This document shows, in pieces, positions 1 through 64,000 of a DNA stretch of 64,000 bases. The DNA is taken from the NCBI RefSeq assembly GCF_021535135.1, contig NZ_CP091036.1:3472001-3536000 (forward strand). The letters are read 5' to 3'. Below the pieces are notes generated by a model. It searched no databases, was not told where the DNA came from, and saw only the letters and a program-made list of their open reading frames with translations. Position numbers and translations under genes: made by a program. Each line of letters starts with the position of its first letter. The stretch's first letter is position 1. The stretch is from Antarcticibacterium sp. 1MA-6-2 (lineage in GTDB: Bacteria; Bacteroidota; Bacteroidia; Flavobacteriales; Flavobacteriaceae).

Positions 1-306
1 AAAATAATTGTTATGATACCACATCTCATTTCAGTGAATTTTGGTTGTTCTCAAACATAGAGACATTTAAAAGGGTTTAGGGAAAAAGCAGCCTCTATAA
101 AAAACCTACAATTAATAATTTGAGGTGGATATATTAATGATTTCTTAAAAAAGCCCTCTGAAATATGAGGCTTCCGAAAAGATCTTCTGTTGAAGGACCT
201 TGAGTATCAGGAGGAGTTAATATGTTAAAAAACAATACCTGTAGAGGTGTTGTAGAGGTGATTCAGAAAGTTGTAGAGTGGTAAAGTCATAGAAAGTGAG
301 AATTAT
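1..306. other. Non-coding stretch downstream of the regulator
   Basis: I find no convincing gene here. It lies 3' of the minus-strand regulator that ends at 307. Between about 239 and 283 the ten-base unit TGTAGAGGTG occurs twice and a third, diverged copy (TGTAGAGTGG) follows, giving a short imperfect direct repeat of unknown meaning. Short purine-rich strings such as AGGAGG near 211 are not followed by a usable reading frame. Confidence 0.4.
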
Positions 307-3120
307 CTAGAAATTTAAAATGTAATCCATTAAATTGTCTTCGTGAGAGAGGTTGAGTTTTTGCCTTAACCTGTACCTTTTCATTTCCACACTCTTTGCA
401 GAAATATTTAAAAGAGGTGCGATCTCTTTGGAGGAAAGATTTAAGCGGAGATAAGCACACAGTTTAAGGTCGTTGTGAGTTAAATTTTCGTGGTTCGCCT
501 TGATGCGCAATAAGAAATCCTTGTCAGCATTATTAAAAGCTACTTCAAAAAATTTCCAGTCTTCCTCGCTGTTGAGGTTCTGGTCTATTTTGCGAATCAC
601 TGTACTCACCGCTTTTTCTTTTTCATTAACCGAATTGAGCTGGGATTTAATTGCTGAGAGAAATTCATTCTTTTTTACAATACTCATAGTAGAAATGGCC
701 AATTCCCTGTTTTTACTTTCAATTTCGTTCCTTAGATTTATATTTAAGATCTTCGAGATTTTAGCCTGTTCTTCCAATCTCCTTTGTTCCAGTACCTTTT
801 CATTTTCTGCGATAAGGAGATCGTGCTTTCTTCTGTAATATTTTTTATAAGATTTATGTACTGAAAAGATTATCAATAATAAGCCCAGACTATACAATAC
901 TATGGCCAAATTTGAGGCGTACCAGGGGCGGGCGATGCTAAATTTATAACTTGCCAGGTTGTTTGAGAGTTGATTTCCTACCATTGCCCTAACGCTGAAT
1001 TCGTAGTCACCATAATTCAGGTTTTTGTAGGTTGCTTCAGGAATGTAAGACCATTCATTCCAGTCCTCATCGAGCCCCTCCAACTTATACTGATATTTAA
1101 CTTCTATATACTTATCAAATTCCGGAACGCTAAATTCAAATCCCAGGTTGTTATTCCTGTAATCATAATTTCCTTCAGTATTTAAATAAGTATTAGAGGT
1201 ATTCTCATAATCGCCATTATAAACAGCATTAATCTCAATTTGGTACTCCTGAGGGTCGATCTTATCCAGGTCAAGGCTTACGTAACCATTTGAGATCCCA
1301 ATCAAATAGAGATTTGGTCCTATATAAGTTATATTTTCAAATCCGGCCACCCCGAGGTTAGTAATAAAGTTTCCGGCAGCCGGGATGTGAGCGGTAATGG
1401 CTTTTCCGGTTATGGTATTTTTGTCCAGATAACTTATCCCGTTTTCAGTAAAATACCAAAGCCTGGGTTCATTAGCATTAGTAATAATTCGGCTGATTGG
1501 TTTTTTATTTTCTTCGAAGATCAACTGGTTCAGGCTTTCTTCCTTCTGAAATTCTTTTCCCTCGTAATCAAGGTTATAAATGCCTTCGTGGGTTTTGTAG
1601 ATCAAATCGCCATTGTACTCAAAAATATTTGAGCCATAACCCTGGCGGGCCGTGTTTTTTATTTTCCGTACTTCCTTTAAATCGGGGTCTAATTCTAAAT
1701 AATATAGCCCCTGGTGTTCATGATTGACCACCATTTTAAGGGAATCCATCTCAAAAAAACGACTTGAGATTTCAAAGCCGTCTATGACATTTTTTAAAGA
1801 CCAGTTCCCGGCCTTGTTTTCAAGGATACTCAATCCATTATAATTTCCCTGAATCACAAGGTCCTCTTTGAAGGGAATTTGCTTCACAACCCAGGTCCCC
1901 GGAAATGTGGAAACCAGCTGCGCCTGATCGTTGGAAATAACAAAGGTGCCGCTGTTATGGCCGCAAAAAACAGTATTATTTACCAACTGCAAACTCCAAA
2001 CCTGGCCTTCGGTCCCTTTAATTAAACTGAATTTATCCTTGCTGTCATAAGCTTTAACGAACAGGCCCTGATTTGTCCCCAGGTATAAATGCCCGTTATG
2101 CTTAAGAGCTGCGTAAACTAAACCGAGATTTCCAACCCGATCTGTATATTCTTTAAATGGAGAATTTAAATTGATAATGCTTACACCATTGTCCAGACCT
2201 AACCATAAATTTTCATCTACATCCTCAAAAAGGGAAAGCACGGTATTATTATTTAATCCATTGGCTTGCTTAATGTTCTCAATGATTTCCCCTTCAGCAG
2301 ACATATGGTATAAACCATCGGAAATGGTTCCCAGGGCAAAAGACCCGTCACTTAAACGAATTGCGGAATACATCTTTATTCCCCGCTCATTTATTGTTGA
2401 ATTCCACAGCTCAAATTTTCCCGAACTATAAGAATAAAAAATCCCGTCATATGTGATCATCAGGAGGTTGTTCCCGGTATCAAAAATATTAATAATACTA
2501 CTATTTTTAATCTCTCCGGCATCGCTGACTAATACCGCTTTTCCATTTTCCAGGGTAAACAGCCCTTCCTCTTTTTTCTGAAAATAGACTTTGGAACCAA
2601 TTTCAAAAAGCTTGGCTTTTTCGGTTTTAGCCTCTATTACTGAAAGTTTTTCAGTCTCCAGATCGTAAATATAAATTCTATCAAGTGACTGGAATAATAT
2701 GCTGGAATTAACAACCAGAATATCCCAGAACTCCTCGTTATCCAGAATTTGACTTTTAAATTTATTGGATATTGAAGTGTATTCCAGAATCCCCTTTTGA
2801 TTCCGCGCCCAATACCCGAATTCTTCATAACACCCCATATATATTCTTTCCCCTACGGCATGAACAGACCTGATAATTGTTTCTAAGGGTAATTTATATT
2901 TCTTCCAGCGCACCCCATCATACTCCATTAAACTGGTGTGGTTGGCAACGTATATTTTTTTGGAATGGGATTGGGTGATCGCCCAGTTCTGGTATTCTCC
3001 ACTATAATCAAGGGGGCCAAAATTTTGAATGGGAGGTAAATCCTGCGCAAGGCCACAGGAACTATAGATAACTGCTAAAGCAAAATTTAAATAAAATAAT
3101 TTTTTGAGGAAGTGACGCAT
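307..3120 (-). CDS. Propeller / Y_Y_Y / LuxR-type HTH membrane regulator
   Basis: A 937-residue sensor-regulator without a kinase. An N-terminal signal peptide (about residues 1-26, ending in GLAQ) is followed by a long periplasmic region with two-component-regulator-propeller repeats, for example the WLGLDNGVSIIN blade near residue 300. A Y_Y_Y-like beta-sandwich (YKLEGLDEDWNEWSYIP) precedes one membrane segment at about 730-752. After it come a charged coiled coil and a C-terminal LuxR-family helix-turn-helix (about 880-930, LSSKEIAPLLNISAKSVEM). No histidine-kinase or receiver domain is visible. Known relatives sense oligosaccharide or envelope signals and act directly on transcription. 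It sits alone on its strand, so the SusC/D loci to its right are plausible but unproven targets. Confidence 0.85.
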   Translation of the reverse strand: MRHFLKKLFYLNFALAVIYSSCGLAQDLPPIQNFGPLDYSGEYQNWAITQSHSKKIYVANHTSLMEYDGVRWKKYKLPLETIIRSVHAVGERIYMGCYEEFGYWARNQKGILEYTSISNKFKSQILDNEEFWDILVVNSSILFQSLDRIYIYDLETEKLSVIEAKTEKAKLFEIGSKVYFQKKEEGLFTLENGKAVLVSDAGEIKNSSIINIFDTGNNLLMITYDGIFYSYSSGKFELWNSTINERGIKMYSAIRLSDGSFALGTISDGLYHMSAEGEIIENIKQANGLNNNTVLSLFEDVDENLWLGLDNGVSIINLNSPFKEYTDRVGNLGLVYAALKHNGHLYLGTNQGLFVKAYDSKDKFSLIKGTEGQVWSLQLVNNTVFCGHNSGTFVISNDQAQLVSTFPGTWVVKQIPFKEDLVIQGNYNGLSILENKAGNWSLKNVIDGFEISSRFFEMDSLKMVVNHEHQGLYYLELDPDLKEVRKIKNTARQGYGSNIFEYNGDLIYKTHEGIYNLDYEGKEFQKEESLNQLIFEENKKPISRIITNANEPRLWYFTENGISYLDKNTITGKAITAHIPAAGNFITNLGVAGFENITYIGPNLYLIGISNGYVSLDLDKIDPQEYQIEINAVYNGDYENTSNTYLNTEGNYDYRNNNLGFEFSVPEFDKYIEVKYQYKLEGLDEDWNEWSYIPEATYKNLNYGDYEFSVRAMVGNQLSNNLASYKFSIARPWYASNLAIVLYSLGLLLIIFSVHKSYKKYYRRKHDLLIAENEKVLEQRRLEEQAKISKILNINLRNEIESKNRELAISTMSIVKKNEFLSAIKSQLNSVNEKEKAVSTVIRKIDQNLNSEEDWKFFEVAFNNADKDFLLRIKANHENLTHNDLKLCAYLRLNLSSKEIAPLLNISAKSVEMKRYRLRQKLNLSHEDNLMDYILNF

Positions 3121-3224
3121 ACCCCGGAAATTTACAAAAGTAAATTAACAATACGTTAGGTAATAAGTTTGGTACAATGTAATTTTCAACTTCCCTTGTG
3201 GATCAAAATAAAACAATCCTGGTT

Positions 3225-3999
3225 ATGATTCGATGTATATTCTTTTTTATTTCGGTATTGGGAATCTTTGGGAATGGATTTTCCCAGGATAAAGTAAAAG
3301 AAATTACCTGGCCCGGAGGACAGAAAATAGCTGTAAGCCTTTCCTATGATGACGGTTTAAACAGCCAGTTAGATAATGTGGTGCTAAGCACTGGAAAAGT
3401 TTAATTTAAAAGGATCTTTTTATATTCTGCCAAATGCTCCCTCTCTTTTTGAACGAACAGAAGAATGGAAGGATATTGCCGAAAAAGGCCATGAATTAGG
3501 CAACCACAGTGTATATCATCCCTGTCGTAAATCCCGGCCCGGCAGAGAGTGGGTGCCACGCCATCACGATCTCGATGAGTATAGTTTAGAAAAGATGGTA
3601 GAGGAGCTAACTACTGCCAACACATTTTTAAAGGCGCTGGACGGAAAAACTGAACGCACTTTTACACCGCCTTGTGGAGATCTTATGGCAGGAATTGAAA
3701 AGGAATATATTGAGAAGTTAAGGGAACTTTTTATTGCTTATAAAGGACAGGGAACAGAGACAGGTTTCTCTGTGGTTTGGGCTCCCAATGAGGTGAGTGG
3801 CCGTGAGTTAATAGATTATATAAAAAATTTACCCGCCGGAACTTCCTTAGTAAACATTATATTTCACGGGGTAGGAGGAGATTACCTTACTGTATCTTCA
3901 GAAGCCCACGAGGAACTATTGCAGTTTTTAGCCAATAACAGCAGGGACTATTATGTAGATACCTACTTTAATATAATGAAGTATGCGAATACTCACTGA
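3225..3999 (+). CDS. Polysaccharide deacetylase (CE4/NodB), frame interrupted
   Basis: Metal-dependent deacetylase of the NodB family, about 257 residues once the frame is repaired. I place the start at ATG 3225 because it gives a clean signal peptide ending GNGFSQ; a GTG at 3198 is in frame but adds charged residues in front. Motif 1 is SLSYDDG, motif 2 is the HSVYH metal pair, and motif 3 is FTPPCGD. The frame shifts by +1 at 3384-3388, where the sequence reads gCTAAGc. Family alignment expects Pro-Ala-Leu there, which would be CCGGCACTG, so the original was probably GCCGGC. Removing one base gives exactly 258 codons. The likely substrate is an acetylated surface or dietary glycan. Confidence 0.8.
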
Positions 4000-4395
4000 T
4001 TCATTTTTCCGAACTACCCAAATTATATAAGTTTCTTTTGCAATGCAATCCTCATTTTGGCATCAATAAATCTGTGATTTAATTTTAGAGATTGTGTTTA
4101 AAAGCTAATTAAGGTGCAGATTTGGAACCTTCTAAACACTGTACAAAATTGACGCTTCCGGGACGGGAGTAATTCAGGCTTCGTCCTTTCTTTTCGATTT
4201 CGGTATAAAAGAGAAGCCTTAATCCCAATTTTTGCCATTTTAATGCAATTTTCCCAGTAATGGACAATTTATTCTTTCAACATTAGCTTTAAAACCTTAA
4301 AATTTCTTATTTTATTATCACTTTGTAGGAAGTAAGAGTATTTTTGATCCGTAAAAAGTTCAATTTAAAAAAACAGCGAAAAACCAAGCCGTCTA
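4000..4395. other. Intergenic region upstream of the DeoR regulator
   Basis: No gene is visible. An inverted repeat, AGGCTTC at 4176-4182 and GAAGCCT at 4213-4219, encloses a 30-base loop and could be a weak hairpin. A Bacteroidota-like -7 element is not clear; TTATCACTTTG near 4316-4326 is only a partial match. The regulatory region of the following DeoR gene must lie here. Confidence 0.3.
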
Positions 4396-5160
4396 ATGAA
4401 CACAATAGAAAGACACAAAGAAATAATAAAAAGAATTACTAAAGACGGTCAAATAAAGGTTCAGGAACTTTGCGATGATTTCCAGATCTCTCCTGTAACT
4501 GCCAGAAAAGACCTGAAGCTGCTTGAAGAAAAAGGATTGCTATACAGGATGCACGGGGGTGCAACGCTCAACGATCCTTATGCGACTGACAGGCATGTGA
4601 ATGAGAAGGAAAAGATGTATTCTTCTGAAAAAGTAAAAATTGGAGCTGCCGCAGCCAAAATGGTAAATGCTCACGATTCCATCCTGATAGCCTCGGGTAC
4701 CACAGTTTTATATCTGGCTAAAAATATTCAGCCGAAAGAAAACCTTACGGTAATTACTTCAGCTTTAAATGTGGCTCTTGAACTTAACAAGCATCTGGGA
4801 ATTGAAGTAATTCTTTTAGGCGGAGTTCTTAGAAAACGTTCAGCATCGGTAACAGGATTATATGCTGAAGAAAACCTATCAGATTTCTCCTGCAGTAAAC
4901 TTTTCCTTGGAGTGGATGGGATAGATCTTGACTTTGGGTTAACCACTACCAATGTAATGGAAGCCCATCTAAACCGGAAAATGATAGAAGTTTCTCAAAA
5001 AACCATCGTTCTTGCAGATTCTACAAAGTTCGGTAGAAGAGGCTTTGGTAGAATATGCGGTTTTGATCTTATTGATGAAATTATTACAGATTCCGGTATT
5101 TCAGATTTTACCAAAAAAACTTTGGAAGATTATGGGATTAAAGTGACAATTGTAGATTGA
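4396..5160 (+). CDS. glpR: DeoR/GlpR-family transcriptional repressor
   Basis: A 254-residue DeoR-family repressor. An N-terminal winged helix (about residues 6-58, with VQELCDDFQISPVTARKDL and the RMHGGA linker) is followed by the DeoRC sugar-phosphate-sensing domain, seen in IASGTTVLYLAK and LFLGVDGID. Family members sense a phosphorylated catabolite and release DNA when it binds. The gene converges with the glycerophosphodiesterase and glpFKD operon, ending 43 bases from it. Control of that operon through glycerol-3-phosphate is therefore the natural reading, but it rests on context only, so the symbol is tentative. The frame is intact and full length. Confidence 0.8.
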   Translation: MNTIERHKEIIKRITKDGQIKVQELCDDFQISPVTARKDLKLLEEKGLLYRMHGGATLNDPYATDRHVNEKEKMYSSEKVKIGAAAAKMVNAHDSILIASGTTVLYLAKNIQPKENLTVITSALNVALELNKHLGIEVILLGGVLRKRSASVTGLYAEENLSDFSCSKLFLGVDGIDLDFGLTTTNVMEAHLNRKMIEVSQKTIVLADSTKFGRRGFGRICGFDLIDEIITDSGISDFTKKTLEDYGIKVTIVD

Positions 5161-5202
5161 TCTTTTGATTTCTCTTTTTCAGAAAAACTACAACTTAGAA
5201 CA

Positions 5203-6123
5203 TCATTTTAATTCACTTAGTAAGTGTGGGTAATCGGTTATAATTCCGTCTACTCCCCAACCAATTAATCTCTTCATATCCTCCTGTTCATTTACGGTCC
5301 AGGGAACAAATTTCATCCCATAGGAATGCGCTTTTTCTATAAGTTCCGGAGTCGCCAATTGGAAGTTGGGACTGTAAACCTGGGGAACATATCCTAGCTC
5401 CTTAAGATTCTCCTCGAGGGATTTATTCTTGTTCCCGGTTAAGAAGCCTGTAACTACATAGGGATAGTTCTGGTTTACTTCCTGGATTTGTCTTACATCA
5501 AAGGACTGGATTTGATACCTTTCCGGTTTAAGGCCTTTTTCCTTGATTACATCCATAACAAGTCCAACCAGTTCTTTAGGTGCTTACTGAAAAAATCCAT
5601 CTTTGTCCGGACTTGCCTTGATCTCTATATTATAAATTACTTATGCAATATTTTTTTCAGCAATATAATTTTCCACGGAATCAATTAATTCTGAAAATAA
5701 AGGAATAGAAGTTTTCTCATTTTTTTGTTGAGGAAAGTGTCTATTAGGTTTTGTACCTACATCAAACTTTTTAATGTCCTCATAATTCATTTGATAAAGC
5801 ACAAACTCTGAAGCTTCAGGGATCTCTGAACCGTCCGGCATTAATGAAATCTCTTTATTAATAGTAGCATCATGTGCTACCAGCACCTTTTTATCCTTGC
5901 TGAACTGAATATCCAGCTCAATGAAATTTGCACCATCATCAATGGCTTGTTTCATGGATTTAACTGTGTTTTCCGGTATGAGCCCCCTTGCCCCGCGATG
6001 ACCTTCTTTAAAAAATTCAGGAAAGGATCTTTCTACAATTTTGTCTGGGTCGCTGGCCTTGCAGCTGTTTAAGGATAGAATGACAATTAAGGAACAAACA
6101 GAGGCAATAATACTCGATTTCAT
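5203..6123 (-). CDS. glpQ: Lipoprotein glycerophosphodiester phosphodiesterase, two in-frame stops
   Basis: GDPD family enzyme that releases glycerol-3-phosphate from glycerophosphodiesters, 306 residues. The N-terminus is a lipoprotein signal (lipobox LNSC). The catalytic GHRGARG motif lies near residue 43, followed by the metal-binding ELDIQ and the VAHDATI histidine. Two TAA codons interrupt one continuous frame, at 5641-5643 and 5584-5586 (minus-strand GCATAAGTA and CAGTAAGCA). Restoring CCGG in place of TAAG at both gives IAPVIYNIEIK and FFQPAPKEL, with prolines as expected for the family. The gene follows glpF by 12 bases, so it is probably the last gene of the glp operon. Protein function is secure; the stops are probably artefacts of the sequence. 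Confidence 0.85.
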
Positions 6124-6135
6124 GGTTATATTTAG

Positions 6136-6867
6136 TTAGCTTAAAATTAGATAAAGAAATGCTGCTAAGGAAGCACCAATAATAGGTCCTACAATGGGAA
6201 TCCAGGCATAGCTCCAGTCACTTTTACATTTATTTTTTATGGGTACCAGAGAATGAACGATCCTGGGGCCAAGGTCCCGGGCAGGATTAATAGCATAGCC
6301 TGTTGTTCCTCCCAAAGAAAGACCAATTGCAAAAACCAGGAGGGAAACAGGTACTGCTCCAAGTGAACCAAGACCAATGGGTGTTTCCTGTTCCCCCGGG
6401 ATCACCGGGTTGGTAACATAAAAAATAACAAATATTAAAATAAATGTTCCCACTATTTCACTGAAGATGTTGGATATATTATTTCTTATAGCAGGCCCTG
6501 TACTAAAGGCTGCCAGTTGCAAAAGCGAATCCTTTGTGGCGTCAAAATGATTTTTATACATCGCCCATACCAGTAAACCTCCTGCCATAGCACCCAATAA
6601 TTGAGCTCCCAGGAACAAAGGTACTAAACCCCAGGAAAATTTTCCTGCAATTGCAAGTCCAAGAGTAACGGCAGGATTGATGTGGGCACCACTGTATGGC
6701 CCTGCAATTACAACTGCTGTAAAAACAGCAAGTGCCCAGCTTATGGTAATTACGATCCAACCGCTGTTATTTCCTTTAGTACCATGTAAAACTACATTGG
6801 CAACAACTCCATTTCCTAAAAGGATGAGAACCATTGTCCCAATGAATTCTGCAGTGAAATCTGTCAT
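6136..6867 (-). CDS. glpF: Aquaglyceroporin (glycerol facilitator)
   Basis: MIP-family channel of 243 residues with six membrane segments. Both pore signatures are present: GAHINPAVTLG in the first half and GYAINPARDLGPR in the second. The Asp directly after the second NPAR is the usual mark of glycerol-conducting members rather than water-only aquaporins. It passes glycerol across the inner membrane by facilitated diffusion. It starts 4 bases after the glycerol kinase stop, so the two are translationally close. The frame is intact. Confidence 0.95.
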   Translation of the reverse strand: MTDFTAEFIGTMVLILLGNGVVANVVLHGTKGNNSGWIVITISWALAVFTAVVIAGPYSGAHINPAVTLGLAIAGKFSWGLVPLFLGAQLLGAMAGGLLVWAMYKNHFDATKDSLLQLAAFSTGPAIRNNISNIFSEIVGTFILIFVIFYVTNPVIPGEQETPIGLGSLGAVPVSLLVFAIGLSLGGTTGYAINPARDLGPRIVHSLVPIKNKCKSDWSYAWIPIVGPIIGASLAAFLYLILS

Positions 6868-6871
6868 AGTT

Positions 6872-8377
6872 CTAGTTTTTAGTGTCTTCGTTTTTTGACC
6901 AGGAAATAGTTGCGTTTACAGCTCTTTTCCAACCTTTCAGCATTTCTTCCCGGGAACAATCAGCTTCAGGACTAAAAGATTTTCTAATTTTCCATTTCTC
7001 CCTTACTTCAGGAATATCTTTCCAAAAGCCTATTCCAAGACCTGCAAGGTAAGCGGCGCCCAGAGCGGTGATCTCTGCAGTCTCAGGTTTGGCAATAGCT
7101 GTGTTTAAAATATTAGACTGGATTTGCATTAGCAGGTCATTTGCAGTTGCTCCTCCATCAACCCGTAATTCTTTAATACTTACTCCGGAATCTGCCTCCA
7201 TTGCTTTCAGGACATCAAAGGTTTGAAAGGCGATGCTCTCAAGAGCGGCCCTGGCAATATGACTTTTGGTAGAGCCCCGGGTGAGGCCTACTATTGTGCC
7301 TCTCGCATGTTGATCCCAGTGAGGAGCTCCTAATCCAGCAAAGGCAGGGACTAAATAAACTCCTTCACTCGATTCTACTTTTAAAGCAAGCCCTTCTATT
7401 TCTGAAGCGGTGGAAATTATACCCAAACCGTCTCTTAGCCATTGCACAACTGCTCCGGCTACGAAGATACTGCCTTCAAAGGCATAATTTACCTCGTCCC
7501 CAATTTTCCAGGCGACGGTGGTTAGTAATTTATTTTTTGATAAAATTGGTTTCTTCCCAATGTTCATCAACATGAAACATCCTGTACCATAAGTGTTTTT
7601 TACCATTCCTTCTTCAGTACACATTTGCCCGAATAAAGCGGCGTGTTGATCTCCTGCTACCCCTGTAATAGGAATTTTCTTGGCAAAAATAGAACCTGAA
7701 GTTTCTGCAAGCATTCCGCTTGAGGAACAAACTTCGGGCAACATACTTTCAGGAATTTCAAAAAGGTCCAGTAATTCCTTATCCCAGCTAAGGGTATTTA
7801 TATTGAAAAGAAGTGATCTCGAGGCATTAGTAATATCTGTGATATGTTTTTTTCCATCGGTTAGATTCCATATAAGCCAGCAGTCTACAGTGCCCAGGAC
7901 CAGCTTTCCTTCATTGGCTTTTTGTCTTGCGCCTTCAACATTATCGAGGATCCATTTTACTTTTGTTGCTACGAAATAGGCATCAATGACCAAACCTGTT
8001 TTTTCTCTGATCATTGGTTCGTGGCCATCTGCCATTAAACGGTCGCAATAGTCCGCAGTTCTACGGTCCTGCCACACGATTGCATTGTAAACTTGTTCTC
8101 CGGTTTCTCTATCCCAAACTATGGTAGTTTCTCTTTGGTTGGTAATTCCAATGGCCTCAATATTTTCTGATTTCAACTTGCTCTTGGATACAACCTCTGC
8201 AGCTACTCCAATTTGAGTTGACCAAATCTCTGCAGGGTCGTGTTCCACCCATCCCGGTTTTGGAAATATTTGAGTAAACTCTTTTTGTGCTACTGAAACT
8301 GTTTCTCCTTTATGATCAAAAACGATAGCTCTGGAACTTGTAGTTCCCTGGTCAAAAGCAAGAATAAATTGGGCCAT
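6872..8377 (-). CDS. glpK: Glycerol kinase
   Basis: FGGY-family carbohydrate kinase of 501 residues, the standard length for GlpK. It phosphorylates glycerol at the 3-position with ATP. The N-terminal phosphate loop [11 protein letters not shown], the glycerol-contacting IVWQDRRT region and [12 protein letters not shown] are all present. The conserved end of the family ([15 protein letters not shown]) is seen near residue 445. The gene begins 9 bases after the glpD stop. Phosphorylation traps glycerol entering through GlpF and feeds the downstream dehydrogenase. Confidence 0.97.
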
Positions 8378-8386
8378 AATTGTGGT

Positions 8387-10036
8387 TTAGATTTTTTTTA
8401 GTTTTGGACTTTCTGTTTTAGTTGCAGGAACCGGGGGATAATAAGGTTCCGGTAAATAATTTTGTGCCAGTTCTGTAAATTTCTTCACTTCCTTTAGTTC
8501 CCAGTTTGAATCTTTTTTCAATTCTTCAGCCATAATGTGTGCAACTTCCGGAGCCATTTCAATAGCCGCTTTGGCATTCAGAAATAAAACTCTAAGTCTC
8601 CTGGCTAGAACATCTTCCAGTGTTACAACCATTTCATTTTGCACAATCCACACAATTTCAGCTTTAATATTAGGAAATTCCGGGTGTAATTTGGCATTTA
8701 ATTCACTATTATTCTTAATTAATTTTGTAATGTTCTCTAAATCACTCCCATAAATATCAAGATGTGAATTTTTGGGTAAAATGTTAGTGTTTCCATGAAT
8801 TTTCAAATTCATAGTTCTACAGGCTTTTTTGTCAAGGTTTCCAATTTTTATAGCTTCATCTACAGTATCCTCGGCCATTTTCCTGTAGGTAGTCCATTTA
8901 CCGCCAGTTATGGTAATAAGATTAGAAGGAGAAGCCATGAGTTTGTGATCCCTTGATATTTCTTTTGTTCCTTTTTCTTTCTCGGGAACTACGAGAGGTC
9001 GCAGTCCTGCAAAGACACTCAGGATGTCCTTTTTTTCGGGTTTCTTCTCCAGGTAAGTACTTAAGTTTTTTAATACAAAGGAAATTTCACTTTCCAGAGC
9101 CACTGGTTCCATGCTGGCAGAATCCAAAGGAGTGTCTGTTGTTCCTACCAACAGGTGGCCATGCCAGGGTACTGCAAAAAGCACTCTGCCGTCTGAAGTT
9201 GAAGGAATCATTAAAGCATGATCACCCCTGAAGAAAGATCGGTCCAGAACCAGATGGATTCCCTGGCTGGTAGTAACAATAGGATCTTTAATGTCTGAAT
9301 TCATCTTCAGGATCTTATCAACAAAAACCCCGGTAGCATTAATTACCATTTTTGATTTTAAGGTAAATTCCTCTCCATTTATTACATCCTGTGCTGTTAC
9401 TCCTGAAATCTTTCCATTGTCATCTTTTATAAGGGAAGTGACTTTCATATAATTTAAAAGAACACCTCCGTTTTCTGCAGAGGTTTGGGCGAGATTAATT
9501 GCCAATCTCGAGTCATCAAACTGCCCGTCAAAATAGAGGACTCCGCCATTTAACCCGGTTTTTTTAATATCAGGCATTATTTCCTTTACCTCGCGGGACT
9601 TTAGTAAAACCGTTTTTCCCATCCTAAGCTTACGGGCCATCCAGTCGTAAATTTTTAGTCCTATTCCGTAAAAATATTTTCCCCACCAATTATAGCTCGG
9701 GATTATAAATGGGAGCAATTTTACTAAATGGGGAGCATTTTTAAGCATTAGGCCTCTTTCATATAAAGCTTCGTTGACGAGGCTTATATTTCCCTGAGCA
9801 AGGTATCTCACACCTCCGTGAGCCAGTTTTGTGCTTCGGCTGGAAGTGCCGCTGGAGAAATCGGCCTGTTCTAAAAGCAGGGTTTTAAATCCCCGCGATG
9901 CAGCATCCAGCGCAACCCCAAGACCAGTTGCTCCTCCTCCTACAATTATAATATCCCAAAGTATCGAAGGATCTTTTACAATTTGAAGGAAACCCTCCCT
10001 GTCAAAACTATTTTCTTTTATTTCTTTTTTCATCAA
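8387..10036 (-). CDS. glpD: FAD-dependent glycerol-3-phosphate dehydrogenase
   Basis: GlpD of 549 residues, oxidising glycerol-3-phosphate to dihydroxyacetone phosphate and passing electrons to the quinone pool. The FAD-binding dinucleotide fold IIVGGGATGLGVALDAA is near residue 31. Other family marks are KLAHGGVRYL, GLRPLV and TGGKWTTYRKMA. It is the first gene of the minus-strand glp operon. The start ATG at 10036 is preceded by an extended-consensus -7 box at 10054-10061. Only 197 bases separate it from the divergent SusC gene, so the two may share control. Confidence 0.97.
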   Translation of the reverse strand: MMKKEIKENSFDREGFLQIVKDPSILWDIIIVGGGATGLGVALDAASRGFKTLLLEQADFSSGTSSRSTKLAHGGVRYLAQGNISLVNEALYERGLMLKNAPHLVKLLPFIIPSYNWWGKYFYGIGLKIYDWMARKLRMGKTVLLKSREVKEIMPDIKKTGLNGGVLYFDGQFDDSRLAINLAQTSAENGGVLLNYMKVTSLIKDDNGKISGVTAQDVINGEEFTLKSKMVINATGVFVDKILKMNSDIKDPIVTTSQGIHLVLDRSFFRGDHALMIPSTSDGRVLFAVPWHGHLLVGTTDTPLDSASMEPVALESEISFVLKNLSTYLEKKPEKKDILSVFAGLRPLVVPEKEKGTKEISRDHKLMASPSNLITITGGKWTTYRKMAEDTVDEAIKIGNLDKKACRTMNLKIHGNTNILPKNSHLDIYGSDLENITKLIKNNSELNAKLHPEFPNIKAEIVWIVQNEMVVTLEDVLARRLRVLFLNAKAAIEMAPEVAHIMAEELKKDSNWELKEVKKFTELAQNYLPEPYYPPVPATKTESPKLKKI

Positions 10037-10053
10037 GAACCATATTATAAAGA

Positions 10054-10061
10054 CAAATGTA
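10054..10061 (-). promoter_or_regulatory. Candidate -7 box of the glp operon
   Basis: On the minus strand this reads TACATTTG, an exact match to the Bacteroidota -7 consensus TAnnTTTG. It lies 17 bases upstream of the glpD start codon. I do not see a clear TTG -33 element at the usual 19-21 base spacing, so the call rests on the -7 box and position alone. Confidence 0.45.
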
Positions 10062-10233
10062 GAATTAAAAGTAACATAAAAAAAGCTAATTTTTCTTAAT
10101 TTAACAAAAAATGTATTTTTATTTGTTTTTTTTAATTACCTTCGTTTTTATAACACTAACCATTCGGAAGTAATAGGAATACTATTTTCCGTTTATGTAA
10201 TTGAATCCTAGCATTTAACGTAAACCGCTATTA

Positions 10234-13200
10234 ATGAAAAAAACAATTCAAACATTAGTATTAATTTTATTCTGCTTTACCTCAGGATTTGTTTCTTCTC
10301 AGGAACTTGTGGTAAAAGGAATAGTAAAAGACACCAAAGGAATGCCTTTGCCGGGCGCTTCAGTTGTAGTGAAGGGAACCTCTAATGGAACCATTACTGA
10401 TTTTGACGGGAATTTTGGTTTACAGGTATCACAGGATCCTGTAATACTGCAAATTTCTTTTCTCGGTTTTCAGCCTGGTGAAACAATTGCAGATCCAGAT
10501 GACTTTCAGGAAATAGTTCTTACAGAAGACACCAATGTTTTAAACGAAGTAGTTGTGACTGCTTTAGGAATAAAAAGAGAAGAGAAACGACTGGGATTCT
10601 CACAAGCCTCTATAGATTCTGACAACCTCAACCAAACCGTCCCAACGAATTGGTCCTCAGGTTTAAAAGGGAAAGTAGCTAGGTTTAAATATTGTTTCTT
10701 CAGGTTCGGGTCCTTTAAATTCGCAGCAAATTACTCTAAGGGGAAATAACTCGCTTAACCCAAATGGTAACAATGCATTAATTGTTATTGATGGAGTACT
10801 TAGTTAATAATGAAATGACCACTTCAGGTTCCTCAAGTGCCTATGGGGGAAACGATTCTCCTATTGATTATGGAAATGGAATTTCGGATCTTAACGCAAA
10901 CGATATCGAGAGTGTAACTGTTTTAAAAGGTCCCGGAGCAACAGCTTTATATGGAAGTAGAGCGGCTAACGGAGCATTGATTATTACAACCAAATCAGGA
11001 AAAGCTTCTAAAGGCCTTGGAGTTACTTATACTTCTAATGTAAGTCTTGACGTGATACAGCGATGGCCGGATTATCAATACGAATACGGGCAGGGATCAG
11101 GAAAATCTTTTGATGATGAGGGAAATCCGTATTATTCCTTTGGTAGTTCAGAAGATGGTAGTAATACCGGAAGTACCAGTAGTGCCTGGGGTCCACGTTT
11201 TAACGGTCAATATTTTTTTCAATATGATCCTGAGTTAGAAGGACAATCTGCCGAGCGACAACTATGGCAGGCATATCCAGATAACAGAAGAGATTTCTGG
11301 AGAACGGGAGTTACTCTTAATAATAATGTTTCATTGCAGGGAGGTAGTGAAAAAGGAAATATGAGAGCTTCAGTAGGACATCAAAAGAATGAATGGCTTA
11401 TGCCTAATACGGGCTTTGAAAGAATAACAGCCTCCATAAATGCAGATTTCCAGATTTCAGAAAAAATAAAAATTGGTTCTGTAATAAATTACAACAACAG
11501 GAAAAGTGATAACCTGCCGGGAGCTTATTATAACAATGGCTCTATTTCCTATTTTATGATCTTCCAGAACCCTAACATTTCCCTGGACTGGTATCGTCCT
11601 ATTTGGATGCAGGGTCAGGATCAAATTCAAAAGATAGCTCCTTTCAGTTCTTTTATTGATAATCCTTATTTGATTGCTTATGAAGCTACAAACCCTTTAG
11701 ATAGTGATCAAATCGTGGGGAACATTTTTGCTAATATTAATCTTGCTCCAAATCTGGAATTAATGTTACGAACTTCCCTTAATACTTATAGCCAGGATAG
11801 AGCACAACAAAGGCCTTACAGCATCAACTAGGTATGCGCGGGGTTATTATGAATCCCAGGATATAAATAAACAGGAGGTGAATACAGATTTCCTGCTGTC
11901 CTATAACGCTGAAATTTCGAAAAAAATTGGATTTTCCTTCTCGGCAGGAGGTAATGCAATGAGCTATAAATATCGCCGAACAGATGCCTCTGTTGAAGGT
12001 CTTGTAGTGCCGGGGGTATATAAACTTGCCAACGGGATAAACAGTCCAATAATTGCTACTTATGATAAAAATAAAAAAGTAAACAGTTTATATGGATTGT
12101 TATCTCTTTCTTTTGATGATAAAGTTTATGTGGACGTGACCGGAAGAAACGACTGGTCCAGTACCCTGCTAGTAGAAAATAATTCTTTCTTTTACCCATC
12201 TGTAAATACAAGTTTTATTCTTTCAGATATTTTTGAACTTCCTTCTGCCATTCCATATTTAAAATACAGATTCTCTTATGCCCAGGTAGGAAACGATACA
12301 GATCCTTATAAGACGAGCAAATACTACAGCCAGAACGCTTTCCCAAGTTCAGCCACAGTTCCTGCCACTCTTTACAATGCCAACTTTAAACCGGAGATCA
12401 CGACCAGTTACGAAACAGGTTTTGAATCCAGGTTATTTAAGAACAGGATTGTATTTGATGTAACAGCATATCAAACCCTAACAAAGAATCAAATTATATC
12501 GGTTCCCCTGGATATTACCACTAAGTTACAGCTCTGGAGTTTTAAATTCAGGAGAAGTGCGGAACAGGGGACTGGAATTAACTCTCATAAGTCGAATTAT
12601 AGATTCCAATAAATTTAGTTGGAGATCAACACTTACCTGGGACAAAAACTGGAACAGGGTAATGGAACTGGCCGATGGAATAGACGGCCAGCAGGAAATT
12701 GGCTCGGGAGGACAGGCTACTTTAATTGCTAAAGTAGGAGGAACTACCACAGCAGTTTATGGTTATGGTTTTGTAAGATCACCAGAGGGAGAAATTGTGT
12801 ACGATGATAAAGGTCTACCTGCATATCCCGATGAAATTATGTATATAGGAGATGCCAGTCCCGATTGGAATGCTGGTTTGTATAACAGTTTTAAATTTGG
12901 AAATGTCTCCCTTAATGTAATGGTGGACGGACAATATGGAGGAATAATCTATTCTCAAACCCATCATAAATTAATGGAACAGGGGAAACTTCGCTCAACC
13001 TTTAGAGGACGGGAAACAGGATTTATAGTTGGGGAAGGAGTTGTTTTAAATGAAGACGGAACTTACACTCCAAATACTTATGAAGCCGTTACACCAGATT
13101 GGTATAGAAGATTTTACCGAAGGGCAAATGTTGAATCCAATTCTTTTGATGCTTCTTTTATAAAACTAAGAGAGGTGAGCCTGTCCTATGCCCTTCCTAA

Positions 13201-13396
13201 AAACTGGATTGACGACATAGGGATTCAGGGAGTTGATCTTTCATTATTCGGAAGAAACCTTGCTATGATCACAGATTTTCCAATCTACGATCCTGAAACC
13301 GCAGCATTAAACGGGGATACCATTTTGCCGGGAATTGAAATGGGACAAATGCCATCTCCGGCTACATATGGATTGAATCTTAAACTGAACTTTTAA
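10234..13396 (+). CDS. SusC/RagA TonB-dependent receptor 1, four frameshifts
   Basis: Outer-membrane TonB-dependent transporter of the SusC class, 1052 residues after repair. A signal peptide ending GFVSSQ is followed by a carboxypeptidase-like regulatory domain (GIVKDTKGMPLPGASV, DFDGNF), a plug (ESVTVLKGPGATALYGSRAA) and a beta-barrel ending YGLNLKLNF. The frame moves by +1 four times: 10679-10683 CTAGG, 10799-10803 CTTAG, 11828-11832 CTAGG and 12521-12525 CTAAG. Restoring RCCGGY at each gives KVAGLNIV, IDGVPVNN, NRYARGYY and TTGYSSGVLN, all typical SusC motifs. The span minus four bases is exactly 1053 codons. It pairs with the SusD lipoprotein that follows. Confidence 0.93.
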
Positions 13397-13405
13397 ACGA
13401 ACAAA

Positions 13406-14841
13406 ATGAAACATTTAAATATTTTATTAGCGGGTTTGGTAATTCTATTTTCATCCATTGCCTGTACTTCAGATTTTGAAGAGATAAATGAAGATCCTAA
13501 CCGGATAGCCGAAATTAGCCCCGGGACCTTATTAAATCCAATCATATATGGTCTTGCCGATCATAACGCTTAGCAGGGCGGCCAGTATTACTTTTGATCT
13601 AATGCAGGTGGCCTTACCTTTTCCCAGTGTATCGGGAGGTTTGCACAGGTATGACGTGAGCCCGAATATTGGAAACTCCTCCTGGTACTGGTATTACAGG
13701 TGGCTTAACAATGTGAAAGAAATGAGACTTGCCGCTGTTGAGGCAGAAGATCCTAATTACGAGGCTATCGCTCTTACTTTTCAGGCCTATTTGTTTGCAC
13801 AGTTGACAGATACTTTTGGGCTTAGTTCCAATGACCGAAGCGGTGATGGGAGAAGAGGGAAATTTCTACCCAAAATTTGATTCCCAGGAAAGCATATATG
13901 AAAAGATCCTGGCAGATCTTGAAAGGGCAAATTCGCTCTATGACCCGGAGCAAAATATGGTTTATGCTGAAGATATCCTTTTTCAAAATGATGTTGAAAG
14001 TTGGAGAAAATTCACAAATTCCCTGCATATGAGGCTGTTGCTTAGAATTTCCAACAGAGAGGAAGCAAATTCTTTTGAAAAGCTGGCCATGATGATCGGG
14101 AATCCTGAAGAATATCCTGTTTTTGAAAGTACAGAGGAATCTGCCATTCTTGAGGTAACAGGAGTTACTCCCAATGTTTCCCCATGGGGAAGGCCTCAGG
14201 ATTTCAGGTTGAACGTCGCAATGGCAGAATTCTTTATTGATAATCTTAACCAACTTGAAGATCCAAGAAGACCAATTATAGCTACCCTGGCACGGGATCC
14301 TGAGAGTGAACCCATAGGTTATAAAGGGATCCCAAGTGCGTATGAAGGTGCCGAATCACAATTTGAATTTAATCCCTCTACTCTTAATATTGAGCAGGTT
14401 GAAAATCCTATGCAAATAATTATTCTTCCTTATTCTGAAGTAGAATTTATTAAAGCTGAAGTCGCACAAAGAGGATTCATACCAAATCCTGAAGAGCATT
14501 ACAGGGCAGCGGTTACTGCAGCTATAGAACAATTGGAAGCCGAAGTTCCTGAAGGTTATTTTGAAAATGAATACGCAGCTTACGATGGAACTTTAGAACA
14601 AATAATGCTTCAGAAATATTTTGCACTATATTTTGTAGATTATCAGCAATGGTTTGAATACAGGAGAACAGGATTTCCTGAGCTTCCAAAGACTGAAGCT
14701 ATGGAAAACAACGGGGAAATGCCTGCACGTTTCTTTTATCCTACAGATGTTCAAATAAGCAATGCTGAAAATTACCAGGAAGCAGTACAAATGCTTGGGG
14801 GTAGTGACGATATTAACACCAAAGTTTGGTGGGATCAATAA
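13406..14841 (+). CDS. SusD/RagB-family lipoprotein 1, two frameshifts
   Basis: SusD-family glycan-binding lipoprotein that caps the SusC channel, 477 residues after repair. The ATG at 13406, 9 bases after the SusC stop, gives a lipoprotein signal with lipobox SIAC. The frame shifts +1 at 13569-13573 (gCTTAGc) and 13821-13825 (gCTTAGt). Restoring CCGG at the second gives FGPVPMTEA, the conserved SusD motif; at the first it gives HNAGRAASITFD. The C-terminal half matches SusD_RagB-like proteins (PYSEVEFIKAEVAQRG; QKYFALYFVDYQQWFEYRRTG). Removing two bases leaves exactly 478 codons. The ligand is unknown. Confidence 0.9.
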
Positions 14842-14850
14842 AAGAAAACT

Positions 14851-16446
14851 ATGAAAAGAATTTTTGCCCTACTCTTTCTGATGTTTATACCTGTAATGCT
14901 TGTTGCTCAAACAAAGATACAGGGGCAGGTATTTAGAGATGCTAATAATAATGGACGATTAGATCCTTCAGAAAAAGGCCTGAATAAAGTGGCTGTTACC
15001 AATGGAAGAGTGGTAACTCTCACCGATAAGAATGGTAACTATAATTTAGAAATTAAGGAGGGAGACATAGTTTCGGTAATAAAACCGGCAGGTTATATAC
15101 TTCCCGTAGATGAAAACAATTTACCACAGTTCTTTTACATATATAAGCCAAAAGGTTCTCCGGAATTAAAATTTCCGGGAGTGGCTCCTACGGGAAAATT
15201 ACCTTCATCGGTTAATTTTCCTTTAATTCCTTCAGTACAAAAAGAAGAATTTTCTGCTCTATTTTTTGGAGATCCCCAGCCATATACAGCTCAGGAGGTG
15301 GAATATTTCAGAAAAGGAATTGTTTCAGAAATAGAAAAAAGTGAAAACATCCTCTTTGGACTTAGCCTGGGAGACCTGGTGGGGAACGACCTTGATCTGT
15401 TCAAACCCTATGTTAAAGCAATTGGAGAAGCTGATACTCCCTGGTTTAATGTCATAGGAAACCATGACCTTAATTTCGACGCAGTGTCAGACGAGTTGGC
15501 CGATGAGACATTTGAAGCTCATTTTGGTCCTGCAAATTTTGCATTCAATTACGGTAAAGTTCATTTCATCATCCTGGACGATATCCTTTATCCCGATCCA
15601 CGGGATCAAAAAGGATATTGGGGTGGTTTAAGAGAAGATCAACTGGAATTTATAGAAAATGATCTTAGGTATGTTCCTAAAGATCATTTAATTGTATTGG
15701 CTTTTCATATCCCTCTGAGCGAACCGGGGAGAGGTGATTCCTTTAGAGATGAAGATCGAAAGGAGTTGTTCAGGATTTTAAAGGATTATCCTAATACCCT
15801 TTCCCTTTCTGCTCACACCCATATCCAAAGGCAGGATTTTTTAACTGCTGAAGATGGGTGGCTTCAGGAAAAGCCGCATCATCATTATAATGTGGGAACA
15901 ACTTCCGGAAACTGGTATTCGGGAAAACTGGATAACCAGGGAATTCCTTATTCCACAATGGCAGATGGAACACCTAAAGGCTATGCTGTCATAAATTTTG
16001 ACGGGGCCAAATATTCTATAGATTATAAGGTTGCGGGAAAACCTGCGGATTACCAAATGAATATTTTTGCTCCAAAGGTTGTGGCCAGAGGGAAGAATAC
16101 GAAAGCAGGAATTTTCGTGAATTTCTTTATGGGGAGTGAAAAAGATACAGTTATGTATAGGGTCGACGATGGCGAATGGAAAAGGATGCAAAAAGCAGAA
16201 AGAGCAGATCCCGCATTCATTGAAAACGTGATGGAATGGGATCTAAAAACAGAGTTGATGCCGGGACGACGACCTTCTGATCCTGTTATTTCAACACATC
16301 TCTGGCGAGGTTCTATTCCTGTAAAGCTGGAGGAAGGTGAGCACATTATAGAAGTTAAAGCGACAGATATGTTCGGCCGTACCTTTACACAAAAAGAAAG
16401 TTATATTTTAAAAGATCCGGTGGACTTACCTGTTTCTAAAAAGTGA
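14851..16446 (+). CDS. Secreted calcineurin-like metallophosphoesterase
   Basis: A 531-residue exported phosphoesterase. Signal peptide to about residue 20 (VMLVAQ). Residues 25-110 form an SdrD/Cna-B-like or carboxypeptidase-regulatory-like domain (GQVFRDANNNGRLDPSEKG). The metallophosphatase core follows with all five motif blocks: FGDPQPY, SLGDLVGND, VIGNHDLNFD, AFHIPLS and SAHTHIQRQ. A C-terminal beta domain ends the protein. The gene follows SusD1 by nine bases, so it is probably co-transcribed and acts on phosphate esters brought in by that system. The frame is intact even though one unaltered ACCGGC lies inside it at 15084-15089. The true substrate is unknown. Confidence 0.85.
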   Translation: MKRIFALLFLMFIPVMLVAQTKIQGQVFRDANNNGRLDPSEKGLNKVAVTNGRVVTLTDKNGNYNLEIKEGDIVSVIKPAGYILPVDENNLPQFFYIYKPKGSPELKFPGVAPTGKLPSSVNFPLIPSVQKEEFSALFFGDPQPYTAQEVEYFRKGIVSEIEKSENILFGLSLGDLVGNDLDLFKPYVKAIGEADTPWFNVIGNHDLNFDAVSDELADETFEAHFGPANFAFNYGKVHFIILDDILYPDPRDQKGYWGGLREDQLEFIENDLRYVPKDHLIVLAFHIPLSEPGRGDSFRDEDRKELFRILKDYPNTLSLSAHTHIQRQDFLTAEDGWLQEKPHHHYNVGTTSGNWYSGKLDNQGIPYSTMADGTPKGYAVINFDGAKYSIDYKVAGKPADYQMNIFAPKVVARGKNTKAGIFVNFFMGSEKDTVMYRVDDGEWKRMQKAERADPAFIENVMEWDLKTELMPGRRPSDPVISTHLWRGSIPVKLEEGEHIIEVKATDMFGRTFTQKESYILKDPVDLPVSKK

Positions 16447-16489
16447 AACAGGAGAATTTTTAAAACCAGTATTTATTGTACAGTAGTTT

Positions 16490-17165
16490 TTATTTTAAGT
16501 AAGCCTGGAGGATATTAGCCCATACATGATATCCTTCAGCATTTAAATGGAGACCTTCTTCAGTATATTTTTTATTCAGTTTCTTCTCCTCATCGAGAAA
16601 ATGTGGGTGTAGATCTATAAGATTTACCTGCTCCTTTGCAGCCAGCTCTCTTATTCCTTCGTTGACTTCTTTTATCACGTGGTCTTTGTTGTAATGGTTT
16701 TTATAGCGGGTAAAGCTATTATTCACTAAGCAGGAGGGTTTGAACATAAAGTTGAGTCTCCGGGCTCGCTTTTTTAATTTGCTGGATTATCTTTTCATAA
16801 TTCCGCAGTATAAGTTCTGCAGGTACATTTCTGGATATATCATTTATCCCGACCAGGAGGAAAATTTTTGAGGGTTTACCTTCAGTTACTTCGTCCAGAC
16901 GTTGCAAAATTCCAAAGCTGGTGTCACCAGAAATTCCGCGGTTTTTTGCAGTAGGTAACTGCAGTAATTCATTCCAGTCAGTATACTCCGTAAGGCTATT
17001 TCCTAAAAAAATAATATCTGTTTTAGAATCAGGATAGCTGCGAAACTGCTCCACTTTTAGAGAGTAGGTTCGGGGACGGTAAACAGTATCCATTTCCTCT
17101 GTTTGAGCGTAGGAAAAAGTGAAGAAAAAAGAAAAGATCAGGGAAGCGGGGAGGTGAATTTTCAA
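16490..17165 (-). CDS. SGNH/GDSL-family hydrolase, frame interrupted
   Basis: Exported SGNH hydrolase (lipase, esterase or deacetylase class), 224 residues after repair. Signal peptide ends TFSYAQ. Block I is FLGNSLTEY with Ser as the nucleophile, block II Gly is in GISGDTSFG, block III is LVGINDI, and block V is GLHLNAEGY with the catalytic His. The frame breaks where the minus strand reads ctgCTTAGTgaat (plus strand CTAAG, 16726-16730). Restoring GCCGGT gives TLLPVNNSF, the usual LPV element after block III. Removing one base leaves 225 codons. It converges on the phosphoesterase gene, and may remove acyl or acetyl groups from the glycan taken up here. Confidence 0.85.
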
Positions 17166-17470
17166 GAGTATAAATTTGTTACAAACTCCATTAAATGGGA
17201 GAAAGCAGGTTGATAGGTGATTCCTACTCCTAAAATAGTCAAACTTTCTCTTTTTTTAAATTTATAGGGCGTTTTTTCGCAGTCGAAATTTGTTCAAAAG
17301 CGAAATTTTGAAACTTTATCATTTGTTGGTTTTTGATTTCATAGAATTGAATGAATAATATTAAATGAATATGTTTGCCTTTATTTTGATTTAAAGACCG
17401 GATATAAATCGAGAAGATTAAAATGTCTTCTGTACTTTTAATGATTTTCCGTTTAAAAACATATTCTGAA
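17166..17470. promoter_or_regulatory. Promoter region of the GH92 gene
   Basis: A non-coding 305-base stretch between divergent genes. TATGTTTG at 17370-17377 matches the Bacteroidota -7 consensus, and ATTG at 17346-17349 lies exactly 20 bases upstream of it, the expected -33 spacing. Two copies of CGAAATTT, about 18 bases apart near 17283-17310, form a direct repeat that could be a regulator site. In-frame translation from 17423 is possible, but the lipoprotein start at 17471 is a better fit. Confidence 0.5.
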
Positions 17471-19829
17471 ATGAAATTTATAGTTTACCCGTTCCTGGTA
17501 CTGTCATTTTTCTCCTGCAGTACTGCTGTCACTTCTGAAAAAAATCAGACCCCCTTAAAAGAAGCCATTGATTATGTAGATCCTAATATTGGTACCGCGC
17601 ATAGCCGCTGGTTTTTCTATACTCCGGCTGCAGTTCCTTTTGGAATGGCCAAGTTGGGACCTTCTACCAACGGCAGCTACGGAAATGAAAATGGATGGGA
17701 AGCGGTAGGCTATGATGGAAGACATACCAGTATAGAGGGTTTTGCTAATTTGCATGAATTTCAAATTGGTGGTTTCCTCTTTACCGGGATTACAGGAGAA
17801 CTTCAAACAACTCCGGGATCCCTTGAAGATCCTGAGAGTGGGTACAGGTCCAGATTTAACAAAGAAGAAGAAATTGCCACCCCGGGATATTATAAAGTAA
17901 AGCTTGAAGATTATGATGTTACAGCTGAACTCACCGCTACAAAAAGAGTGGGTTTTCAAAAGTATACTTTTCCTGAGTCTGATGAATCTTATCTTCTTTT
18001 TGATATAGGAAACCAACTGGGAGAAAGTGGGAAGGTAAAAGATGCTTCTGTTACTTTTAATGAAGATAACACTATTGAAGGTTGGGTAATTACCTATCCC
18101 GAATATGTGAAAAAGTATCAACCGGAAGGGGAAATTAGAATGTATTTTTCTGGTGTAATTGATAAGGTTCCGGGTGAGGTAGGAACATTTAAAGGAGAAG
18201 AGATTTTTGCAAATACCAAAGAGCAAACAGGTAATGGGGCCGGGTTATATTTAAAATTTAATACTGAAGAAGGAGAGGCGATCCTCATTAAAACCGACTT
18301 TTCATATACCTCTGTTGAAAATGCCCGATTAAATTTAGAAACTGAAGCTAAAAATATGTCTTTTGAAGAGGCAAGAAAAAGTGCTCAGCAGGTTTGGTCT
18401 TCAGAATTAAATAAAATAAAGGTTACTGATACTTCTGAAGTAAACAAAACGAAATTTTACACCGGGCTGTATCACGCATTGTTGGGAAGAGGACTGGGTA
18501 ATGATGTAAATGGCCACTTTCCTGAGAATGATGGGACAGTGGGTCAAATTCCACTGGATGAGAATGGAGAACCTGAATTCACTTTTTACAATACAGATTC
18601 GGTTTGGGGGGCATTTTGGAACCTTACACAATTATGGACTCTGGCGTGGCCGGAGTATTACAATGATTTTGTACAATCGCAACTGGCAGTGTATAAGAAT
18701 TCCGGCTGGTTAGGAGATGGATTAGCCAATTCAAAATTTGTTTCAGGTGTTGGGACTAATTTTGTTGGTCTCATTATAGCTTCGGCATATCAAAGTGGAA
18801 TTAGGGATTATGATGTAGAACTAGCATTCCGGGCGGCCTATGAAAACGAGGTGAGGCATCTTGATCGCAATCCGGGGGCAGGAAAAACAGATCTTGGGCA
18901 ATTTGTAAATAAGGGATATATCGAATATGTGCCCGGGTGGGATACCACTCCCGGGGGATCTGCTTTCTCAGTTTCACATACCCTGGAATACAGTTATAGC
19001 AGTTATGCAGTAGCGCAATTTGCCAAAGCTTTAGGCAAGGAGAAAGAATACCGGGAATTGATGAAACTCTCAAAAAACTGGAAAAATCTTTACGATGATT
19101 CCATAGATTTTGTGCGCCCAAAAACAGCTTACCGGAGAGTTTCTTGTTGATTTTGATCCTTTTGCTCCCTGGGTTGGATTTCAGGAAGGAAATGCCTGGC
19201 AGTATACTTTTTATGTTCCTCATACTCCTGAAGAATTAGTTTCAACCATGGGGGAAGAAAAATTTGTGAACCGACTGGATTCTATTTTTACTGTTTCTGA
19301 AAAAACGAAATTTGGAGGGGAAGATATAGATGCCTTTGCGGGGGTTAAATACCTCTATAATCAGGGAAATCAGCCAAACCTTCATATTCCCTGGTTATTC
19401 AATTTTACAAACAAACCCTGGTTAACTCAAAAGTGGGTAAGAAGGATCAATGATGAATTTTATGGAACAGGAGAAATTCATGGTTATGGCTTTGGCCAGG
19501 ATGAGGATCAGGGGCAGTTGGGAGCCTGGTACGTAATGTCCGCTATTGGATTATTTGATGTTAAGGGGCTCATTGAAACCGAGCCATCCTTTCAGTTTGG
19601 AAGTCCTCTTTTTGAAGAAGTAAAAATTGACGTTGGAGGAGGTAAGACCCTAACTATGAGGACTAATAAAAATGGTCCTCAAAACTTTTATATCCAATCA
19701 ATCCTTTTAAACGGTAAACCTTATTTGAAAAAAGAAATTCCTTTAAAGGAATTAAGAGATGGTGCTGTACTGGAATTTACTATGGGATCAACTCCGGAGC
19801 CGGGCCTTTTTAAAATGACAGAGAAATAG
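17471..19829 (+). CDS. GH92 alpha-mannosidase lipoprotein 1, one frameshift
   Basis: Glycoside hydrolase family 92 exo-alpha-mannosidase, calcium-dependent and inverting, 785 residues after repair. I prefer ATG 17471 because it begins a lipoprotein signal with lipobox FFSC; an upstream ATG at 17423 adds 16 unlikely residues. The N-terminal sandwich starts at DYVDPNIGTAHSRWF with the family's PFGMAKLGP. The C-terminal (alpha/alpha)6 domain carries NKPWLTQKWVRRI and GFGQDEDQGQLGAWYVMSAIG. The frame shifts +1 at 19128-19131 (gCTTAccgg); removing one base gives 786 codons. Unlike the others, this break does not reduce simply to RCCGGY. It cuts terminal mannose from glycans in the periplasm or at the surface. 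Confidence 0.93.
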
Positions 19830-19996
19830 AAATTATGAGAAGGTAACTTGGGGAAATTTAAGTTTAAATTAAATTCCCGGTTTTTCGGTGACAGGCAAAA
19901 TTAATCCGTGATAGAGGTGCAGGGATCACCTCCTGAGAAGTTCCTAATCTTTGTTTGTATGCTTCAACTAAATATAATTCCAAAAAAATAATAATT

Positions 19997-20350
19997 ATGT
20001 TAACCGGGATACATCCAAAATTACCAATGCGGAATAGAAATAGGACCATTGAATATTATATGAATCTGGGATTTAAAAAATTTGGAGATGCTGAATATCC
20101 TGAGTATCTAATGTTGGAAAAGGACCAAGTCCAAATTCATTTTTTTAAATTTATAGACCTCAATCCAAAAGAAAATTATGGACAGGTCTACATCAGGACC
20201 AGCAACATTGACCATCTATACCAGTTCTTTTTAGATAGGAAGGTAAACATACACCCAAACGGAAATCTGCAAATCAAAACCTGGGGACAAAGAGAATTTT
20301 ACTTACTTGATCCCGATAATAACCTATTGACCTTTGGACAATCCATTTAA
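19997..20350 (+). CDS. VOC-superfamily (glyoxalase/bleomycin-resistance-like) protein
   Basis: A 117-residue single-domain vicinal-oxygen-chelate protein. I start it at ATG 19997 because MLTGIHPKLPMRNRN is the usual beginning of bleomycin-resistance-like members; an upstream frame to 19955 is less likely. The paired beta-alpha-beta-beta-beta units are visible (TIEYYMNLGFKKFG, QIHFFKF; FYLLDPDNNLLTFGQ). Members include dioxygenases, glyoxalases and antibiotic-binding proteins, and nothing here fixes the substrate. It stands alone between two GH92 genes and probably has a housekeeping or resistance role unrelated to glycan use. Confidence 0.75.
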   Translation: MLTGIHPKLPMRNRNRTIEYYMNLGFKKFGDAEYPEYLMLEKDQVQIHFFKFIDLNPKENYGQVYIRTSNIDHLYQFFLDRKVNIHPNGNLQIKTWGQREFYLLDPDNNLLTFGQSI

Positions 20351-20606
20351 AATGAAGGCAAAATTCCCTTCTTAATCTTCAATTTCTTTCCTGTAAAGGG
20401 ATTTTCTACATCCTTAAAATCTGAGATTCAATTTTGCGCCTGGCCACGCTGGCTGGCAGAAAGTACAGTTCCACGTGGGCAAAATCCTATCATTATCCGC
20501 TCATTTGAAATAGATCAAAAATGGAACAGGAAGATAATTTTAAAGTTTTATTAGGATTTCCTTTTAAATGTTCATATGTTTGAACATACTAATCGAGATC
20601 ATTCTT

Positions 20607-23307
20607 ATGAACCTGTTATATAAAAGTTTACTTCTCTTTACCTTTTTTTCTATAACGTTTTCGCTATTGGGCCAGAATCATAATTTAGCTAAGGATGCAG
20701 AAATAACCGCGTCAAGCGTTTTAAGTCCGGAAAAGTCTGCTGATAAAATTGCTGATGGAATTATTGGTGTGGAAGATATGGGGGAATGGGCTTGTGAAGG
20801 AATGAAAACAAGCTGGGGATATATTGAATTGCCCTGGATCAAAATGGAATGGGAAGAACCTCAAATCATTAACCGTATCGTTCTATATGATAGGGCGACA
20901 GAAAAAGAAAATGCCGCGAGTGTAAAAATAGTATTTAGTGATGGAAGTGAAATTTATGTTAGGCAGATTCCCGGAAATGGAAATGGGAAAGAAATTACTT
21001 TTGAATCTAAAACAATAGAATGGCTAAAAATAGAGGTAACCGATGCTGACGGTAAAGATATCGGGTTTTCCGAAATTGAAGTTTTTGCTGCTCCCCAACA
21101 TACAAATGATCCTATTGACTGGGTAGATCCTTATATTGAATCCAGCAGGGGCCGCTACATATTCTTCATTACTGGTTCCAGACCCTTCGGAATGGCATCA
21201 GCTGCCCCTATGACCCGCAATAAGAACCAGTATGGTGGAGGTTATAACTATAATTCTGAATATATCCTTGGGTTTCACCAAATCCATAGTTGGATGCTGG
21301 GAGGTCTTGAGGTTATGCCTGCTCCAGCCCATATAGATCCTACTGATGGAAGGCAAAGCTGGAAGTCCAGGTTTAGCCATGAAGACGAAATTGTAAGCCC
21401 CGGCTTTCACAGGGTTTTTCTTCGCGATCACAATATATGGGTAGAAAACACTACTACAGAAAGGGTAAGCTTTTATAAGTACTAGTTTACAAAAAATATG
21501 GAAGCCCAAATTATCACCAATCTTTCTGGTCTTGTCAATAATAATGTTATGACAAATGCTGAAGTGAAAAAGGTAAGCTCTACTGAATTTGAAGGTTCTT
21601 TTAGTACGGTGGACCGCTTCTGGGGAGGACCTAAGGAGGTTAAAGTGTTTTTTGTGGCTGCTTTTGATAAACCCTTTAAGCAGATGGATGCGTGGGATGA
21701 ACAGAAGCGTATCCGGGACGTAAAGGAGGTCAAAGGAGATAGTCTTGGGGTTGTTAATCTGTACGATGTAAAGGCAGGAGAGGAACTAAAAATGAAAATT
21801 TCTATTTCATATACCAGTATTGCTAACGCACGAAATAACATGGAGGCAGAACTTCCTCACTGGGATTTTGATAAGGTGAAAAAAGATTCCAGAGATATAT
21901 GGAATGACTGGTTAGGAAAAATTCAGATTAAGGGAGGTACCCACGAGCAAAGGGTCAAATTTTACACTGATCTTTGGCACGTGCTACTTGGAAGGCAGAA
22001 AATTAATGATATTTCAGGTGATTATCCCGACCGTACAACCGGGAAAAGAGAAGGTAATTTCACCGATGCCGTTTTTAAAGTAAAAACATTACCAAAAGAC
22101 GAACAGGGGAATTTAAAGTTTAATATGTACAATTCTGATGCCTGGTGGCTTTCACAGTGGAATTTGAATATCCTCTGGGGCCTGGCCTGGCCGGAAGTCA
22201 TGGATGAAATGTCTGCATCCATGGTACAATATGCAGAAAATGGCTACCTGCTGCCAAGGGGTCCATCAGGGGGAGGTTATTCTTACATAATGACCAGTTC
22301 TCCAGCCACTAATCTTATTGCTGCCACTTTCCAAAAGGGACTTCTTACCAAAATTGATCCAGCTATAGCCTATGAAAAAGTTAAGCAAAACCTGCTGCCT
22401 GGTGGGATGCTGGGAGATAAAGAGGATATTAAATTCTATACTAAAAATGGCTATTGGCCGGGAAATGCAGGTATTACATTAGAAGCTGCGTTTCAGGATT
22501 ACGCTCTATCACAATGGGCAAAGAAAATAGGAAAGAAAGACGATGCTAAATTCTTTGAAGGTCGTTCAATGGGCTGGAAAAAGCTTTTTAAAGAAAGCCA
22601 GAACCTGGTCTTTCCGAAGAACAGGGAAGGGGAATTCATGCATGACGATCCCCTATCAGGAGCAGGTTGGGTAGAGGCTAATGCCTGGCAGGCAACCTGG
22701 TCAGTTTCACATGCTATTCCTGATCTTGCTGCGTTAATGGATGGGGAGGAAGTACTGTGTGAGAAATTAAACCACGCTTTTGAAATGGCCAAGGATGATG
22801 ACTTTGTGTTTGGATACAGTGAGGGTTATTTAAGCTATGCAAATCAACCCGGCTGTTCAAATGCCCATGTCTTTAATCATGCAGGTAAACCCTGGTTGAC
22901 CCAGTATTGGGTGAGACGGGTCAAAGAGCAGGCTTATGGTGGAACTACTCCGGAATTAGGATATGGAGGGCATGATGAGGACCAGGGACAAATGGGAGGA
23001 GTGAGTGCTTTAATGGCTATTGGAATTTTCAGCCTTAAAGGAACTGTCGATAATCAGCTTAGTTTATGATATTACCAGCCCCATCTTTGATGAGGTGGTG
23101 ATAAAATTAGATCCCAAATACTATACTGGAGACACCTTCACGATTAGGACCCATAATAATTCCAGGGAAAATATGTACATCCAGAGTGCCACTCTTAATG
23201 GTAAGGGTCATAAAAAATATTGGTTTCCACACGAATTATTTGCAAAGGGTGGAGAACTGGAGATTTATTTAGGTCCTGAACCAAATATAAAATGGGGGGC
23301 AAAGTAA
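20607..23307 (+). CDS. GH92 alpha-mannosidase 2 with discoidin-like N-domain, interrupted
   Basis: Second GH92 enzyme, 899 residues after repair, with an N-terminal F5/8 type C (discoidin-like) carbohydrate-binding region (about residues 25-170: ADKIADGI, IEVTDADGKDIGFSEIEVFA). The start ATG 20607 gives a signal peptide ending LLGQ. GH92 begins at PIDWVDPYIESSRGRYIFF and contains GGHDEDQGQMGG. Two breaks occur. At 21482-21485 taCTAGttt puts a TAG stop in frame with no length change; CCGG would read YRF. At 23058-23062 gCTTAGt shifts +1; GCCGGT gives DNQPVYDITSP, the conserved GH92 proline. Removing one base leaves 900 codons. Different from GH92-1, it may act on another linkage. Confidence 0.92.
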
Positions 23308-23410
23308 ATTTTTAAGGTATTAGAATTAATAATAGGTACGCATCTCAACCACAAAATTCAACTGAATCAATAAATCTAAAATCGTTTTTTAATCCACTAA
23401 AATTCATAAT

Positions 23411-26400
23411 ATGAAAGTTTTTCGTTATCCAAAAGCCTGGCTGTTACCGGTTTTCCTGTTCTGCTTTGGTTTTAATGTCACAGCTTTTTCTCCAGCTCCC
23501 ATTCCGGTAGTTCAGCAGGGGATCCCTATAACAGGAACGGTTACCTCGACCGATGGAGAGATTTTGCTGGGGGTGAATGTGCTTATTAAAGGCACTACGG
23601 AAGGTACCATTACAGATTTCGATGGAAACTTTACACTCAGCGTTCCCAATGAGGATGCTGTACTGGTTTTCTCCTATTTAGGATTTGAGACTCAGGAAGT
23701 GAGAGTGGGTGATCAGCGAGAATTTAATATTCAGCTGGAAGGGGGCGAAAATGAACTTTCAGAAGTGGTGCTAATAGGTTATGGAGGCCAGCGCAGATCT
23801 GATTTGACTGGAGCAATTTCCTCGGTGAGTGCAGAAGAACTGCAGAATGTTGCTGTTACTACTTTTGAACAGGCACTGCAGGGAAGAGCTGCGGGAGTGG
23901 AGGTCACTCAAACTACAGGTGTTCCCGGTGGGGAGACCAACATCAGGATTCGTGGTACCAGCTCGGTCAATGCAAGTAGTGAACCTTTATATGTGATCGA
24001 CGGGATGTTGGTTAACAGCAATGGAAACGAAGTTTCTATGGGGGCAAGAGGACCAAGGGTTGGACCTTTGGCCACCATCAATCCCAATGATATAGAATCT
24101 ATAGAGATTCTTAAAGATGCTTCTGCTACAGCAATTTATGGTTCCCGCGGAGCCAATGGTGTAATTTTAATTACCACCAAAAAAGGAAGAGCGGGAGCAG
24201 GTACCGTTAATTTTAATGCTTATTACGGGGTACAACAGGTGAGCAATAAATTAGATCTTTTAAATGCCTCTCAATTTGCAGAACTTGTAAATGAAGCTCA
24301 AATGAATGTGGGAAGAAACCCTGTTTATGTAAATCCTTCAACTTTGGGTGAGGGGACCGACTGGCAGGAAGAATTATTCCGTTTGGCACCTGTAGCCGAT
24401 TATCAGCTTTCTTTTTCGGGAGGGGATGAGAAAACCAGTTATTCCATTTCAGGAGGATATTTTACACAGGATGGTATTGTGATTGGTTCAGATTTCGAAC
24501 GTTACTCCTTCCGAACAAATTTGGAAAGAGATATCAATGACTTAGGTTAACTGTGGGGAGCAATCTTTCCTATGCCAGGATCAATTCTAACGGTGTTTTG
24601 ACCGGGGCAGGTAATTTAAACCAGGGAGTCATTGCCAATGCTCTTCAAATGAATCCTATACTTCCGGTTTATAATCCAAATATTCCGGGAGGTTATACTT
24701 ACGAGCACGATAGAAAAGAGGGTATTCAAAACCCTGTGGCCGAAGCTTTGGAGTATATAGCCGTTACCAATACCTCCAGACTTTTAGGAAATGCATTTGC
24801 TGAATATGAGCTTATTAGTAACCTTAATTTCAGAACAAGTTTTGGTATTGATGCGGTAACTACAAAAGCAAGTACGTTTGGACCGAATTTTTTAAGGCAG
24901 GCAGAAAGCAGTGGTGGGGAAGCCTCAGTAAGTGACCTGCAGGCCCTTACCTGGTTGAATGAAAACACCTTAACTTTTAATCACTCGTTTAATGACACTG
25001 ACAGGCTTACGGCACTTGCTTGATTTTACAATGCAACAATTCAGGAACGAATCTCTTTTTGCTCTGGCTTTTGGTTTTCCTGACGGCAGGACGGGTTATC
25101 ACAATTTAGGTGCTGCAGAAAATCCTCAAAATCCGGCTAATAATGAATTAGAATGGTCCATGCTTTCGTACCTGGGAAGAGTAAATTACGCCCTGAAGGA
25201 TAAGTACCTCTTTACTTTATCGGGAAGGATAGACGGATCTTCGAAATTTGCTGAAGGTAATAAATATGGATTTTTCCCTTCGGGAGCTTTCGCCTGGAGA
25301 ATCATCAATGAACCTTTCATGCAGGACAATGATTTCTTTGATGACCTTAAATTTCGTGTGAGTTATGGTGTGACAGGAAACCAGTCTATAGGTCCATACA
25401 ATTCTCTGGCGCTTATTGCACCATTTGGAGAAGGGGTTTTTAATTATGGGCCAGATGCAACAGTTTTTTTCGGACAGGAGCCAACGAGTTATCCTAATCA
25501 GGACCTAAAATGGGAGACTACCCGCCAGGCTAACTTTGGAGTAGATGCCCGCTTCTGGAATGGACGTTTGACATTAACTGCCGATTTCTATGATAAAAAG
25601 ACTTCTGATCTTTTGTTGGGTACACCTATCCCGTTTACAACTGGATTTCAAACAACCTTACTTAATGTTGGAAATGTGAATAACCGCGGTTTTGGACTGG
25701 AGTTGGCTGCAGATGTCTTCACTGGTGAATTCACCTGGAACTCTTCTGGAAATATTTCTGTAAACAGGAATGAAATTGCCAATCTTTCCAGGGATGAGGA
25801 CATTAATCTCTTAGCAGGTGGAAGTATCCTAAGAGAGGGTTATCCTATTGGAACTTTTGAAGGTTACGTATTTGACGGGATTTTCCAAAGTCAGGAGGAG
25901 GCTAATTCAGGACCCAGACTAAGAGGGGAAACTCCTCAGGCAGGAGATAGAATGTATCGAGACCTTAGTGGTCCCAACGGTGAGCCTGATGGATTTGTAG
26001 ATGAATTTGACAGAACTATCCTTGGAACGGCCGAGGCTGATTTTACCTGGGGCTTCAGCAATGATTTTTCCTATAAGAATTTCAGTTTGAACGTGTTTCT
26101 TCAGGGTTCTGAAGGTAATGAGATGGTAAATATGAATACCCTGAATTTACAAAATTTGAATGGACAACAAAACGTACTTGCTGAAGCAGGATTAAACAGA
26201 TGGACACCAGATAATCCCAGCAACTTATATCCCCGGGCAAATGCAAATGATGTTTTTAACTCTGCCTTCTCGTCCCGGTTTGTTGAGGATGCCTCTTACA
26301 TCAGGCTTAAGAACATAACCCTGGGATATGAACTTCCTGAGGGAATAATAACAAAAGTGGGAATAGAAAGACTACGTATATACGGTAGTGCTACCAATCT

Positions 26401-26535
26401 TTTTACAATCACAGATTACAGCGGATATGATCCTGAAGGGAATGCTTATCTAGCTCTACTAACCTCGTGGGAATCGATAGCGGAACCTATCCAATGGCGA
26501 AAACCTATACGATTGGGATTAACATAGGACTATAA
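23411..26535 (+). CDS. SusC/RagA TonB-dependent receptor 2, three frameshifts
   Basis: SusC-class outer-membrane transporter of 1040 residues after repair. Signal peptide, then a CarboxypepD_reg-like domain (DFDGNFTLSV), plug (NPNDIESIEILKDASATAIYGSRG) and barrel. The intact ACCGGT at 23446-23451 encodes LLPVF in the signal peptide. Breaks: 24541-24546 CTTAGG (+2; ACCGGT gives INDRLTVGSN), 25019-25023 CTTGA (+1; GCCGGT gives LTALAGFTMQ) and about 26445-26450, GCTTATC (-1; GCCGGTTC gives GNAGSSSTNLVGID). The true C-terminus is therefore KTYTIGINIGL ending at 26535, not the stop at 26527. Corrected length is exactly 1041 codons. Partner of the SusD that follows. Confidence 0.93.
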
Positions 26536-26554
26536 AAAATTTAAATAAGAAGAC

Positions 26555-28008
26555 ATGAAAAATTTTCAATTAAACTCTATAAAAGTCACTATTGGTGTTC
26601 TTCTGCTCGGGATGTTCACTTCCTGTAGTGATTTCCTGGAAGAGGATCCTCAAAATCAGGTGGCTACCAGTAATTACTATACAACCCAACAAGATGCCAT
26701 TGCTGCCGTAAATTCCATCTATGGATATTTGGGTTCATATAACGCTGGCAATACTGCCGGGGTATATCACAGCACCTTTTGGGTAACACTTGGCCTGGCT
26801 TCAGATGAAATGTTAAGCAATCAATTGGGAACTCCACAGTTTGACCAGTTGGCCAATTTCTCTCACAATGCAGAAAATGCTGCTATTCTGGAAATTTGGC
26901 AAATGCATTATAAGACTATTTATCTGGCAAATATTGCTATAGAAAGGATCCCGCTTATTGAAATGGACGAGGATCTTCGGGAGCGTCTTGTAGATGAAGC
27001 TAAATTCCTTCGCGGCCTGCTGTATTTTAATCTGGTTCGTATGTTTGGGGAAGTACCCTTACTGGTATCAGAGGATTCACCTCTAAATCCTGAAGTCGCT
27101 ACTGTGGAAGAGATCTACAGCCAGATCGTTCAGGATCTATCAGATGCTAAAAATCTTCCAATGGTTGGGGAGATACAACGAGGTAGAGCTACTGTGGGGC
27201 TGCAACAGCTCTTTTAGCAAAAGTTTACCTTAGAATAGGAATGTACGAGCAGGCTTCACAAGCTGCTTTAGATGTTATAAACAATCATCCTTATGGACTT
27301 TGGGAAGATTTTTCAGATAATTTCAGAATTCCTAACAGAGGAGGAAAGGAAAGTATTTTTTCAGTTGGATTTGGTACAGGAGGTGGAGCTATATCCTTCT
27401 GGGAAGTGGGTCAGTTCAATGTGAGGCTGTTACCTTCCCGCCTGAGTTCTGAAGCCGGAATCACTAATGCTCAGGGTTGGCAATATGCTACCAATGATCT
27501 ATACGAGACTTTTGCTGATACTGATGAACGCAAAGAAGCTACCTTTCTTACACAGTTCGTGGCCAATGACGGTAGCAATGTAATTTTAGACCGGGTTTGG
27601 ATTGATAAATACTGGGATAGGACTGCAGAACCTAATGGTGGTGATTCCAACCAGGATTTCCCGGTAATTAGATATGCCGATGTGTTATTGGTTTATGCAG
27701 AAGCGCAAGCAAGATTGGGCAATTTTGGAGTAGCAAATGACTACCTTAATATGGTTCGGGAACGGGCAGGACTTGGAGAAATTTCAGCTACTAATATGGA
27801 AGATTTTATTGATTTAATTCTTGAAGAAAGAGGAAGAGAGTTTGTGGCCGAAGGACAACGTTGGTTTGACCTTACACGTCTTGGACGTCTTGAAGAAGCG
27901 GTTATGGAAGCTAAAGGAGTATCAGTATCCAGCCATCATTATCTTTTTCCAATCCCTCAGCGGGAGCGTGATGTAAATCCTAACCTTCCACAAAATGATG
28001 GTTATTAA
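26555..28008 (+). CDS. SusD/RagB-family lipoprotein 2, one frameshift
   Basis: SusD-family surface glycan-binding lipoprotein, 484 residues after repair. Lipobox is FTSC near residue 24. SusD features include the N-terminal TPR-like repeats (AIAAVNSIYGYLG), FLRGLLYFNLVRMFGEVPL and the C-terminal PVIRYADVLLVYAEAQARLG with FVAEGQRWFDLTRLGRL. The frame loses one base at about 27196-27199, in a run of G (gtGGGGct); five Gs would give RATVGAATALLAKVYL. This is an ordinary homopolymer length change and not the RCCGGY type. Adding one base gives 485 codons. It lies 19 bases after SusC2. Confidence 0.92.
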
Positions 28009-28068
28009 TAGAGGAAATAATTTAAAATTGAAGCAATAAAAAAATTCAGAATATTTGGTATTGGCCTT

Positions 28069-28881
28069 ATGTTATGCCTGCCACTGGTGCTAGGTTGTGA
28101 GTCAGATGATGCACAGGGACCGGAAGATTTCTATGACCAGGGAGATTTTATTGTGCAACTGGATGCTCAAAAAAGTCCGGGAAAAGGTCAATATAGAACT
28201 GTACTACAATCTGATCAAACGCTAACTGTAGATGTTCACGTTGAATCAAATGAAAATCTTGAAAGCCTCATGATTTATAAAACTCTCAACCTGGAAGCTG
28301 ATGCGTCTTTTGGGAGTGGAGGATCAATGGAAGTACAGGCAACCGGAAACAGTTTTGACTACCAATTCACTTACGAACCTACTGTGACAGATGTTGATGA
28401 ACTTGTTGGTTTTACTTTCACTGCGGTTACAACTTCAGGAAAAATGCAAACGAGTGATCTTACAGCCGTTGTGACCTTATCACCAATGGATAATTTGGTG
28501 ACAAAAAGATGGGTTTGGACTTCAATCAAACACGTAAATGAGGATAATGCAGAGGTGATCAATGACTGCGAAAAAGACAATTCCTTCCTTTTTAATGCGG
28601 ACGGAACTATGAGTATAGACTACGGTGCTATTACAGGAACCGGAAATTGTGGTTTTGACGGCCTCACTCCTTATGCGAACTGGTATATCACTGAGGATGG
28701 GGAGTTTTTTGTAATGGAAAAATACAATGTCTTTACTCCCGATATTATTCAGGAGGAGCGTTATAGATTAGTGACTCTTAGCGTAGATCAACTTCAATTA
28801 GCCCTGGAGGTGGATCTTACGGTGTTTGGTCTTGGAATTGAAACTTTCCTGTACACTTTTGAACCGGAACCCAGAGACTAA
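28069..28881 (+). CDS. Surface lipoprotein of the SusC/D operon (SusE-position)
   Basis: A lipoprotein of about 270 residues in the place where SusE/SusF-like accessory proteins are usually encoded. ATG 28069 gives MLCLPLVLGC with a lipobox but no positively charged n-region. The frame is open upstream to 28021 and reads KKFRIFGIG just before the ATG, so the true start may lie upstream at a non-ATG codon (ATT 28027) or have been altered in the sequence. Residues 20-140 look like an immunoglobulin-like beta domain. The C-terminal 130 residues resemble a lipocalin-like fold (KRWVWTSIKH, FLFNADGTMSIDYG). Probable role is surface binding of the imported glycan. Exact family not recognised. Confidence 0.65.
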   Translation: MLCLPLVLGCESDDAQGPEDFYDQGDFIVQLDAQKSPGKGQYRTVLQSDQTLTVDVHVESNENLESLMIYKTLNLEADASFGSGGSMEVQATGNSFDYQFTYEPTVTDVDELVGFTFTAVTTSGKMQTSDLTAVVTLSPMDNLVTKRWVWTSIKHVNEDNAEVINDCEKDNSFLFNADGTMSIDYGAITGTGNCGFDGLTPYANWYITEDGEFFVMEKYNVFTPDIIQEERYRLVTLSVDQLQLALEVDLTVFGLGIETFLYTFEPEPRD

Positions 28882-28902
28882 GAAATATGTAAATAAGTAA
28901 AG

Positions 28903-28936
28903 ACAGCAGGTCAATAGCTATCCTGACCTGCTGTTT
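28903..28936 (+). terminator. Intrinsic terminator-like hairpin after SusCD/lipoprotein
   Basis: ACAGCAGGTCA (28903-28913) and TGACCTGCTGT (28924-28934) form a perfect 11-base stem with a 10-base loop, followed by TTT. It lies 22 bases after the lipoprotein stop and 53 bases before the next start. The T tract is short, so it could be a partial terminator or an mRNA-stabilising structure separating the highly expressed SusCD genes from the rest of the locus. Confidence 0.6.
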
Positions 28937-28988
28937 AAACAGTAAAGAATGGCAGGTTTAAATGCCCGATAATCCTAAATTCAATATT

Positions 28989-30161
28989 ATGCTTAAGAAT
29001 TCCTACAGCAACTCCTTAAAGTACTTTTTAATCTTTTCGCTTCTGGTTTGGTCCTGTAATTCCGATAAAGATAAAAAGGAAGATGTTTCAACAGAAACCG
29101 AAAATGAATTGGAGTTTACTGTAGCTCCTGCACCCGAATGGAGTGCAGTGTTTAAACGCAACTCCGGTTGGTTTGGAGGAGATGGAATATTTGCAATTCC
29201 ATATTCCGGAGATGATAATAAAACCGAATCAGATAGTATTCTATTTCTGTTCAGTGACACTATGTTTGGAGAAATAGAGAATGGGGAATTGGTACCAGGT
29301 TACCGCATGGTACATAATTCGGTTGGATTGTTTAAAAAAGGACAGGATCTCCTAAATACCGACTTCTTTCTGTCGGAAGATGAATCAGGTCAAAAGGTTA
29401 GTATGTTTACTCCCAATACTGAAGGTGATGAATATTACTGGCTGGGAGATGGTTTTGTTAATCCCAAAAATGACAAGCTTTATATTTTTGCCTACCGCAT
29501 TAGGGATACTCATGACGGGAGTGCTTTTCCTTTTGAAGAAGTAGGAAATGATTTGCTAGTAATTGAAAATAAGGATCAAATCCCTCTGGAAACAACAAGT
29601 CAACTTCCAATTCCTCATTCCTACAAAGAGCTTTCGGGGCCTCCTATTTCTTTTGGTGCAGGTGTTTATACCGAGGGTGATGATGTTTATATCTATGGAG
29701 TAAGAGGACCAAATAAAGAGTTAGTGGTAGCGAGAACGAAAGCTGAGACTATTGAAGATTTTAGTACCTGGGAATTTAAGGCTCCCGATATCTGGACAAA
29801 AGAGCACGGACTAATGGAAAATATTGCACAGCAGGTTTCGAATGAGTTAAGTGTCTCAAAGCTGGAAAATGGTCAATATGCACTTATTTATCAGGGAGGA
29901 GGAATCAATCCTAACATTTTTATGCAATTAGGAGATACTCCGGCTGGTCCTTTTGGCGAAAAACAAGAAATCTGGAATACCTCACAGGAGGTTGATGATC
30001 CTGATCTTTTTACTTACAATGCAAAAGCTCATCCTGCAATTTCAGGTCCGGGGGAATTACTTGTAAGTTATAATGTGAACAGTTTTAAATTCTTTGAAAT
30101 AATTGAAAGCAAACCTAATCTTTACAGACCCCGGTTCGTGAAAATTAAATTTAATAAGTAG
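28989..30161 (+). CDS. Lipoprotein with beta-propeller (DUF4185/DUF5005-like)
   Basis: A lipoprotein of 390 residues. ATG 28989 is preferred because it begins a signal ending in lipobox LVWSC; an in-frame ATG at 28962 adds nine residues. The body carries repeated blades typical of five-bladed beta-propellers: GGDGIFAIPY, ILFLFSDTMFGE, MVHNSVGLF, YYWLGDGFVNPKNDKLYIFAYRI and PHPAISGPGELLVSYN-like segments near the end. This layout fits DUF4185/DUF5005-type proteins and is related to GH43/GH32 folds, but I cannot point to a full catalytic triad. In this locus it is either a surface glycan-binding protein or a glycosidase of uncharacterised specificity. Confidence 0.6.
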   Translation: MLKNSYSNSLKYFLIFSLLVWSCNSDKDKKEDVSTETENELEFTVAPAPEWSAVFKRNSGWFGGDGIFAIPYSGDDNKTESDSILFLFSDTMFGEIENGELVPGYRMVHNSVGLFKKGQDLLNTDFFLSEDESGQKVSMFTPNTEGDEYYWLGDGFVNPKNDKLYIFAYRIRDTHDGSAFPFEEVGNDLLVIENKDQIPLETTSQLPIPHSYKELSGPPISFGAGVYTEGDDVYIYGVRGPNKELVVARTKAETIEDFSTWEFKAPDIWTKEHGLMENIAQQVSNELSVSKLENGQYALIYQGGGINPNIFMQLGDTPAGPFGEKQEIWNTSQEVDDPDLFTYNAKAHPAISGPGELLVSYNVNSFKFFEIIESKPNLYRPRFVKIKFNK

Positions 30162-30174
30162 AAAAAGCCGAACC

Positions 30175-31566
30175 ATGTCAACTGCACAAATCTCAAAGAA
30201 ATATATTATTAAATTAACTGTTGTTGCTGCCCTTGGAGGACTTCTCTTTGGTTATGACACCGCAGTAATTGCAGGAGCAATAGGTTTCCTGCAGGAAAAA
30301 TTCAATTTAAGTCCCGCTATGGTGGGCTGGGCAGCAAGTAGTGCCATTTGGGGATGCGTTTTAGGTGCACTTGTAGCTGGCTATGCCAGTGATAAATGGG
30401 GACGTAAAAAAATACTTTTGGTGACTGCTTTATTGTTTTCTCTTTCGGCAATATGGTCTGCATTAGCTAATGACTTAAGTATATTCATTGTCGCCAGGTT
30501 TATTGGAGGTGTGGGAGTGGGAGCCGCTTCAATGTTGTCTCCACTTTACATATCAGAATCTGCTCCTGCAAAGATACGGGGGACTCTGGTGAGTGTTTAC
30601 CAGCTTGCAATAGTCCTGGGAATCAATATTATTTATGTTGTCAATTATCTTATCTCTGTATCAGGTGATCCCCAATGGAATATAGATCTAGGATGGAGAT
30701 GGATGTTGGGTTCTGAAATTATTCCTGCAGGTATATTTTTTATTTTATTGTTTTTAGTACCGGAAAGTCCGCGTTGGCTTTTGGCTAATGGACATGACGA
30801 TAAAGCCCGGGACATCCTTTCAAGAATTAATGGTTCTGAGGCAATGGCAATTGAAAATGAAATTAAATCTACCTTAAATGAGGAAAGGGGAACTTTTAAA
30901 GAACTTTTTGGAAAGAAATATCGTATGGCACTTATCGTAGGTGTCGTGCTTGCTCTTTTCTCACAAATCACAGGGATTAATGCCATTATTTATTTTGCCC
31001 CTGAAATATTTAAGAGCATAGGAATGGGCGTAGAGTCAGCCTTTTTTCAAACGATCTTGATAGGAATTATTAATACCATATTTACCTTTCTTGCCATCTG
31101 GCTTATCGACAAAGCAGGAAGGAGAAAACTGCTTTTAGGAGGAGTGACGGGAATGATATTGTGCCTTTTGGGTACAGCATTATGCTTTCAGTTCGAATTG
31201 TTTGGAGGGCCGTGGCTGTTATTGTTTATCCTGGGGTTTATTGCCAGTTTTGCCTCTTCTTTAGGACCGATCCCGTGGGTGCTTATTTCTGAAATATTTC
31301 CTACCAAAACCCGGGGTGTGGCCATGTCATTTTGCACGCTTATCCTGTGGGTGGGGGTCATTTTGATAACACAGTTAACGCCTATGGCCTTAGAAAATCT
31401 GGGAGGAGCAACAACTTTCTTTATATTCATGGGCAACTCCATCTTCCTGCTCATCTTTACCTGGTTATTTATCCCAGAAACTAAACAGAGAAGCCTGGAA
31501 GAAATCGAAAAAAGCTGGAGATCACCAGAAAAGTTATCTGAAATGGACGTAAAATCAAAAGAGTAG
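30175..31566 (+). CDS. MFS sugar porter (XylE/GLUT-like)
   Basis: Twelve-span major-facilitator sugar:proton symporter, 463 residues. Sugar-porter signatures are clear: LLFGYDTAVIAGAIG in helix 1, DKWGRKK between helices 2 and 3, the PESPRWLL loop after helix 6, QITGINAIIYFAPEIF in helix 7, DKAGRRKLL and the closing PETKQRSLEEIE. It imports a monosaccharide, probably mannose or glucose released by the GH92 enzymes, because the next genes encode a ROK kinase and a ManA-type isomerase. The gene follows the propeller lipoprotein by 13 bases. A second member of the family is at the right end of the window. Confidence 0.93.
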   Translation: MSTAQISKKYIIKLTVVAALGGLLFGYDTAVIAGAIGFLQEKFNLSPAMVGWAASSAIWGCVLGALVAGYASDKWGRKKILLVTALLFSLSAIWSALANDLSIFIVARFIGGVGVGAASMLSPLYISESAPAKIRGTLVSVYQLAIVLGINIIYVVNYLISVSGDPQWNIDLGWRWMLGSEIIPAGIFFILLFLVPESPRWLLANGHDDKARDILSRINGSEAMAIENEIKSTLNEERGTFKELFGKKYRMALIVGVVLALFSQITGINAIIYFAPEIFKSIGMGVESAFFQTILIGIINTIFTFLAIWLIDKAGRRKLLLGGVTGMILCLLGTALCFQFELFGGPWLLLFILGFIASFASSLGPIPWVLISEIFPTKTRGVAMSFCTLILWVGVILITQLTPMALENLGGATTFFIFMGNSIFLLIFTWLFIPETKQRSLEEIEKSWRSPEKLSEMDVKSKE

Positions 31567-31635
31567 GATGAATCGGAAAATTTTTATTTCCCTCCAACAA
31601 TTAGATCTGGACCTAAGCTTAAAAAATAGAAAAGT

Positions 31636-32592
31636 TTGAAAGAAGTATTTTTAGTAATGGACATGGGCGGCACCCAAATAAAGATTGCGCTTATCCATGG
31701 CAACGGTAAAATTATACAGGTTAAAAGTCTCAACTCCCGGGCGGAAATGACGATGGAAAACAGGCTGGAGGCTCTGGTTCCTGATATAAATGAGCTAATT
31801 AGTACAGATTATAATTTAAAAGGAATCGGAATTGCTTTTCCGGGAATAATAGATTTTGACAAAGGACAAATCCTGTCAAAATATGTGAAATACCCGCAGG
31901 CCCATATAACAGATATCCCAGGTTGGGCTAAAAAACACTGGGATGTTCCCTTACTTATTGAAAATGATGCCCGGGCAGCACTGGTTGGAGAATGGCAACA
32001 TGGTTCGGGAAAAAATTGTGATAATCTTGTAATGGTCACCCTGGGAACCGGAATGGGTTCCGCAGTTTTAATAAATGCTGAACTTTTAAGAGGCAAAAAT
32101 TACCTCGCCGGAAATTTGGGAGGACATATGTCAATAGATTTTGAGGGAGATTTTTGTAACTGCGGGAATAAGGGTTGTGTTGAGACTGCCGGATCCACCT
32201 GGGCACTAAAGAGAAATTTAGAAAAGATACCAAACTATAAGAGCAGCAGCCTTGCACAGGGAGAGACTTTAAACTTTTTAGAAGTTTTTACCAAAGCTTC
32301 CCAGGGAGATGAAGTAGCAGAGAAACTTAAGTTAAAAAGCCTGGAGGCCTGGGCTGCAGCAATAATAAACCTTTTACACGCATTTGATCCCGAAAAGCTG
32401 ATCCTTGGAGGTGGAGTTATGCAGAGTAAAGAAGAAATAATTCCATTTCTTGAGAAGAGAGTGGGGGAACGTTCCTGGCTTTCAGAAGCAGGAGTCGAGA
32501 TTGTGGCTGCAGAGCAATCTAAATATGCCGGACTTCTTTGGGTTGTGTTACTTGCTCGGGAAACATATAGTTTAAATGGAGATTTTGAGTGA
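31636..32592 (+). CDS. ROK-family sugar kinase
   Basis: Cytoplasmic ROK kinase of 318 residues. The start is TTG at 31636, which puts the phosphate loop DMGGTQIKIAL at residue 9. The ROK zinc site CNCGNKGC is near residue 174, with the acidic VETAGS after it. TLGTGMGSAVLI and LILGGGVMQ complete the ATP and sugar site. Family members phosphorylate glucose, mannose, fructose or N-acetyl sugars. With a sugar porter before it and a ManA-type isomerase after it, a hexokinase or mannokinase role is likely. Confidence 0.88.
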   Translation: MKEVFLVMDMGGTQIKIALIHGNGKIIQVKSLNSRAEMTMENRLEALVPDINELISTDYNLKGIGIAFPGIIDFDKGQILSKYVKYPQAHITDIPGWAKKHWDVPLLIENDARAALVGEWQHGSGKNCDNLVMVTLGTGMGSAVLINAELLRGKNYLAGNLGGHMSIDFEGDFCNCGNKGCVETAGSTWALKRNLEKIPNYKSSSLAQGETLNFLEVFTKASQGDEVAEKLKLKSLEAWAAAIINLLHAFDPEKLILGGGVMQSKEEIIPFLEKRVGERSWLSEAGVEIVAAEQSKYAGLLWVVLLARETYSLNGDFE

Positions 32593-32649
32593 ATAGGTAA
32601 AGACTAAACTGCAGAAAATATGAAAGGACGTCTAAAAAGTTGCAAGCTG

Positions 32650-32675
32650 GGACTAACCTGTTACAGGGTTAGTCC
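32650..32675 (+). other. RNA hairpin between the kinase and isomerase genes
   Basis: GGACTAACC at 32650-32658 pairs with GGTTAGTCC at 32667-32675 around an 8-base loop. No T tract follows (AATTACC), so it is unlikely to be a classic terminator. It may set relative expression or mRNA stability in the 203-base gap before the isomerase gene. Confidence 0.4.
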
Positions 32676-32795
32676 AATTACCAAGAATAAAGAAGCAACT
32701 TAAGAATTCTTCAAAAACAGTTCAATAGATACCAGAACTGGAATCAGGAAAGAAAAAAAATTGAGCCGGAAAGGCCCTGGAAAAATAAAAATAGC

Positions 32796-34547
32796 ATGAA
32801 ATCTAATTACAATAAGACCCCGAAGATTAAGATTAGTGAGAACAATAATGATTTAAAAATAGGTTGGGAAAATATACTGACACATCTAAATGAGAAACTC
32901 CGTGCCATCTCCGGATCAAATGGTGTAAAACTCGCCATAGATACTTACCAGGGAGTGGATGATACAGAAATTTTGTTGGCCTTAAAGCAAATGTCTCCTG
33001 ATAAGCTTTATGAAACCAAAAAAGTATTTAAGGAGGAGAAGCTTATAGCAGAAATGGTTTTTCCTTTCGTTACAGATGATCGGATTTTTGGATATATGTC
33101 CAATCTGGAAATGAATGATTTTTTCGATCAGCCCAAACTTAAAGAACTGAAGGAGCAGATTGAGAAGGACAGCGGTTCTCTTAAAATTATTTATGGCCCT
33201 GGAGCAAGTTTATTGGTTGAGGCCGATGTTACCGTGTATATTGATATGGCACGTTGGGAAATTCAGCAACGAATGAGAAAGGATGAGATAAGTAATTTAG
33301 GAGTGTCCAACGAGACGGTAGATATCGCCCGTAGATATAAACAATCCTTCTTTGTAGACTGGAGAGTTATGGACCGTCATAAAATGAAGATTTTTGATAA
33401 GGTCGATTTCTTTGTAGATGCTAATAAAAAAGGGGAGCCTAAAATGATAGAGCAGTCGGTTCTTAACGCTGCTTTGAAAAAAGCTACTCAGCAGCCATTT
33501 CGGGTAGTTCCGTTTTTTGATCCGGGACCCTGGGGAGGACAGTGGATGAAGGAGGTTATGGATCTGGACCGGACTGAGATAAATTTTGCATGGAGTTTTG
33601 ATTGCGTGCCAGAAGAAAACAGTTTGCTCCTGGGATTTGGAGATCAAACTTTTGAAACTCCTGCAATAAACCTGGTGCTGAGGGAAGCTCCTCAATTGCT
33701 GGGAGACCATGTGTATGATAAATTTGGAGCTGAATTTCCAATAAGATTTGACTTTCTTGACACTATGAAGGGTGGAAATTTAAGTTTGCAGGTACACCCC
33801 GACAAGGATTATATTAAAGAGCAGTTTGGGATGAGTTACACCCAGGACGAGAGTTATTATATGATGGAGGCAGGTAATGACGCCGTCGTATACCTGGGGC
33901 TTAAAAATGATGTGGATCCCGATGAAATGATCAGAGAATTAAAAGTAGCCCAGGAAACGGGGGGTGATTTTGATGCTGATAAGCATGTAGGAAAATACGA
34001 AATTAAAAAGCACGACCACATCTTAATTCCATCCGGAACGGTGCATTGCTCAGGAAAGGACAGCGTTGTCCTCGAAATTAGCGCTACTCCTTATATATTT
34101 ACATTTAAACTGTGGGATTGGGGCAGACTTGGGCTGGACAACCTTCCAAGGCCAATAAATATAGAACACGGTGAAAAGGTGATCGACTGGTCCCGAAGAG
34201 AGGAGTTCAGCCAGAAAGAATTGATCAACAAGATAGAAATAGTAGATGAAGGAGATGGTTGGGTAGAAGAAAGAACAGGGCTCTATCCTACTGTGTTCAT
34301 TGAAACCAGGAGACACTGGTTTACGGGAACAGTACCCCATAAAAACGAAGATGGAGTAAATATACTGAACCTTGTGGAAGGAGAGGAAGCAATTGTGGAA
34401 AGCCCCACAGGTGCTTTTGAACCCTTTGTGGTACATTATGCTGAAACTTTTATAGTTCCCGCCTCGGTAACTGAATATACTATCAGGCCATTTGGAGAAT
34501 CGGAAGGAAAAAAGCTCGCCACTGTTAAAGCTTTTGTAAGAAAATAG
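32796..34547 (+). CDS. manA: Class I mannose-6-phosphate isomerase, long form
   Basis: Zinc-dependent mannose-6-phosphate isomerase of 583 residues, nearly twice the length of the short bacterial ManA. The cupin part begins at about residue 230; its zinc ligands appear in LSLQVHPDKDYIKEQFG and in GTVHCSGKDSVVLEIS. The N-terminal 200 residues (AIDTYQGVDDTEILLALK; IIYGPGASLLVEADVTVYID) resemble the uridine-kinase-like region found fused to such isomerases, but I see no P-loop, so it is probably non-catalytic or binds sugar phosphate. It converts mannose-6-phosphate to fructose-6-phosphate for glycolysis, completing the pathway from GH92 through porter and kinase. Confidence 0.85.
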   Translation: MKSNYNKTPKIKISENNNDLKIGWENILTHLNEKLRAISGSNGVKLAIDTYQGVDDTEILLALKQMSPDKLYETKKVFKEEKLIAEMVFPFVTDDRIFGYMSNLEMNDFFDQPKLKELKEQIEKDSGSLKIIYGPGASLLVEADVTVYIDMARWEIQQRMRKDEISNLGVSNETVDIARRYKQSFFVDWRVMDRHKMKIFDKVDFFVDANKKGEPKMIEQSVLNAALKKATQQPFRVVPFFDPGPWGGQWMKEVMDLDRTEINFAWSFDCVPEENSLLLGFGDQTFETPAINLVLREAPQLLGDHVYDKFGAEFPIRFDFLDTMKGGNLSLQVHPDKDYIKEQFGMSYTQDESYYMMEAGNDAVVYLGLKNDVDPDEMIRELKVAQETGGDFDADKHVGKYEIKKHDHILIPSGTVHCSGKDSVVLEISATPYIFTFKLWDWGRLGLDNLPRPINIEHGEKVIDWSRREEFSQKELINKIEIVDEGDGWVEERTGLYPTVFIETRRHWFTGTVPHKNEDGVNILNLVEGEEAIVESPTGAFEPFVVHYAETFIVPASVTEYTIRPFGESEGKKLATVKAFVRK

Positions 34548-34619
34548 AAAATTTTTTGAAAGAGTATGTAACTATTCCTGACCGGATAAGCTAATTTTAA
34601 AATTTTAGGAAATATTGAT

Positions 34620-36630
34620 ATGAAACAACTTCTGTTCCTACAAAAGCAAATTCCTTCCTTACGGGGGGGAATTTGCTTTTTATTTTTTATGCTGGTTTTG
34701 ATACCTCTCCACGCCCAGGAAAAACAAGACCTGCAATTTGGAAATTTGTTTCAGGACCACATGGTGCTGCAACGGACCAAACCTATAAATATTTGGGGTT
34801 CTGCCTTACCGGGAAGAAAGGTAAGAGTAAGCATGAACGGCAATGATGTTTCGGCTAAAACAAATTCCCAGGGGCAGTGGCAAGTGGCGCTGCCTCCGCT
34901 GAAAGAAAAAGGGCCTTATACCATTTCAGTTGTGTCGGGTACTGATAGAAGGGACCTTAAAGATGTATTGGTGGGAGATGTATGGATCGCTTCCGGGCAA
35001 TCTAACATGGAATGGCTTAGTGAAAAACACCAATTTTAAAGAAATGGACAGCAGCTGGATCAAAGAGGCTGAAATTCGACTGTTAAAAATATTACCTGAG
35101 ACAGATTACCAACCACAAAAAGAAAGTAGAAATTTGGGTTGGCAAACATTAAGTGATGAAAATATAGCCAACTTTTCTGCCGTGGCTTATCATTTTGGAA
35201 AATCTATCTATAAAGAAACAGGTGTGCCATTGGGAATAATTTCAGCAAACTTAGGAGCTACAACTATAGAGACCTGGATGAGTAATGAAGCACTGTCTAA
35301 ATTTCCGCAGTTTCAAACGAAAGACAGAAAAAGTTTTAAGGAGCTGAGAGAACAATTTAAAGAAGGTACTGCAAATTGGTCTGAGGATCAATATTATGAA
35401 GGTGAGGGATTACAACAGCAATGGTATAAGGGATCAAATCAACCTGCTTCTGGTTGGAAGCCTATAGAAGTTGCGGGAAATACCTGGGAGAATGTTGAAG
35501 ATCTTAAAGATTATGATGGTGCGGTGTGGTTTCGAAAATCTTTTGATCTGCCAGATAATTTCACAGGGGATTCTTTAACTCTTCAACTTTCACAAATTGA
35601 TGATCATGATATAACATGGGTCAATAATATAAAGGTGGGGGAGACCTTTGGGCGGCATAATCACAGAAATTATAAGGTAGCCGTATCAAACCTTAAGAAA
35701 AACAAGAATCTTTTAGTAGTTCGCGTGTTTGATGCAGGCGGTATTGGAGGATTTACAACAAACGCCTTTTGGGGAAATGAAATTCTCTGGGGAACCTGGG
35801 AATACTATAGAGGTAAGGCCGTGGAGGCAACAGAATTTACAAGTCCTGAACTGGCCAATGTCTCTCCCTTTTCTTCTCCTGCTGTTCTTTTTAACGGTAC
35901 AATAGCACCTCTGTTGGAATTGGGAATAAAGGGAGTCATTTGGTATCAGGGTGAATCTAACGAGCTAAGGGCCTATGAATACCGAAGCCTTTTCCCGGCA
36001 TTGATAAAGGACTGGAGGAAGCAATTTGACCAGGGCCCATTTCCGTTCCTGTTCGTACAACTCGCTAACTACCGGGAGGAGACCCAGGAACCGAATGAAT
36101 CATTGTGGGCAGAGCTACGGGAAGCTCAGGAGTTGGCTCTCAAAGAAGAAAATACCGGAATGGCCGTAGCCATAGATTTAGGTGAAGCAAATGACATTCA
36201 TCCTAAAAACAAGGAAGATGTAGGAAAGCGCCTGGGGAGACTGGCCCTTAAACTCGCATATGACAAGGATATACTTGCAGAAGGTCCCAGATTTGATGGG
36301 ATGGAAATAAAAGGAGATCAGGCAGTAATTAGTTTTATTAATACGGGAAAAGGACTAGTTGCGAAAGATAAATACGGCTATATAAGAGGTTTTCAAATTG
36401 CGGGGAGCGATAAAAAATTTTATTGGGCACAGGCAAGTTTAGTAAATGATACCATTGTGGTTCGGTCTCACCAGGTTAAATCCCCTGTGGCTGTACGATA
36501 TGCCTGGAGTGATAATCCCGGGGAACTGGACCTTTATAATTCCGAAGGTTTACCGCTGGTTCCTTTCCGGACTGATAACTGGAAATTATCAACTGAAGGG
36601 GAGATTTTTCAGGATGGTCCCAGGTTCTAA
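34620..36630 (+). CDS. Sialate/acetyl-xylan O-acetylesterase, frame interrupted
   Basis: Exported carbohydrate O-acetylesterase of the SGNH fold (SASA family), 669 residues after repair. The start ATG 34620 gives a signal peptide ending LHAQ; a later ATG at 34689 would leave too short a signal. Catalytic blocks: IASGQSNMEW with the nucleophile Ser, GVIWYQGESNE, and NDIHPKN with Asp-His. Between blocks (about residues 270-380) is a GH2-like jelly-roll insert (VWFRKSFDLPDNF). The frame shifts +1 at 35016-35020 (gCTTAGt); GCCGGT gives SNMEWPVKNTNF, the conserved proline. Removing one base gives 670 codons. It likely deacetylates xylan or related glycans. Confidence 0.88.
34643..34679 (+). terminator. 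Terminator-like hairpin inside the 5' end of the esterase gene
   Basis: AAAGCAAATTCC at 34643-34654 and GGAATTTGCTTT at 34668-34679 form a perfect 12-base stem with a 13-base loop, followed by TTATTTTTT. By sequence it is a good intrinsic terminator for the upstream isomerase operon. It falls within the first 20 codons of the acetylesterase, so transcription of that gene must pass or be initiated through it. It may act as an attenuator. Confidence 0.55.
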
Positions 36631-36677
36631 TTCAAAAAAGATAAATAGTAATACCTTTGTTAATTTTGTAAGCTCTA

Positions 36678-37445
36678 ATGAATTCACCTGTAATGCCCAG
36701 TAAAAAACAGAAAGAGGTTCAGTTTAGACTGGACCACAATAGCGGTCTCCCCCTGCACTACCAGGTAGAGCAGTTGCTACGGAAGATAATTCAGGAGCCG
36801 GAATACCAGGAGGGGAAGTTGCTGCCCAAGGAGGTAGACCTGGCAAAAATGCTGGGGATTTCTCGCAACACAGTTCGCCAGGCAACCAATAGACTAGAAC
36901 ACGAAAATCTTCTATTGAGGAAAAAGGGAGTGGGAACTCGTGCAGTCAGGGAAACATTGGGTACCAAGCTTAATAACTGGGCGAGCTTTAGTGAAGAAAT
37001 GCATAGTAAAGGTGTGCAGTTTATAAATTACGGCATAGATGTTTCCTGGACAAAGGCTTCTAAATCGGTCGCTGATAATTTACAGATTGAAGAAAATAAG
37101 GAGGTACTGAAGTTAGAACGACTTAGAGGGCTTGAAAACGGACCTTTTGTAAGATTTATATCATTTTTCCATCCCCGCATTGGACTTACCGGAAAAGAGG
37201 ATTTCTCCAGACACCTGTACGATATCCTTGAATATGATTATGCTACGGTTCCAACGGTTTCCAAAGAACGTATTAACGCTATTACAGCCAATAAGGACCA
37301 GGCCAAATTCCTGAAGGTAGAGGTAGGTAGTCCACTGTTATTAAGGAAACGGCTGGTTTGCGATCCCGGGGACCGACCTATTGAATACAACATAGGATAT
37401 TACCGTGCTGATAGTTTTACTTATGAAATAGATATCAGGAGGTAA
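36678..37445 (+). CDS. GntR/HutC-family transcriptional repressor
   Basis: A 255-residue GntR-family regulator. The N-terminal winged helix is at about residues 20-90 (LPLHYQVEQLLRKII, KMLGISRNTVRQATNRLEHENLL, KKGVGTRAV). A UTRA effector-binding domain fills the rest (ENGPFVRFISFFHP, DRPIEYNIGYYRADSF). HutC-type members usually bind a sugar phosphate or similar metabolite and repress neighbouring catabolic genes. It closes the run of porter, kinase, isomerase and acetylesterase genes, so that locus is the most likely target. An ATG five codons downstream (36693) is an equally good start. Confidence 0.85.
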   Translation: MNSPVMPSKKQKEVQFRLDHNSGLPLHYQVEQLLRKIIQEPEYQEGKLLPKEVDLAKMLGISRNTVRQATNRLEHENLLLRKKGVGTRAVRETLGTKLNNWASFSEEMHSKGVQFINYGIDVSWTKASKSVADNLQIEENKEVLKLERLRGLENGPFVRFISFFHPRIGLTGKEDFSRHLYDILEYDYATVPTVSKERINAITANKDQAKFLKVEVGSPLLLRKRLVCDPGDRPIEYNIGYYRADSFTYEIDIRR

Positions 37446-37572
37446 GCAGGAAGATTATTATACCTGTGTTTTCCGTGTGGAAAATTCCCTTTTAAGAATG
37501 TTCTTTAGGGATCCTGCATATTATTAGTTCACCAAAATCTAATCTTCAAAAGTGCCCCGGTATTACTCTTAC

Positions 37573-37767
37573 TTAAAGATTATCTGCAGCCAGGATCAGG
37601 AACAAATAATCGGTAGTTCCACCACCCAAAACGTATTCTGTTTGCTGCCAGTGGAATGGCCATTCCAGTAATTCGGGAAAAGCGGATCTTACTAATGCAG
37701 ATATTTTTGTACTGTATATGTGACTATTTACCAGATCCTCTCTTATAATCAAAAAATAATTGCACAA
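37573..37767 (-). CDS. Unassigned 64-residue frame, possible gene fragment
   Basis: I do not recognise this protein. The frame has coding-like composition, rich in aromatic and aliphatic residues (LLEWPFHWQQTEYVLGGG, TDYLFLILAADNL), and no signal peptide. It has no visible partner, and no start signal is clear. It may be the C-terminal remnant of an older gene or chance. Its only support is composition and the lack of any competing gene on either strand. Confidence 0.2.
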   Translation of the reverse strand: MCNYFLIIREDLVNSHIYSTKISALVRSAFPELLEWPFHWQQTEYVLGGGTTDYLFLILAADNL

Positions 37768-37769
37768 TT

Positions 37770-37865
37770 ATGAGAAAAAGGATAAACCTCAGTGTTTTTT
37801 TACTATTTTTAAGTGTTATTATTACATTTTACTTTTATGGTTATGTGGTTATAGACGGGATTTAA
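37770..37865 (+). CDS. Possible 31-residue membrane peptide
   Basis: ATG 37770 opens a 31-codon frame with a basic start (MRKRINLS) and one hydrophobic segment of about 18 residues, then a tyrosine-rich end. It could be a small single-span membrane protein upstream of the esterase gene, or a chance frame. I see no ribosome-binding site and no similarity I can name. Confidence 0.2.
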   Translation: MRKRINLSVFLLFLSVIITFYFYGYVVIDGI

Positions 37866-37902
37866 AGCTGGAGAGGAAATAGGGATCAAATAAAACAAAA
37901 TT

Positions 37903-39066
37903 GTGAAGTATCGATTATTACAAATCTTATTTATTTTTTGCGTCTCGATTGGTATGTCGCAAACGGAACAGGAAAAGATCGTAGAAGATTTTCAATCTTC
38001 CCCGCTGAATCAACCAGGTAAGGAATTTCCCAAGGTGAATTCTGAAGGGAGGCTAAGGGTCCAAATTGAAGCACCTGAAGCTAACAAAGTACAGCTGGAT
38101 ATTGGCGGCGTAAAATACGATCTTGAGAAGAATGAAAAAGGGATATGGGAAGGGGAATCTGCTCCTCAGGACGAAGGATTTCATTATTATCAACTTAATA
38201 TAGATGGTGCTTCAGTCCCAGATCCGGGTTCTAAATATTTCTATGGTGCTTACCGTTGGGGTAGCGGAATAGAGATTCCTGCCAGCGATAAAGAATTTTA
38301 CGCTCTAAAAGATGTCCCTCACGGAACAGTCTCTGAAAATCTATATTTTTCAGAAATAACAAAACAATGGAGACGCAATTTTGTTTACACTCCACCTGGT
38401 TATTTCGAAGATACTGAAAAGAGATATCCCGTTCTTTACCTTCAGCACGGAAGTTATGAGGATGAAACAGGATCGGCTTCCCAGGGACACACCAATTTAA
38501 TTCTGGACAACCTTATTGCTTCAGGTAAGGCGAAACCTATGATCATTGTAATGGACAATGGGTATGCCTACAGTCCGGAGGACCTTAAGGAAGCAGGGGG
38601 AAATCGTCCTCCTTCATCTTTTGAAAAAGTTTTAATAGAAGAAGTCATTCCCCATATTGACAAGAAATTCCGAACTATTCCAAACAGGGAGAATAGGGCC
38701 ATTGCGGGACTATCCATGGGAGCCAGCCAAACAATGGCTATTATTATGAACAACCTGGATTACTTTTCCTACTATGGTGGATTTAGCGGTACTGCTAATT
38801 TTCCCGGAGATAAAGAGCTGGATGCAGAGACTTTTTTAAATGGAGCCTTCAGCGATGCAAAAGAAGTAGAATCGAAACTAAAAGTGCTTTTTCTGGGATT
38901 GGGAACTAAAGAGGCTGAGGTGTTTTTTAAAACTGTTAATGCCTTCCGGGATATGTTGGAAAATAAGGGGATTGACTACACATTTTATTCTTCCCCTGAT
39001 ACTTCTCACGAATGGTTGACCTGGAGAAGGTCTTTACATCAATATGCTCAATTATTATTTAAATGA
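37903..39066 (+). CDS. CE1-like esterase with N-terminal E-set domain
   Basis: Exported esterase of 387 residues, starting at GTG 37903 and carrying a signal peptide ending GMSQ. Residues 45-120 form an Ig-like E-set domain like that of CBM48 (GRLRVQIEAPEANKVQLDIG). The alpha/beta-hydrolase follows: YPVLYLQHGSYEDETG, nucleophile elbow AGLSMGASQ with Ser, and the catalytic His in SPDTSHEWLTWR. This arrangement is shared by feruloyl and acetyl-xylan esterases of family CE1 in Bacteroidota. It likely removes ester side groups from xylan, consistent with the GH43 gene just downstream. Confidence 0.88.
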   Translation: MKYRLLQILFIFCVSIGMSQTEQEKIVEDFQSSPLNQPGKEFPKVNSEGRLRVQIEAPEANKVQLDIGGVKYDLEKNEKGIWEGESAPQDEGFHYYQLNIDGASVPDPGSKYFYGAYRWGSGIEIPASDKEFYALKDVPHGTVSENLYFSEITKQWRRNFVYTPPGYFEDTEKRYPVLYLQHGSYEDETGSASQGHTNLILDNLIASGKAKPMIIVMDNGYAYSPEDLKEAGGNRPPSSFEKVLIEEVIPHIDKKFRTIPNRENRAIAGLSMGASQTMAIIMNNLDYFSYYGGFSGTANFPGDKELDAETFLNGAFSDAKEVESKLKVLFLGLGTKEAEVFFKTVNAFRDMLENKGIDYTFYSSPDTSHEWLTWRRSLHQYAQLLFK

Positions 39067-39231
39067 TAGTGTAGTTTTCTGGATAATTTTCAGATGCTCT
39101 TTAAACAGGTTAAAAATATTCCTATCTTGGCTTATAGTAATAATGACAACAAGTTGTTGTGGTTAAATTATTTTAGCAGATTTTATATCATAGTTACTCG
39201 CTTTATAAAGAACTGAAAATTCAGAAAGAGA

Positions 39232-40012
39232 ATGAAAAAAGGATTTTTAATAGATATGGATGGAGTTATTTATGGAAATGATACCCTCATTCCGGGAGCT
39301 GATTCTTTTATAGCTGAACTTCAAAAGAGAAGAATCCCGTTTCTTTTCATGACTAATAATAGCCAAAGAACACCTCTTGATACCGTGAATAAAGTCGCCC
39401 GAATGGGAATTAAGATTAAAGAAGAAAATGTTTATACCAGTGCAATGGCGACGGCTTCCTTTCTTTCATTCATGCAGCCAAAGGGTAGTGCCTATGTATT
39501 GGGAGAAGGAGGGCTTATTACCAGCCTTACCCAACAGGGATATCAACTCGTGAATCAGAACCCCGACTTCGTTGTGGTGGGGGAGGGTCGCAATTTTACT
39601 TTGGAAATGGTAAATAATGCCGTGGATATGATCCTTGGAGGGGCACGTTTTATTGCCACCAATCTTGATCCTTCTCCTAAGAAAACAGGTTGGACAAATT
39701 TAGGTATTAAAGCTATTGTGGCTATGATAGAGGAAGCAACAGGCAAAATAGCATTTTCAGTGGGAAAACCCAGTCCTGTCATGATGAGGTCGGCAAGAAA
39801 ATATTTAGGATTGGAAGCCCGGGAAACTATAATAATAGGTGATACTATGGATACAGATATATTGGGAGGAATTCAGTTAGGATATACCACGATCCTCACT
39901 CTCACTAAGTGTATCTCAAAGAGAGAACTTAAACAACTATGCTTTTAAACCCGACGTAACTGTAAATTCAGTTTCAGATATTAACCTGGAAGAAGTGCTG
40001 GCAATTCATTAA
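39232..40012 (+). CDS. HAD-IIA sugar-phosphatase (NagD-like), frame interrupted
   Basis: Haloacid-dehalogenase phosphatase of subfamily IIA, 259 residues after repair. Motif I is LIDMDGVIYGND, motif II is FMTNNSQRTP, the Lys of motif III is in GKPSPVMMRSA, and motif IV is IIGDTMDTDILGG. The frame shifts +1 at 39905-39909 (aCTAAGt); ACCGGT gives LTLTGVSQREN, the conserved LTG of the family. The real protein then continues about 20 residues to EEVLAIH and ends at 40012 rather than 39948. Corrected length is exactly 260 codons. NagD-type enzymes dephosphorylate nucleotide or sugar phosphates; the substrate here is unknown. Confidence 0.9.
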
Positions 40013-40032
40013 AAATTTCAAAATCTTATATT

Positions 40033-41730
40033 ATGGGTCTACAATTAAAAATACAGAAAATACTGGCCCTGGGGCTGTTTATCTTGGGATTTGCTTTTCA
40101 ATCCCCAGGGCAGGAAACTTTTAAAAATCCCATCCTGGCGGGCTGGTATCCAGATCCTGCGATTACTGATGATGGCATGGGTAACTTTTATATGGTTCAT
40201 TCTACTTTTGCTTTTTATCCCGGAATATCTGTTTTTCACAGTACAGATCTTGTAAACTGGAAACAAATAGGCAATGTCATTGACAGGCCCGATCAAATTG
40301 ATCTTGAAGGTTTTGGAGTATCAAGAGCTATTTTTGCTCCTGATATTAGTTTTGATGAGGGAACCTTCTATGTTACCTGTACAGTTGTAGACGGTAAAGG
40401 TAATTTTGTGGTCACAGCCAAAGATCCTGCAGGCCCGTGGAGCGATCCCGTTTGGTTGCCGGAAGTGCAGGGAATTGACCCCGGACTATTCTTTGACGTT
40501 GAAAAATCCTATATAGTCTATAACGGAGATGCTCCCGATAATAAACCTTTATATGACGGCCATCGTACGATAAGAATGTTTGAATTTGATAAACAAAACC
40601 TTGAAACTGTGGGAGAGAATCGTATCCTGGTAAACGGTGGGGTTGATATTTCTACAAAACCTGTATGGGCAGAAGGTCCACGGATTTATAAGCTTAATGG
40701 ATATTATTACCTGATGACTGCAGAGGGTGGAACTGCCATTAATCATTCAGAAATGATTTACAGGAACCGTGATATAGATGATGAATTTATTCCATTTAAA
40801 GAAAATCCTATTTTGACACAAAGGCATCTGGATCCAGATAGGGAAGATCCTGTCACCTCTGCGGGGCATGCAGATATTATTCAGCATCCAAATGGAGATT
40901 GGTATGGTGTTTTTCTTGCTGTACGCCCTTACGAAGGAGATTTTTATAATACCTGCAGGGAAACCTTTTTAACTCCGGTGAAATGGGAAAATGACTGGCC
41001 AATTTTTGATTTGGGAGGAGAGGAAATCCAATATGAATACCCACTCCCGGAAGGAACTAAAATTAATAAGGATCTTTTTCCGCTCAATGGAAATTTTCAA
41101 TTTAAAAAGGATTTTGAAAATAAGAAGCTTGATCTTCACTGGCTGTTCCTGCGTAATCCAAAAGAAGATTGGTATAGCTTAAAGGACAGGGAGGGATATC
41201 TCGTGATGAAAACAAGAGCCGAGACAGTTTCAGGTACTGCCAATCCCAGTTTCTTATCCCACAGGCAGCAACATTTAAAAGGTGAAGCAGCTGTTTCACT
41301 GAATTTTGATACTAAAAAGGAAAATGAAAAAGCAGGATTAATAGCTTTTCAAAATGAAGCCCATTTTTATTTTATAGCAAAATCCTATGAGGGAAATTCT
41401 CCTGTTGTTCAGCTTTTCAAAGGTGCTGAAAATGGTGAGGAGTTGCTGGCAAGTCAAAAGCTTCCAGCTTCGGGTGAAGCAATAGAATTTAAAGTGGAAT
41501 TTGATGAAGATGTTTATAGATTTTTCTATAAAACAGGATCAGAATGGAAGAACCTGGGAGGAGAACTCGATGGCAAATATTTAAGTACAAAAGTTGCAGG
41601 TGGCTTTGTAGGAAATAATTTAGGGATGTATACTACTTCCAATGAAGAAGAATCAAAAAATAAAGCAGCTTTTGACTGGTTTAGTTATTTGGGAGATGAT
41701 GAAGTATATCAAAAAGAACAGGGCAATTAA
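40033..41730 (+). CDS. GH43 beta-xylosidase/arabinofuranosidase, two-domain
   Basis: Exported glycoside hydrolase family 43 enzyme of 565 residues. Signal peptide to about residue 26 (FQSPGQ). The five-bladed propeller carries the general-base Asp in AGWYPDPAI, the pKa-modulating Asp in GIDPGLFFD, and the acid Glu in WAEGPRIYKLNGYYYLM. SAGHADIIQHPNGDWYGVFLAVRPY is a further family mark. The C-terminal 200 residues are a beta-sandwich (GH43_C2/concanavalin-like: LHWLFLRNP, GLIAFQNEAHFYF), as in beta-1,4-xylosidases. It begins 20 bases after the corrected stop of the phosphatase gene. Likely role is trimming xylan or arabinoxylan oligosaccharides in the periplasm. Confidence 0.92.
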   Translation: MGLQLKIQKILALGLFILGFAFQSPGQETFKNPILAGWYPDPAITDDGMGNFYMVHSTFAFYPGISVFHSTDLVNWKQIGNVIDRPDQIDLEGFGVSRAIFAPDISFDEGTFYVTCTVVDGKGNFVVTAKDPAGPWSDPVWLPEVQGIDPGLFFDVEKSYIVYNGDAPDNKPLYDGHRTIRMFEFDKQNLETVGENRILVNGGVDISTKPVWAEGPRIYKLNGYYYLMTAEGGTAINHSEMIYRNRDIDDEFIPFKENPILTQRHLDPDREDPVTSAGHADIIQHPNGDWYGVFLAVRPYEGDFYNTCRETFLTPVKWENDWPIFDLGGEEIQYEYPLPEGTKINKDLFPLNGNFQFKKDFENKKLDLHWLFLRNPKEDWYSLKDREGYLVMKTRAETVSGTANPSFLSHRQQHLKGEAAVSLNFDTKKENEKAGLIAFQNEAHFYFIAKSYEGNSPVVQLFKGAENGEELLASQKLPASGEAIEFKVEFDEDVYRFFYKTGSEWKNLGGELDGKYLSTKVAGGFVGNNLGMYTTSNEEESKNKAAFDWFSYLGDDEVYQKEQGN

Positions 41731-41827
41731 TATTCAGCTTTCCTGTTTTTAGAAACCCAGAATAAGGATATAAAGGAAAAATTCTATTTTCTAAGTTCTT
41801 AGAATTTTTGAAATTAAAGTAGATCAT

Positions 41828-42679
41828 ATGGACATTAAAGATATTTCGGGGACTACCAGCCTAAGTAATGGTGTAAATATGCTTAGGTTCTTGGGCTGGG
41901 AGTTTATAAAGCGAGAGAAGGCCGGGAGGTGATCGATGCGGTGCAACATGCTCTGGATGCAGGCTATAGGCATATAGATACGGCCAGTTTTTATGGAAAT
42001 GAAAATGGTGTTGGGGAAGCTGTTAAAACTTCAGGTATACCAAGGGAAGAGGTTTTTGTCACTACAAAGGTTTGGAACGATGATCAGGGGTTTGATTCCA
42101 CTCTTAAAGCATTTGATAAATCTCTGGCTGAGCTTAAAATGGATTATTTGGATCTATACCTGATACACTGGCTATGTGCCTGGTAAATATCTCGAAACCT
42201 GGAAGGCTCTTGAAGAACTCTACTCACAGGGAAGGATTAGAGCCATAGGAGTTTCCAATTTTCTTGAACATCATTTAGAAGATGTTATAAATAATTCCGA
42301 AATAACACCCATGGTCCTGCAAAACGAATTTCATCCCAGGCTTGTGCAGCAGTCGTTACTGGATTACTGTAAAAAAAGGAATATACAATATGAGTCCTGG
42401 TCACCTTTAATGAGAGGAGAGGTTTTTAATTTGGATCTTCTTAAAGAACTGGCAGAGAAATATAATAAGTCCATTGCGCAAGTAGTCATACGGTGGAATC
42501 TTCAAAAAGGAGTGGTTACCATTCCAAAAAGCGTACACCGGGACAGGATCTTTGAAAATGCAGATGTTTTTAATTTTAAAATTTCCAAAGAAGATATTCA
42601 GCAAATAGATGCTCTGGACAGGGAATACCGAACAGGAGCAAATCCCGATGATTTTATGCGACATTTTGGAAGTAAATAA
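41828..42679 (+). CDS. Aldo/keto reductase, two frameshifts
   Basis: NADPH-dependent aldo/keto reductase, 282 residues after repair. It starts at ATG 41828. Catalytic Asp and Tyr lie in HIDTASFYGNENG, Lys in VFVTTKVWND and His in LDLYLIHW. RAIGVSNF and VVTIPKSVH complete the cofactor site. The frame is broken at 41882-41887 (CTTAGG, +2; GCCGGT gives NMPVLGLGVY) and 42172-42176 (CTATG, +1; GCCGGT gives IHWPVPGKY). Both corrections restore the near-invariant prolines of the family, and the total minus three is 283 codons. It probably reduces a sugar or keto-sugar aldehyde; substrate unknown. Confidence 0.9.
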
Positions 42680-42855
42680 TTTACCCAAGCAGAAAATGTA
42701 ATACTCTTTAGTAGACACTGATTCTCTTTTTCCGGCCTCCTATAAATTTTAAAGAAACAGATTCCTTCTGAAGTTCTGTGCCTGGTAATTTAAAAAGGTT
42801 CATTTGGGACAGGAATCAATACTTACTATTCCTGAAGCTTAACGGATGTCTATAT

Positions 42856-45060
42856 TTACAGAAGAATGGGTTGCAGCTCAAGTTCTTCTGCTTCAGCTTT
42901 ACCTTCTTTTATTTTATAGAAGGTGTTTAACTCCAGGTTTGTAAATACTTGTAGGTTATTGCTTCCGGCCCACAAGATTTTTATCTCACTAATTTTTGAT
43001 GCCTTACCTAATCCTATTTGGGCCCTTAGGGTGGAAGATCCAAAACTTCCGCCTGAACTAATGGTATGAAAGATAGAACGTTTTAATCCTTCCTCCATAA
43101 CGGTCACTTCGATCTTACTTCCTATAGCAGCCCTATTTGCCTGTGTTCCCACCAGTTTTAAGCTTATCCAGTTATTCTCATCCTGATAAGGATTAAGGTA
43201 AAGAGAATTGAAAAAGATATCGCCTTCATAAGCTCCTCCCATAACTACATGGATATCCTGGTCTCCATCATTATCAATATCAGAAAATGATACCGCATGT
43301 CCTTTTTGTATATGTCCAAACCCTCCCGCGGTGGTCACATCCTGAAACTTATCTCCCGAATCGTTTCGAAATACCCTGTTGGGAATTATGGATTCAAAAC
43401 TTACCTCTCCTGTACTCAGGTAAATATCGGGATACCCATCATTGTCCAGATCCCCATAATTAGCTCCCATGGCGTAGCCTATTTTATTCAATCCAACTTC
43501 AGCAGAAACATCTTTAAAAGTGCCTTTATTATTTTGATAAAGACGCATAGTCTCTGCCTTATTCGGTTGTCCTAAGTATTCTTTCACAATATCGGGAACT
43601 ATGGTGTAAATGTTACTTCTTTTATAGCTTACCACAAAAATATCCGTCCATCCATCATTATTATAGTCAAAAGACCAGGTGGGGAAACTTGAGATTTTTT
43701 CACCTAAACCAAAAACAGCACCTGCTTCTTCGAAGCTTAATTTTCCGGTTTCATAAATGCCTTTATTTATAAAAAGTAAATTTTTGCTCGTGGGGTGAAG
43801 TGTAGAGACATAAATATCCATCCATCCGTCATTGTTATAGTCTCCACTGGTTACTCCCTTAACATAGAAAAATTCATTTTCATTACTCACAGTGAGCTTT
43901 GCCTGGGCAGTTAAGTTAGAAAACGTGCCATTTCCGTTATTCCTATAAAATTCAGAAGGGTGAATATTTCCTTCTTCAGATTCATTTCCTATAAATAAAT
44001 CAACCCATCCATCATTGTCAAAGTCTGCCCAGGTTGCGGTTTGAGTTGGGTGAAAAGACAGCAATCCTGCTTCTATAGTAACATCGGTAAAAGTGTTGTC
44101 TCCATTATTTTTTAGCAGGGAATTAGGATGTTTTCCAAGAGTTCCCATCCATGCACCCCGTAAGATAAAAACATCCAGAAATCCATCATTATTATAGTCT
44201 GCCTGCACCATATTTAAACCACCTGCAACTTCTTCCAGGCCTGCTGATCCTGTTTTTTCTATAAAACCTCCCTGTCCATCATTAATAAAAAATCTGAGTT
44301 CTCCAGATAGAAACCAACTGGATACCAGCACGTCTAAAAGATTGTCATTATTAAAATCTTCAACTATACTCCCTCCCGAAAGATCATTTACATTTAATCC
44401 TAATTTGGGAGCAATATCTTTAAACTTCTTTAACGGGTATTCCGATTCAAAAACACTTTCGGGAATTAGATAGTTTTCCGGGACACCTTCGGGATACTCC
44501 CCTAAAGTCATATAAGCGATATTTAAAAGCCAGCGACTGTTATCATCGTGTAGATCCTGTTTTAAGAATTGCTCAAATAGCTTTATTGCTTTTCCTGAAC
44601 CTTCCGGAGCCTGGTGAAAGCCTTCGGAATCTATAGGTATAATACAGGAGGCGGAAGCATTGTGGTGATGTATACAGTTTTGTTGCTCTCCCAAACGCAT
44701 ATAGGCAAGTGCCAGTAAGGGTCCAATCTTTTCTTCCTCAAAGGATTCCAGCTTATAACGTAATCTGCCGTTGTTACTTTCTTCCCACAGTCTTTCGAGT
44801 ATAACAATAGCTTCTTTAGTTTTGCCCGCGTAAAGTAGTGCATCTGCTTTTTTGAGATTGAAGCGTTCTTTCTCATTGGAAGGAGCTACTTTAGATAAAC
44901 TATCAAAATAGGCAATTCGCAGGGTAGATGCATAAATATTTTCAGGAATATCAAATTGTTCCTCAGTGGTTTTTCTAATTATTTCAGGCATTGTGGGCTC
45001 GTCGTCACAGGAGACAAGGCTTAAAAATAAAAAACATAAAATCCCTGTTACGTATTTCAT
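42856..45060 (-). CDS. FG-GAP/ASPIC-UnbV (CRTAC-like) lipoprotein 1
   Basis: A 734-residue lipoprotein (lipobox LVSC) in the CRTAC1/ASPIC family. Residues 25-200 are helical and TPR-like (LKKADALLYAGKTKEAIVILERL). Beyond is an integrin-type seven-bladed propeller of FG-GAP/VCBS repeats with calcium loops such as DFNNDNLLDV, DYNNDGFLDVF and DIDNDGDQDIH. The C-terminal ASPIC/UnbV domain ends with the rule-breaking IKILWAGSNNLQVFTNL. Family members are frequent beside SusC/SusD genes in Bacteroidota and are thought to bind glycans or partner proteins at the surface. It is divergent from a second family member. The frame is intact. Confidence 0.88.
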   Translation of the reverse strand: MKYVTGILCFLFLSLVSCDDEPTMPEIIRKTTEEQFDIPENIYASTLRIAYFDSLSKVAPSNEKERFNLKKADALLYAGKTKEAIVILERLWEESNNGRLRYKLESFEEEKIGPLLALAYMRLGEQQNCIHHHNASASCIIPIDSEGFHQAPEGSGKAIKLFEQFLKQDLHDDNSRWLLNIAYMTLGEYPEGVPENYLIPESVFESEYPLKKFKDIAPKLGLNVNDLSGGSIVEDFNNDNLLDVLVSSWFLSGELRFFINDGQGGFIEKTGSAGLEEVAGGLNMVQADYNNDGFLDVFILRGAWMGTLGKHPNSLLKNNGDNTFTDVTIEAGLLSFHPTQTATWADFDNDGWVDLFIGNESEEGNIHPSEFYRNNGNGTFSNLTAQAKLTVSNENEFFYVKGVTSGDYNNDGWMDIYVSTLHPTSKNLLFINKGIYETGKLSFEEAGAVFGLGEKISSFPTWSFDYNNDGWTDIFVVSYKRSNIYTIVPDIVKEYLGQPNKAETMRLYQNNKGTFKDVSAEVGLNKIGYAMGANYGDLDNDGYPDIYLSTGEVSFESIIPNRVFRNDSGDKFQDVTTAGGFGHIQKGHAVSFSDIDNDGDQDIHVVMGGAYEGDIFFNSLYLNPYQDENNWISLKLVGTQANRAAIGSKIEVTVMEEGLKRSIFHTISSGGSFGSSTLRAQIGLGKASKISEIKILWAGSNNLQVFTNLELNTFYKIKEGKAEAEELELQPILL

Positions 45061-45454
45061 ATTATGTAATTTAATCTTCTCTGGTCTTTCAATAAAAAAA
45101 TAAATTTGAAATCACCGGGCGCAACAAAGATATATGAGAAAAGGATTCTTTATAAATTTATCCTCAAGCTTTCAGGATATTAAGAAAAGTAAGAAAGGTT
45201 CCGATTAATAGGATAGGATTTAGCCGCGGAGTTTGGAAATATAGCCAAAAGAGGGAGTTGTAAAAAATGGTTTTTCAAATAACCAATTATAAAATTAGCC
45301 TCTATTAGCCATATAATGACCTTCGATCCTTTACTAAAAAGTTGCTGCTTACCGTAATACCCACTGAATAAATTTATAATTTAGCTCCATAAACTTAGGA
45401 AAAATTTACTTTATCTCCCTTAGTATGAACGATATTTCAACCATAAAACTATAT
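45061..45454. other. Divergent promoter region of the two ASPIC genes
   Basis: A 394-base non-coding region between two outward-facing FG-GAP/ASPIC genes. It must hold both promoters. I see no exact TAnnTTTG box; TTTACTTTATC near 45405-45415 is a partial match for the rightward gene. The LacI-type operator found further right does not occur here. Confidence 0.35.
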
Positions 45455-48400
45455 ATGAGGATCTTTTTTAAGATAATAACAATTACCATTTTCGTGGTGT
45501 TAGGCGGGTGTAAGAAAGAGGAGACTGGTGAGCTAGCTCAATCTTCAGAAACCACCATCTTTAGACCTATTTTTTCGACAAGTTCCGCAATCGATTTCAG
45601 TAATAATTTAACCGAAAATGATTCGCTTAATTATTTCACCTATTCCTATATCTATATGGGAGGAGGTGTCGCTGCTGGTGATTTTAATAATGATGGTTTA
45701 CAGGATCTGTATTTTACAGGAAATCAGGTGCCAAATAAGCTTTATCTCAACAAGGGAAATCTTGTTTTTGAAGATGTAACTGAGGCTGCGGGAGTTTCCG
45801 GAGACGATAGATGGTATACCGGGGTAACGACGGCCGATGTAAATGGAGATGGTTTCCTTGATATATATCTTTCTGTAGGAGGAAAGTTCGGGCCAAAGAA
45901 TAACCAGCTTTTCATTAATAACGGAGATGGTACTTTTGAGGAAAGGGCTAAAGAATATGGATTGGATGATCCAGGTAATAGCGTGCAGGCTACCTTTTTT
46001 GATTATGATAAAGATGGAGATCTTGATGTGTACATTGCCAATTATCCTCCTACAAGATTTGATTCACCCAATTTTATCTACGAATTTAAAATGAAAAATG
46101 TAAGTGATCTGGAATCTGATCATTTATTGCGAAACGATAGAGGGAAGTTTACAGATGTTACTAACGAAGCGGGAGTACGAAGCTTTGGGCTTTCCCTATC
46201 TGCAACCGTTGCCGATCTAAATAACGACACCTGGCCTGATATTTATATTTCGAACGACTTTAGCTCTCCTGATTTCTTGTATATGAACAATGGAGATGGT
46301 TCTTTTCGGGAGGTTGTAAAGGAAGCAACCTCACATACCGCATTTTTTGGTATGGGTGTGGATATCGCTGATTATAACAATGATGGGAATCTGGATATTT
46401 ACCAGGTAGATATGTCTGCCAAGAAGAACAGAAGGAAAAAAGCCAACATGGCAAGTATGAACCCGGAATTGTTCTGGAGCACAGTTGATGCTTACTTTCA
46501 TTACCAGTATATGCAAAATGTACTTCAAACCAACACAGGTGTTTTTGAGGATGAAAATCCTTTTTTTGCTGATTTTTCCCGTATAATGGGAGCTTCTTCT
46601 ACAGATTGGAGTTGGGGGCCTTTGTTTGCAGATTTTGACAATGATGGTCTTAAAGATCTATTTGTAACCAATGGTACCAGAAGAGAGATTAATAATAACG
46701 ATTACTTCAATAATCTAAAGGATACCAGGATGGTAGAAGAAAACCAACTGGAAAAAAGTCTTAACATTCCTTCTGAAAAAATTGATAATTTCATGTTCAG
46801 GAATAACGGAGATTTATCCTTTGAAATAGCAAATAAAAAATGGGGAATAGAATATGAAGGCTGGTCTAATGGGGTAGTTTATGCAGATCTGGATAATGAC
46901 GGCGATTTGGAAATTGTCACTAATAACATTGATGACAGGGCCTCACTTTTTGAAAATACCAGTTCAGAAAAAAATAATTTCGTGCAGATAGAATTTGAAG
47001 GTAATGAGCAGAATGTTTTTGGTTTGGGAACAAGAGCTTATGTAAAGACAAATGAAATGGAACAAATGCAGGAACTTACCCTTACACGAGGATTTCAGTC
47101 ATCTGTTGCTCCTCAACTGCACTTTGGTTTGGCACAAAATGAGCTTATTGACGAAATTAGAATAGTATGGCCAGATGGTAAAGCTGAAATTTTAAATGAC
47201 GTTAAAGCCAATCAAAGATTAACTTTTAGTTATACAAACGCAGCTGAAATAATGGAGGAGGTGCTTTCTAAACCTGAACCCTTGTTTACAGCTATAAACG
47301 ATACTATTTCTTTCCCGCGTCACTAAGCATATAGAAAATGAATACGACGATTTTAAAGAAGAAATTCTTCTGCCTCATCGTACCTCTACATTTGGTCCCG
47401 GTGCTGCAGTGGGTGATTTAAATGGAGATGGTAAGGATGATTTCTTTATAGGAGCAGCATCTAACTATGAAGCTTATGTTTACTTCCAGACTGCAACAGG
47501 ATTTGAAAAGCAGCAAAGCACAGCCTTTCAACAGGACAAAAAGTTTGAAGACTTAGGTGCCTTAATTTTTGATGCAAATGGGGATGGGCACAATGACATC
47601 TATGTAGTTAGTGGAGGAAACGAATTTGCTCCTGATTCTGAATATCTGCAAGACAGGTTGTACCTAAATGATACTAAGGGTAATTTTCAAAAAGATGAGT
47701 CAGCACTGCCGGAAATGCGCACCAGTGGTTCCAGAGTTTATGAGGCCGATTTTGATAAGGATGGAAAAAAGATCTATTGGTATTAGGACGCCTGGTTCCC
47801 GGAAATTATCCTATACCTGCAAAATCTTATATCCTGAAGAACATAGGAGGAAATGGCAAAGCAAAGTACCGGGATATCACCAAAAATATAGCCCCGGAAT
47901 TTCAGTCACTGGGAATGGCCACCAGTGCCGAGATCGTAGATATTGATAATGATGGATGGGAGGATATTGTGGTTGTAGGAGAATGGATGCCCATAAGAGT
48001 TTTTAAAAATTCAGAAAAAGGTTTTAAAGAAATTACAGAAGACCTGGGCTTAGCCGATACTACCTGCTGGTGGTGGAGTATTAAAACAGGGGATTTCGAT
48101 GGTGACGGGGACCAGGATTTTCTCGTGGGAAATTTGGGCCGTAATTACAAATACACGGCCAATGAAGAAGAAACCTTTGATATCTACTTCAATGATTTTG
48201 ATGAGAATAATAAACAGGACATCGTGCTAAGTTATTATAACGAGGGAGAAAAATTTCCTTTACGGGGAAGAGAGTGTTCTTCGCAACAAATGCCAGGGAT
48301 AAAGAACAAATTTCCCGATTATCAATCATTTTCAACTGCCACGCTGGAGGATGTTTATACTGAAAAAAGCCTTGAGAACTCTCTTCATTACCAGGTGAAA

Positions 48401-48790
48401 TCCTTCGCCAGTGTTTATCTGGAAAACCGGAACGGAAAATTTATTAGGCATGAACTACCTCCTGCTGCGCAGGTCTCTTCCATAAATCAAATTCTCGTTG
48501 ATGATTACAATGGGGACGGAAATCTGGATGCATTAATTGCCGGAAACCTCTTCTGGTCAGAAGTGGAGACCACACGTAATGATGCGGGCTATGGGATGTT
48601 TTTGAAAGGAAATGGAAAGGGTGGCTTTAAAGAGACAGGTGCTTCACAAAGTGGTTTTTTCGTGCCGGGAGATGTAAAAGATCTTTTATCCCTGACTTTC
48701 AATGGCCGGGAAATTATAGTGCCCGTGAAGAACAATGACCGCTTACAATTCATCGGGGTGAACTCTTCCAACTTATCAGAACTTCAATAA
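45455..48790 (+). CDS. FG-GAP/ASPIC-UnbV lipoprotein 2, two frameshifts
   Basis: Large CRTAC-type lipoprotein, about 1111 residues after repair. I use ATG 45455 since it opens a signal with lipobox VLGGC. It holds two propeller sets of FG-GAP/VCBS repeats (DFNNDGLQDLYF, DVNGDGFLDIYL, DLDNDGDLEIVT, DLNGDGKDDFF, DFDGDGDQDFLVG) and a mid-protein ASPIC/UnbV segment (IRIVWPDGKAEIL). The frame shifts +1 at 47323-47327 (aCTAAGc; ACCGGC gives RHRHIENEY) and -1 at about 47766-47771 in an A run (seven As would give GKKDLLVLG). Net change zero; the total is a multiple of three. It precedes SusC3 and probably acts with it at the cell surface. Confidence 0.88.
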
Positions 48791-48857
48791 GATACGGAAA
48801 ATAATAGGGATTTAAGGGTAATCCTTTTGGGATTATAAGGCCTCATTAATATTTTAT

Positions 48858-48871
48858 CGAAACCGATTGCG
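48858..48871 (+). promoter_or_regulatory. LacI/PurR-type operator over the -33 element of SusC3
   Basis: CGAAACCGATTGCG fits the palindromic frame CGNAANCGNTTNCG characteristic of LacI-family operators (compare the PurR box). Its ATTG at 48866-48869 is exactly 20 bases upstream of TACATTTA at 48890-48897, a seven-of-eight match to the Bacteroidota -7 box. The site therefore covers the -33 element and a bound repressor would block the promoter. Related sites occur at 56047, 58360 and 60003. Confidence 0.6.
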
Positions 48872-48889
48872 TAATGGAAATGTTTTTTA

Positions 48890-48897
48890 TACATTTA
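48890..48897 (+). promoter_or_regulatory. Candidate -7 box of SusC3
   Basis: TACATTTA matches TAnnTTTG at seven of eight positions and is spaced 20 bases from an ATTG inside the operator. It lies 27 bases upstream of the preferred start codon at 48925, which places the transcription start between the two. This argues against the in-frame ATG at 48874, which is upstream of the box. Confidence 0.5.
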
Positions 48898-48924
48898 ACC
48901 TTAACTAACAATACAATTTTTAAT

Positions 48925-51900
48925 ATGAGGGTAAATTACTTTAAGAGTAGTCTGTTTTTCCTATGCTTTATGTGTTTTGGATTCCTTTCGGCACAACAGG
49001 TTATAACTGGGACAGTTACTGATGCAAATGGGCCGCTTCCCGGAGTGAATGTGATTCTGGAAGGGACAACGGTAGGTACTACAACAGATTTTGATGGAAA
49101 TTATTCACTGCAGGTGAATGAAGATCTAGGGCCCGATTCCAGGCTTGTCTTTAGCTATATTAGCTATGAAACAAGAGAAGTGGCAATAAATGGCCGATCT
49201 GTTATTGACGTTAATATGGTTGCCAGTGCAGAGGCATTGGACGATGTTATAGTGGTAGGTTACGGTACCCAGTCAAGAGCTGAGGTTACGGGAGCTATTT
49301 CATCTATTGATGCCGATGAGATCAACAGTTTACCTGTTGCCACTGCAGAGCAGGCTTTACAGGGAAGAGCTTCTGGTGTGACTGTAATCAACTCCGGTGC
49401 TCCGGGTAACACGCTTAGCAGTAAGAATTAGAGGACTTGCCTCCCCTAATAATAATGACCCATTATATGTTATTGATGGTGTTATAGCGGGTGGACTAGG
49501 TAGTCTTAATCCAAATGATATTGAGAACATTCAGGTATTAAAAGATGCTTCTACTACTGCTGTTTACGGCTCGAGAGGAGCGAATGGAGTAGTACTGGTT
49601 ACAACAAAGTCGGGAAAAGCATCTCAAAAAGCCCAGCTAAGCCTAGACCTTTATTCAGGTGTTAATTTTAATAGTAACCGATTTGATTTATTAAACCGGG
49701 AACAGTATATACAGTACGCAAGAGAGATTACAGACACTGATCCTGAACGTCTTACCAATCCAGAATATGCTGATTTTATTGATAATGAAACCGACTGGCA
49801 GGATGAAATATTTAGAACGGGTATCTTAAAAAGTATTACCCTCGGTTTTTCAGGAGGTAATGAAAGTAGTAATTTCAGGTTTTCAGGGGGTTACCTTAAT
49901 CAGGAGGGAGCTGTTATTGAAACAGAATTTGAGAGATTTAATTTTAGATCTAATAGCAATGTAAATTTTGGAAAACTTAGCTTCGGCCAAACCTTGAATG
50001 TTTCTTTTACAGCACAAAATCCTGAACGAGCTGATGGTGGAAGGTCAATTATAGAACATGCTATTAAATCTGCACCTTACTTACAGGTTTACAATCCTGA
50101 TAACAGAGGCGGTTTCCAGGGGCCAAATTCTGCATTGGATGGTCAGGATGCTGCGAACCCTGTAAGGGTACAAACTTTAGGTAATGCTCTAAATAAAGGT
50201 CTGACTGTTTTAGGAAGTCTTTTTGCAGAATATGAAATAATCGATGGTCTTACTTTTAGGAGCCAGGCAGGTTTGGATTATTACAAATTTAATAATGATA
50301 GTTTCATACCTTCTTATAACGATGACAGCAGCGGAGCCACACATCAATCTGGTTTTGCACAGATCACCAAAAACAGTGGTACAAACCAATCTCTTACTCT
50401 TACAAATAGCCTTACCTACAAATTTGATGTTGCAGATTTACACAATTTTGAAATTTTGGCTTTAGCTGAAGATCAAAGAATTGATAGTGAAAGCCTGGAT
50501 GCAAGTAGCCAGAACCCTATTACTGATGATGTAGAAGAAGTTTCTTTAAATCAGCCTGGATTATCTTCAGCGTCTTCAGAATATAGAAGAGTAGGATTTT
50601 TAGGTCGGTTAAATTACAACTTTGACCAAAAATATCTTTTAGCGGGTTCTTATCGTAAGGATGCATCTACCCGTTTTGGTGCCAATAACCGCTGGGGTAG
50701 TTTCTGGTCTGTGGCTGCAGGATGGAATGTGGCAAAGGAGAGTTTTATGGAAGATTCAGAAATTAACAATTTAAAAATTAGAGGTAGCTGGGGTACAACC
50801 GGAAATGATCAAATAGGAAATTATCTTTATTCTTCAACATTAGTTACAAGTTTTATATACCCTTTTGGAGGCGCAGCTTTTCAGGGAACTACTGCCGAAG
50901 GACTTGCTAATCCAAACCTTAAATGGGAAGAGGTGACAATGAAAAATATTGGAGTGGATTTAGGAGTATGGAACAATGCGTTTACCCTATCCGTGGAGTA
51001 TTATATTAATCGTAGTGATGATCTTCTATTTGACTTGCCTCTTCCACCAACATTAGGTTATAATCGTCCTACAATAGCTTCTAATGTAGGATCTGTGGAG
51101 ACTAAAGGTTTTGAAGCTGACTTTGGCTATAATGATTTTGAAGGGGATTTTACCTGGTCTGCCAATCTAAATTTGGGAACCAGTAAAAATGAGGTGTTAT
51201 CAATTGGAAATTTAACTCAGGTCCAGAGTGGATTTTTCGAAAATGAGAATTTAACAAGGATCGCTCCGGGAGAAGCTTTATTTCACTTTTATGGTTTAAG
51301 AACTGATGGGATCTTCCAAAATCAGGCAGAAGTGGATGCAGTATATACTGCGAATCCCGATCAAACAGTGGTGCAACCGGGAGATATTCGATTTGTGGAC
51401 ATTAACGGAGATGGTGATATAAATGCAGCAGACAAAACAGTAATAGGAAATCCATACCCTACACTTACAATGGGACTTAATTTAAGTGCTCAATATGGTA
51501 ACTTCGACATTTCCCTGTTCATTCAGGGAGCTTATGGCCAGGATATTTATAATACCAATCTTTATGACCTTGAAGGTATGCCAAGGTTGTTTAACAGTGG
51601 AGTGGCTGTGCTGGACAGATGGACAGGAGAAGGAACGTCAAACACAATTCCAAGAGCCCTGGGTGCGCCTCAAAATCTTAATGCTTCAGATCGTTTTATA
51701 GAAGATGGTTCTTATACCAGATTGAAGAACTTGAATATTGGATATACTTTTGACGAAGCTGTATTTGGAGAATCACTTTCTAATTTGAGAATTTATTTAA
51801 GCGGTCAAAATTTGATTACGTTAACTGACTATTCAGGGTTAGATCCCGAGATTGGTGTTGATAATGTTTTACTCCAGGGTACAGGAGCTATAGGTATAGA

Positions 51901-51958
51901 TAGAGGTTTGTATCCGCAGCCTACTTCTATTACATTGGGTCTTCAATTAGGATTTTAA
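48925..51958 (+). CDS. SusC/RagA TonB-dependent receptor 3, one frameshift
   Basis: SusC-class transporter of 1010 residues after repair. ATG 48925 opens a signal peptide ending FLSAQ; the in-frame ATG 48874 lies upstream of the promoter box and is unlikely. CarboxypepD_reg-like domain (TVTDANGPLPGVNV, DFDGNYSLQV), plug (NPNDIENIQVLKDASTTAVYGSRG) and barrel ending ITLGLQLGF. One +1 shift at 49414-49418 (gCTTAGc); GCCGGC gives GNTPAVRIRGLAS, the conserved plug motif. Removing one base gives 1011 codons. Located in the xylan half of the window with CE15, GH43, xylA and xylB, it likely imports xylo-oligosaccharides. Confidence 0.94.
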
Positions 51959-51969
51959 AAAAATAATTT

Positions 51970-53436
51970 ATGAAAAAAATAAAAATAATTTTAATGGTCT
52001 TTGTCGCATTGTTCACAGTAAATGGATGTGATGAAGAAGATTTTGAGCTAAGCAACCCCAGCGGTCTTTCTCCTGAAACTTATTTTAGGACAGAGACTCA
52101 GGTGCAGTCTGCTGTGAATGCCATCTATGCTAATATGCAGACAATAGGATTGTATACAAGGATTTATTTCTTTGCCATGGATAATATGTCTCATGAAAAT
52201 GCAGGAAACTCTCAATTGGAGGCTGATAAAAGAGCTTTTCTTGAGTATTCCTTTGATGCGAGTCATCCTCCTATTAGCTGGTACTGGGATTCCTGTTACC
52301 GTGGGATAAACAAAGCCAATTTTGTTATCAATAATGAAGAAAGAATTAATGAAATTCCTTCTTCTCTTTTAAGTGATGATAAAAAAGCCAGGTTTGTTGG
52401 AGAAGCTAAATTTATGAGGGCGTTTTATTATTTTCTTTTGGTTACCCGTTTTGGCGATGTTCCTTTGATCACTGTAATTCCCGAAGATGGATCTGGTTTC
52501 CCTCGTTCTCCCAAGGAAGATGTCTATGATCAAATCGTAAAGGATTTAAATGATGCAAGCGAGTCTCTATGGGAAAGAGGCCGTACCGAAAATGGTAGAG
52601 CTACTCAGGGTGCTGCTTATGCCTTATTAGGTAAAACACATCTATATAGAGAGCAATACCAGGAGGCTCTTGATGCTTTTAGTAATATCTATGGAGATTA
52701 TTCTCTTGAAGAAGATTACTATGCAAATTTTAGAGAAGAAGATGAGTTTGGACCGGAATCTATTTTTGAAGTAAACTACGATGATGATTTAGGAAACTCT
52801 GCTGTCTGGAATTCCAATGCATCAGGAGAAGGTGCAAATGAAGTTACCTTCCGCGGTCAGGAGTATGGATTTAATGATTGGTTCAATGTTTATCCTTCAG
52901 AAGATCTTCTTAGTGAATATGAAGATGGAGATATTAGATTTGATGAGACCTTTTATACTGTTGGAGATACTTTTGCAGGTGGGGTTATAGAATCTATTCC
53001 TAACGATAGAAGCGCGGCCTGGAGAAAATATCAAAATTATTACAAAGATGTTAATGAGGATATGGCTTCCGGAATTAACTTTAAAGTAATACGATATGCT
53101 GATGTTCTTTTAATGATGGCTGAAGCTGAAAACGCACTGGGTAACCCGGAACAAGCTATAGAATACATTAACGAAGTAAGAGAGAGAGCAGATTTGCAAC
53201 CACTTTCTATGGATCTTTCCCAGGATAAAGTTTTCACTGCTATAGTACACGAAAGAATGGTGGAGCTCGCGGGAGAACAAGTACGTTTCCCTGACCTTGT
53301 TAGATGGGAACTTGCGGCAGATTATCTTTCAGAATATGGTTTCCAGGCTGGAAAGAATGAGATCTGGCCAATTCCAAATGACGAGATTGCTGCAAATGAA
53401 AGCATAGGACAGGAGGACCAGAATCCTGGTTACTAA
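51970..53436 (+). CDS. SusD/RagB-family lipoprotein 3
   Basis: Intact SusD-family lipoprotein of 488 residues. Lipobox VNGC is at about residue 20. SusD elements are complete: AVNAIYANMQ, WYWDSCYRGINKANFVI, KFMRAFYYFLLVTRFGDVPLI, GRATQGAAYALLGKTHLY, and VIRYADVLLMMAEAENALG. It ends IGQEDQNPGY as is usual for the family. It starts 11 bases after SusC3 and is followed by a strong terminator, so SusC3 and SusD3 form a discrete unit. Predicted role is surface capture of xylo-oligosaccharides for SusC3; the ligand is inferred from neighbours only. Confidence 0.94.
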   Translation: MKKIKIILMVFVALFTVNGCDEEDFELSNPSGLSPETYFRTETQVQSAVNAIYANMQTIGLYTRIYFFAMDNMSHENAGNSQLEADKRAFLEYSFDASHPPISWYWDSCYRGINKANFVINNEERINEIPSSLLSDDKKARFVGEAKFMRAFYYFLLVTRFGDVPLITVIPEDGSGFPRSPKEDVYDQIVKDLNDASESLWERGRTENGRATQGAAYALLGKTHLYREQYQEALDAFSNIYGDYSLEEDYYANFREEDEFGPESIFEVNYDDDLGNSAVWNSNASGEGANEVTFRGQEYGFNDWFNVYPSEDLLSEYEDGDIRFDETFYTVGDTFAGGVIESIPNDRSAAWRKYQNYYKDVNEDMASGINFKVIRYADVLLMMAEAENALGNPEQAIEYINEVRERADLQPLSMDLSQDKVFTAIVHERMVELAGEQVRFPDLVRWELAADYLSEYGFQAGKNEIWPIPNDEIAANESIGQEDQNPGY

Positions 53437-53808
53437 ACATTTTTAAATAAGATAATTAAGACCCTTTCATAATTTGAAAGGGTCTTTTTTTGTCTGGAAC
53501 ATTCTATCCCGATGGATAATTTTGCTACAATTAAAGCTGATTTTTACTCTATTTAACTTCCGGCTCTGTCTAAATGATAGTTCCCGACTCAAGATCTACA
53601 AATTAATTATTGACTAAATGCGCATAGTATTAACTTTATAAGCCGGACGGCTGGCTACGCTTTATTTATAAAAATGGCCTTGGTGAGGGTTTAAATTTTA
53701 CTGCCTGGAGCGATCCCCGGCATACACAAGAAGTGAAATAGAAATGCGACTTTTAGTGTAAGATATTTGGATTTAGAATTTTGAGAGTACTTTTACTTTA
53801 ATTGCTTT
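53437..53808. other. Convergent intergenic region after SusD3
   Basis: A 372-base gap between the SusD3 stop and the end of the ThuA-like gene, which point at each other. Beyond the terminator at 53459-53491 it holds no recognisable gene or repeat. Confidence 0.4.
53459..53491 (+). terminator. Intrinsic terminator of SusCD3
   Basis: AGACCCTTTCA (53459-53469) pairs perfectly with TGAAAGGGTCT (53475-53485) around a 5-base loop and runs into TTTTTTT. It lies 22 bases after the SusD3 stop codon. This is the clearest intrinsic terminator in the window. Confidence 0.9.
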
Positions 53809-54576
53809 TTAATTTCGGGAATCATCTTTAATTCCTTTACCTGTAGCAGCCCAGTAAATACCTCCATAAAGATGGTGCAGAAACCAGGGATTTTGGTATA
53901 TTTCTGCTATATGACCTAATCCGGTATAGAAAGATCTTCCGTTGTCAAAATATTGATACCAGGCAATTGGATGATCGCCCATCCTTTTGCCTTTTTTCTC
54001 TTCCCACTGAACTTCGGGATTGTATGAATCCTCATCAACACTTAGCAATATGTTCAGGTGGCTGGAATATTCTTCCGGAAGAAATTCATACCATTCGTCG
54101 GTCCAAAGAAAGCGTTTTGGGAAAATCTCCATACCAGGGAAATTAGTATCTATTACATCTACCATTGCAGTTTGTTCCAATGGATGAATATGAAACATTT
54201 TCCCAACCAGTTGGTTATACCAGGGCCATTCATATTCTGTATTGGAGGCACTGTGTACACCCACAAAACCTTTTCCCGATTGAATAAATTTTTGAAAAGC
54301 AGCTTGTTGCTCTTCATTTAAAATGTCTTCGGAAGTGTTTAAAAAAACAATAACATCGAACTGTTGAAGAAAATCATCATTAAACCTTGAGGCGTCTTCG
54401 TGCCATTGCAGATCAAATTTATGTCTTTTAGCCATAGACCTTAAAGCTGTAACTCCTTCATTTATAGATTCGTGATGCCATCCGGCAGTTTTAGTGAAAA
54501 GAAAAACGTTAAACTGATTTTGCGCAGGTGTTTTATTTGCTAGAAGCAGAGTGAAAAATATAAGGAGGTATCTCAC
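53809..54576 (-). CDS. Exported ThuA-like (trehalose-utilization-type) protein
   Basis: A 255-residue secreted protein with a signal peptide ending KTPAQ. It has the class I glutamine-amidotransferase-like ThuA fold: VFLFTKTAGWHHESI at the start, FDVIVFLNTSEDIL, GKGFVGVHSASNTEYEW and HPIAWYQYFDNGRSFYTGLGH. Many ThuA-domain proteins in Bacteroidota are secreted, sit in glycan loci and act on or bind sugars, but the exact reaction is not settled. It lies 22 bases downstream of the CE15 esterase on the same strand, so the two are probably one operon. No classical Cys-His-Glu triad is obvious. Confidence 0.85.
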   Translation of the reverse strand: MRYLLIFFTLLLANKTPAQNQFNVFLFTKTAGWHHESINEGVTALRSMAKRHKFDLQWHEDASRFNDDFLQQFDVIVFLNTSEDILNEEQQAAFQKFIQSGKGFVGVHSASNTEYEWPWYNQLVGKMFHIHPLEQTAMVDVIDTNFPGMEIFPKRFLWTDEWYEFLPEEYSSHLNILLSVDEDSYNPEVQWEEKKGKRMGDHPIAWYQYFDNGRSFYTGLGHIAEIYQNPWFLHHLYGGIYWAATGKGIKDDSRN

Positions 54577-54598
54577 AATCTTTGGTTATGGGGTGTGA

Positions 54599-55948
54599 CT
54601 ATTTTTCTTTATTAGTAAAGTATTTACATGCAAATTCAATGAAATAAGGCCAGTTAGGCACCACTGTATGACCACCTCTGTGCTCCCGAAATGCTATATC
54701 GCCTTCCAGAAGAGCTTTATGATCAGTAGGATATTCTGTAGTTCCCATTCCATTTTTCCCAAGAAGTTTATATACAGGAGCAGCATGTACATTGCTCAGG
54801 AACATTCCTTTGGCATCTATCCATTTTCCTTCTACCTCGGGATCTCCGGAACTAATAAATACTGGCCGTGGCGCGGCCATTGCTATGAGTTGATGGGCAT
54901 CAACTCTAAGCAGATCGTTAGGTGTAAGAGGTCCGGCATATTTTATGAAATTTGGAGCAAACCAGTGATATTCGGCAGAAGAGGCCAGGTTTTCTACCTG
55001 CTCCCCATACTCCCGTCTTAATATTTTTGTCCCACCTGCTCCCGAGGAACCTATAAATCCAATTGCGAAACGAGGATCATAGGCATAGGTCACAATAGCA
55101 GCTTTTCCGTACCTGGATAAACCTTCTATTCCCACCCGGTCTTCATCTACATCGGGATCAGTTTCAAAATAATCCAGAGCTCTGCTTGCTCCCCATGCCC
55201 AGGCTCGAAGCGTTCCCCAGTCATCCAGTTTTCTTGGCTGTCCTTTATTTACAAGTCCTATAATTCCTTCCCTTAGACTAAGCACCATTGTCTGCCTGGT
55301 AACTGGTAGGAATCAGGATTGCATAGCCCCAGCCTTTTTCAAGTAACTGTTCCTGCCAGGATTTACCTTCAGGAACAGTCCGGGGTATGTGGGAAGGCCA
55401 GTTCCATCCAAATTCCATTATAACTAAGCACAAGTTTATTTGCTGTTGCGGGAGTGGTGAGAGTTAGTTCAATTTCAACTTTTATTTCTTGATAAATTGA
55501 ATTGTCAACCCGTCCCAATAATTCTTTCTGCGTTACAGGATGCCCCCCAATAACTGTATCTTTTCTGCTTAGTCACTATCCAGTGTACCTCAGGAAGCTC
55601 TGCGGGAACCCGTCCATAAACCTCTCTGTCAAAATCTTCTTTAATTTCGGCCCTCCTTCGTTCCCAATCCCTGGGAGTTTTTACTTTTGAACCATCTTTA
55701 AAAACTAAAGGATCCGGCAGGCTATCGTAGGGAGAAGCTTTTGTCTCATCAGAATTTGCTGCGTTTGGAGCTTCGGGATTACCAGATGGACCCGACCGCA
55801 ATTCACTAATGTTCAGCTTTTCCATCATTAATTTATGATCTTCGCTGCTTAGCCTATTTATACTATCCCTGAATTTTTGCGAAGGCTGAGAGAAGGACTG
55901 GAAGGTACCAATTAGAAAAAGTATCAGGAAATAATGTATTCTTATCAT
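54599..55948 (-). CDS. CE15-type glucuronoyl esterase, three frameshifts
   Basis: Exported alpha/beta-hydrolase of carbohydrate esterase family 15, which cleaves the ester between glucuronoxylan and lignin. Repaired length 448 residues. The signal peptide ends SFSQ. The N-terminal part has PDPLVFKDG and REVYGRVPAELPEV. The nucleophile Ser is in GIEGLSRYGKAA, with GSSGAGG and GDPEVEGKW further on and the catalytic His in EHRGGHTVVPNWPYF. All three +1 breaks are at RCCGGY: plus-strand CTTAG 55568-55572 (IVTGRKDTVIGG), CTAAG 55424-55428 (KLVPVIMEFGW) and CTAAG 55278-55282 (DNGAGLREG). Length minus three is exactly 449 codons. It supports a xylan specificity for this locus. Confidence 0.9.
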
Positions 55949-56046
55949 TGAAAAATTTAATTTTCTGCGTGTAAAAATCAGTTTACTCTCGATTAATCTT
56001 TGGGTGGGTGGTTATTTCGGATAAATCAATATTTAAACTTCATGAA

Positions 56047-56060
56047 CGCAATCGGTTTCC
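56047..56060 (+). promoter_or_regulatory. LacI/PurR-type operator between CE15 and the DUF255 gene
   Basis: CGCAATCGGTTTCC, read on the minus strand as GGAAACCGATTGCG, agrees with the site before SusC3 at 13 of 14 bases. It lies in the 176-base divergent region between the CE15 and thioredoxin-fold genes and could control either. On the plus strand TATCTTTA at 56092-56099, 31 bases downstream, is a possible -7 box for the rightward gene. Confidence 0.55.
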
Positions 56061-56124
56061 TTAAATTTAAATTAATTTTATGAAATTCCCCTATCTTTAA
56101 ACTTCAATTTGATCTCCTAATTCA

Positions 56125-58269
56125 GTGGCATTTAAGATAAAATTTATTTTACCGTTTTTAATCCTCACCCTTTGCACGTTAGCCGGGTGTAAAAACGAAA
56201 CAGAGAAAGAACTTACCAAAGGAAACCGTCTCGCACGTGCTAATAGTCCTTACTTACAAGAGCACGCAGATAATCCTGTAGACTGGTATGAATGGGGGCC
56301 TGAAGCTCTGGAAAAAGCCAGGGAAGAAGATAAACCTATTATCATTAGTGTTGGTTATGCTTCCTGTCACTGGTGCCATGTCATGGAAAGGGAAAGTTTT
56401 ATGGATTCAAGTGTAGCAAAAATCATGAATCGTGATTTCGTTTCTATAAAGATTGATCGTGAAGAGCGACCAGATATTGATAAAATTTATATGAATGCAG
56501 CACAGTTATTAAACGGTAGTGGGGGCTGGCCATTGAATGCAGTAACTCTTCCAAATGGGAAGCCCTTTTTCGCAGGAACATATTTTCCACCTGAAGAATG
56601 GAAAAACATTTTAACCCAAATTGCTAAAGCTTATAAAGAAAATAAGGAGCCCTTAATTAAGACCGCAAATGCTTTAACTGAAGGAATTAAGAGTACAAAC
56701 AAACTGGGGGATCTTGGAATGAAGCAAAATAAGATTTCCAAGGATGATTATATTGCTTTAATGGAAGCGTGGGAGCCAAAGTTTGACACTGCAAAAGGGG
56801 GTTACAGGGGTGAGGAGAAGTTTCCATTACCCGTAAGCTGGGATGCACTTCTACAGTATTACTATCTTACCGAAAACGAAAAAGCCCTGGAAATGGTTAA
56901 GACAACGCTTGATAATCTTGCCAGGGGAGGAATTTACGATCAGTTAGGTGGCGGTTTTTCAAGATACACCACAGATCCCGATTGGTTGATTCCGCATTTC
57001 GAAAAGATGCTTTACGATAACGCCCAATTAATAAGCTTATACTCTAAAGCGTATAAAGTTATTCCATCAGAAGAATATAAAAATGTTATAGTCGAAACCA
57101 TTCAATTCGTAGAACGGGAACTGTCAAATAATGAAGGTGGTTTCTACTCTTCTTTAAATGCCGATACAGATGGTGAAGAAGGAAAATATTACGTTTGGTC
57201 TTTGGAAGAACTGCGCAATACTTTAGCTCCTTCTGAAATTGATTTGGTTACTAACTATTTCAATATTGAACCCTACGGAAACTGGGAAAGAGGGAAAAAT
57301 ATACTTTTTCGAAAATCCTCGATGGAAGAATTTGCACGTCGCGAAGGTGTGGATTACAGCAAGCTCCAAACTTCTCTCAATGAGGCCCGAAAAAAGCTTT
57401 TGAAACAACGACAAACCAGAATACAGCCCAGTGTGGATGATAAATCTCTAACCTCATGGAATGCCCTAATGATCGAAGCATATTTGGAGGCCTTTTTAGC
57501 TCTTAATAATCCCGAATATCTTCAAAGGGCAATAGATGGTGCTAATTTCCTAAACGAAAAAATGCTTAGTCCGGATAGTAGTTTATGGAGGAGTTATAAA
57601 GATGGGAAAGGCAGGATTGCTGCTTTTCTCGATGATTATGCAATGCTTAGCCAGGCATATATTCATCTTTACCAAATCACTCTGGAAAAGGAGTGGCTTA
57701 CAAAGGCGAACAAAATTGTCGATTATGCTATCAGCAATTTTAGGGATGACACAAGCGGAATGTTTTATTATACTTCAAAAACCAATAACAACCTGGTTGC
57801 GCAAAAAATGGAATTGGATGATAACGTAATTCCCTCATCTAATTCTGTTATGGCGAAAAATCTTTTTATCCTGGGGACACTTTTGGAACAGGAAGAATAC
57901 TTAAAGATGAGTGAGAAAATGATGAGCCAAATGTATGATCTCACAATGGAAGACCCTTCTTTTTACGCGAATTGGACAAAGTTAATGGGTACAAATGCTT
58001 TTGGTGCGTATGAAATTGCCATTGTAGGACATAGTGCCCAACAAAAGAATTTTCAGGTTCAAAACGAGTACTTGCCTACCTCTATTTTTATGGGAGGCAA
58101 TGAAGAAAATTTACCACTCCTCGAGAATAAACTTGTAGAGGGGGAAACCTTGATCTACGTATGTCAGAATAAAACGTGCAAATACCCTGTGAGTTTAGCA
58201 GAAGAAGCCATAGAAATTATAGGAAAGTACCATAGTGGCAGGGAAGAAAGTACAAACATTTGGAACTAA
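56125..58269 (+). CDS. DUF255 thioredoxin-domain lipoprotein (YyaL/SSP411-like)
   Basis: A 714-residue protein starting at GTG 56125, with a lipoprotein signal (lipobox LAGC). Residues 30-190 are a thioredoxin-like domain with the CHWC motif in YASCHWCHVMERESF. The remaining 500 residues form a six-hairpin (alpha/alpha) toroid (WDALLQYYYLTENEKALEM, LDDYAMLSQAYIHLYQITLE). The related cytosolic family is usually 650-700 residues. Its function is not established; the toroid resembles glycosidase or epimerase folds. The unusual point is the lipoprotein signal, which places it at the envelope next to a xylan locus. Confidence 0.8.
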   Translation: MAFKIKFILPFLILTLCTLAGCKNETEKELTKGNRLARANSPYLQEHADNPVDWYEWGPEALEKAREEDKPIIISVGYASCHWCHVMERESFMDSSVAKIMNRDFVSIKIDREERPDIDKIYMNAAQLLNGSGGWPLNAVTLPNGKPFFAGTYFPPEEWKNILTQIAKAYKENKEPLIKTANALTEGIKSTNKLGDLGMKQNKISKDDYIALMEAWEPKFDTAKGGYRGEEKFPLPVSWDALLQYYYLTENEKALEMVKTTLDNLARGGIYDQLGGGFSRYTTDPDWLIPHFEKMLYDNAQLISLYSKAYKVIPSEEYKNVIVETIQFVERELSNNEGGFYSSLNADTDGEEGKYYVWSLEELRNTLAPSEIDLVTNYFNIEPYGNWERGKNILFRKSSMEEFARREGVDYSKLQTSLNEARKKLLKQRQTRIQPSVDDKSLTSWNALMIEAYLEAFLALNNPEYLQRAIDGANFLNEKMLSPDSSLWRSYKDGKGRIAAFLDDYAMLSQAYIHLYQITLEKEWLTKANKIVDYAISNFRDDTSGMFYYTSKTNNNLVAQKMELDDNVIPSSNSVMAKNLFILGTLLEQEEYLKMSEKMMSQMYDLTMEDPSFYANWTKLMGTNAFGAYEIAIVGHSAQQKNFQVQNEYLPTSIFMGGNEENLPLLENKLVEGETLIYVCQNKTCKYPVSLAEEAIEIIGKYHSGREESTNIWN

Positions 58270-58690
58270 TTTCTTCTTTTTCCAAGGAGAGAGTTTTTTT
58301 TAAAAGTTTTCGGGATTAAAAGGGGTAACTGTAACGATGCTTATAATCTCTGAACTCCCCGCAATCGCTTGTTAAATTAAATGTGGTTCCTGTCTGGCTG
58401 AATTTGGTATTATTAAACATTTTTAAAAAAACAAAGCTGATAAAACATTTGCTTTATCAGCTTTAATTTTTAGACAGATATTTCTACCAGATCATTGTTC
58501 TGGGGAAGTGCTTCTAAGGGAAAAGGATAAGACTTCTTCTGAGGGAGCTATTCCCATTCCTTCCACTCTCAATTTTGCTGAAGGATCATTCCCTTCTGTT
58601 TTAGATTTGGTATTTCACCTGCCAAAACCGGAAATCGAAAAAGTGTCCTTATATAGAATCAAATAGACCCTTTATAAAGACACTTTTAAG
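58270..58690. other. Convergent intergenic region with terminator
   Basis: A 421-base gap between converging genes. It holds a strong hairpin terminator (58433-58464) and a weak operator-like sequence, CGCAATCGCTTGTT at 58360-58373, which matches CGNAANCGNTTNCG at eight of ten fixed positions. I see no reading frame with support. Confidence 0.4.
58433..58464. terminator. Bidirectional hairpin terminator
   Basis: AAAGCTGATAAA (58433-58444) pairs perfectly with TTTATCAGCTTT (58453-58464) around an 8-base loop. On the plus strand it is followed by AATTTTTAG, and on the minus strand by a long T tract, GTTTTTTTAAAAA. It can serve both the DUF255 gene and the minus-strand GH43/xyl transcript. Confidence 0.75.
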
Positions 58691-59822
58691 CTATTGATTA
58701 TCATTTGCATAGGAAGTAATAGTTTCTATACTACCGTCTTCCTTATGTTGTAGTTCTGCCATTTTCATACTTCTTAAATAGGTCTTACCTCCTGAAAGTG
58801 AACTGTCATGGTAGAAGAGATACCATTTACCTTCAAATTCTACAATTGAATGGTGATTGGTCCAGCCAAGCACGGGTTCTAATATTACCCCCTGATAAGT
58901 AAATGGGCCATAGGGGCTGTCGCTTAGTGGCATAAGCAATATTATGTGTATCACCTGTTGAGTATGAGAAATAATAGGTGTCGTTATATTTATGTACCCA
59001 CGCGGCTTCAAAAAATCTTCTTTCATTATCTCCTGTGCTTAGAGGATTTCCGTCCTTATCCAAAATTTGTACATCCCGCAGTTCTTCAGCAAAACCGAGC
59101 ATATCATCACTCATGCGGGCCACTTTGGGACTTAGGGCAGGTTCATCATCTGCTGGATAAACATCTTCTTCGCCCTGATATTCATTATTACGGTACCGTT
59201 GCAGCTGGCCACCCCATATACCGCCCAGGTACATGTAATATTTCCCATCTGTATCTTTATAAACTGCGGGATCTATACTATAACTTTTTGCTATTGGTTC
59301 TTTTTGAGCAGTAAACGGTCCTGCAGGAGAGTCACTTGTTGCAACGCCAATTCTAAAGATATCCTTTTCATCTTTTGCGGGAAAATAAAGATAGTATTTG
59401 CCATTTTTTTCTGCTGCATCTGGAGCCCACATTTGTCGTTTAGCCCAGGCAACATCTTTTACATCAAGTACCACCCCGTGATCTGTTACTTTTCCTCCAA
59501 TACTGTCCATAGAGTATACGTGATAATCTTTCATATCAAAGTGAGCTCCAGTGTCATCTTCAGGAATACCTGAATCCCAGTCATGAGAAGGATAGATATA
59601 TATTTTTCCATCAAATACGTGGGCCGATGGATCGGCTGTATAATTATCTGTCACTAAGGGTTCCGAAGCGAATTTGGGTAGGGTATCGTTAGAAAGATTT
59701 GTGGTGTCTTCTGGAGCTCCTTCGGTCTGGCTTGAATTATTTTCATTTTTGCAACCTGTAATTGCAAGAATTGACAAGGTGAACAAAGCGGATTTGTAAA
59801 AGGGAGTTTTTTTCTTTTCCAT
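58691..59822 (-). CDS. GH43 xylosidase/arabinofuranosidase lipoprotein, one frameshift
   Basis: Glycoside hydrolase family 43, 376 residues after repair, single propeller. The N-terminus is a probable lipoprotein signal (ITGC) and a low-complexity acidic linker. Base Asp is in NYTADPSAHVFDGKIYIY, the second Asp in SIDPAVYKDTDGKYYMYLGG, and the acid Glu in FFEAAWVHKYNDTYYFSYS. The frame shifts +1 where the minus strand reads acTAAGCgac (plus CTTAG, 58923-58927); ACCGGC gives YATGDSPYGPF. Removing one base gives 377 codons. Shorter than the 565-residue GH43 at 40033 and lacking the C-terminal sandwich, it probably has a different linkage preference. Next upstream on this strand is xylA. Confidence 0.9.
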
Positions 59823-60002
59823 TTAAGTTAAATTAAATAATTAGGAATGTTTGTTATAAAAGATGGTTACTATGCTAAAAATAGGTATTTTTTATCAATC
59901 GTATTCGTGTAAATTTTATTTTTTTAATATGTTAACAGCAATGATATGAGTGGTTTGTATCCCCAAATGACAATATTTTAAACTTATTTCTGGTTTTTTT
60001 AA

Positions 60003-60016
60003 AGCAACCGATTGTG
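60003..60016 (-). promoter_or_regulatory. LacI/PurR-type operator upstream of GH43
   Basis: AGCAACCGATTGTG shares the AACCGATTG core with the sites at 48858 and 56047 and fits CGNAANCGNTTNCG at eight of ten fixed positions. It lies about 180 bases upstream of the minus-strand GH43 start, further than the other sites are from theirs. It may still control GH43 or another transcript. Confidence 0.4.
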
Positions 60017-60284
60017 TGAGTATTAGTTTGAAAAATTATCTCTGTTTAATATCAGATTGATGTGAAGCAGCTTGTAGTAAAAAGAACCCATGAATGAGTA
60101 ACTGTGGCTCTTTAAAACTATTTAAAGCCACTTAGTAAGCTACCGCAGGACTGGAGGGTCAACCTTTATAAAAAAAGCGTGTTTCACCTACTTTCTTCAG
60201 CCAAATGAACTGAGGTGTAAAAAAGACGAGGCAGTAGATCTCCAAATATAAAAGTAGCTTTCAAGTAATTGGAGTTTATTCAGA

Positions 60285-60338
60285 AAATAAAAAATGAAGC
60301 GGTACACACCTTTTTCCTTTAAAATGTACCGCTTTCAT
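60285..60338 (-). terminator. Terminator of the xylBA transcript
   Basis: On the minus strand ATGAAAGCGGTACA pairs with TGTACCGCTTCAT (one-base bulge) and is followed by TTTTTTATTTT. It starts 19 bases after the xylA stop codon. The position, stem and T tract all fit a Rho-independent terminator, which would separate xylA from the GH43 gene. Confidence 0.75.
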
Positions 60339-60356
60339 CTTTGGTCATATAAAATT

Positions 60357-61676
60357 TTAAAAAGAATTGGCAACAATTTGTTCGAATAGCTCCTGCTGTC
60401 CGCTTATTTGTCTTGGCTCTCCGCCATCTTTTGCGATCTTGCTCAGTTCTTCCAGGGAAAGTTCTCCTTTTTCAAACTTAGCACCATTACCGCTGTCAAA
60501 GGATTCATAACGCTTTCTTCGTAATTCCTTATAATTGGAATTTTGAAGAATATTATCAGCTGCTATAAGTCCGCGTGCAAAGGTATCCATACCTACTACA
60601 TGGGCAATAAACTTATCTTCAAGATCTGTTGAATTCCTTCTTACTTTGGCATCGAAATTAATACCACCACCCTGAATTCCTCCTCCTTCAAGGATGATGA
60701 GCATAGCCTGGGTGATCTCAAAAACATCTATAGGAAACTGGTCTGTATCCCAGCCATTTTGATAGTCACCTCTGTTTGCATCTATACTACCCAACATTCC
60801 CGCATCAACGGCTACCTGTAATTCATGTTCAAAAGTATGACCTGCAAGGGTAGCATGGTTCACCTCAAGGTTTAATTTGAAATCATTTTCAAGACCGTAT
60901 TTATTGATAAAAGCCAGGGAAGTAGCTGCATCATAATCATACTGGTGCTTGGTAGGTTCCATAGGTTTAGGCTCGATAAGGAAATTTCCTTTAAAGCCCT
61001 GGCTACGTGCATAATCTTTACAGGTATTTAAAAATCTTCCAAGATGATCCTGCTCGCGTTTCATATCTGTATTTAAAAGGCTCATATAACCTTCACGGCC
61101 ACCCCAGAAAACGTAATTTTCACCTCCAAGGGCAATAGTAGCATCTATGGCAATTTTAGCCTGTGCCCCGGCATAAGCCAGTACATCAAAATTGGGATTG
61201 GTAGCGGCTCCATTCATGTATCGGGTATTACTGAAAAGGTTTGATGTTCCCCACAATAATTTTATTCCCGTTTCCTGTTGTTTTTGCTTGGCGTAATCCA
61301 CCATTGTTTGCAACCTCTTCTCAAATTCTCCCAGCGTGGGAGCATCATCTACTACATCAACGTCATGGAAACAATAGAATTCCAGTCCAAGTTTTTGAAT
61401 AAATTCGAAAGCCGCATCCATTTTGTCTTTGGCCCTGGTGATTGCGTCACTGCTCTTATCCCATTCAAAAACTTCAGTAGGTCCTCCAAAAGGATCTGAT
61501 CCTGTATTGTTTAAGGTATGCCAGTAGGCCATCGCAAACCGCGTATGCTCCTTCAGGGTTTTACCTGCAACTACTTTATTCTCATCGTAATATTTAAAAG
61601 CTAAAGGATTGTTACTCCCTTTCCCTTCAAACTTGACTTTTTCTACGTTTTTAAAAAATTTGTTCTCCATGATCAT
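60357..61676 (-). CDS. xylA: Xylose isomerase
   Basis: Class II xylose isomerase of 439 residues, the usual length in Bacteroidota. It interconverts D-xylose and D-xylulose with two divalent metals. The catalytic His and Asp are in FHDVDVV, the tryptophan and Glu block in FWGGREGY, and metal ligands in [33 protein letters not shown] and SIDANRGD. The start overlaps the xylB stop by four bases (ATGA-type coupling at 61673-61676), so the two are co-translated. The frame is intact and the protein is fully conserved. Confidence 0.97.
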
Positions 61677-63166
61677 TGTTTTATTTTAATATTTGCTTTC
61701 CATTCTTCGTAAATTTCCTGGTACTGTAAAGAGAGCTCCTTTTGTGGCTCAATAGTATCAAGACACTTTAAGCTATTAAAGGCTTCTTCGAATTGGGAAT
61801 AAAATCCATAACCATAAGCTGCACCCCTGGCAGCGCCTTCAGATCCCGATGTATTGTAAAGTTCTAAAGTTGTTTGAGTGGTACTGGTGAAAATTTCCCT
61901 GAAGACCGGGCTTAAAAATAGATTTTCCTTTCCTGCCCTGATAACCTGCCCGGTTGCCCCGAGAGACTTCATTACTTCAAAGCCGTAATTCATGGCAAAT
62001 ACAATTCCCTCACAGGCAGATCTTACCAGGTGTGCGGGTTTATGTATGTTGAAGTTAAGATTTTCAATTCCGGAATTCACTTCTTTATTATTAAAAATTC
62101 TTTCAACTCCATTTCCAAAAGGATAGAATCTTAAACCATCACTTCCGGGATCTACTTTTGAAGCCTCGGCATTTAATTTTTCATAAGAAACCATTTCCTC
62201 CCGGCCATAGGATAGTAATTTTCTAAGCCATTGATAGGTGATTCCTGATCCATTAATACAAAGCAGGACACCGTTAGATTTTTGAAGTTCTGTGTCGTTA
62301 ACGTGTAAAAAAGTATTAATTCTGTTTTGTGCATCGCCTGTATTTTCATCAGTAACAGCATACATTACTGCAGAAGTACCTGCCGTGGTGGCGATATCCC
62401 CGCTTTTAAGAACATTCAGGGAAAAAGCATTATTTGGTTGATCTCCTGCGCGATAAGTAATTTTAACTTCGGAAGCAAGGCCTAATTCTGCAGCCATTTC
62501 AGCACTAACTGTTGCCTGATGGCCAAAGTTGGGAACAACCTCAGGAATAAGATCTATGGAAATCTCCATTTGATCTAAAACCTGTGAGGCAATTTTACCT
62601 TTAGAAAAATCCCATAATGCTGCTTCAGATAATCCTGAAGTACTTATTTGAGGAACTCCCGATAGTTTTGCGGCAATAAAGTCGCCGGGGAGCATCATAA
62701 ATGAAGCCTTTTTAAAAACTTCCGGCTCGTTATCTTTTACCCATTTAAGCTTTGATGCTGTAAAATTTCCTGGGCTCCCTAAGATCTGGCTCTGGCAAAC
62801 TTCAGCTCCTATAGCCTGGTATACCTTATTTCCAATTTCCACCGCCCTGCTATCGCACCAAATTATCGATGGACGTACCGGGTTTAGTTTATCATCAGTA
62901 AGCACCAGTCCGTGCATTTGATAAGCTATTCCTATTCCCTTTATTTTTTTGAGATCTATATTGTTCTTTTCTTTAAGCAGTCCAAATCCCTGTTTCACAT
63001 ATTCCCACCACATGTTGGGATCCTGCTCTGCCCAACCAAACCTGGGGGCTTGAATTTCCATTTCATTTTCCGGAACTTTAACCGAACATATGCTTAAGCC
63101 CTTATCCCCATCTAAAATTGATAATTTAATTGAAGAGCTACCAAGATCTATCCCTAAGAAGTACAT
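61673..63166 (-). CDS. xylB: Xylulokinase
   Basis: FGGY-family xylulokinase of 497 residues. It phosphorylates D-xylulose to xylulose-5-phosphate for the pentose phosphate pathway. The N-terminal phosphate loop is [14 protein letters not shown], the substrate region includes AYQMHGLV and [12 protein letters not shown], and the ATP domain includes [11 protein letters not shown] and [13 protein letters not shown]. It overlaps xylA by four bases and is preceded by the sugar-porter gene with a 15-base gap, so the order is transporter, xylB, xylA in one operon. Frame intact. Confidence 0.95.
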
Positions 63167-63181
63167 AAAATTTAATTTTAA

Positions 63182-64000
63182 TTATTCAATTTCCTTATTA
63201 CCCCTCCAGATCTCTTCCATATCTTCCAGAGTTCTTCCTTTTGTCTCAGGAACAAATTTCCAGATAAATAATCCCGAGAGTACAGCCATGCCACCATAAA
63301 TCCAGTATGGAAATCCCTGGTTGAAGGTCTCTACAAGGAAGCTGTTGTTGTTCATCATAGGGAAGGTCCAGGAAACAAGTAAATTTGCCAGCCATTGTAC
63401 AGCTACTGCAACCGCCATTACCCCTTTAATGGAATTAGGGAAAATTTCTGAAAGTAAAACCCATACCACCGGGCCCCAGGACATAGCAAAAGCGGCGATA
63501 TATAACAGCATAAGCAATAATGCAAGCATACCAGTATTCCCGGTATATAAAGCAAAGCCAAGGCCAATCATACTAAAAGCCATTACAGCACTACCAATCA
63601 TCATCAATTTTTTACGGCCAAAATTGTCCACACTAAAAATGGCCACTACAGTAAAGATCATATTGATCGCCCCCACAATAATGGTTTGCAGCAAGGAAGC
63701 ATCGGTTTCCATTCCCATACCGCGGAATATTTCAGGCGCGTAATACAGTACTACATTAATACCTACAAACTGCTGAAAAACTGAAAGTAGCAGACCAATT
63801 ACAACTACTCCCCATCCAAATGCCAGCCAGTGTGCTTTTTTTACGCTGAAAGAGGCTTTTATATCCCTAAGTATATTCCGGGCATTTTCAGGAGGATTAA
63901 GTTTATTTAAAACCTTCATAGCTTCTTCATCCTTGCCCTTCATTACCTGAAATCTGGGAGTTTTTGGAACCAGAAGCAAGCATATAAAAAACAGAAAAGA
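63182..64000 (-). CDS. xylE: MFS xylose-type sugar porter (partial, runs off window)
   Basis: C-terminal 270 or so residues of a sugar-porter MFS symporter. The reading frame is still open at 64000, so the true start lies outside; the internal Met at 63979 is not the start. Visible marks are VPKTPRFQVMKG (the PESPRWL-type loop), FVGINVVLYYAPEIFRGMG, DNFGRKKLM, AMSWGPVVWVLLSEIFPNSIKG and PETKGRTLEDMEEIW. As the first visible gene of the porter-xylB-xylA operon it almost certainly imports xylose with protons; the symbol is assigned on that context and the XylE-like signatures. Confidence 0.88.
   Translation of the reverse strand, partial: SFLFFICLLLVPKTPRFQVMKGKDEEAMKVLNKLNPPENARNILRDIKASFSVKKAHWLAFGWGVVVIGLLLSVFQQFVGINVVLYYAPEIFRGMGMETDASLLQTIIVGAINMIFTVVAIFSVDNFGRKKLMMIGSAVMAFSMIGLGFALYTGNTGMLALLLMLLYIAAFAMSWGPVVWVLLSEIFPNSIKGVMAVAVAVQWLANLLVSWTFPMMNNNSFLVETFNQGFPYWIYGGMAVLSGLFIWKFVPETKGRTLEDMEEIWRGNKEIE

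Follow-up and report, generated by a model that had tools for sequence, protein, structure and literature searches.

The DNA analysed here (the window, a 64-kb stretch of the genome of Antarcticibacterium sp. 1MA-6-2, most likely a marine member of the Flavobacteriaceae) carries many conserved genes that are interrupted by frameshifts or stops, raising the question of whether these genes are truly broken or only appear to be. The original prediction listed 25 places where an RCCGGY hexamer seemed to have been replaced by other letters, and proposed that a base modification at this motif is misread by the sequencing chemistry. The data presented below make it very likely that the genes only appear broken, and that the breaks are consensus errors at methylated RCCGGY sites in native DNA, most likely read by nanopore.

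Gene breaks and altered letters in the window

The predicted letters, with R on the left and Y on the right, were present at all 25 sites, but a gene break was fully supported at 14 and one-sidedly at 4, full support being defined as alignment to relatives or as consecutive pieces of one Pfam model across two ORFs. Twenty-two of the 25 sites read as one of 12 tabulated altered forms, and the remaining 3 (5583, 5640, and 26445) read CTTA.

Six of the fully supported sites were aligned to three relatives (G007, G010, and G001), and each displayed a private extra base. Four lie in one SusC-type receptor gene (CTAGG at 10679..10683, CTTAG at 10799..10803, CTAGG at 11828..11832, and CTAAG at 12521..12525) and two in a SusD-like gene (CTTAG at 13569..13573, where the aligner puts the extra base at 13580, 7-11 bases off, and CTTAG at 13821..13825, where the SusD-like_2 model is also divided into 26-111 and 111-415). 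RCCGGY itself was present in any of the three relatives at only one of these six sites (13821, in one relative), which counts against the consensus-error reading. At the other fully supported sites, consecutive pieces of a Pfam model were found in two ORFs: in a GDSL lipase (CTAAG at 16726..16730; Lipase_GDSL_2 1-111 and 108-177), in GH92 glycosidase sequence at CTAG, 21482..21485 (GH92N 1-130 and 132-236), and at CTTAG, 23058..23062 (GH92 1-393 and 396-463), in an aldo/keto reductase (CTATG at 42172..42176; Aldo_ket_red 18-111 and 117-290), in a SusC-type receptor (CTTAG at 49414..49418; Plug 3-45 and 47-107), and in a GH43 glycosidase (CTTAG at 58923..58927; GH43 11-221 and 242-287). A glycerophosphodiesterase gene contains CTTA at both 5583..5586 and 5640..5643; its GDPD pieces (1-94 and 128-243) show at least one break, and we infer the second.

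One-sided support was obtained for CTAAG at 3384..3388, flanked by R and Y in a polysaccharide deacetylase gene (downstream frame beginning at Pfam position 28 of 124), CTAAG at 39905..39909 in a HAD hydrolase gene (Hydrolase_like match stopping at 57 of 75), CTTAGG at 41882..41887 in an aldo/keto reductase gene (downstream frame beginning at model position 18 of 291), and CTAAG at 55278..55282 in a glucuronyl esterase-like gene (GCE_fung beginning at 76 of 231). The other seven sites are putative and carry the R..Y flanks: CTTAGG at 24541..24546, CTTGA at 25019..25023, and CTTA at 26445..26448, each in SusC-type receptor sequence; CTTAG at 35016..35020 in an esterase gene; CTAAG at 47323..47327 in the gene for an FG-GAP/UnbV protein, with Pfam repeats on both sides of the site; and CTAAG at 55424..55428 and CTTAG at 55568..55572 in the gene region of 55278, where neither site has a Pfam match. 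The seven main altered forms with R and Y flanks occur at 22 more places outside the original list.

Two breaks in the window lie off the motif, one in a GH92 gene near 19110-19147 and one in a SusD gene near 27214-27241. Both adjoin single-base runs, and homopolymer runs are described as a further typical place of nanopore error (PMC6591954). An Rfam scan of the window returned no matches.

RCCGGY across the genome and in essential genes

Within the window, RCCGGY is still read as such only twice (15084..15089 and 23446..23451), compared to 78 YCCGGR, 72 RCCGGR, and 55 YCCGGY, and to an order-2 Markov expectation of ~31.6 (31.6 per 64 kb). A sample of 20 other 20-kb stretches, 400 kb of this genome in all, contains 6, with 443, 329, and 374 for the sister classes, and the whole genome (4.38 Mb) contains 62 in total (42 ACCGGT, 19 ACCGGC or GCCGGT, and 1 GCCGGC). 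This near-absence is not shared by 15 genomes of the same genus, each of which has hundreds of sites, and the ratio of ACCGGT to its reversed control (42 vs 904) is the lowest among 40 genomes. The original prediction held that a normal frequency of RCCGGY elsewhere in the genome would speak against misreading; the motif is instead nearly gone genome-wide with normal sister classes, an outcome that favors that reading. ACCGGT is also scarce in some of the more distantly related genomes within the order, the lowest being G035 (13 vs 148 for the reversed control), with G039 (0.3 Mb; 5 vs 16) set aside.

When cores with R..Y flanks were ranked, depletion was strongest by a wide margin for CCGG among 4-base cores, and enrichment was strongest for CTTAG/CTAAG among 5-base cores and for CTTAAG among 6-base cores. 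Taken alone, the ranking of enriched cores is weak evidence, because unrelated cores are nearly as enriched. Relative to the rate in relatives, CTTAG/CTAAG occurs at 1.94x with R..Y flanks and at 0.99x with Y..R flanks. The gain per 100 kb is +17 for CTTAG, +5.5 for CTTAAG, +5 for CTTAGG, and +3 for CCTAG, and the tabulated insertion forms explain ~30 of the ~94 sites missing per 100 kb (~1/3). This counts against misreading of all of them, and the remaining missing sites would have to be miscalls of other kinds or genuine differences. As a separate observation, RCTGGY occurs at 1.16x the rate in relatives, and YCTGGR at 0.89x.

Breaks are not confined to dispensable genes, as would be expected of true pseudogenes. 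Both rplB and rpoB are split here; in all 11 relatives that gave a match, they are intact. The 22.8 kb of coding DNA around these genes contains 15 private frameshifts, counted after removal of ten private indels outside framed ORFs, and 13 of the 15 fall where the residues of relatives fit RCCGGY. This compatibility, scored from the columns of relatives alone, was found at 6.8-8.2% of 2,996 control positions, and 19 other motifs fit 0-6 of the same 15 frameshifts each. G009, whose contig ends in the rplB region, was excluded from the indel and residue tests there. The two frameshifts that do not fit RCCGGY count against the consensus-error reading. Nevertheless, since a living cell cannot carry such breaks, they are best explained as consensus errors.

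The fate of individual sites in this coding core was also compared with relatives. Pooling three pairwise comparisons in which sites are partly shared, none of 58 RCCGGY sites of three relatives is kept here and 19 are changed in length, whereas 65 of 157 sites of the other CCGG classes are retained and 8 of 157 have an altered length. Against G011, 13/23 coding RCCGGY sites carry synonymous substitutions here, compared to 11/40 sites of the other classes, which counts against misreading as the sole cause. This excess, together with the third of the deficit covered by insertion forms, would be consistent with a mixed case in which many RCCGGY sites were truly lost through selection against restriction and the remainder are misread. 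However, no such excess is seen against G003 (6/17 vs 25/58) or G001 (9/18 vs 33/59). Moreover, the retention of the other classes against G011 (22/40) predicts that ~13 of the 23 sites would be retained, close to the 10 with a change in length or amino acid, and the 13 motif-place frameshifts per 22.8 kb already match the Markov rate. We therefore regard the mixed case as unlikely, although it deserves some weight.

The three 16S rRNA copies provide a comparison within the genome. At the two RCCGGY places, the copies read unlike one another and none of the six readings keeps RCCGGY, whereas the eight places of other CCGG classes are read intact in every copy (24/24 readings). Up to alignment column 1650, the 16S sequence departs from unanimous relatives at 16 places; apart from the RCCGGY places, the copies are unlike at just one of them. 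Together with the genome-wide loss and the breaks in rplB and rpoB, these differences support the misreading of a modified base that was originally proposed.

A candidate methyltransferase and the probable origin of the breaks

Under the consensus-error reading, the C5 methyltransferase of a type II restriction-modification cluster would methylate RCCGGY (as m5C), and the sequencing method, most likely Oxford Nanopore, would have read modified bases in native DNA directly, using a basecaller without training on this mark. Nearly every RCCGGY would then be miscalled in the consensus, often in a lengthened form (CTTAG, CTAAG, CTAGG, or CTTAAG), and reading frames would be broken at roughly 1.5- to 2.5-kb intervals, with the genes intact inside the cell.

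A profile search identified one PF00145 C5 methyltransferase in the genome (E 5.9e-48), with its catalytic PC motif in GGPPCPDFS, and no match to PF01555. Its gene and that of a type II restriction enzyme overlap on the same strand, with a Vsr nuclease gene upstream. The recognition domain is identical at 51/140 positions to that of the pBsrF30 (BsrFI) enzyme, and at 77/140 and 72/140 to Nostoc and Moraxella enzymes that both adjoin Cfr10I/Bse634I nucleases. Two homologues without an assigned specificity are nearly as close as pBsrF30 (48/140 and 46/140), which counts against the assignment. On homology, the methyltransferase resembles RCCGGY-type enzymes, and RCCGGY is its predicted specificity.

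The partner nuclease groups with PF27126-labelled proteins. A Pfam-A scan to E 1 returned DUF2701 at 0.16 alone and no PF07832 (Cfr10I/Bse634I) domain, which also counts against the assignment; a whole-genome search for PF07832 gave 0 matches, as did its 14 controls, which makes it uninformative about absence from the genome. The predicted pair of methyltransferase and restriction enzyme was thus recovered as a C5 methyltransferase of RCCGGY type by homology with a restriction partner, but not as a Cfr10I/Bse634I-type nuclease. The PF27126 family probably represents RCCGGY cutters, and a sequence search of the PDB with the nuclease found no solved relative (0 matches up to E 1).

It is improbable that the modification is the work of another enzyme or is another mark (m4C, a hypermodified cytosine, or a guanine mark). 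In favor of this alternative, near-total failure of the motif, with 62 sites remaining, suggests that the mark lies well outside the training data, homology alone leaves the specificity of the methyltransferase unfixed, and modification genes were sought through PF00145 and PF01555 only. Nevertheless, the single PF00145 protein found in this genome, where no PF01555 gene was matched, resembles RCCGGY-type enzymes, and m6A alone is excluded, as GCCGGC, which has neither A nor T, is the most depleted form. We likewise see only a slim chance that the mark is an unusual modification of cytosine that the cluster makes or extends, rather than plain m5C, although such a mark would explain both the near-total misreading and the many insertion miscalls.

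A real mutational process at RCCGGY generating true pseudogenes, such as self-restriction with error-prone repair or Vsr-handled deamination, might be suggested by the restriction enzyme and Vsr genes beside the methyltransferase and by insertions that at first sight resemble repair scars, but this alternative, also raised in the original prediction, is extremely unlikely for the whole set given the split rplB and rpoB, the frameshifts around them, the pattern of unlike 16S copies, and the 491-8480 ACCGGC/GCCGGT sites kept by nine genomes with related methyltransferases. Deamination was rejected as the origin of the breaks, because bases cannot be inserted by deamination.

Implications and relation to known systems

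If the breaks are consensus errors, at ~1 error per 2 kb, genes for the ribosome, RNA polymerase, and polysaccharide degradation only appear broken in this genome, and pseudogene counts, gene content, and estimates of restriction-site avoidance derived from it would mislead. The agreement between the missing hexamer, the positions of the breaks, and the methyltransferase also implies that an assembly by itself can reveal a methylated motif, and the same screen could uncover similar assemblies in public collections. Should the mark prove to be an unusual cytosine modification, a new DNA modification would have come to light from the assembly alone, and the PF27126 nuclease would represent a novel RCCGGY cutter of unexplored structure.

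Modification-driven nanopore errors have been described at Dcm sites (CCWGG), where one 2019 benchmark of default models placed ~70% of consensus errors (PMC6591954), and at GCTGG and GCAGC in Listeria (PMC10687267). As described there, these cases resemble the present one in involving one short motif, intact relatives, and a methyltransferase that, here by homology, fits the motif. They differ in that the motif here is RCCGGY, many of the errors are frame-breaking insertions, nearly every site fails, and nanopore sequencing is what we infer. Among the matches listed in the literature search, none addressed basecalling errors at RCCGGY by title.

RCCGGY methylation itself has precedents. VchM is described as an orphan RCCGGY m5C methyltransferase that marks the majority of these sites in a genome (PMC4654547, PMC6555945); compared by description rather than by sequence, it shares the motif with the system found here but has no nuclease partner. 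Geobacillus subterraneus CPW16, the bearer of pBsrF30, is reported to carry m5C at RCCGGY (PMC8112702). The BsrFI system of this plasmid has a related C5 methyltransferase recognition domain, with a common block around YGNNEVHLHP, but its nuclease is annotated as a member of the Cfr10I/Bse634I family and is encoded on the opposite strand, whereas in Antarcticibacterium sp. 1MA-6-2 a PF27126-type nuclease gene shares its strand with the methyltransferase gene and overlaps it, with Vsr upstream.

RCCGGY counts and replacement sequences

The original prediction held that genes in the window are broken at lost RCCGGY sites whose modified bases were misread. Genome-wide counts extended this loss to the whole genome (a single contig of 4,383,004 bases, 97.25% complete, with the window at 3472001-3536000), where RCCGGY is nearly absent, while it is abundant in 15 same-genus genomes. 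RCCGGY occurs twice in the window, compared with 78 YCCGGR, 72 RCCGGR, and 55 YCCGGY sites and an expectation of approximately 31.6 from an order-2 Markov model; the corresponding counts in 400 kb of other stretches of the genome were 6 versus 443, 329, and 374. Whole-genome totals were 42 for ACCGGT, 19 for ACCGGC plus GCCGGT, and 1 for GCCGGC, with same-genus ranges of 282-1166 for ACCGGT and 81-739 for GCCGGC, and RCCGGY density was 1.7 per 100 kb compared to 77.5 and 114.5 in the same-genus relatives G001 and G011. Among 40 genomes, the ratio of ACCGGT to its reversed control was lowest in 1MA-6-2 (42 vs 904), followed by G035, a more distant genome of the order (13 vs 148), and ACCGGT was also scarce in some distant genomes of the set.

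When cores preceded by R and followed by Y were compared with those of relatives, no other 4-base core came near the depletion of CCGG (z -15.8), and CTAAG/CTTAG (z 6.7) and CTTAAG (z 8.0) were the most enriched 5- and 6-base cores, respectively. Because the unrelated cores AAATT (z 6.2) and CATTAG (z 7.8) come close, this ranking is weak evidence by itself. The CTTAG/CTAAG rate relative to G001 and G011 pooled was 1.94-fold between R and Y, but 0.99-fold between Y and R. Four insertion forms account for about 30 of the approximately 94 missing RCCGGY sites per 100 kb, the remainder being either other readings or real differences.

Among 41 surviving ACCGGT sites inspected (L113-L151), an A/T flank was present on the left at 36 and on the right at 37, which suggests that sequence context decides which RCCGGY sites are read correctly. 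In the window plus stretches L005-L024, CCAGGA/TCCTGG was also below Markov expectation (371 vs 529), and the RTCGAY rate was about half that of relatives. Separately, CATATG was depleted in G001 (L045-L054; 32 vs 77 expected, both-strand counts), perhaps reflecting restriction avoidance.

Gene breaks in the window and around rplB and rpoB

The window carries largely carbohydrate-utilisation genes of Bacteroidota type. The predicted R-left and Y-right flanks were present at all 25 proposed break sites; 14 of the breaks gained full support and 4 one-sided support, with the other 7 unsupported by the alignment and Pfam tests. Alignment of 10.3-16.45 kb to three relatives (~70% identity) revealed seven private indels, six matching predicted sites and one (13401) intergenic, and RCCGGY itself was found in any of these relatives at just one of the six. 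At the 5583/5640 pair and at 13821, 16726, 21482, 23058, 42172, 49414, and 58923, a single Pfam model is split into successive halves, one on either side. Off the motif lie two other breaks, one in a GH92 gene (19110-19147, ~19.1 kb) and one in a SusD gene (27214-27241, ~27.2 kb); each adjoins a single-base run, the pattern expected of homopolymer length errors.

In 1MA-6-2, rplB and rpoB are each split, and both are intact in all 11 relatives that gave a match (none was obtained from 4 incomplete genomes). Antarcticibacterium is a marine genus, and the best named relative by an RpoB piece is Antarcticibacterium arcticum (96% identical). The surrounding regions, which we take to be the S10 and rplKAJL-rpoBC operons, were aligned to 10 or 11 relatives, mostly at 80-93% identity. 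Over 22,821 coding bases, 15 indels private to 1MA-6-2 shift the reading frame, a count that leaves out ten private indels outside framed ORFs. At 13 of these frameshifts, at least 9 in 10 relatives have residues compatible with RCCGGY in frame, and at the other two 1/10 and 3/10 do; RCCGGY itself is present in at least one relative at 12. Among 2,996 random coding positions, the compatible share was 8.2% when half of the relatives had to fit and 6.8% when nine tenths did, and 19 other motifs fitted 0-6 of the 15 frameshifts. None of the 27 RCCGGY sites of G011 in these regions is kept in 1MA-6-2, compared with 27 of 55 sites of the other CCGG classes. When the coding sites of G011, G003, and G001, which are partly common to the three, were pooled, 0/58 RCCGGY sites were kept and 19/58 changed length, versus 65/157 and 8/157 for the other classes.

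16S rRNA copies and the origin of the breaks

At two 16S places where RCCGGY is found in 8/8 and 5/8 of the relatives' copies, none of the three rRNA copies reads RCCGGY, and the copies differ among themselves at both. All eight other CCGG places present in at least 5 of the relatives' copies remain CCGG in each of the three. Of 16 places compared as far as alignment column 1650, the 16S copies were unlike at the two RCCGGY places and one other. The three rRNA operons (L152-L154) differ in the 16S-23S spacer as well, and 16S copy 3 deviates at one place off the motif.

Loss of rplB and rpoB would be lethal to any cell, and the 16S copies disagree only at the RCCGGY places and one other of 16; we therefore conclude that the breaks are consensus errors. 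The original interpretation, misreading of RCCGGY that is presumably modified, stands on the near absence of the motif, the split rplB and rpoB, and the unlike 16S copies. The simplest cause would be methylation of RCCGGY, presumably by the C5 methyltransferase described below, combined with native-DNA nanopore sequencing, the presumed platform, in which a model untrained on this mark would produce miscalls. Motif-linked nanopore consensus errors have been described at Dcm sites (PMC6591954), and comparable errors at the Listeria motifs GCTGG and GCAGC (PMC10687267); a literature search judged by titles found no report of such errors at RCCGGY.

Real loss of RCCGGY in addition to misreading is possible, but we consider it unlikely, since an excess of synonymous substitutions at coding RCCGGY sites is seen against G011 (13/23 vs 11/40 in other classes), but not against G003 (6/17 vs 25/58) or G001 (9/18 vs 33/59).

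A methyltransferase and restriction enzyme cluster

A search for an RCCGGY-type methyltransferase with a restriction partner yielded a candidate pair, the methyltransferase specificity being assigned by homology. The genome encodes one PF00145 C5 methyltransferase (3944960-3946141, minus strand), and a search of the genome for PF01555 gave no match (controls positive 11/14). The methyltransferase gene is overlapped by that of a 359-residue type II restriction enzyme (PADLOC REase_II, E 6.9e-132) whose relatives carry the PF27126 label; this PF27126-family nuclease, in tandem with the putative RCCGGY-type methyltransferase, lies at positions 381-1460 of the locus L065 (near 3.944 Mb, minus strand) and had no PDB match. 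In L091-L094 and L096-L098, an ORF of similar length and start follows downstream, either overlapping or adjacent. PF27126 nucleases probably form a family of RCCGGY cutters with no sequence relationship to Cfr10I. Genes for an integrase and a Vsr mismatch nuclease, a companion of m5C methyltransferases, lie upstream of the pair. Nine genomes with related methyltransferases keep 491-8480 ACCGGC/GCCGGT sites, implying that such a methyltransferase alone does not remove the motif.

For each of 44 solved-structure matches to the methyltransferase, the best stretch ends at or before residue 211 and leaves most of the recognition domain uncovered. Three of the enzyme's best four plasmid matches are annotated (the fourth record is unannotated), from Nostoc sp. 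HK-01, Moraxella osloensis, and Geobacillus subterraneus CPW16 plasmid pBsrF30, and all three directly adjoin enzymes annotated as Cfr10I or Cfr10I/Bse634I family. m5C at RCCGGY is reported for CPW16 (PMC8112702). Recognition-domain identity to the 1MA-6-2 enzyme was 77/140 for Nostoc sp. HK-01, 72/140 for Moraxella osloensis, and 51/140 for pBsrF30, with 48/140 and 46/140 for two homologues of unknown specificity.
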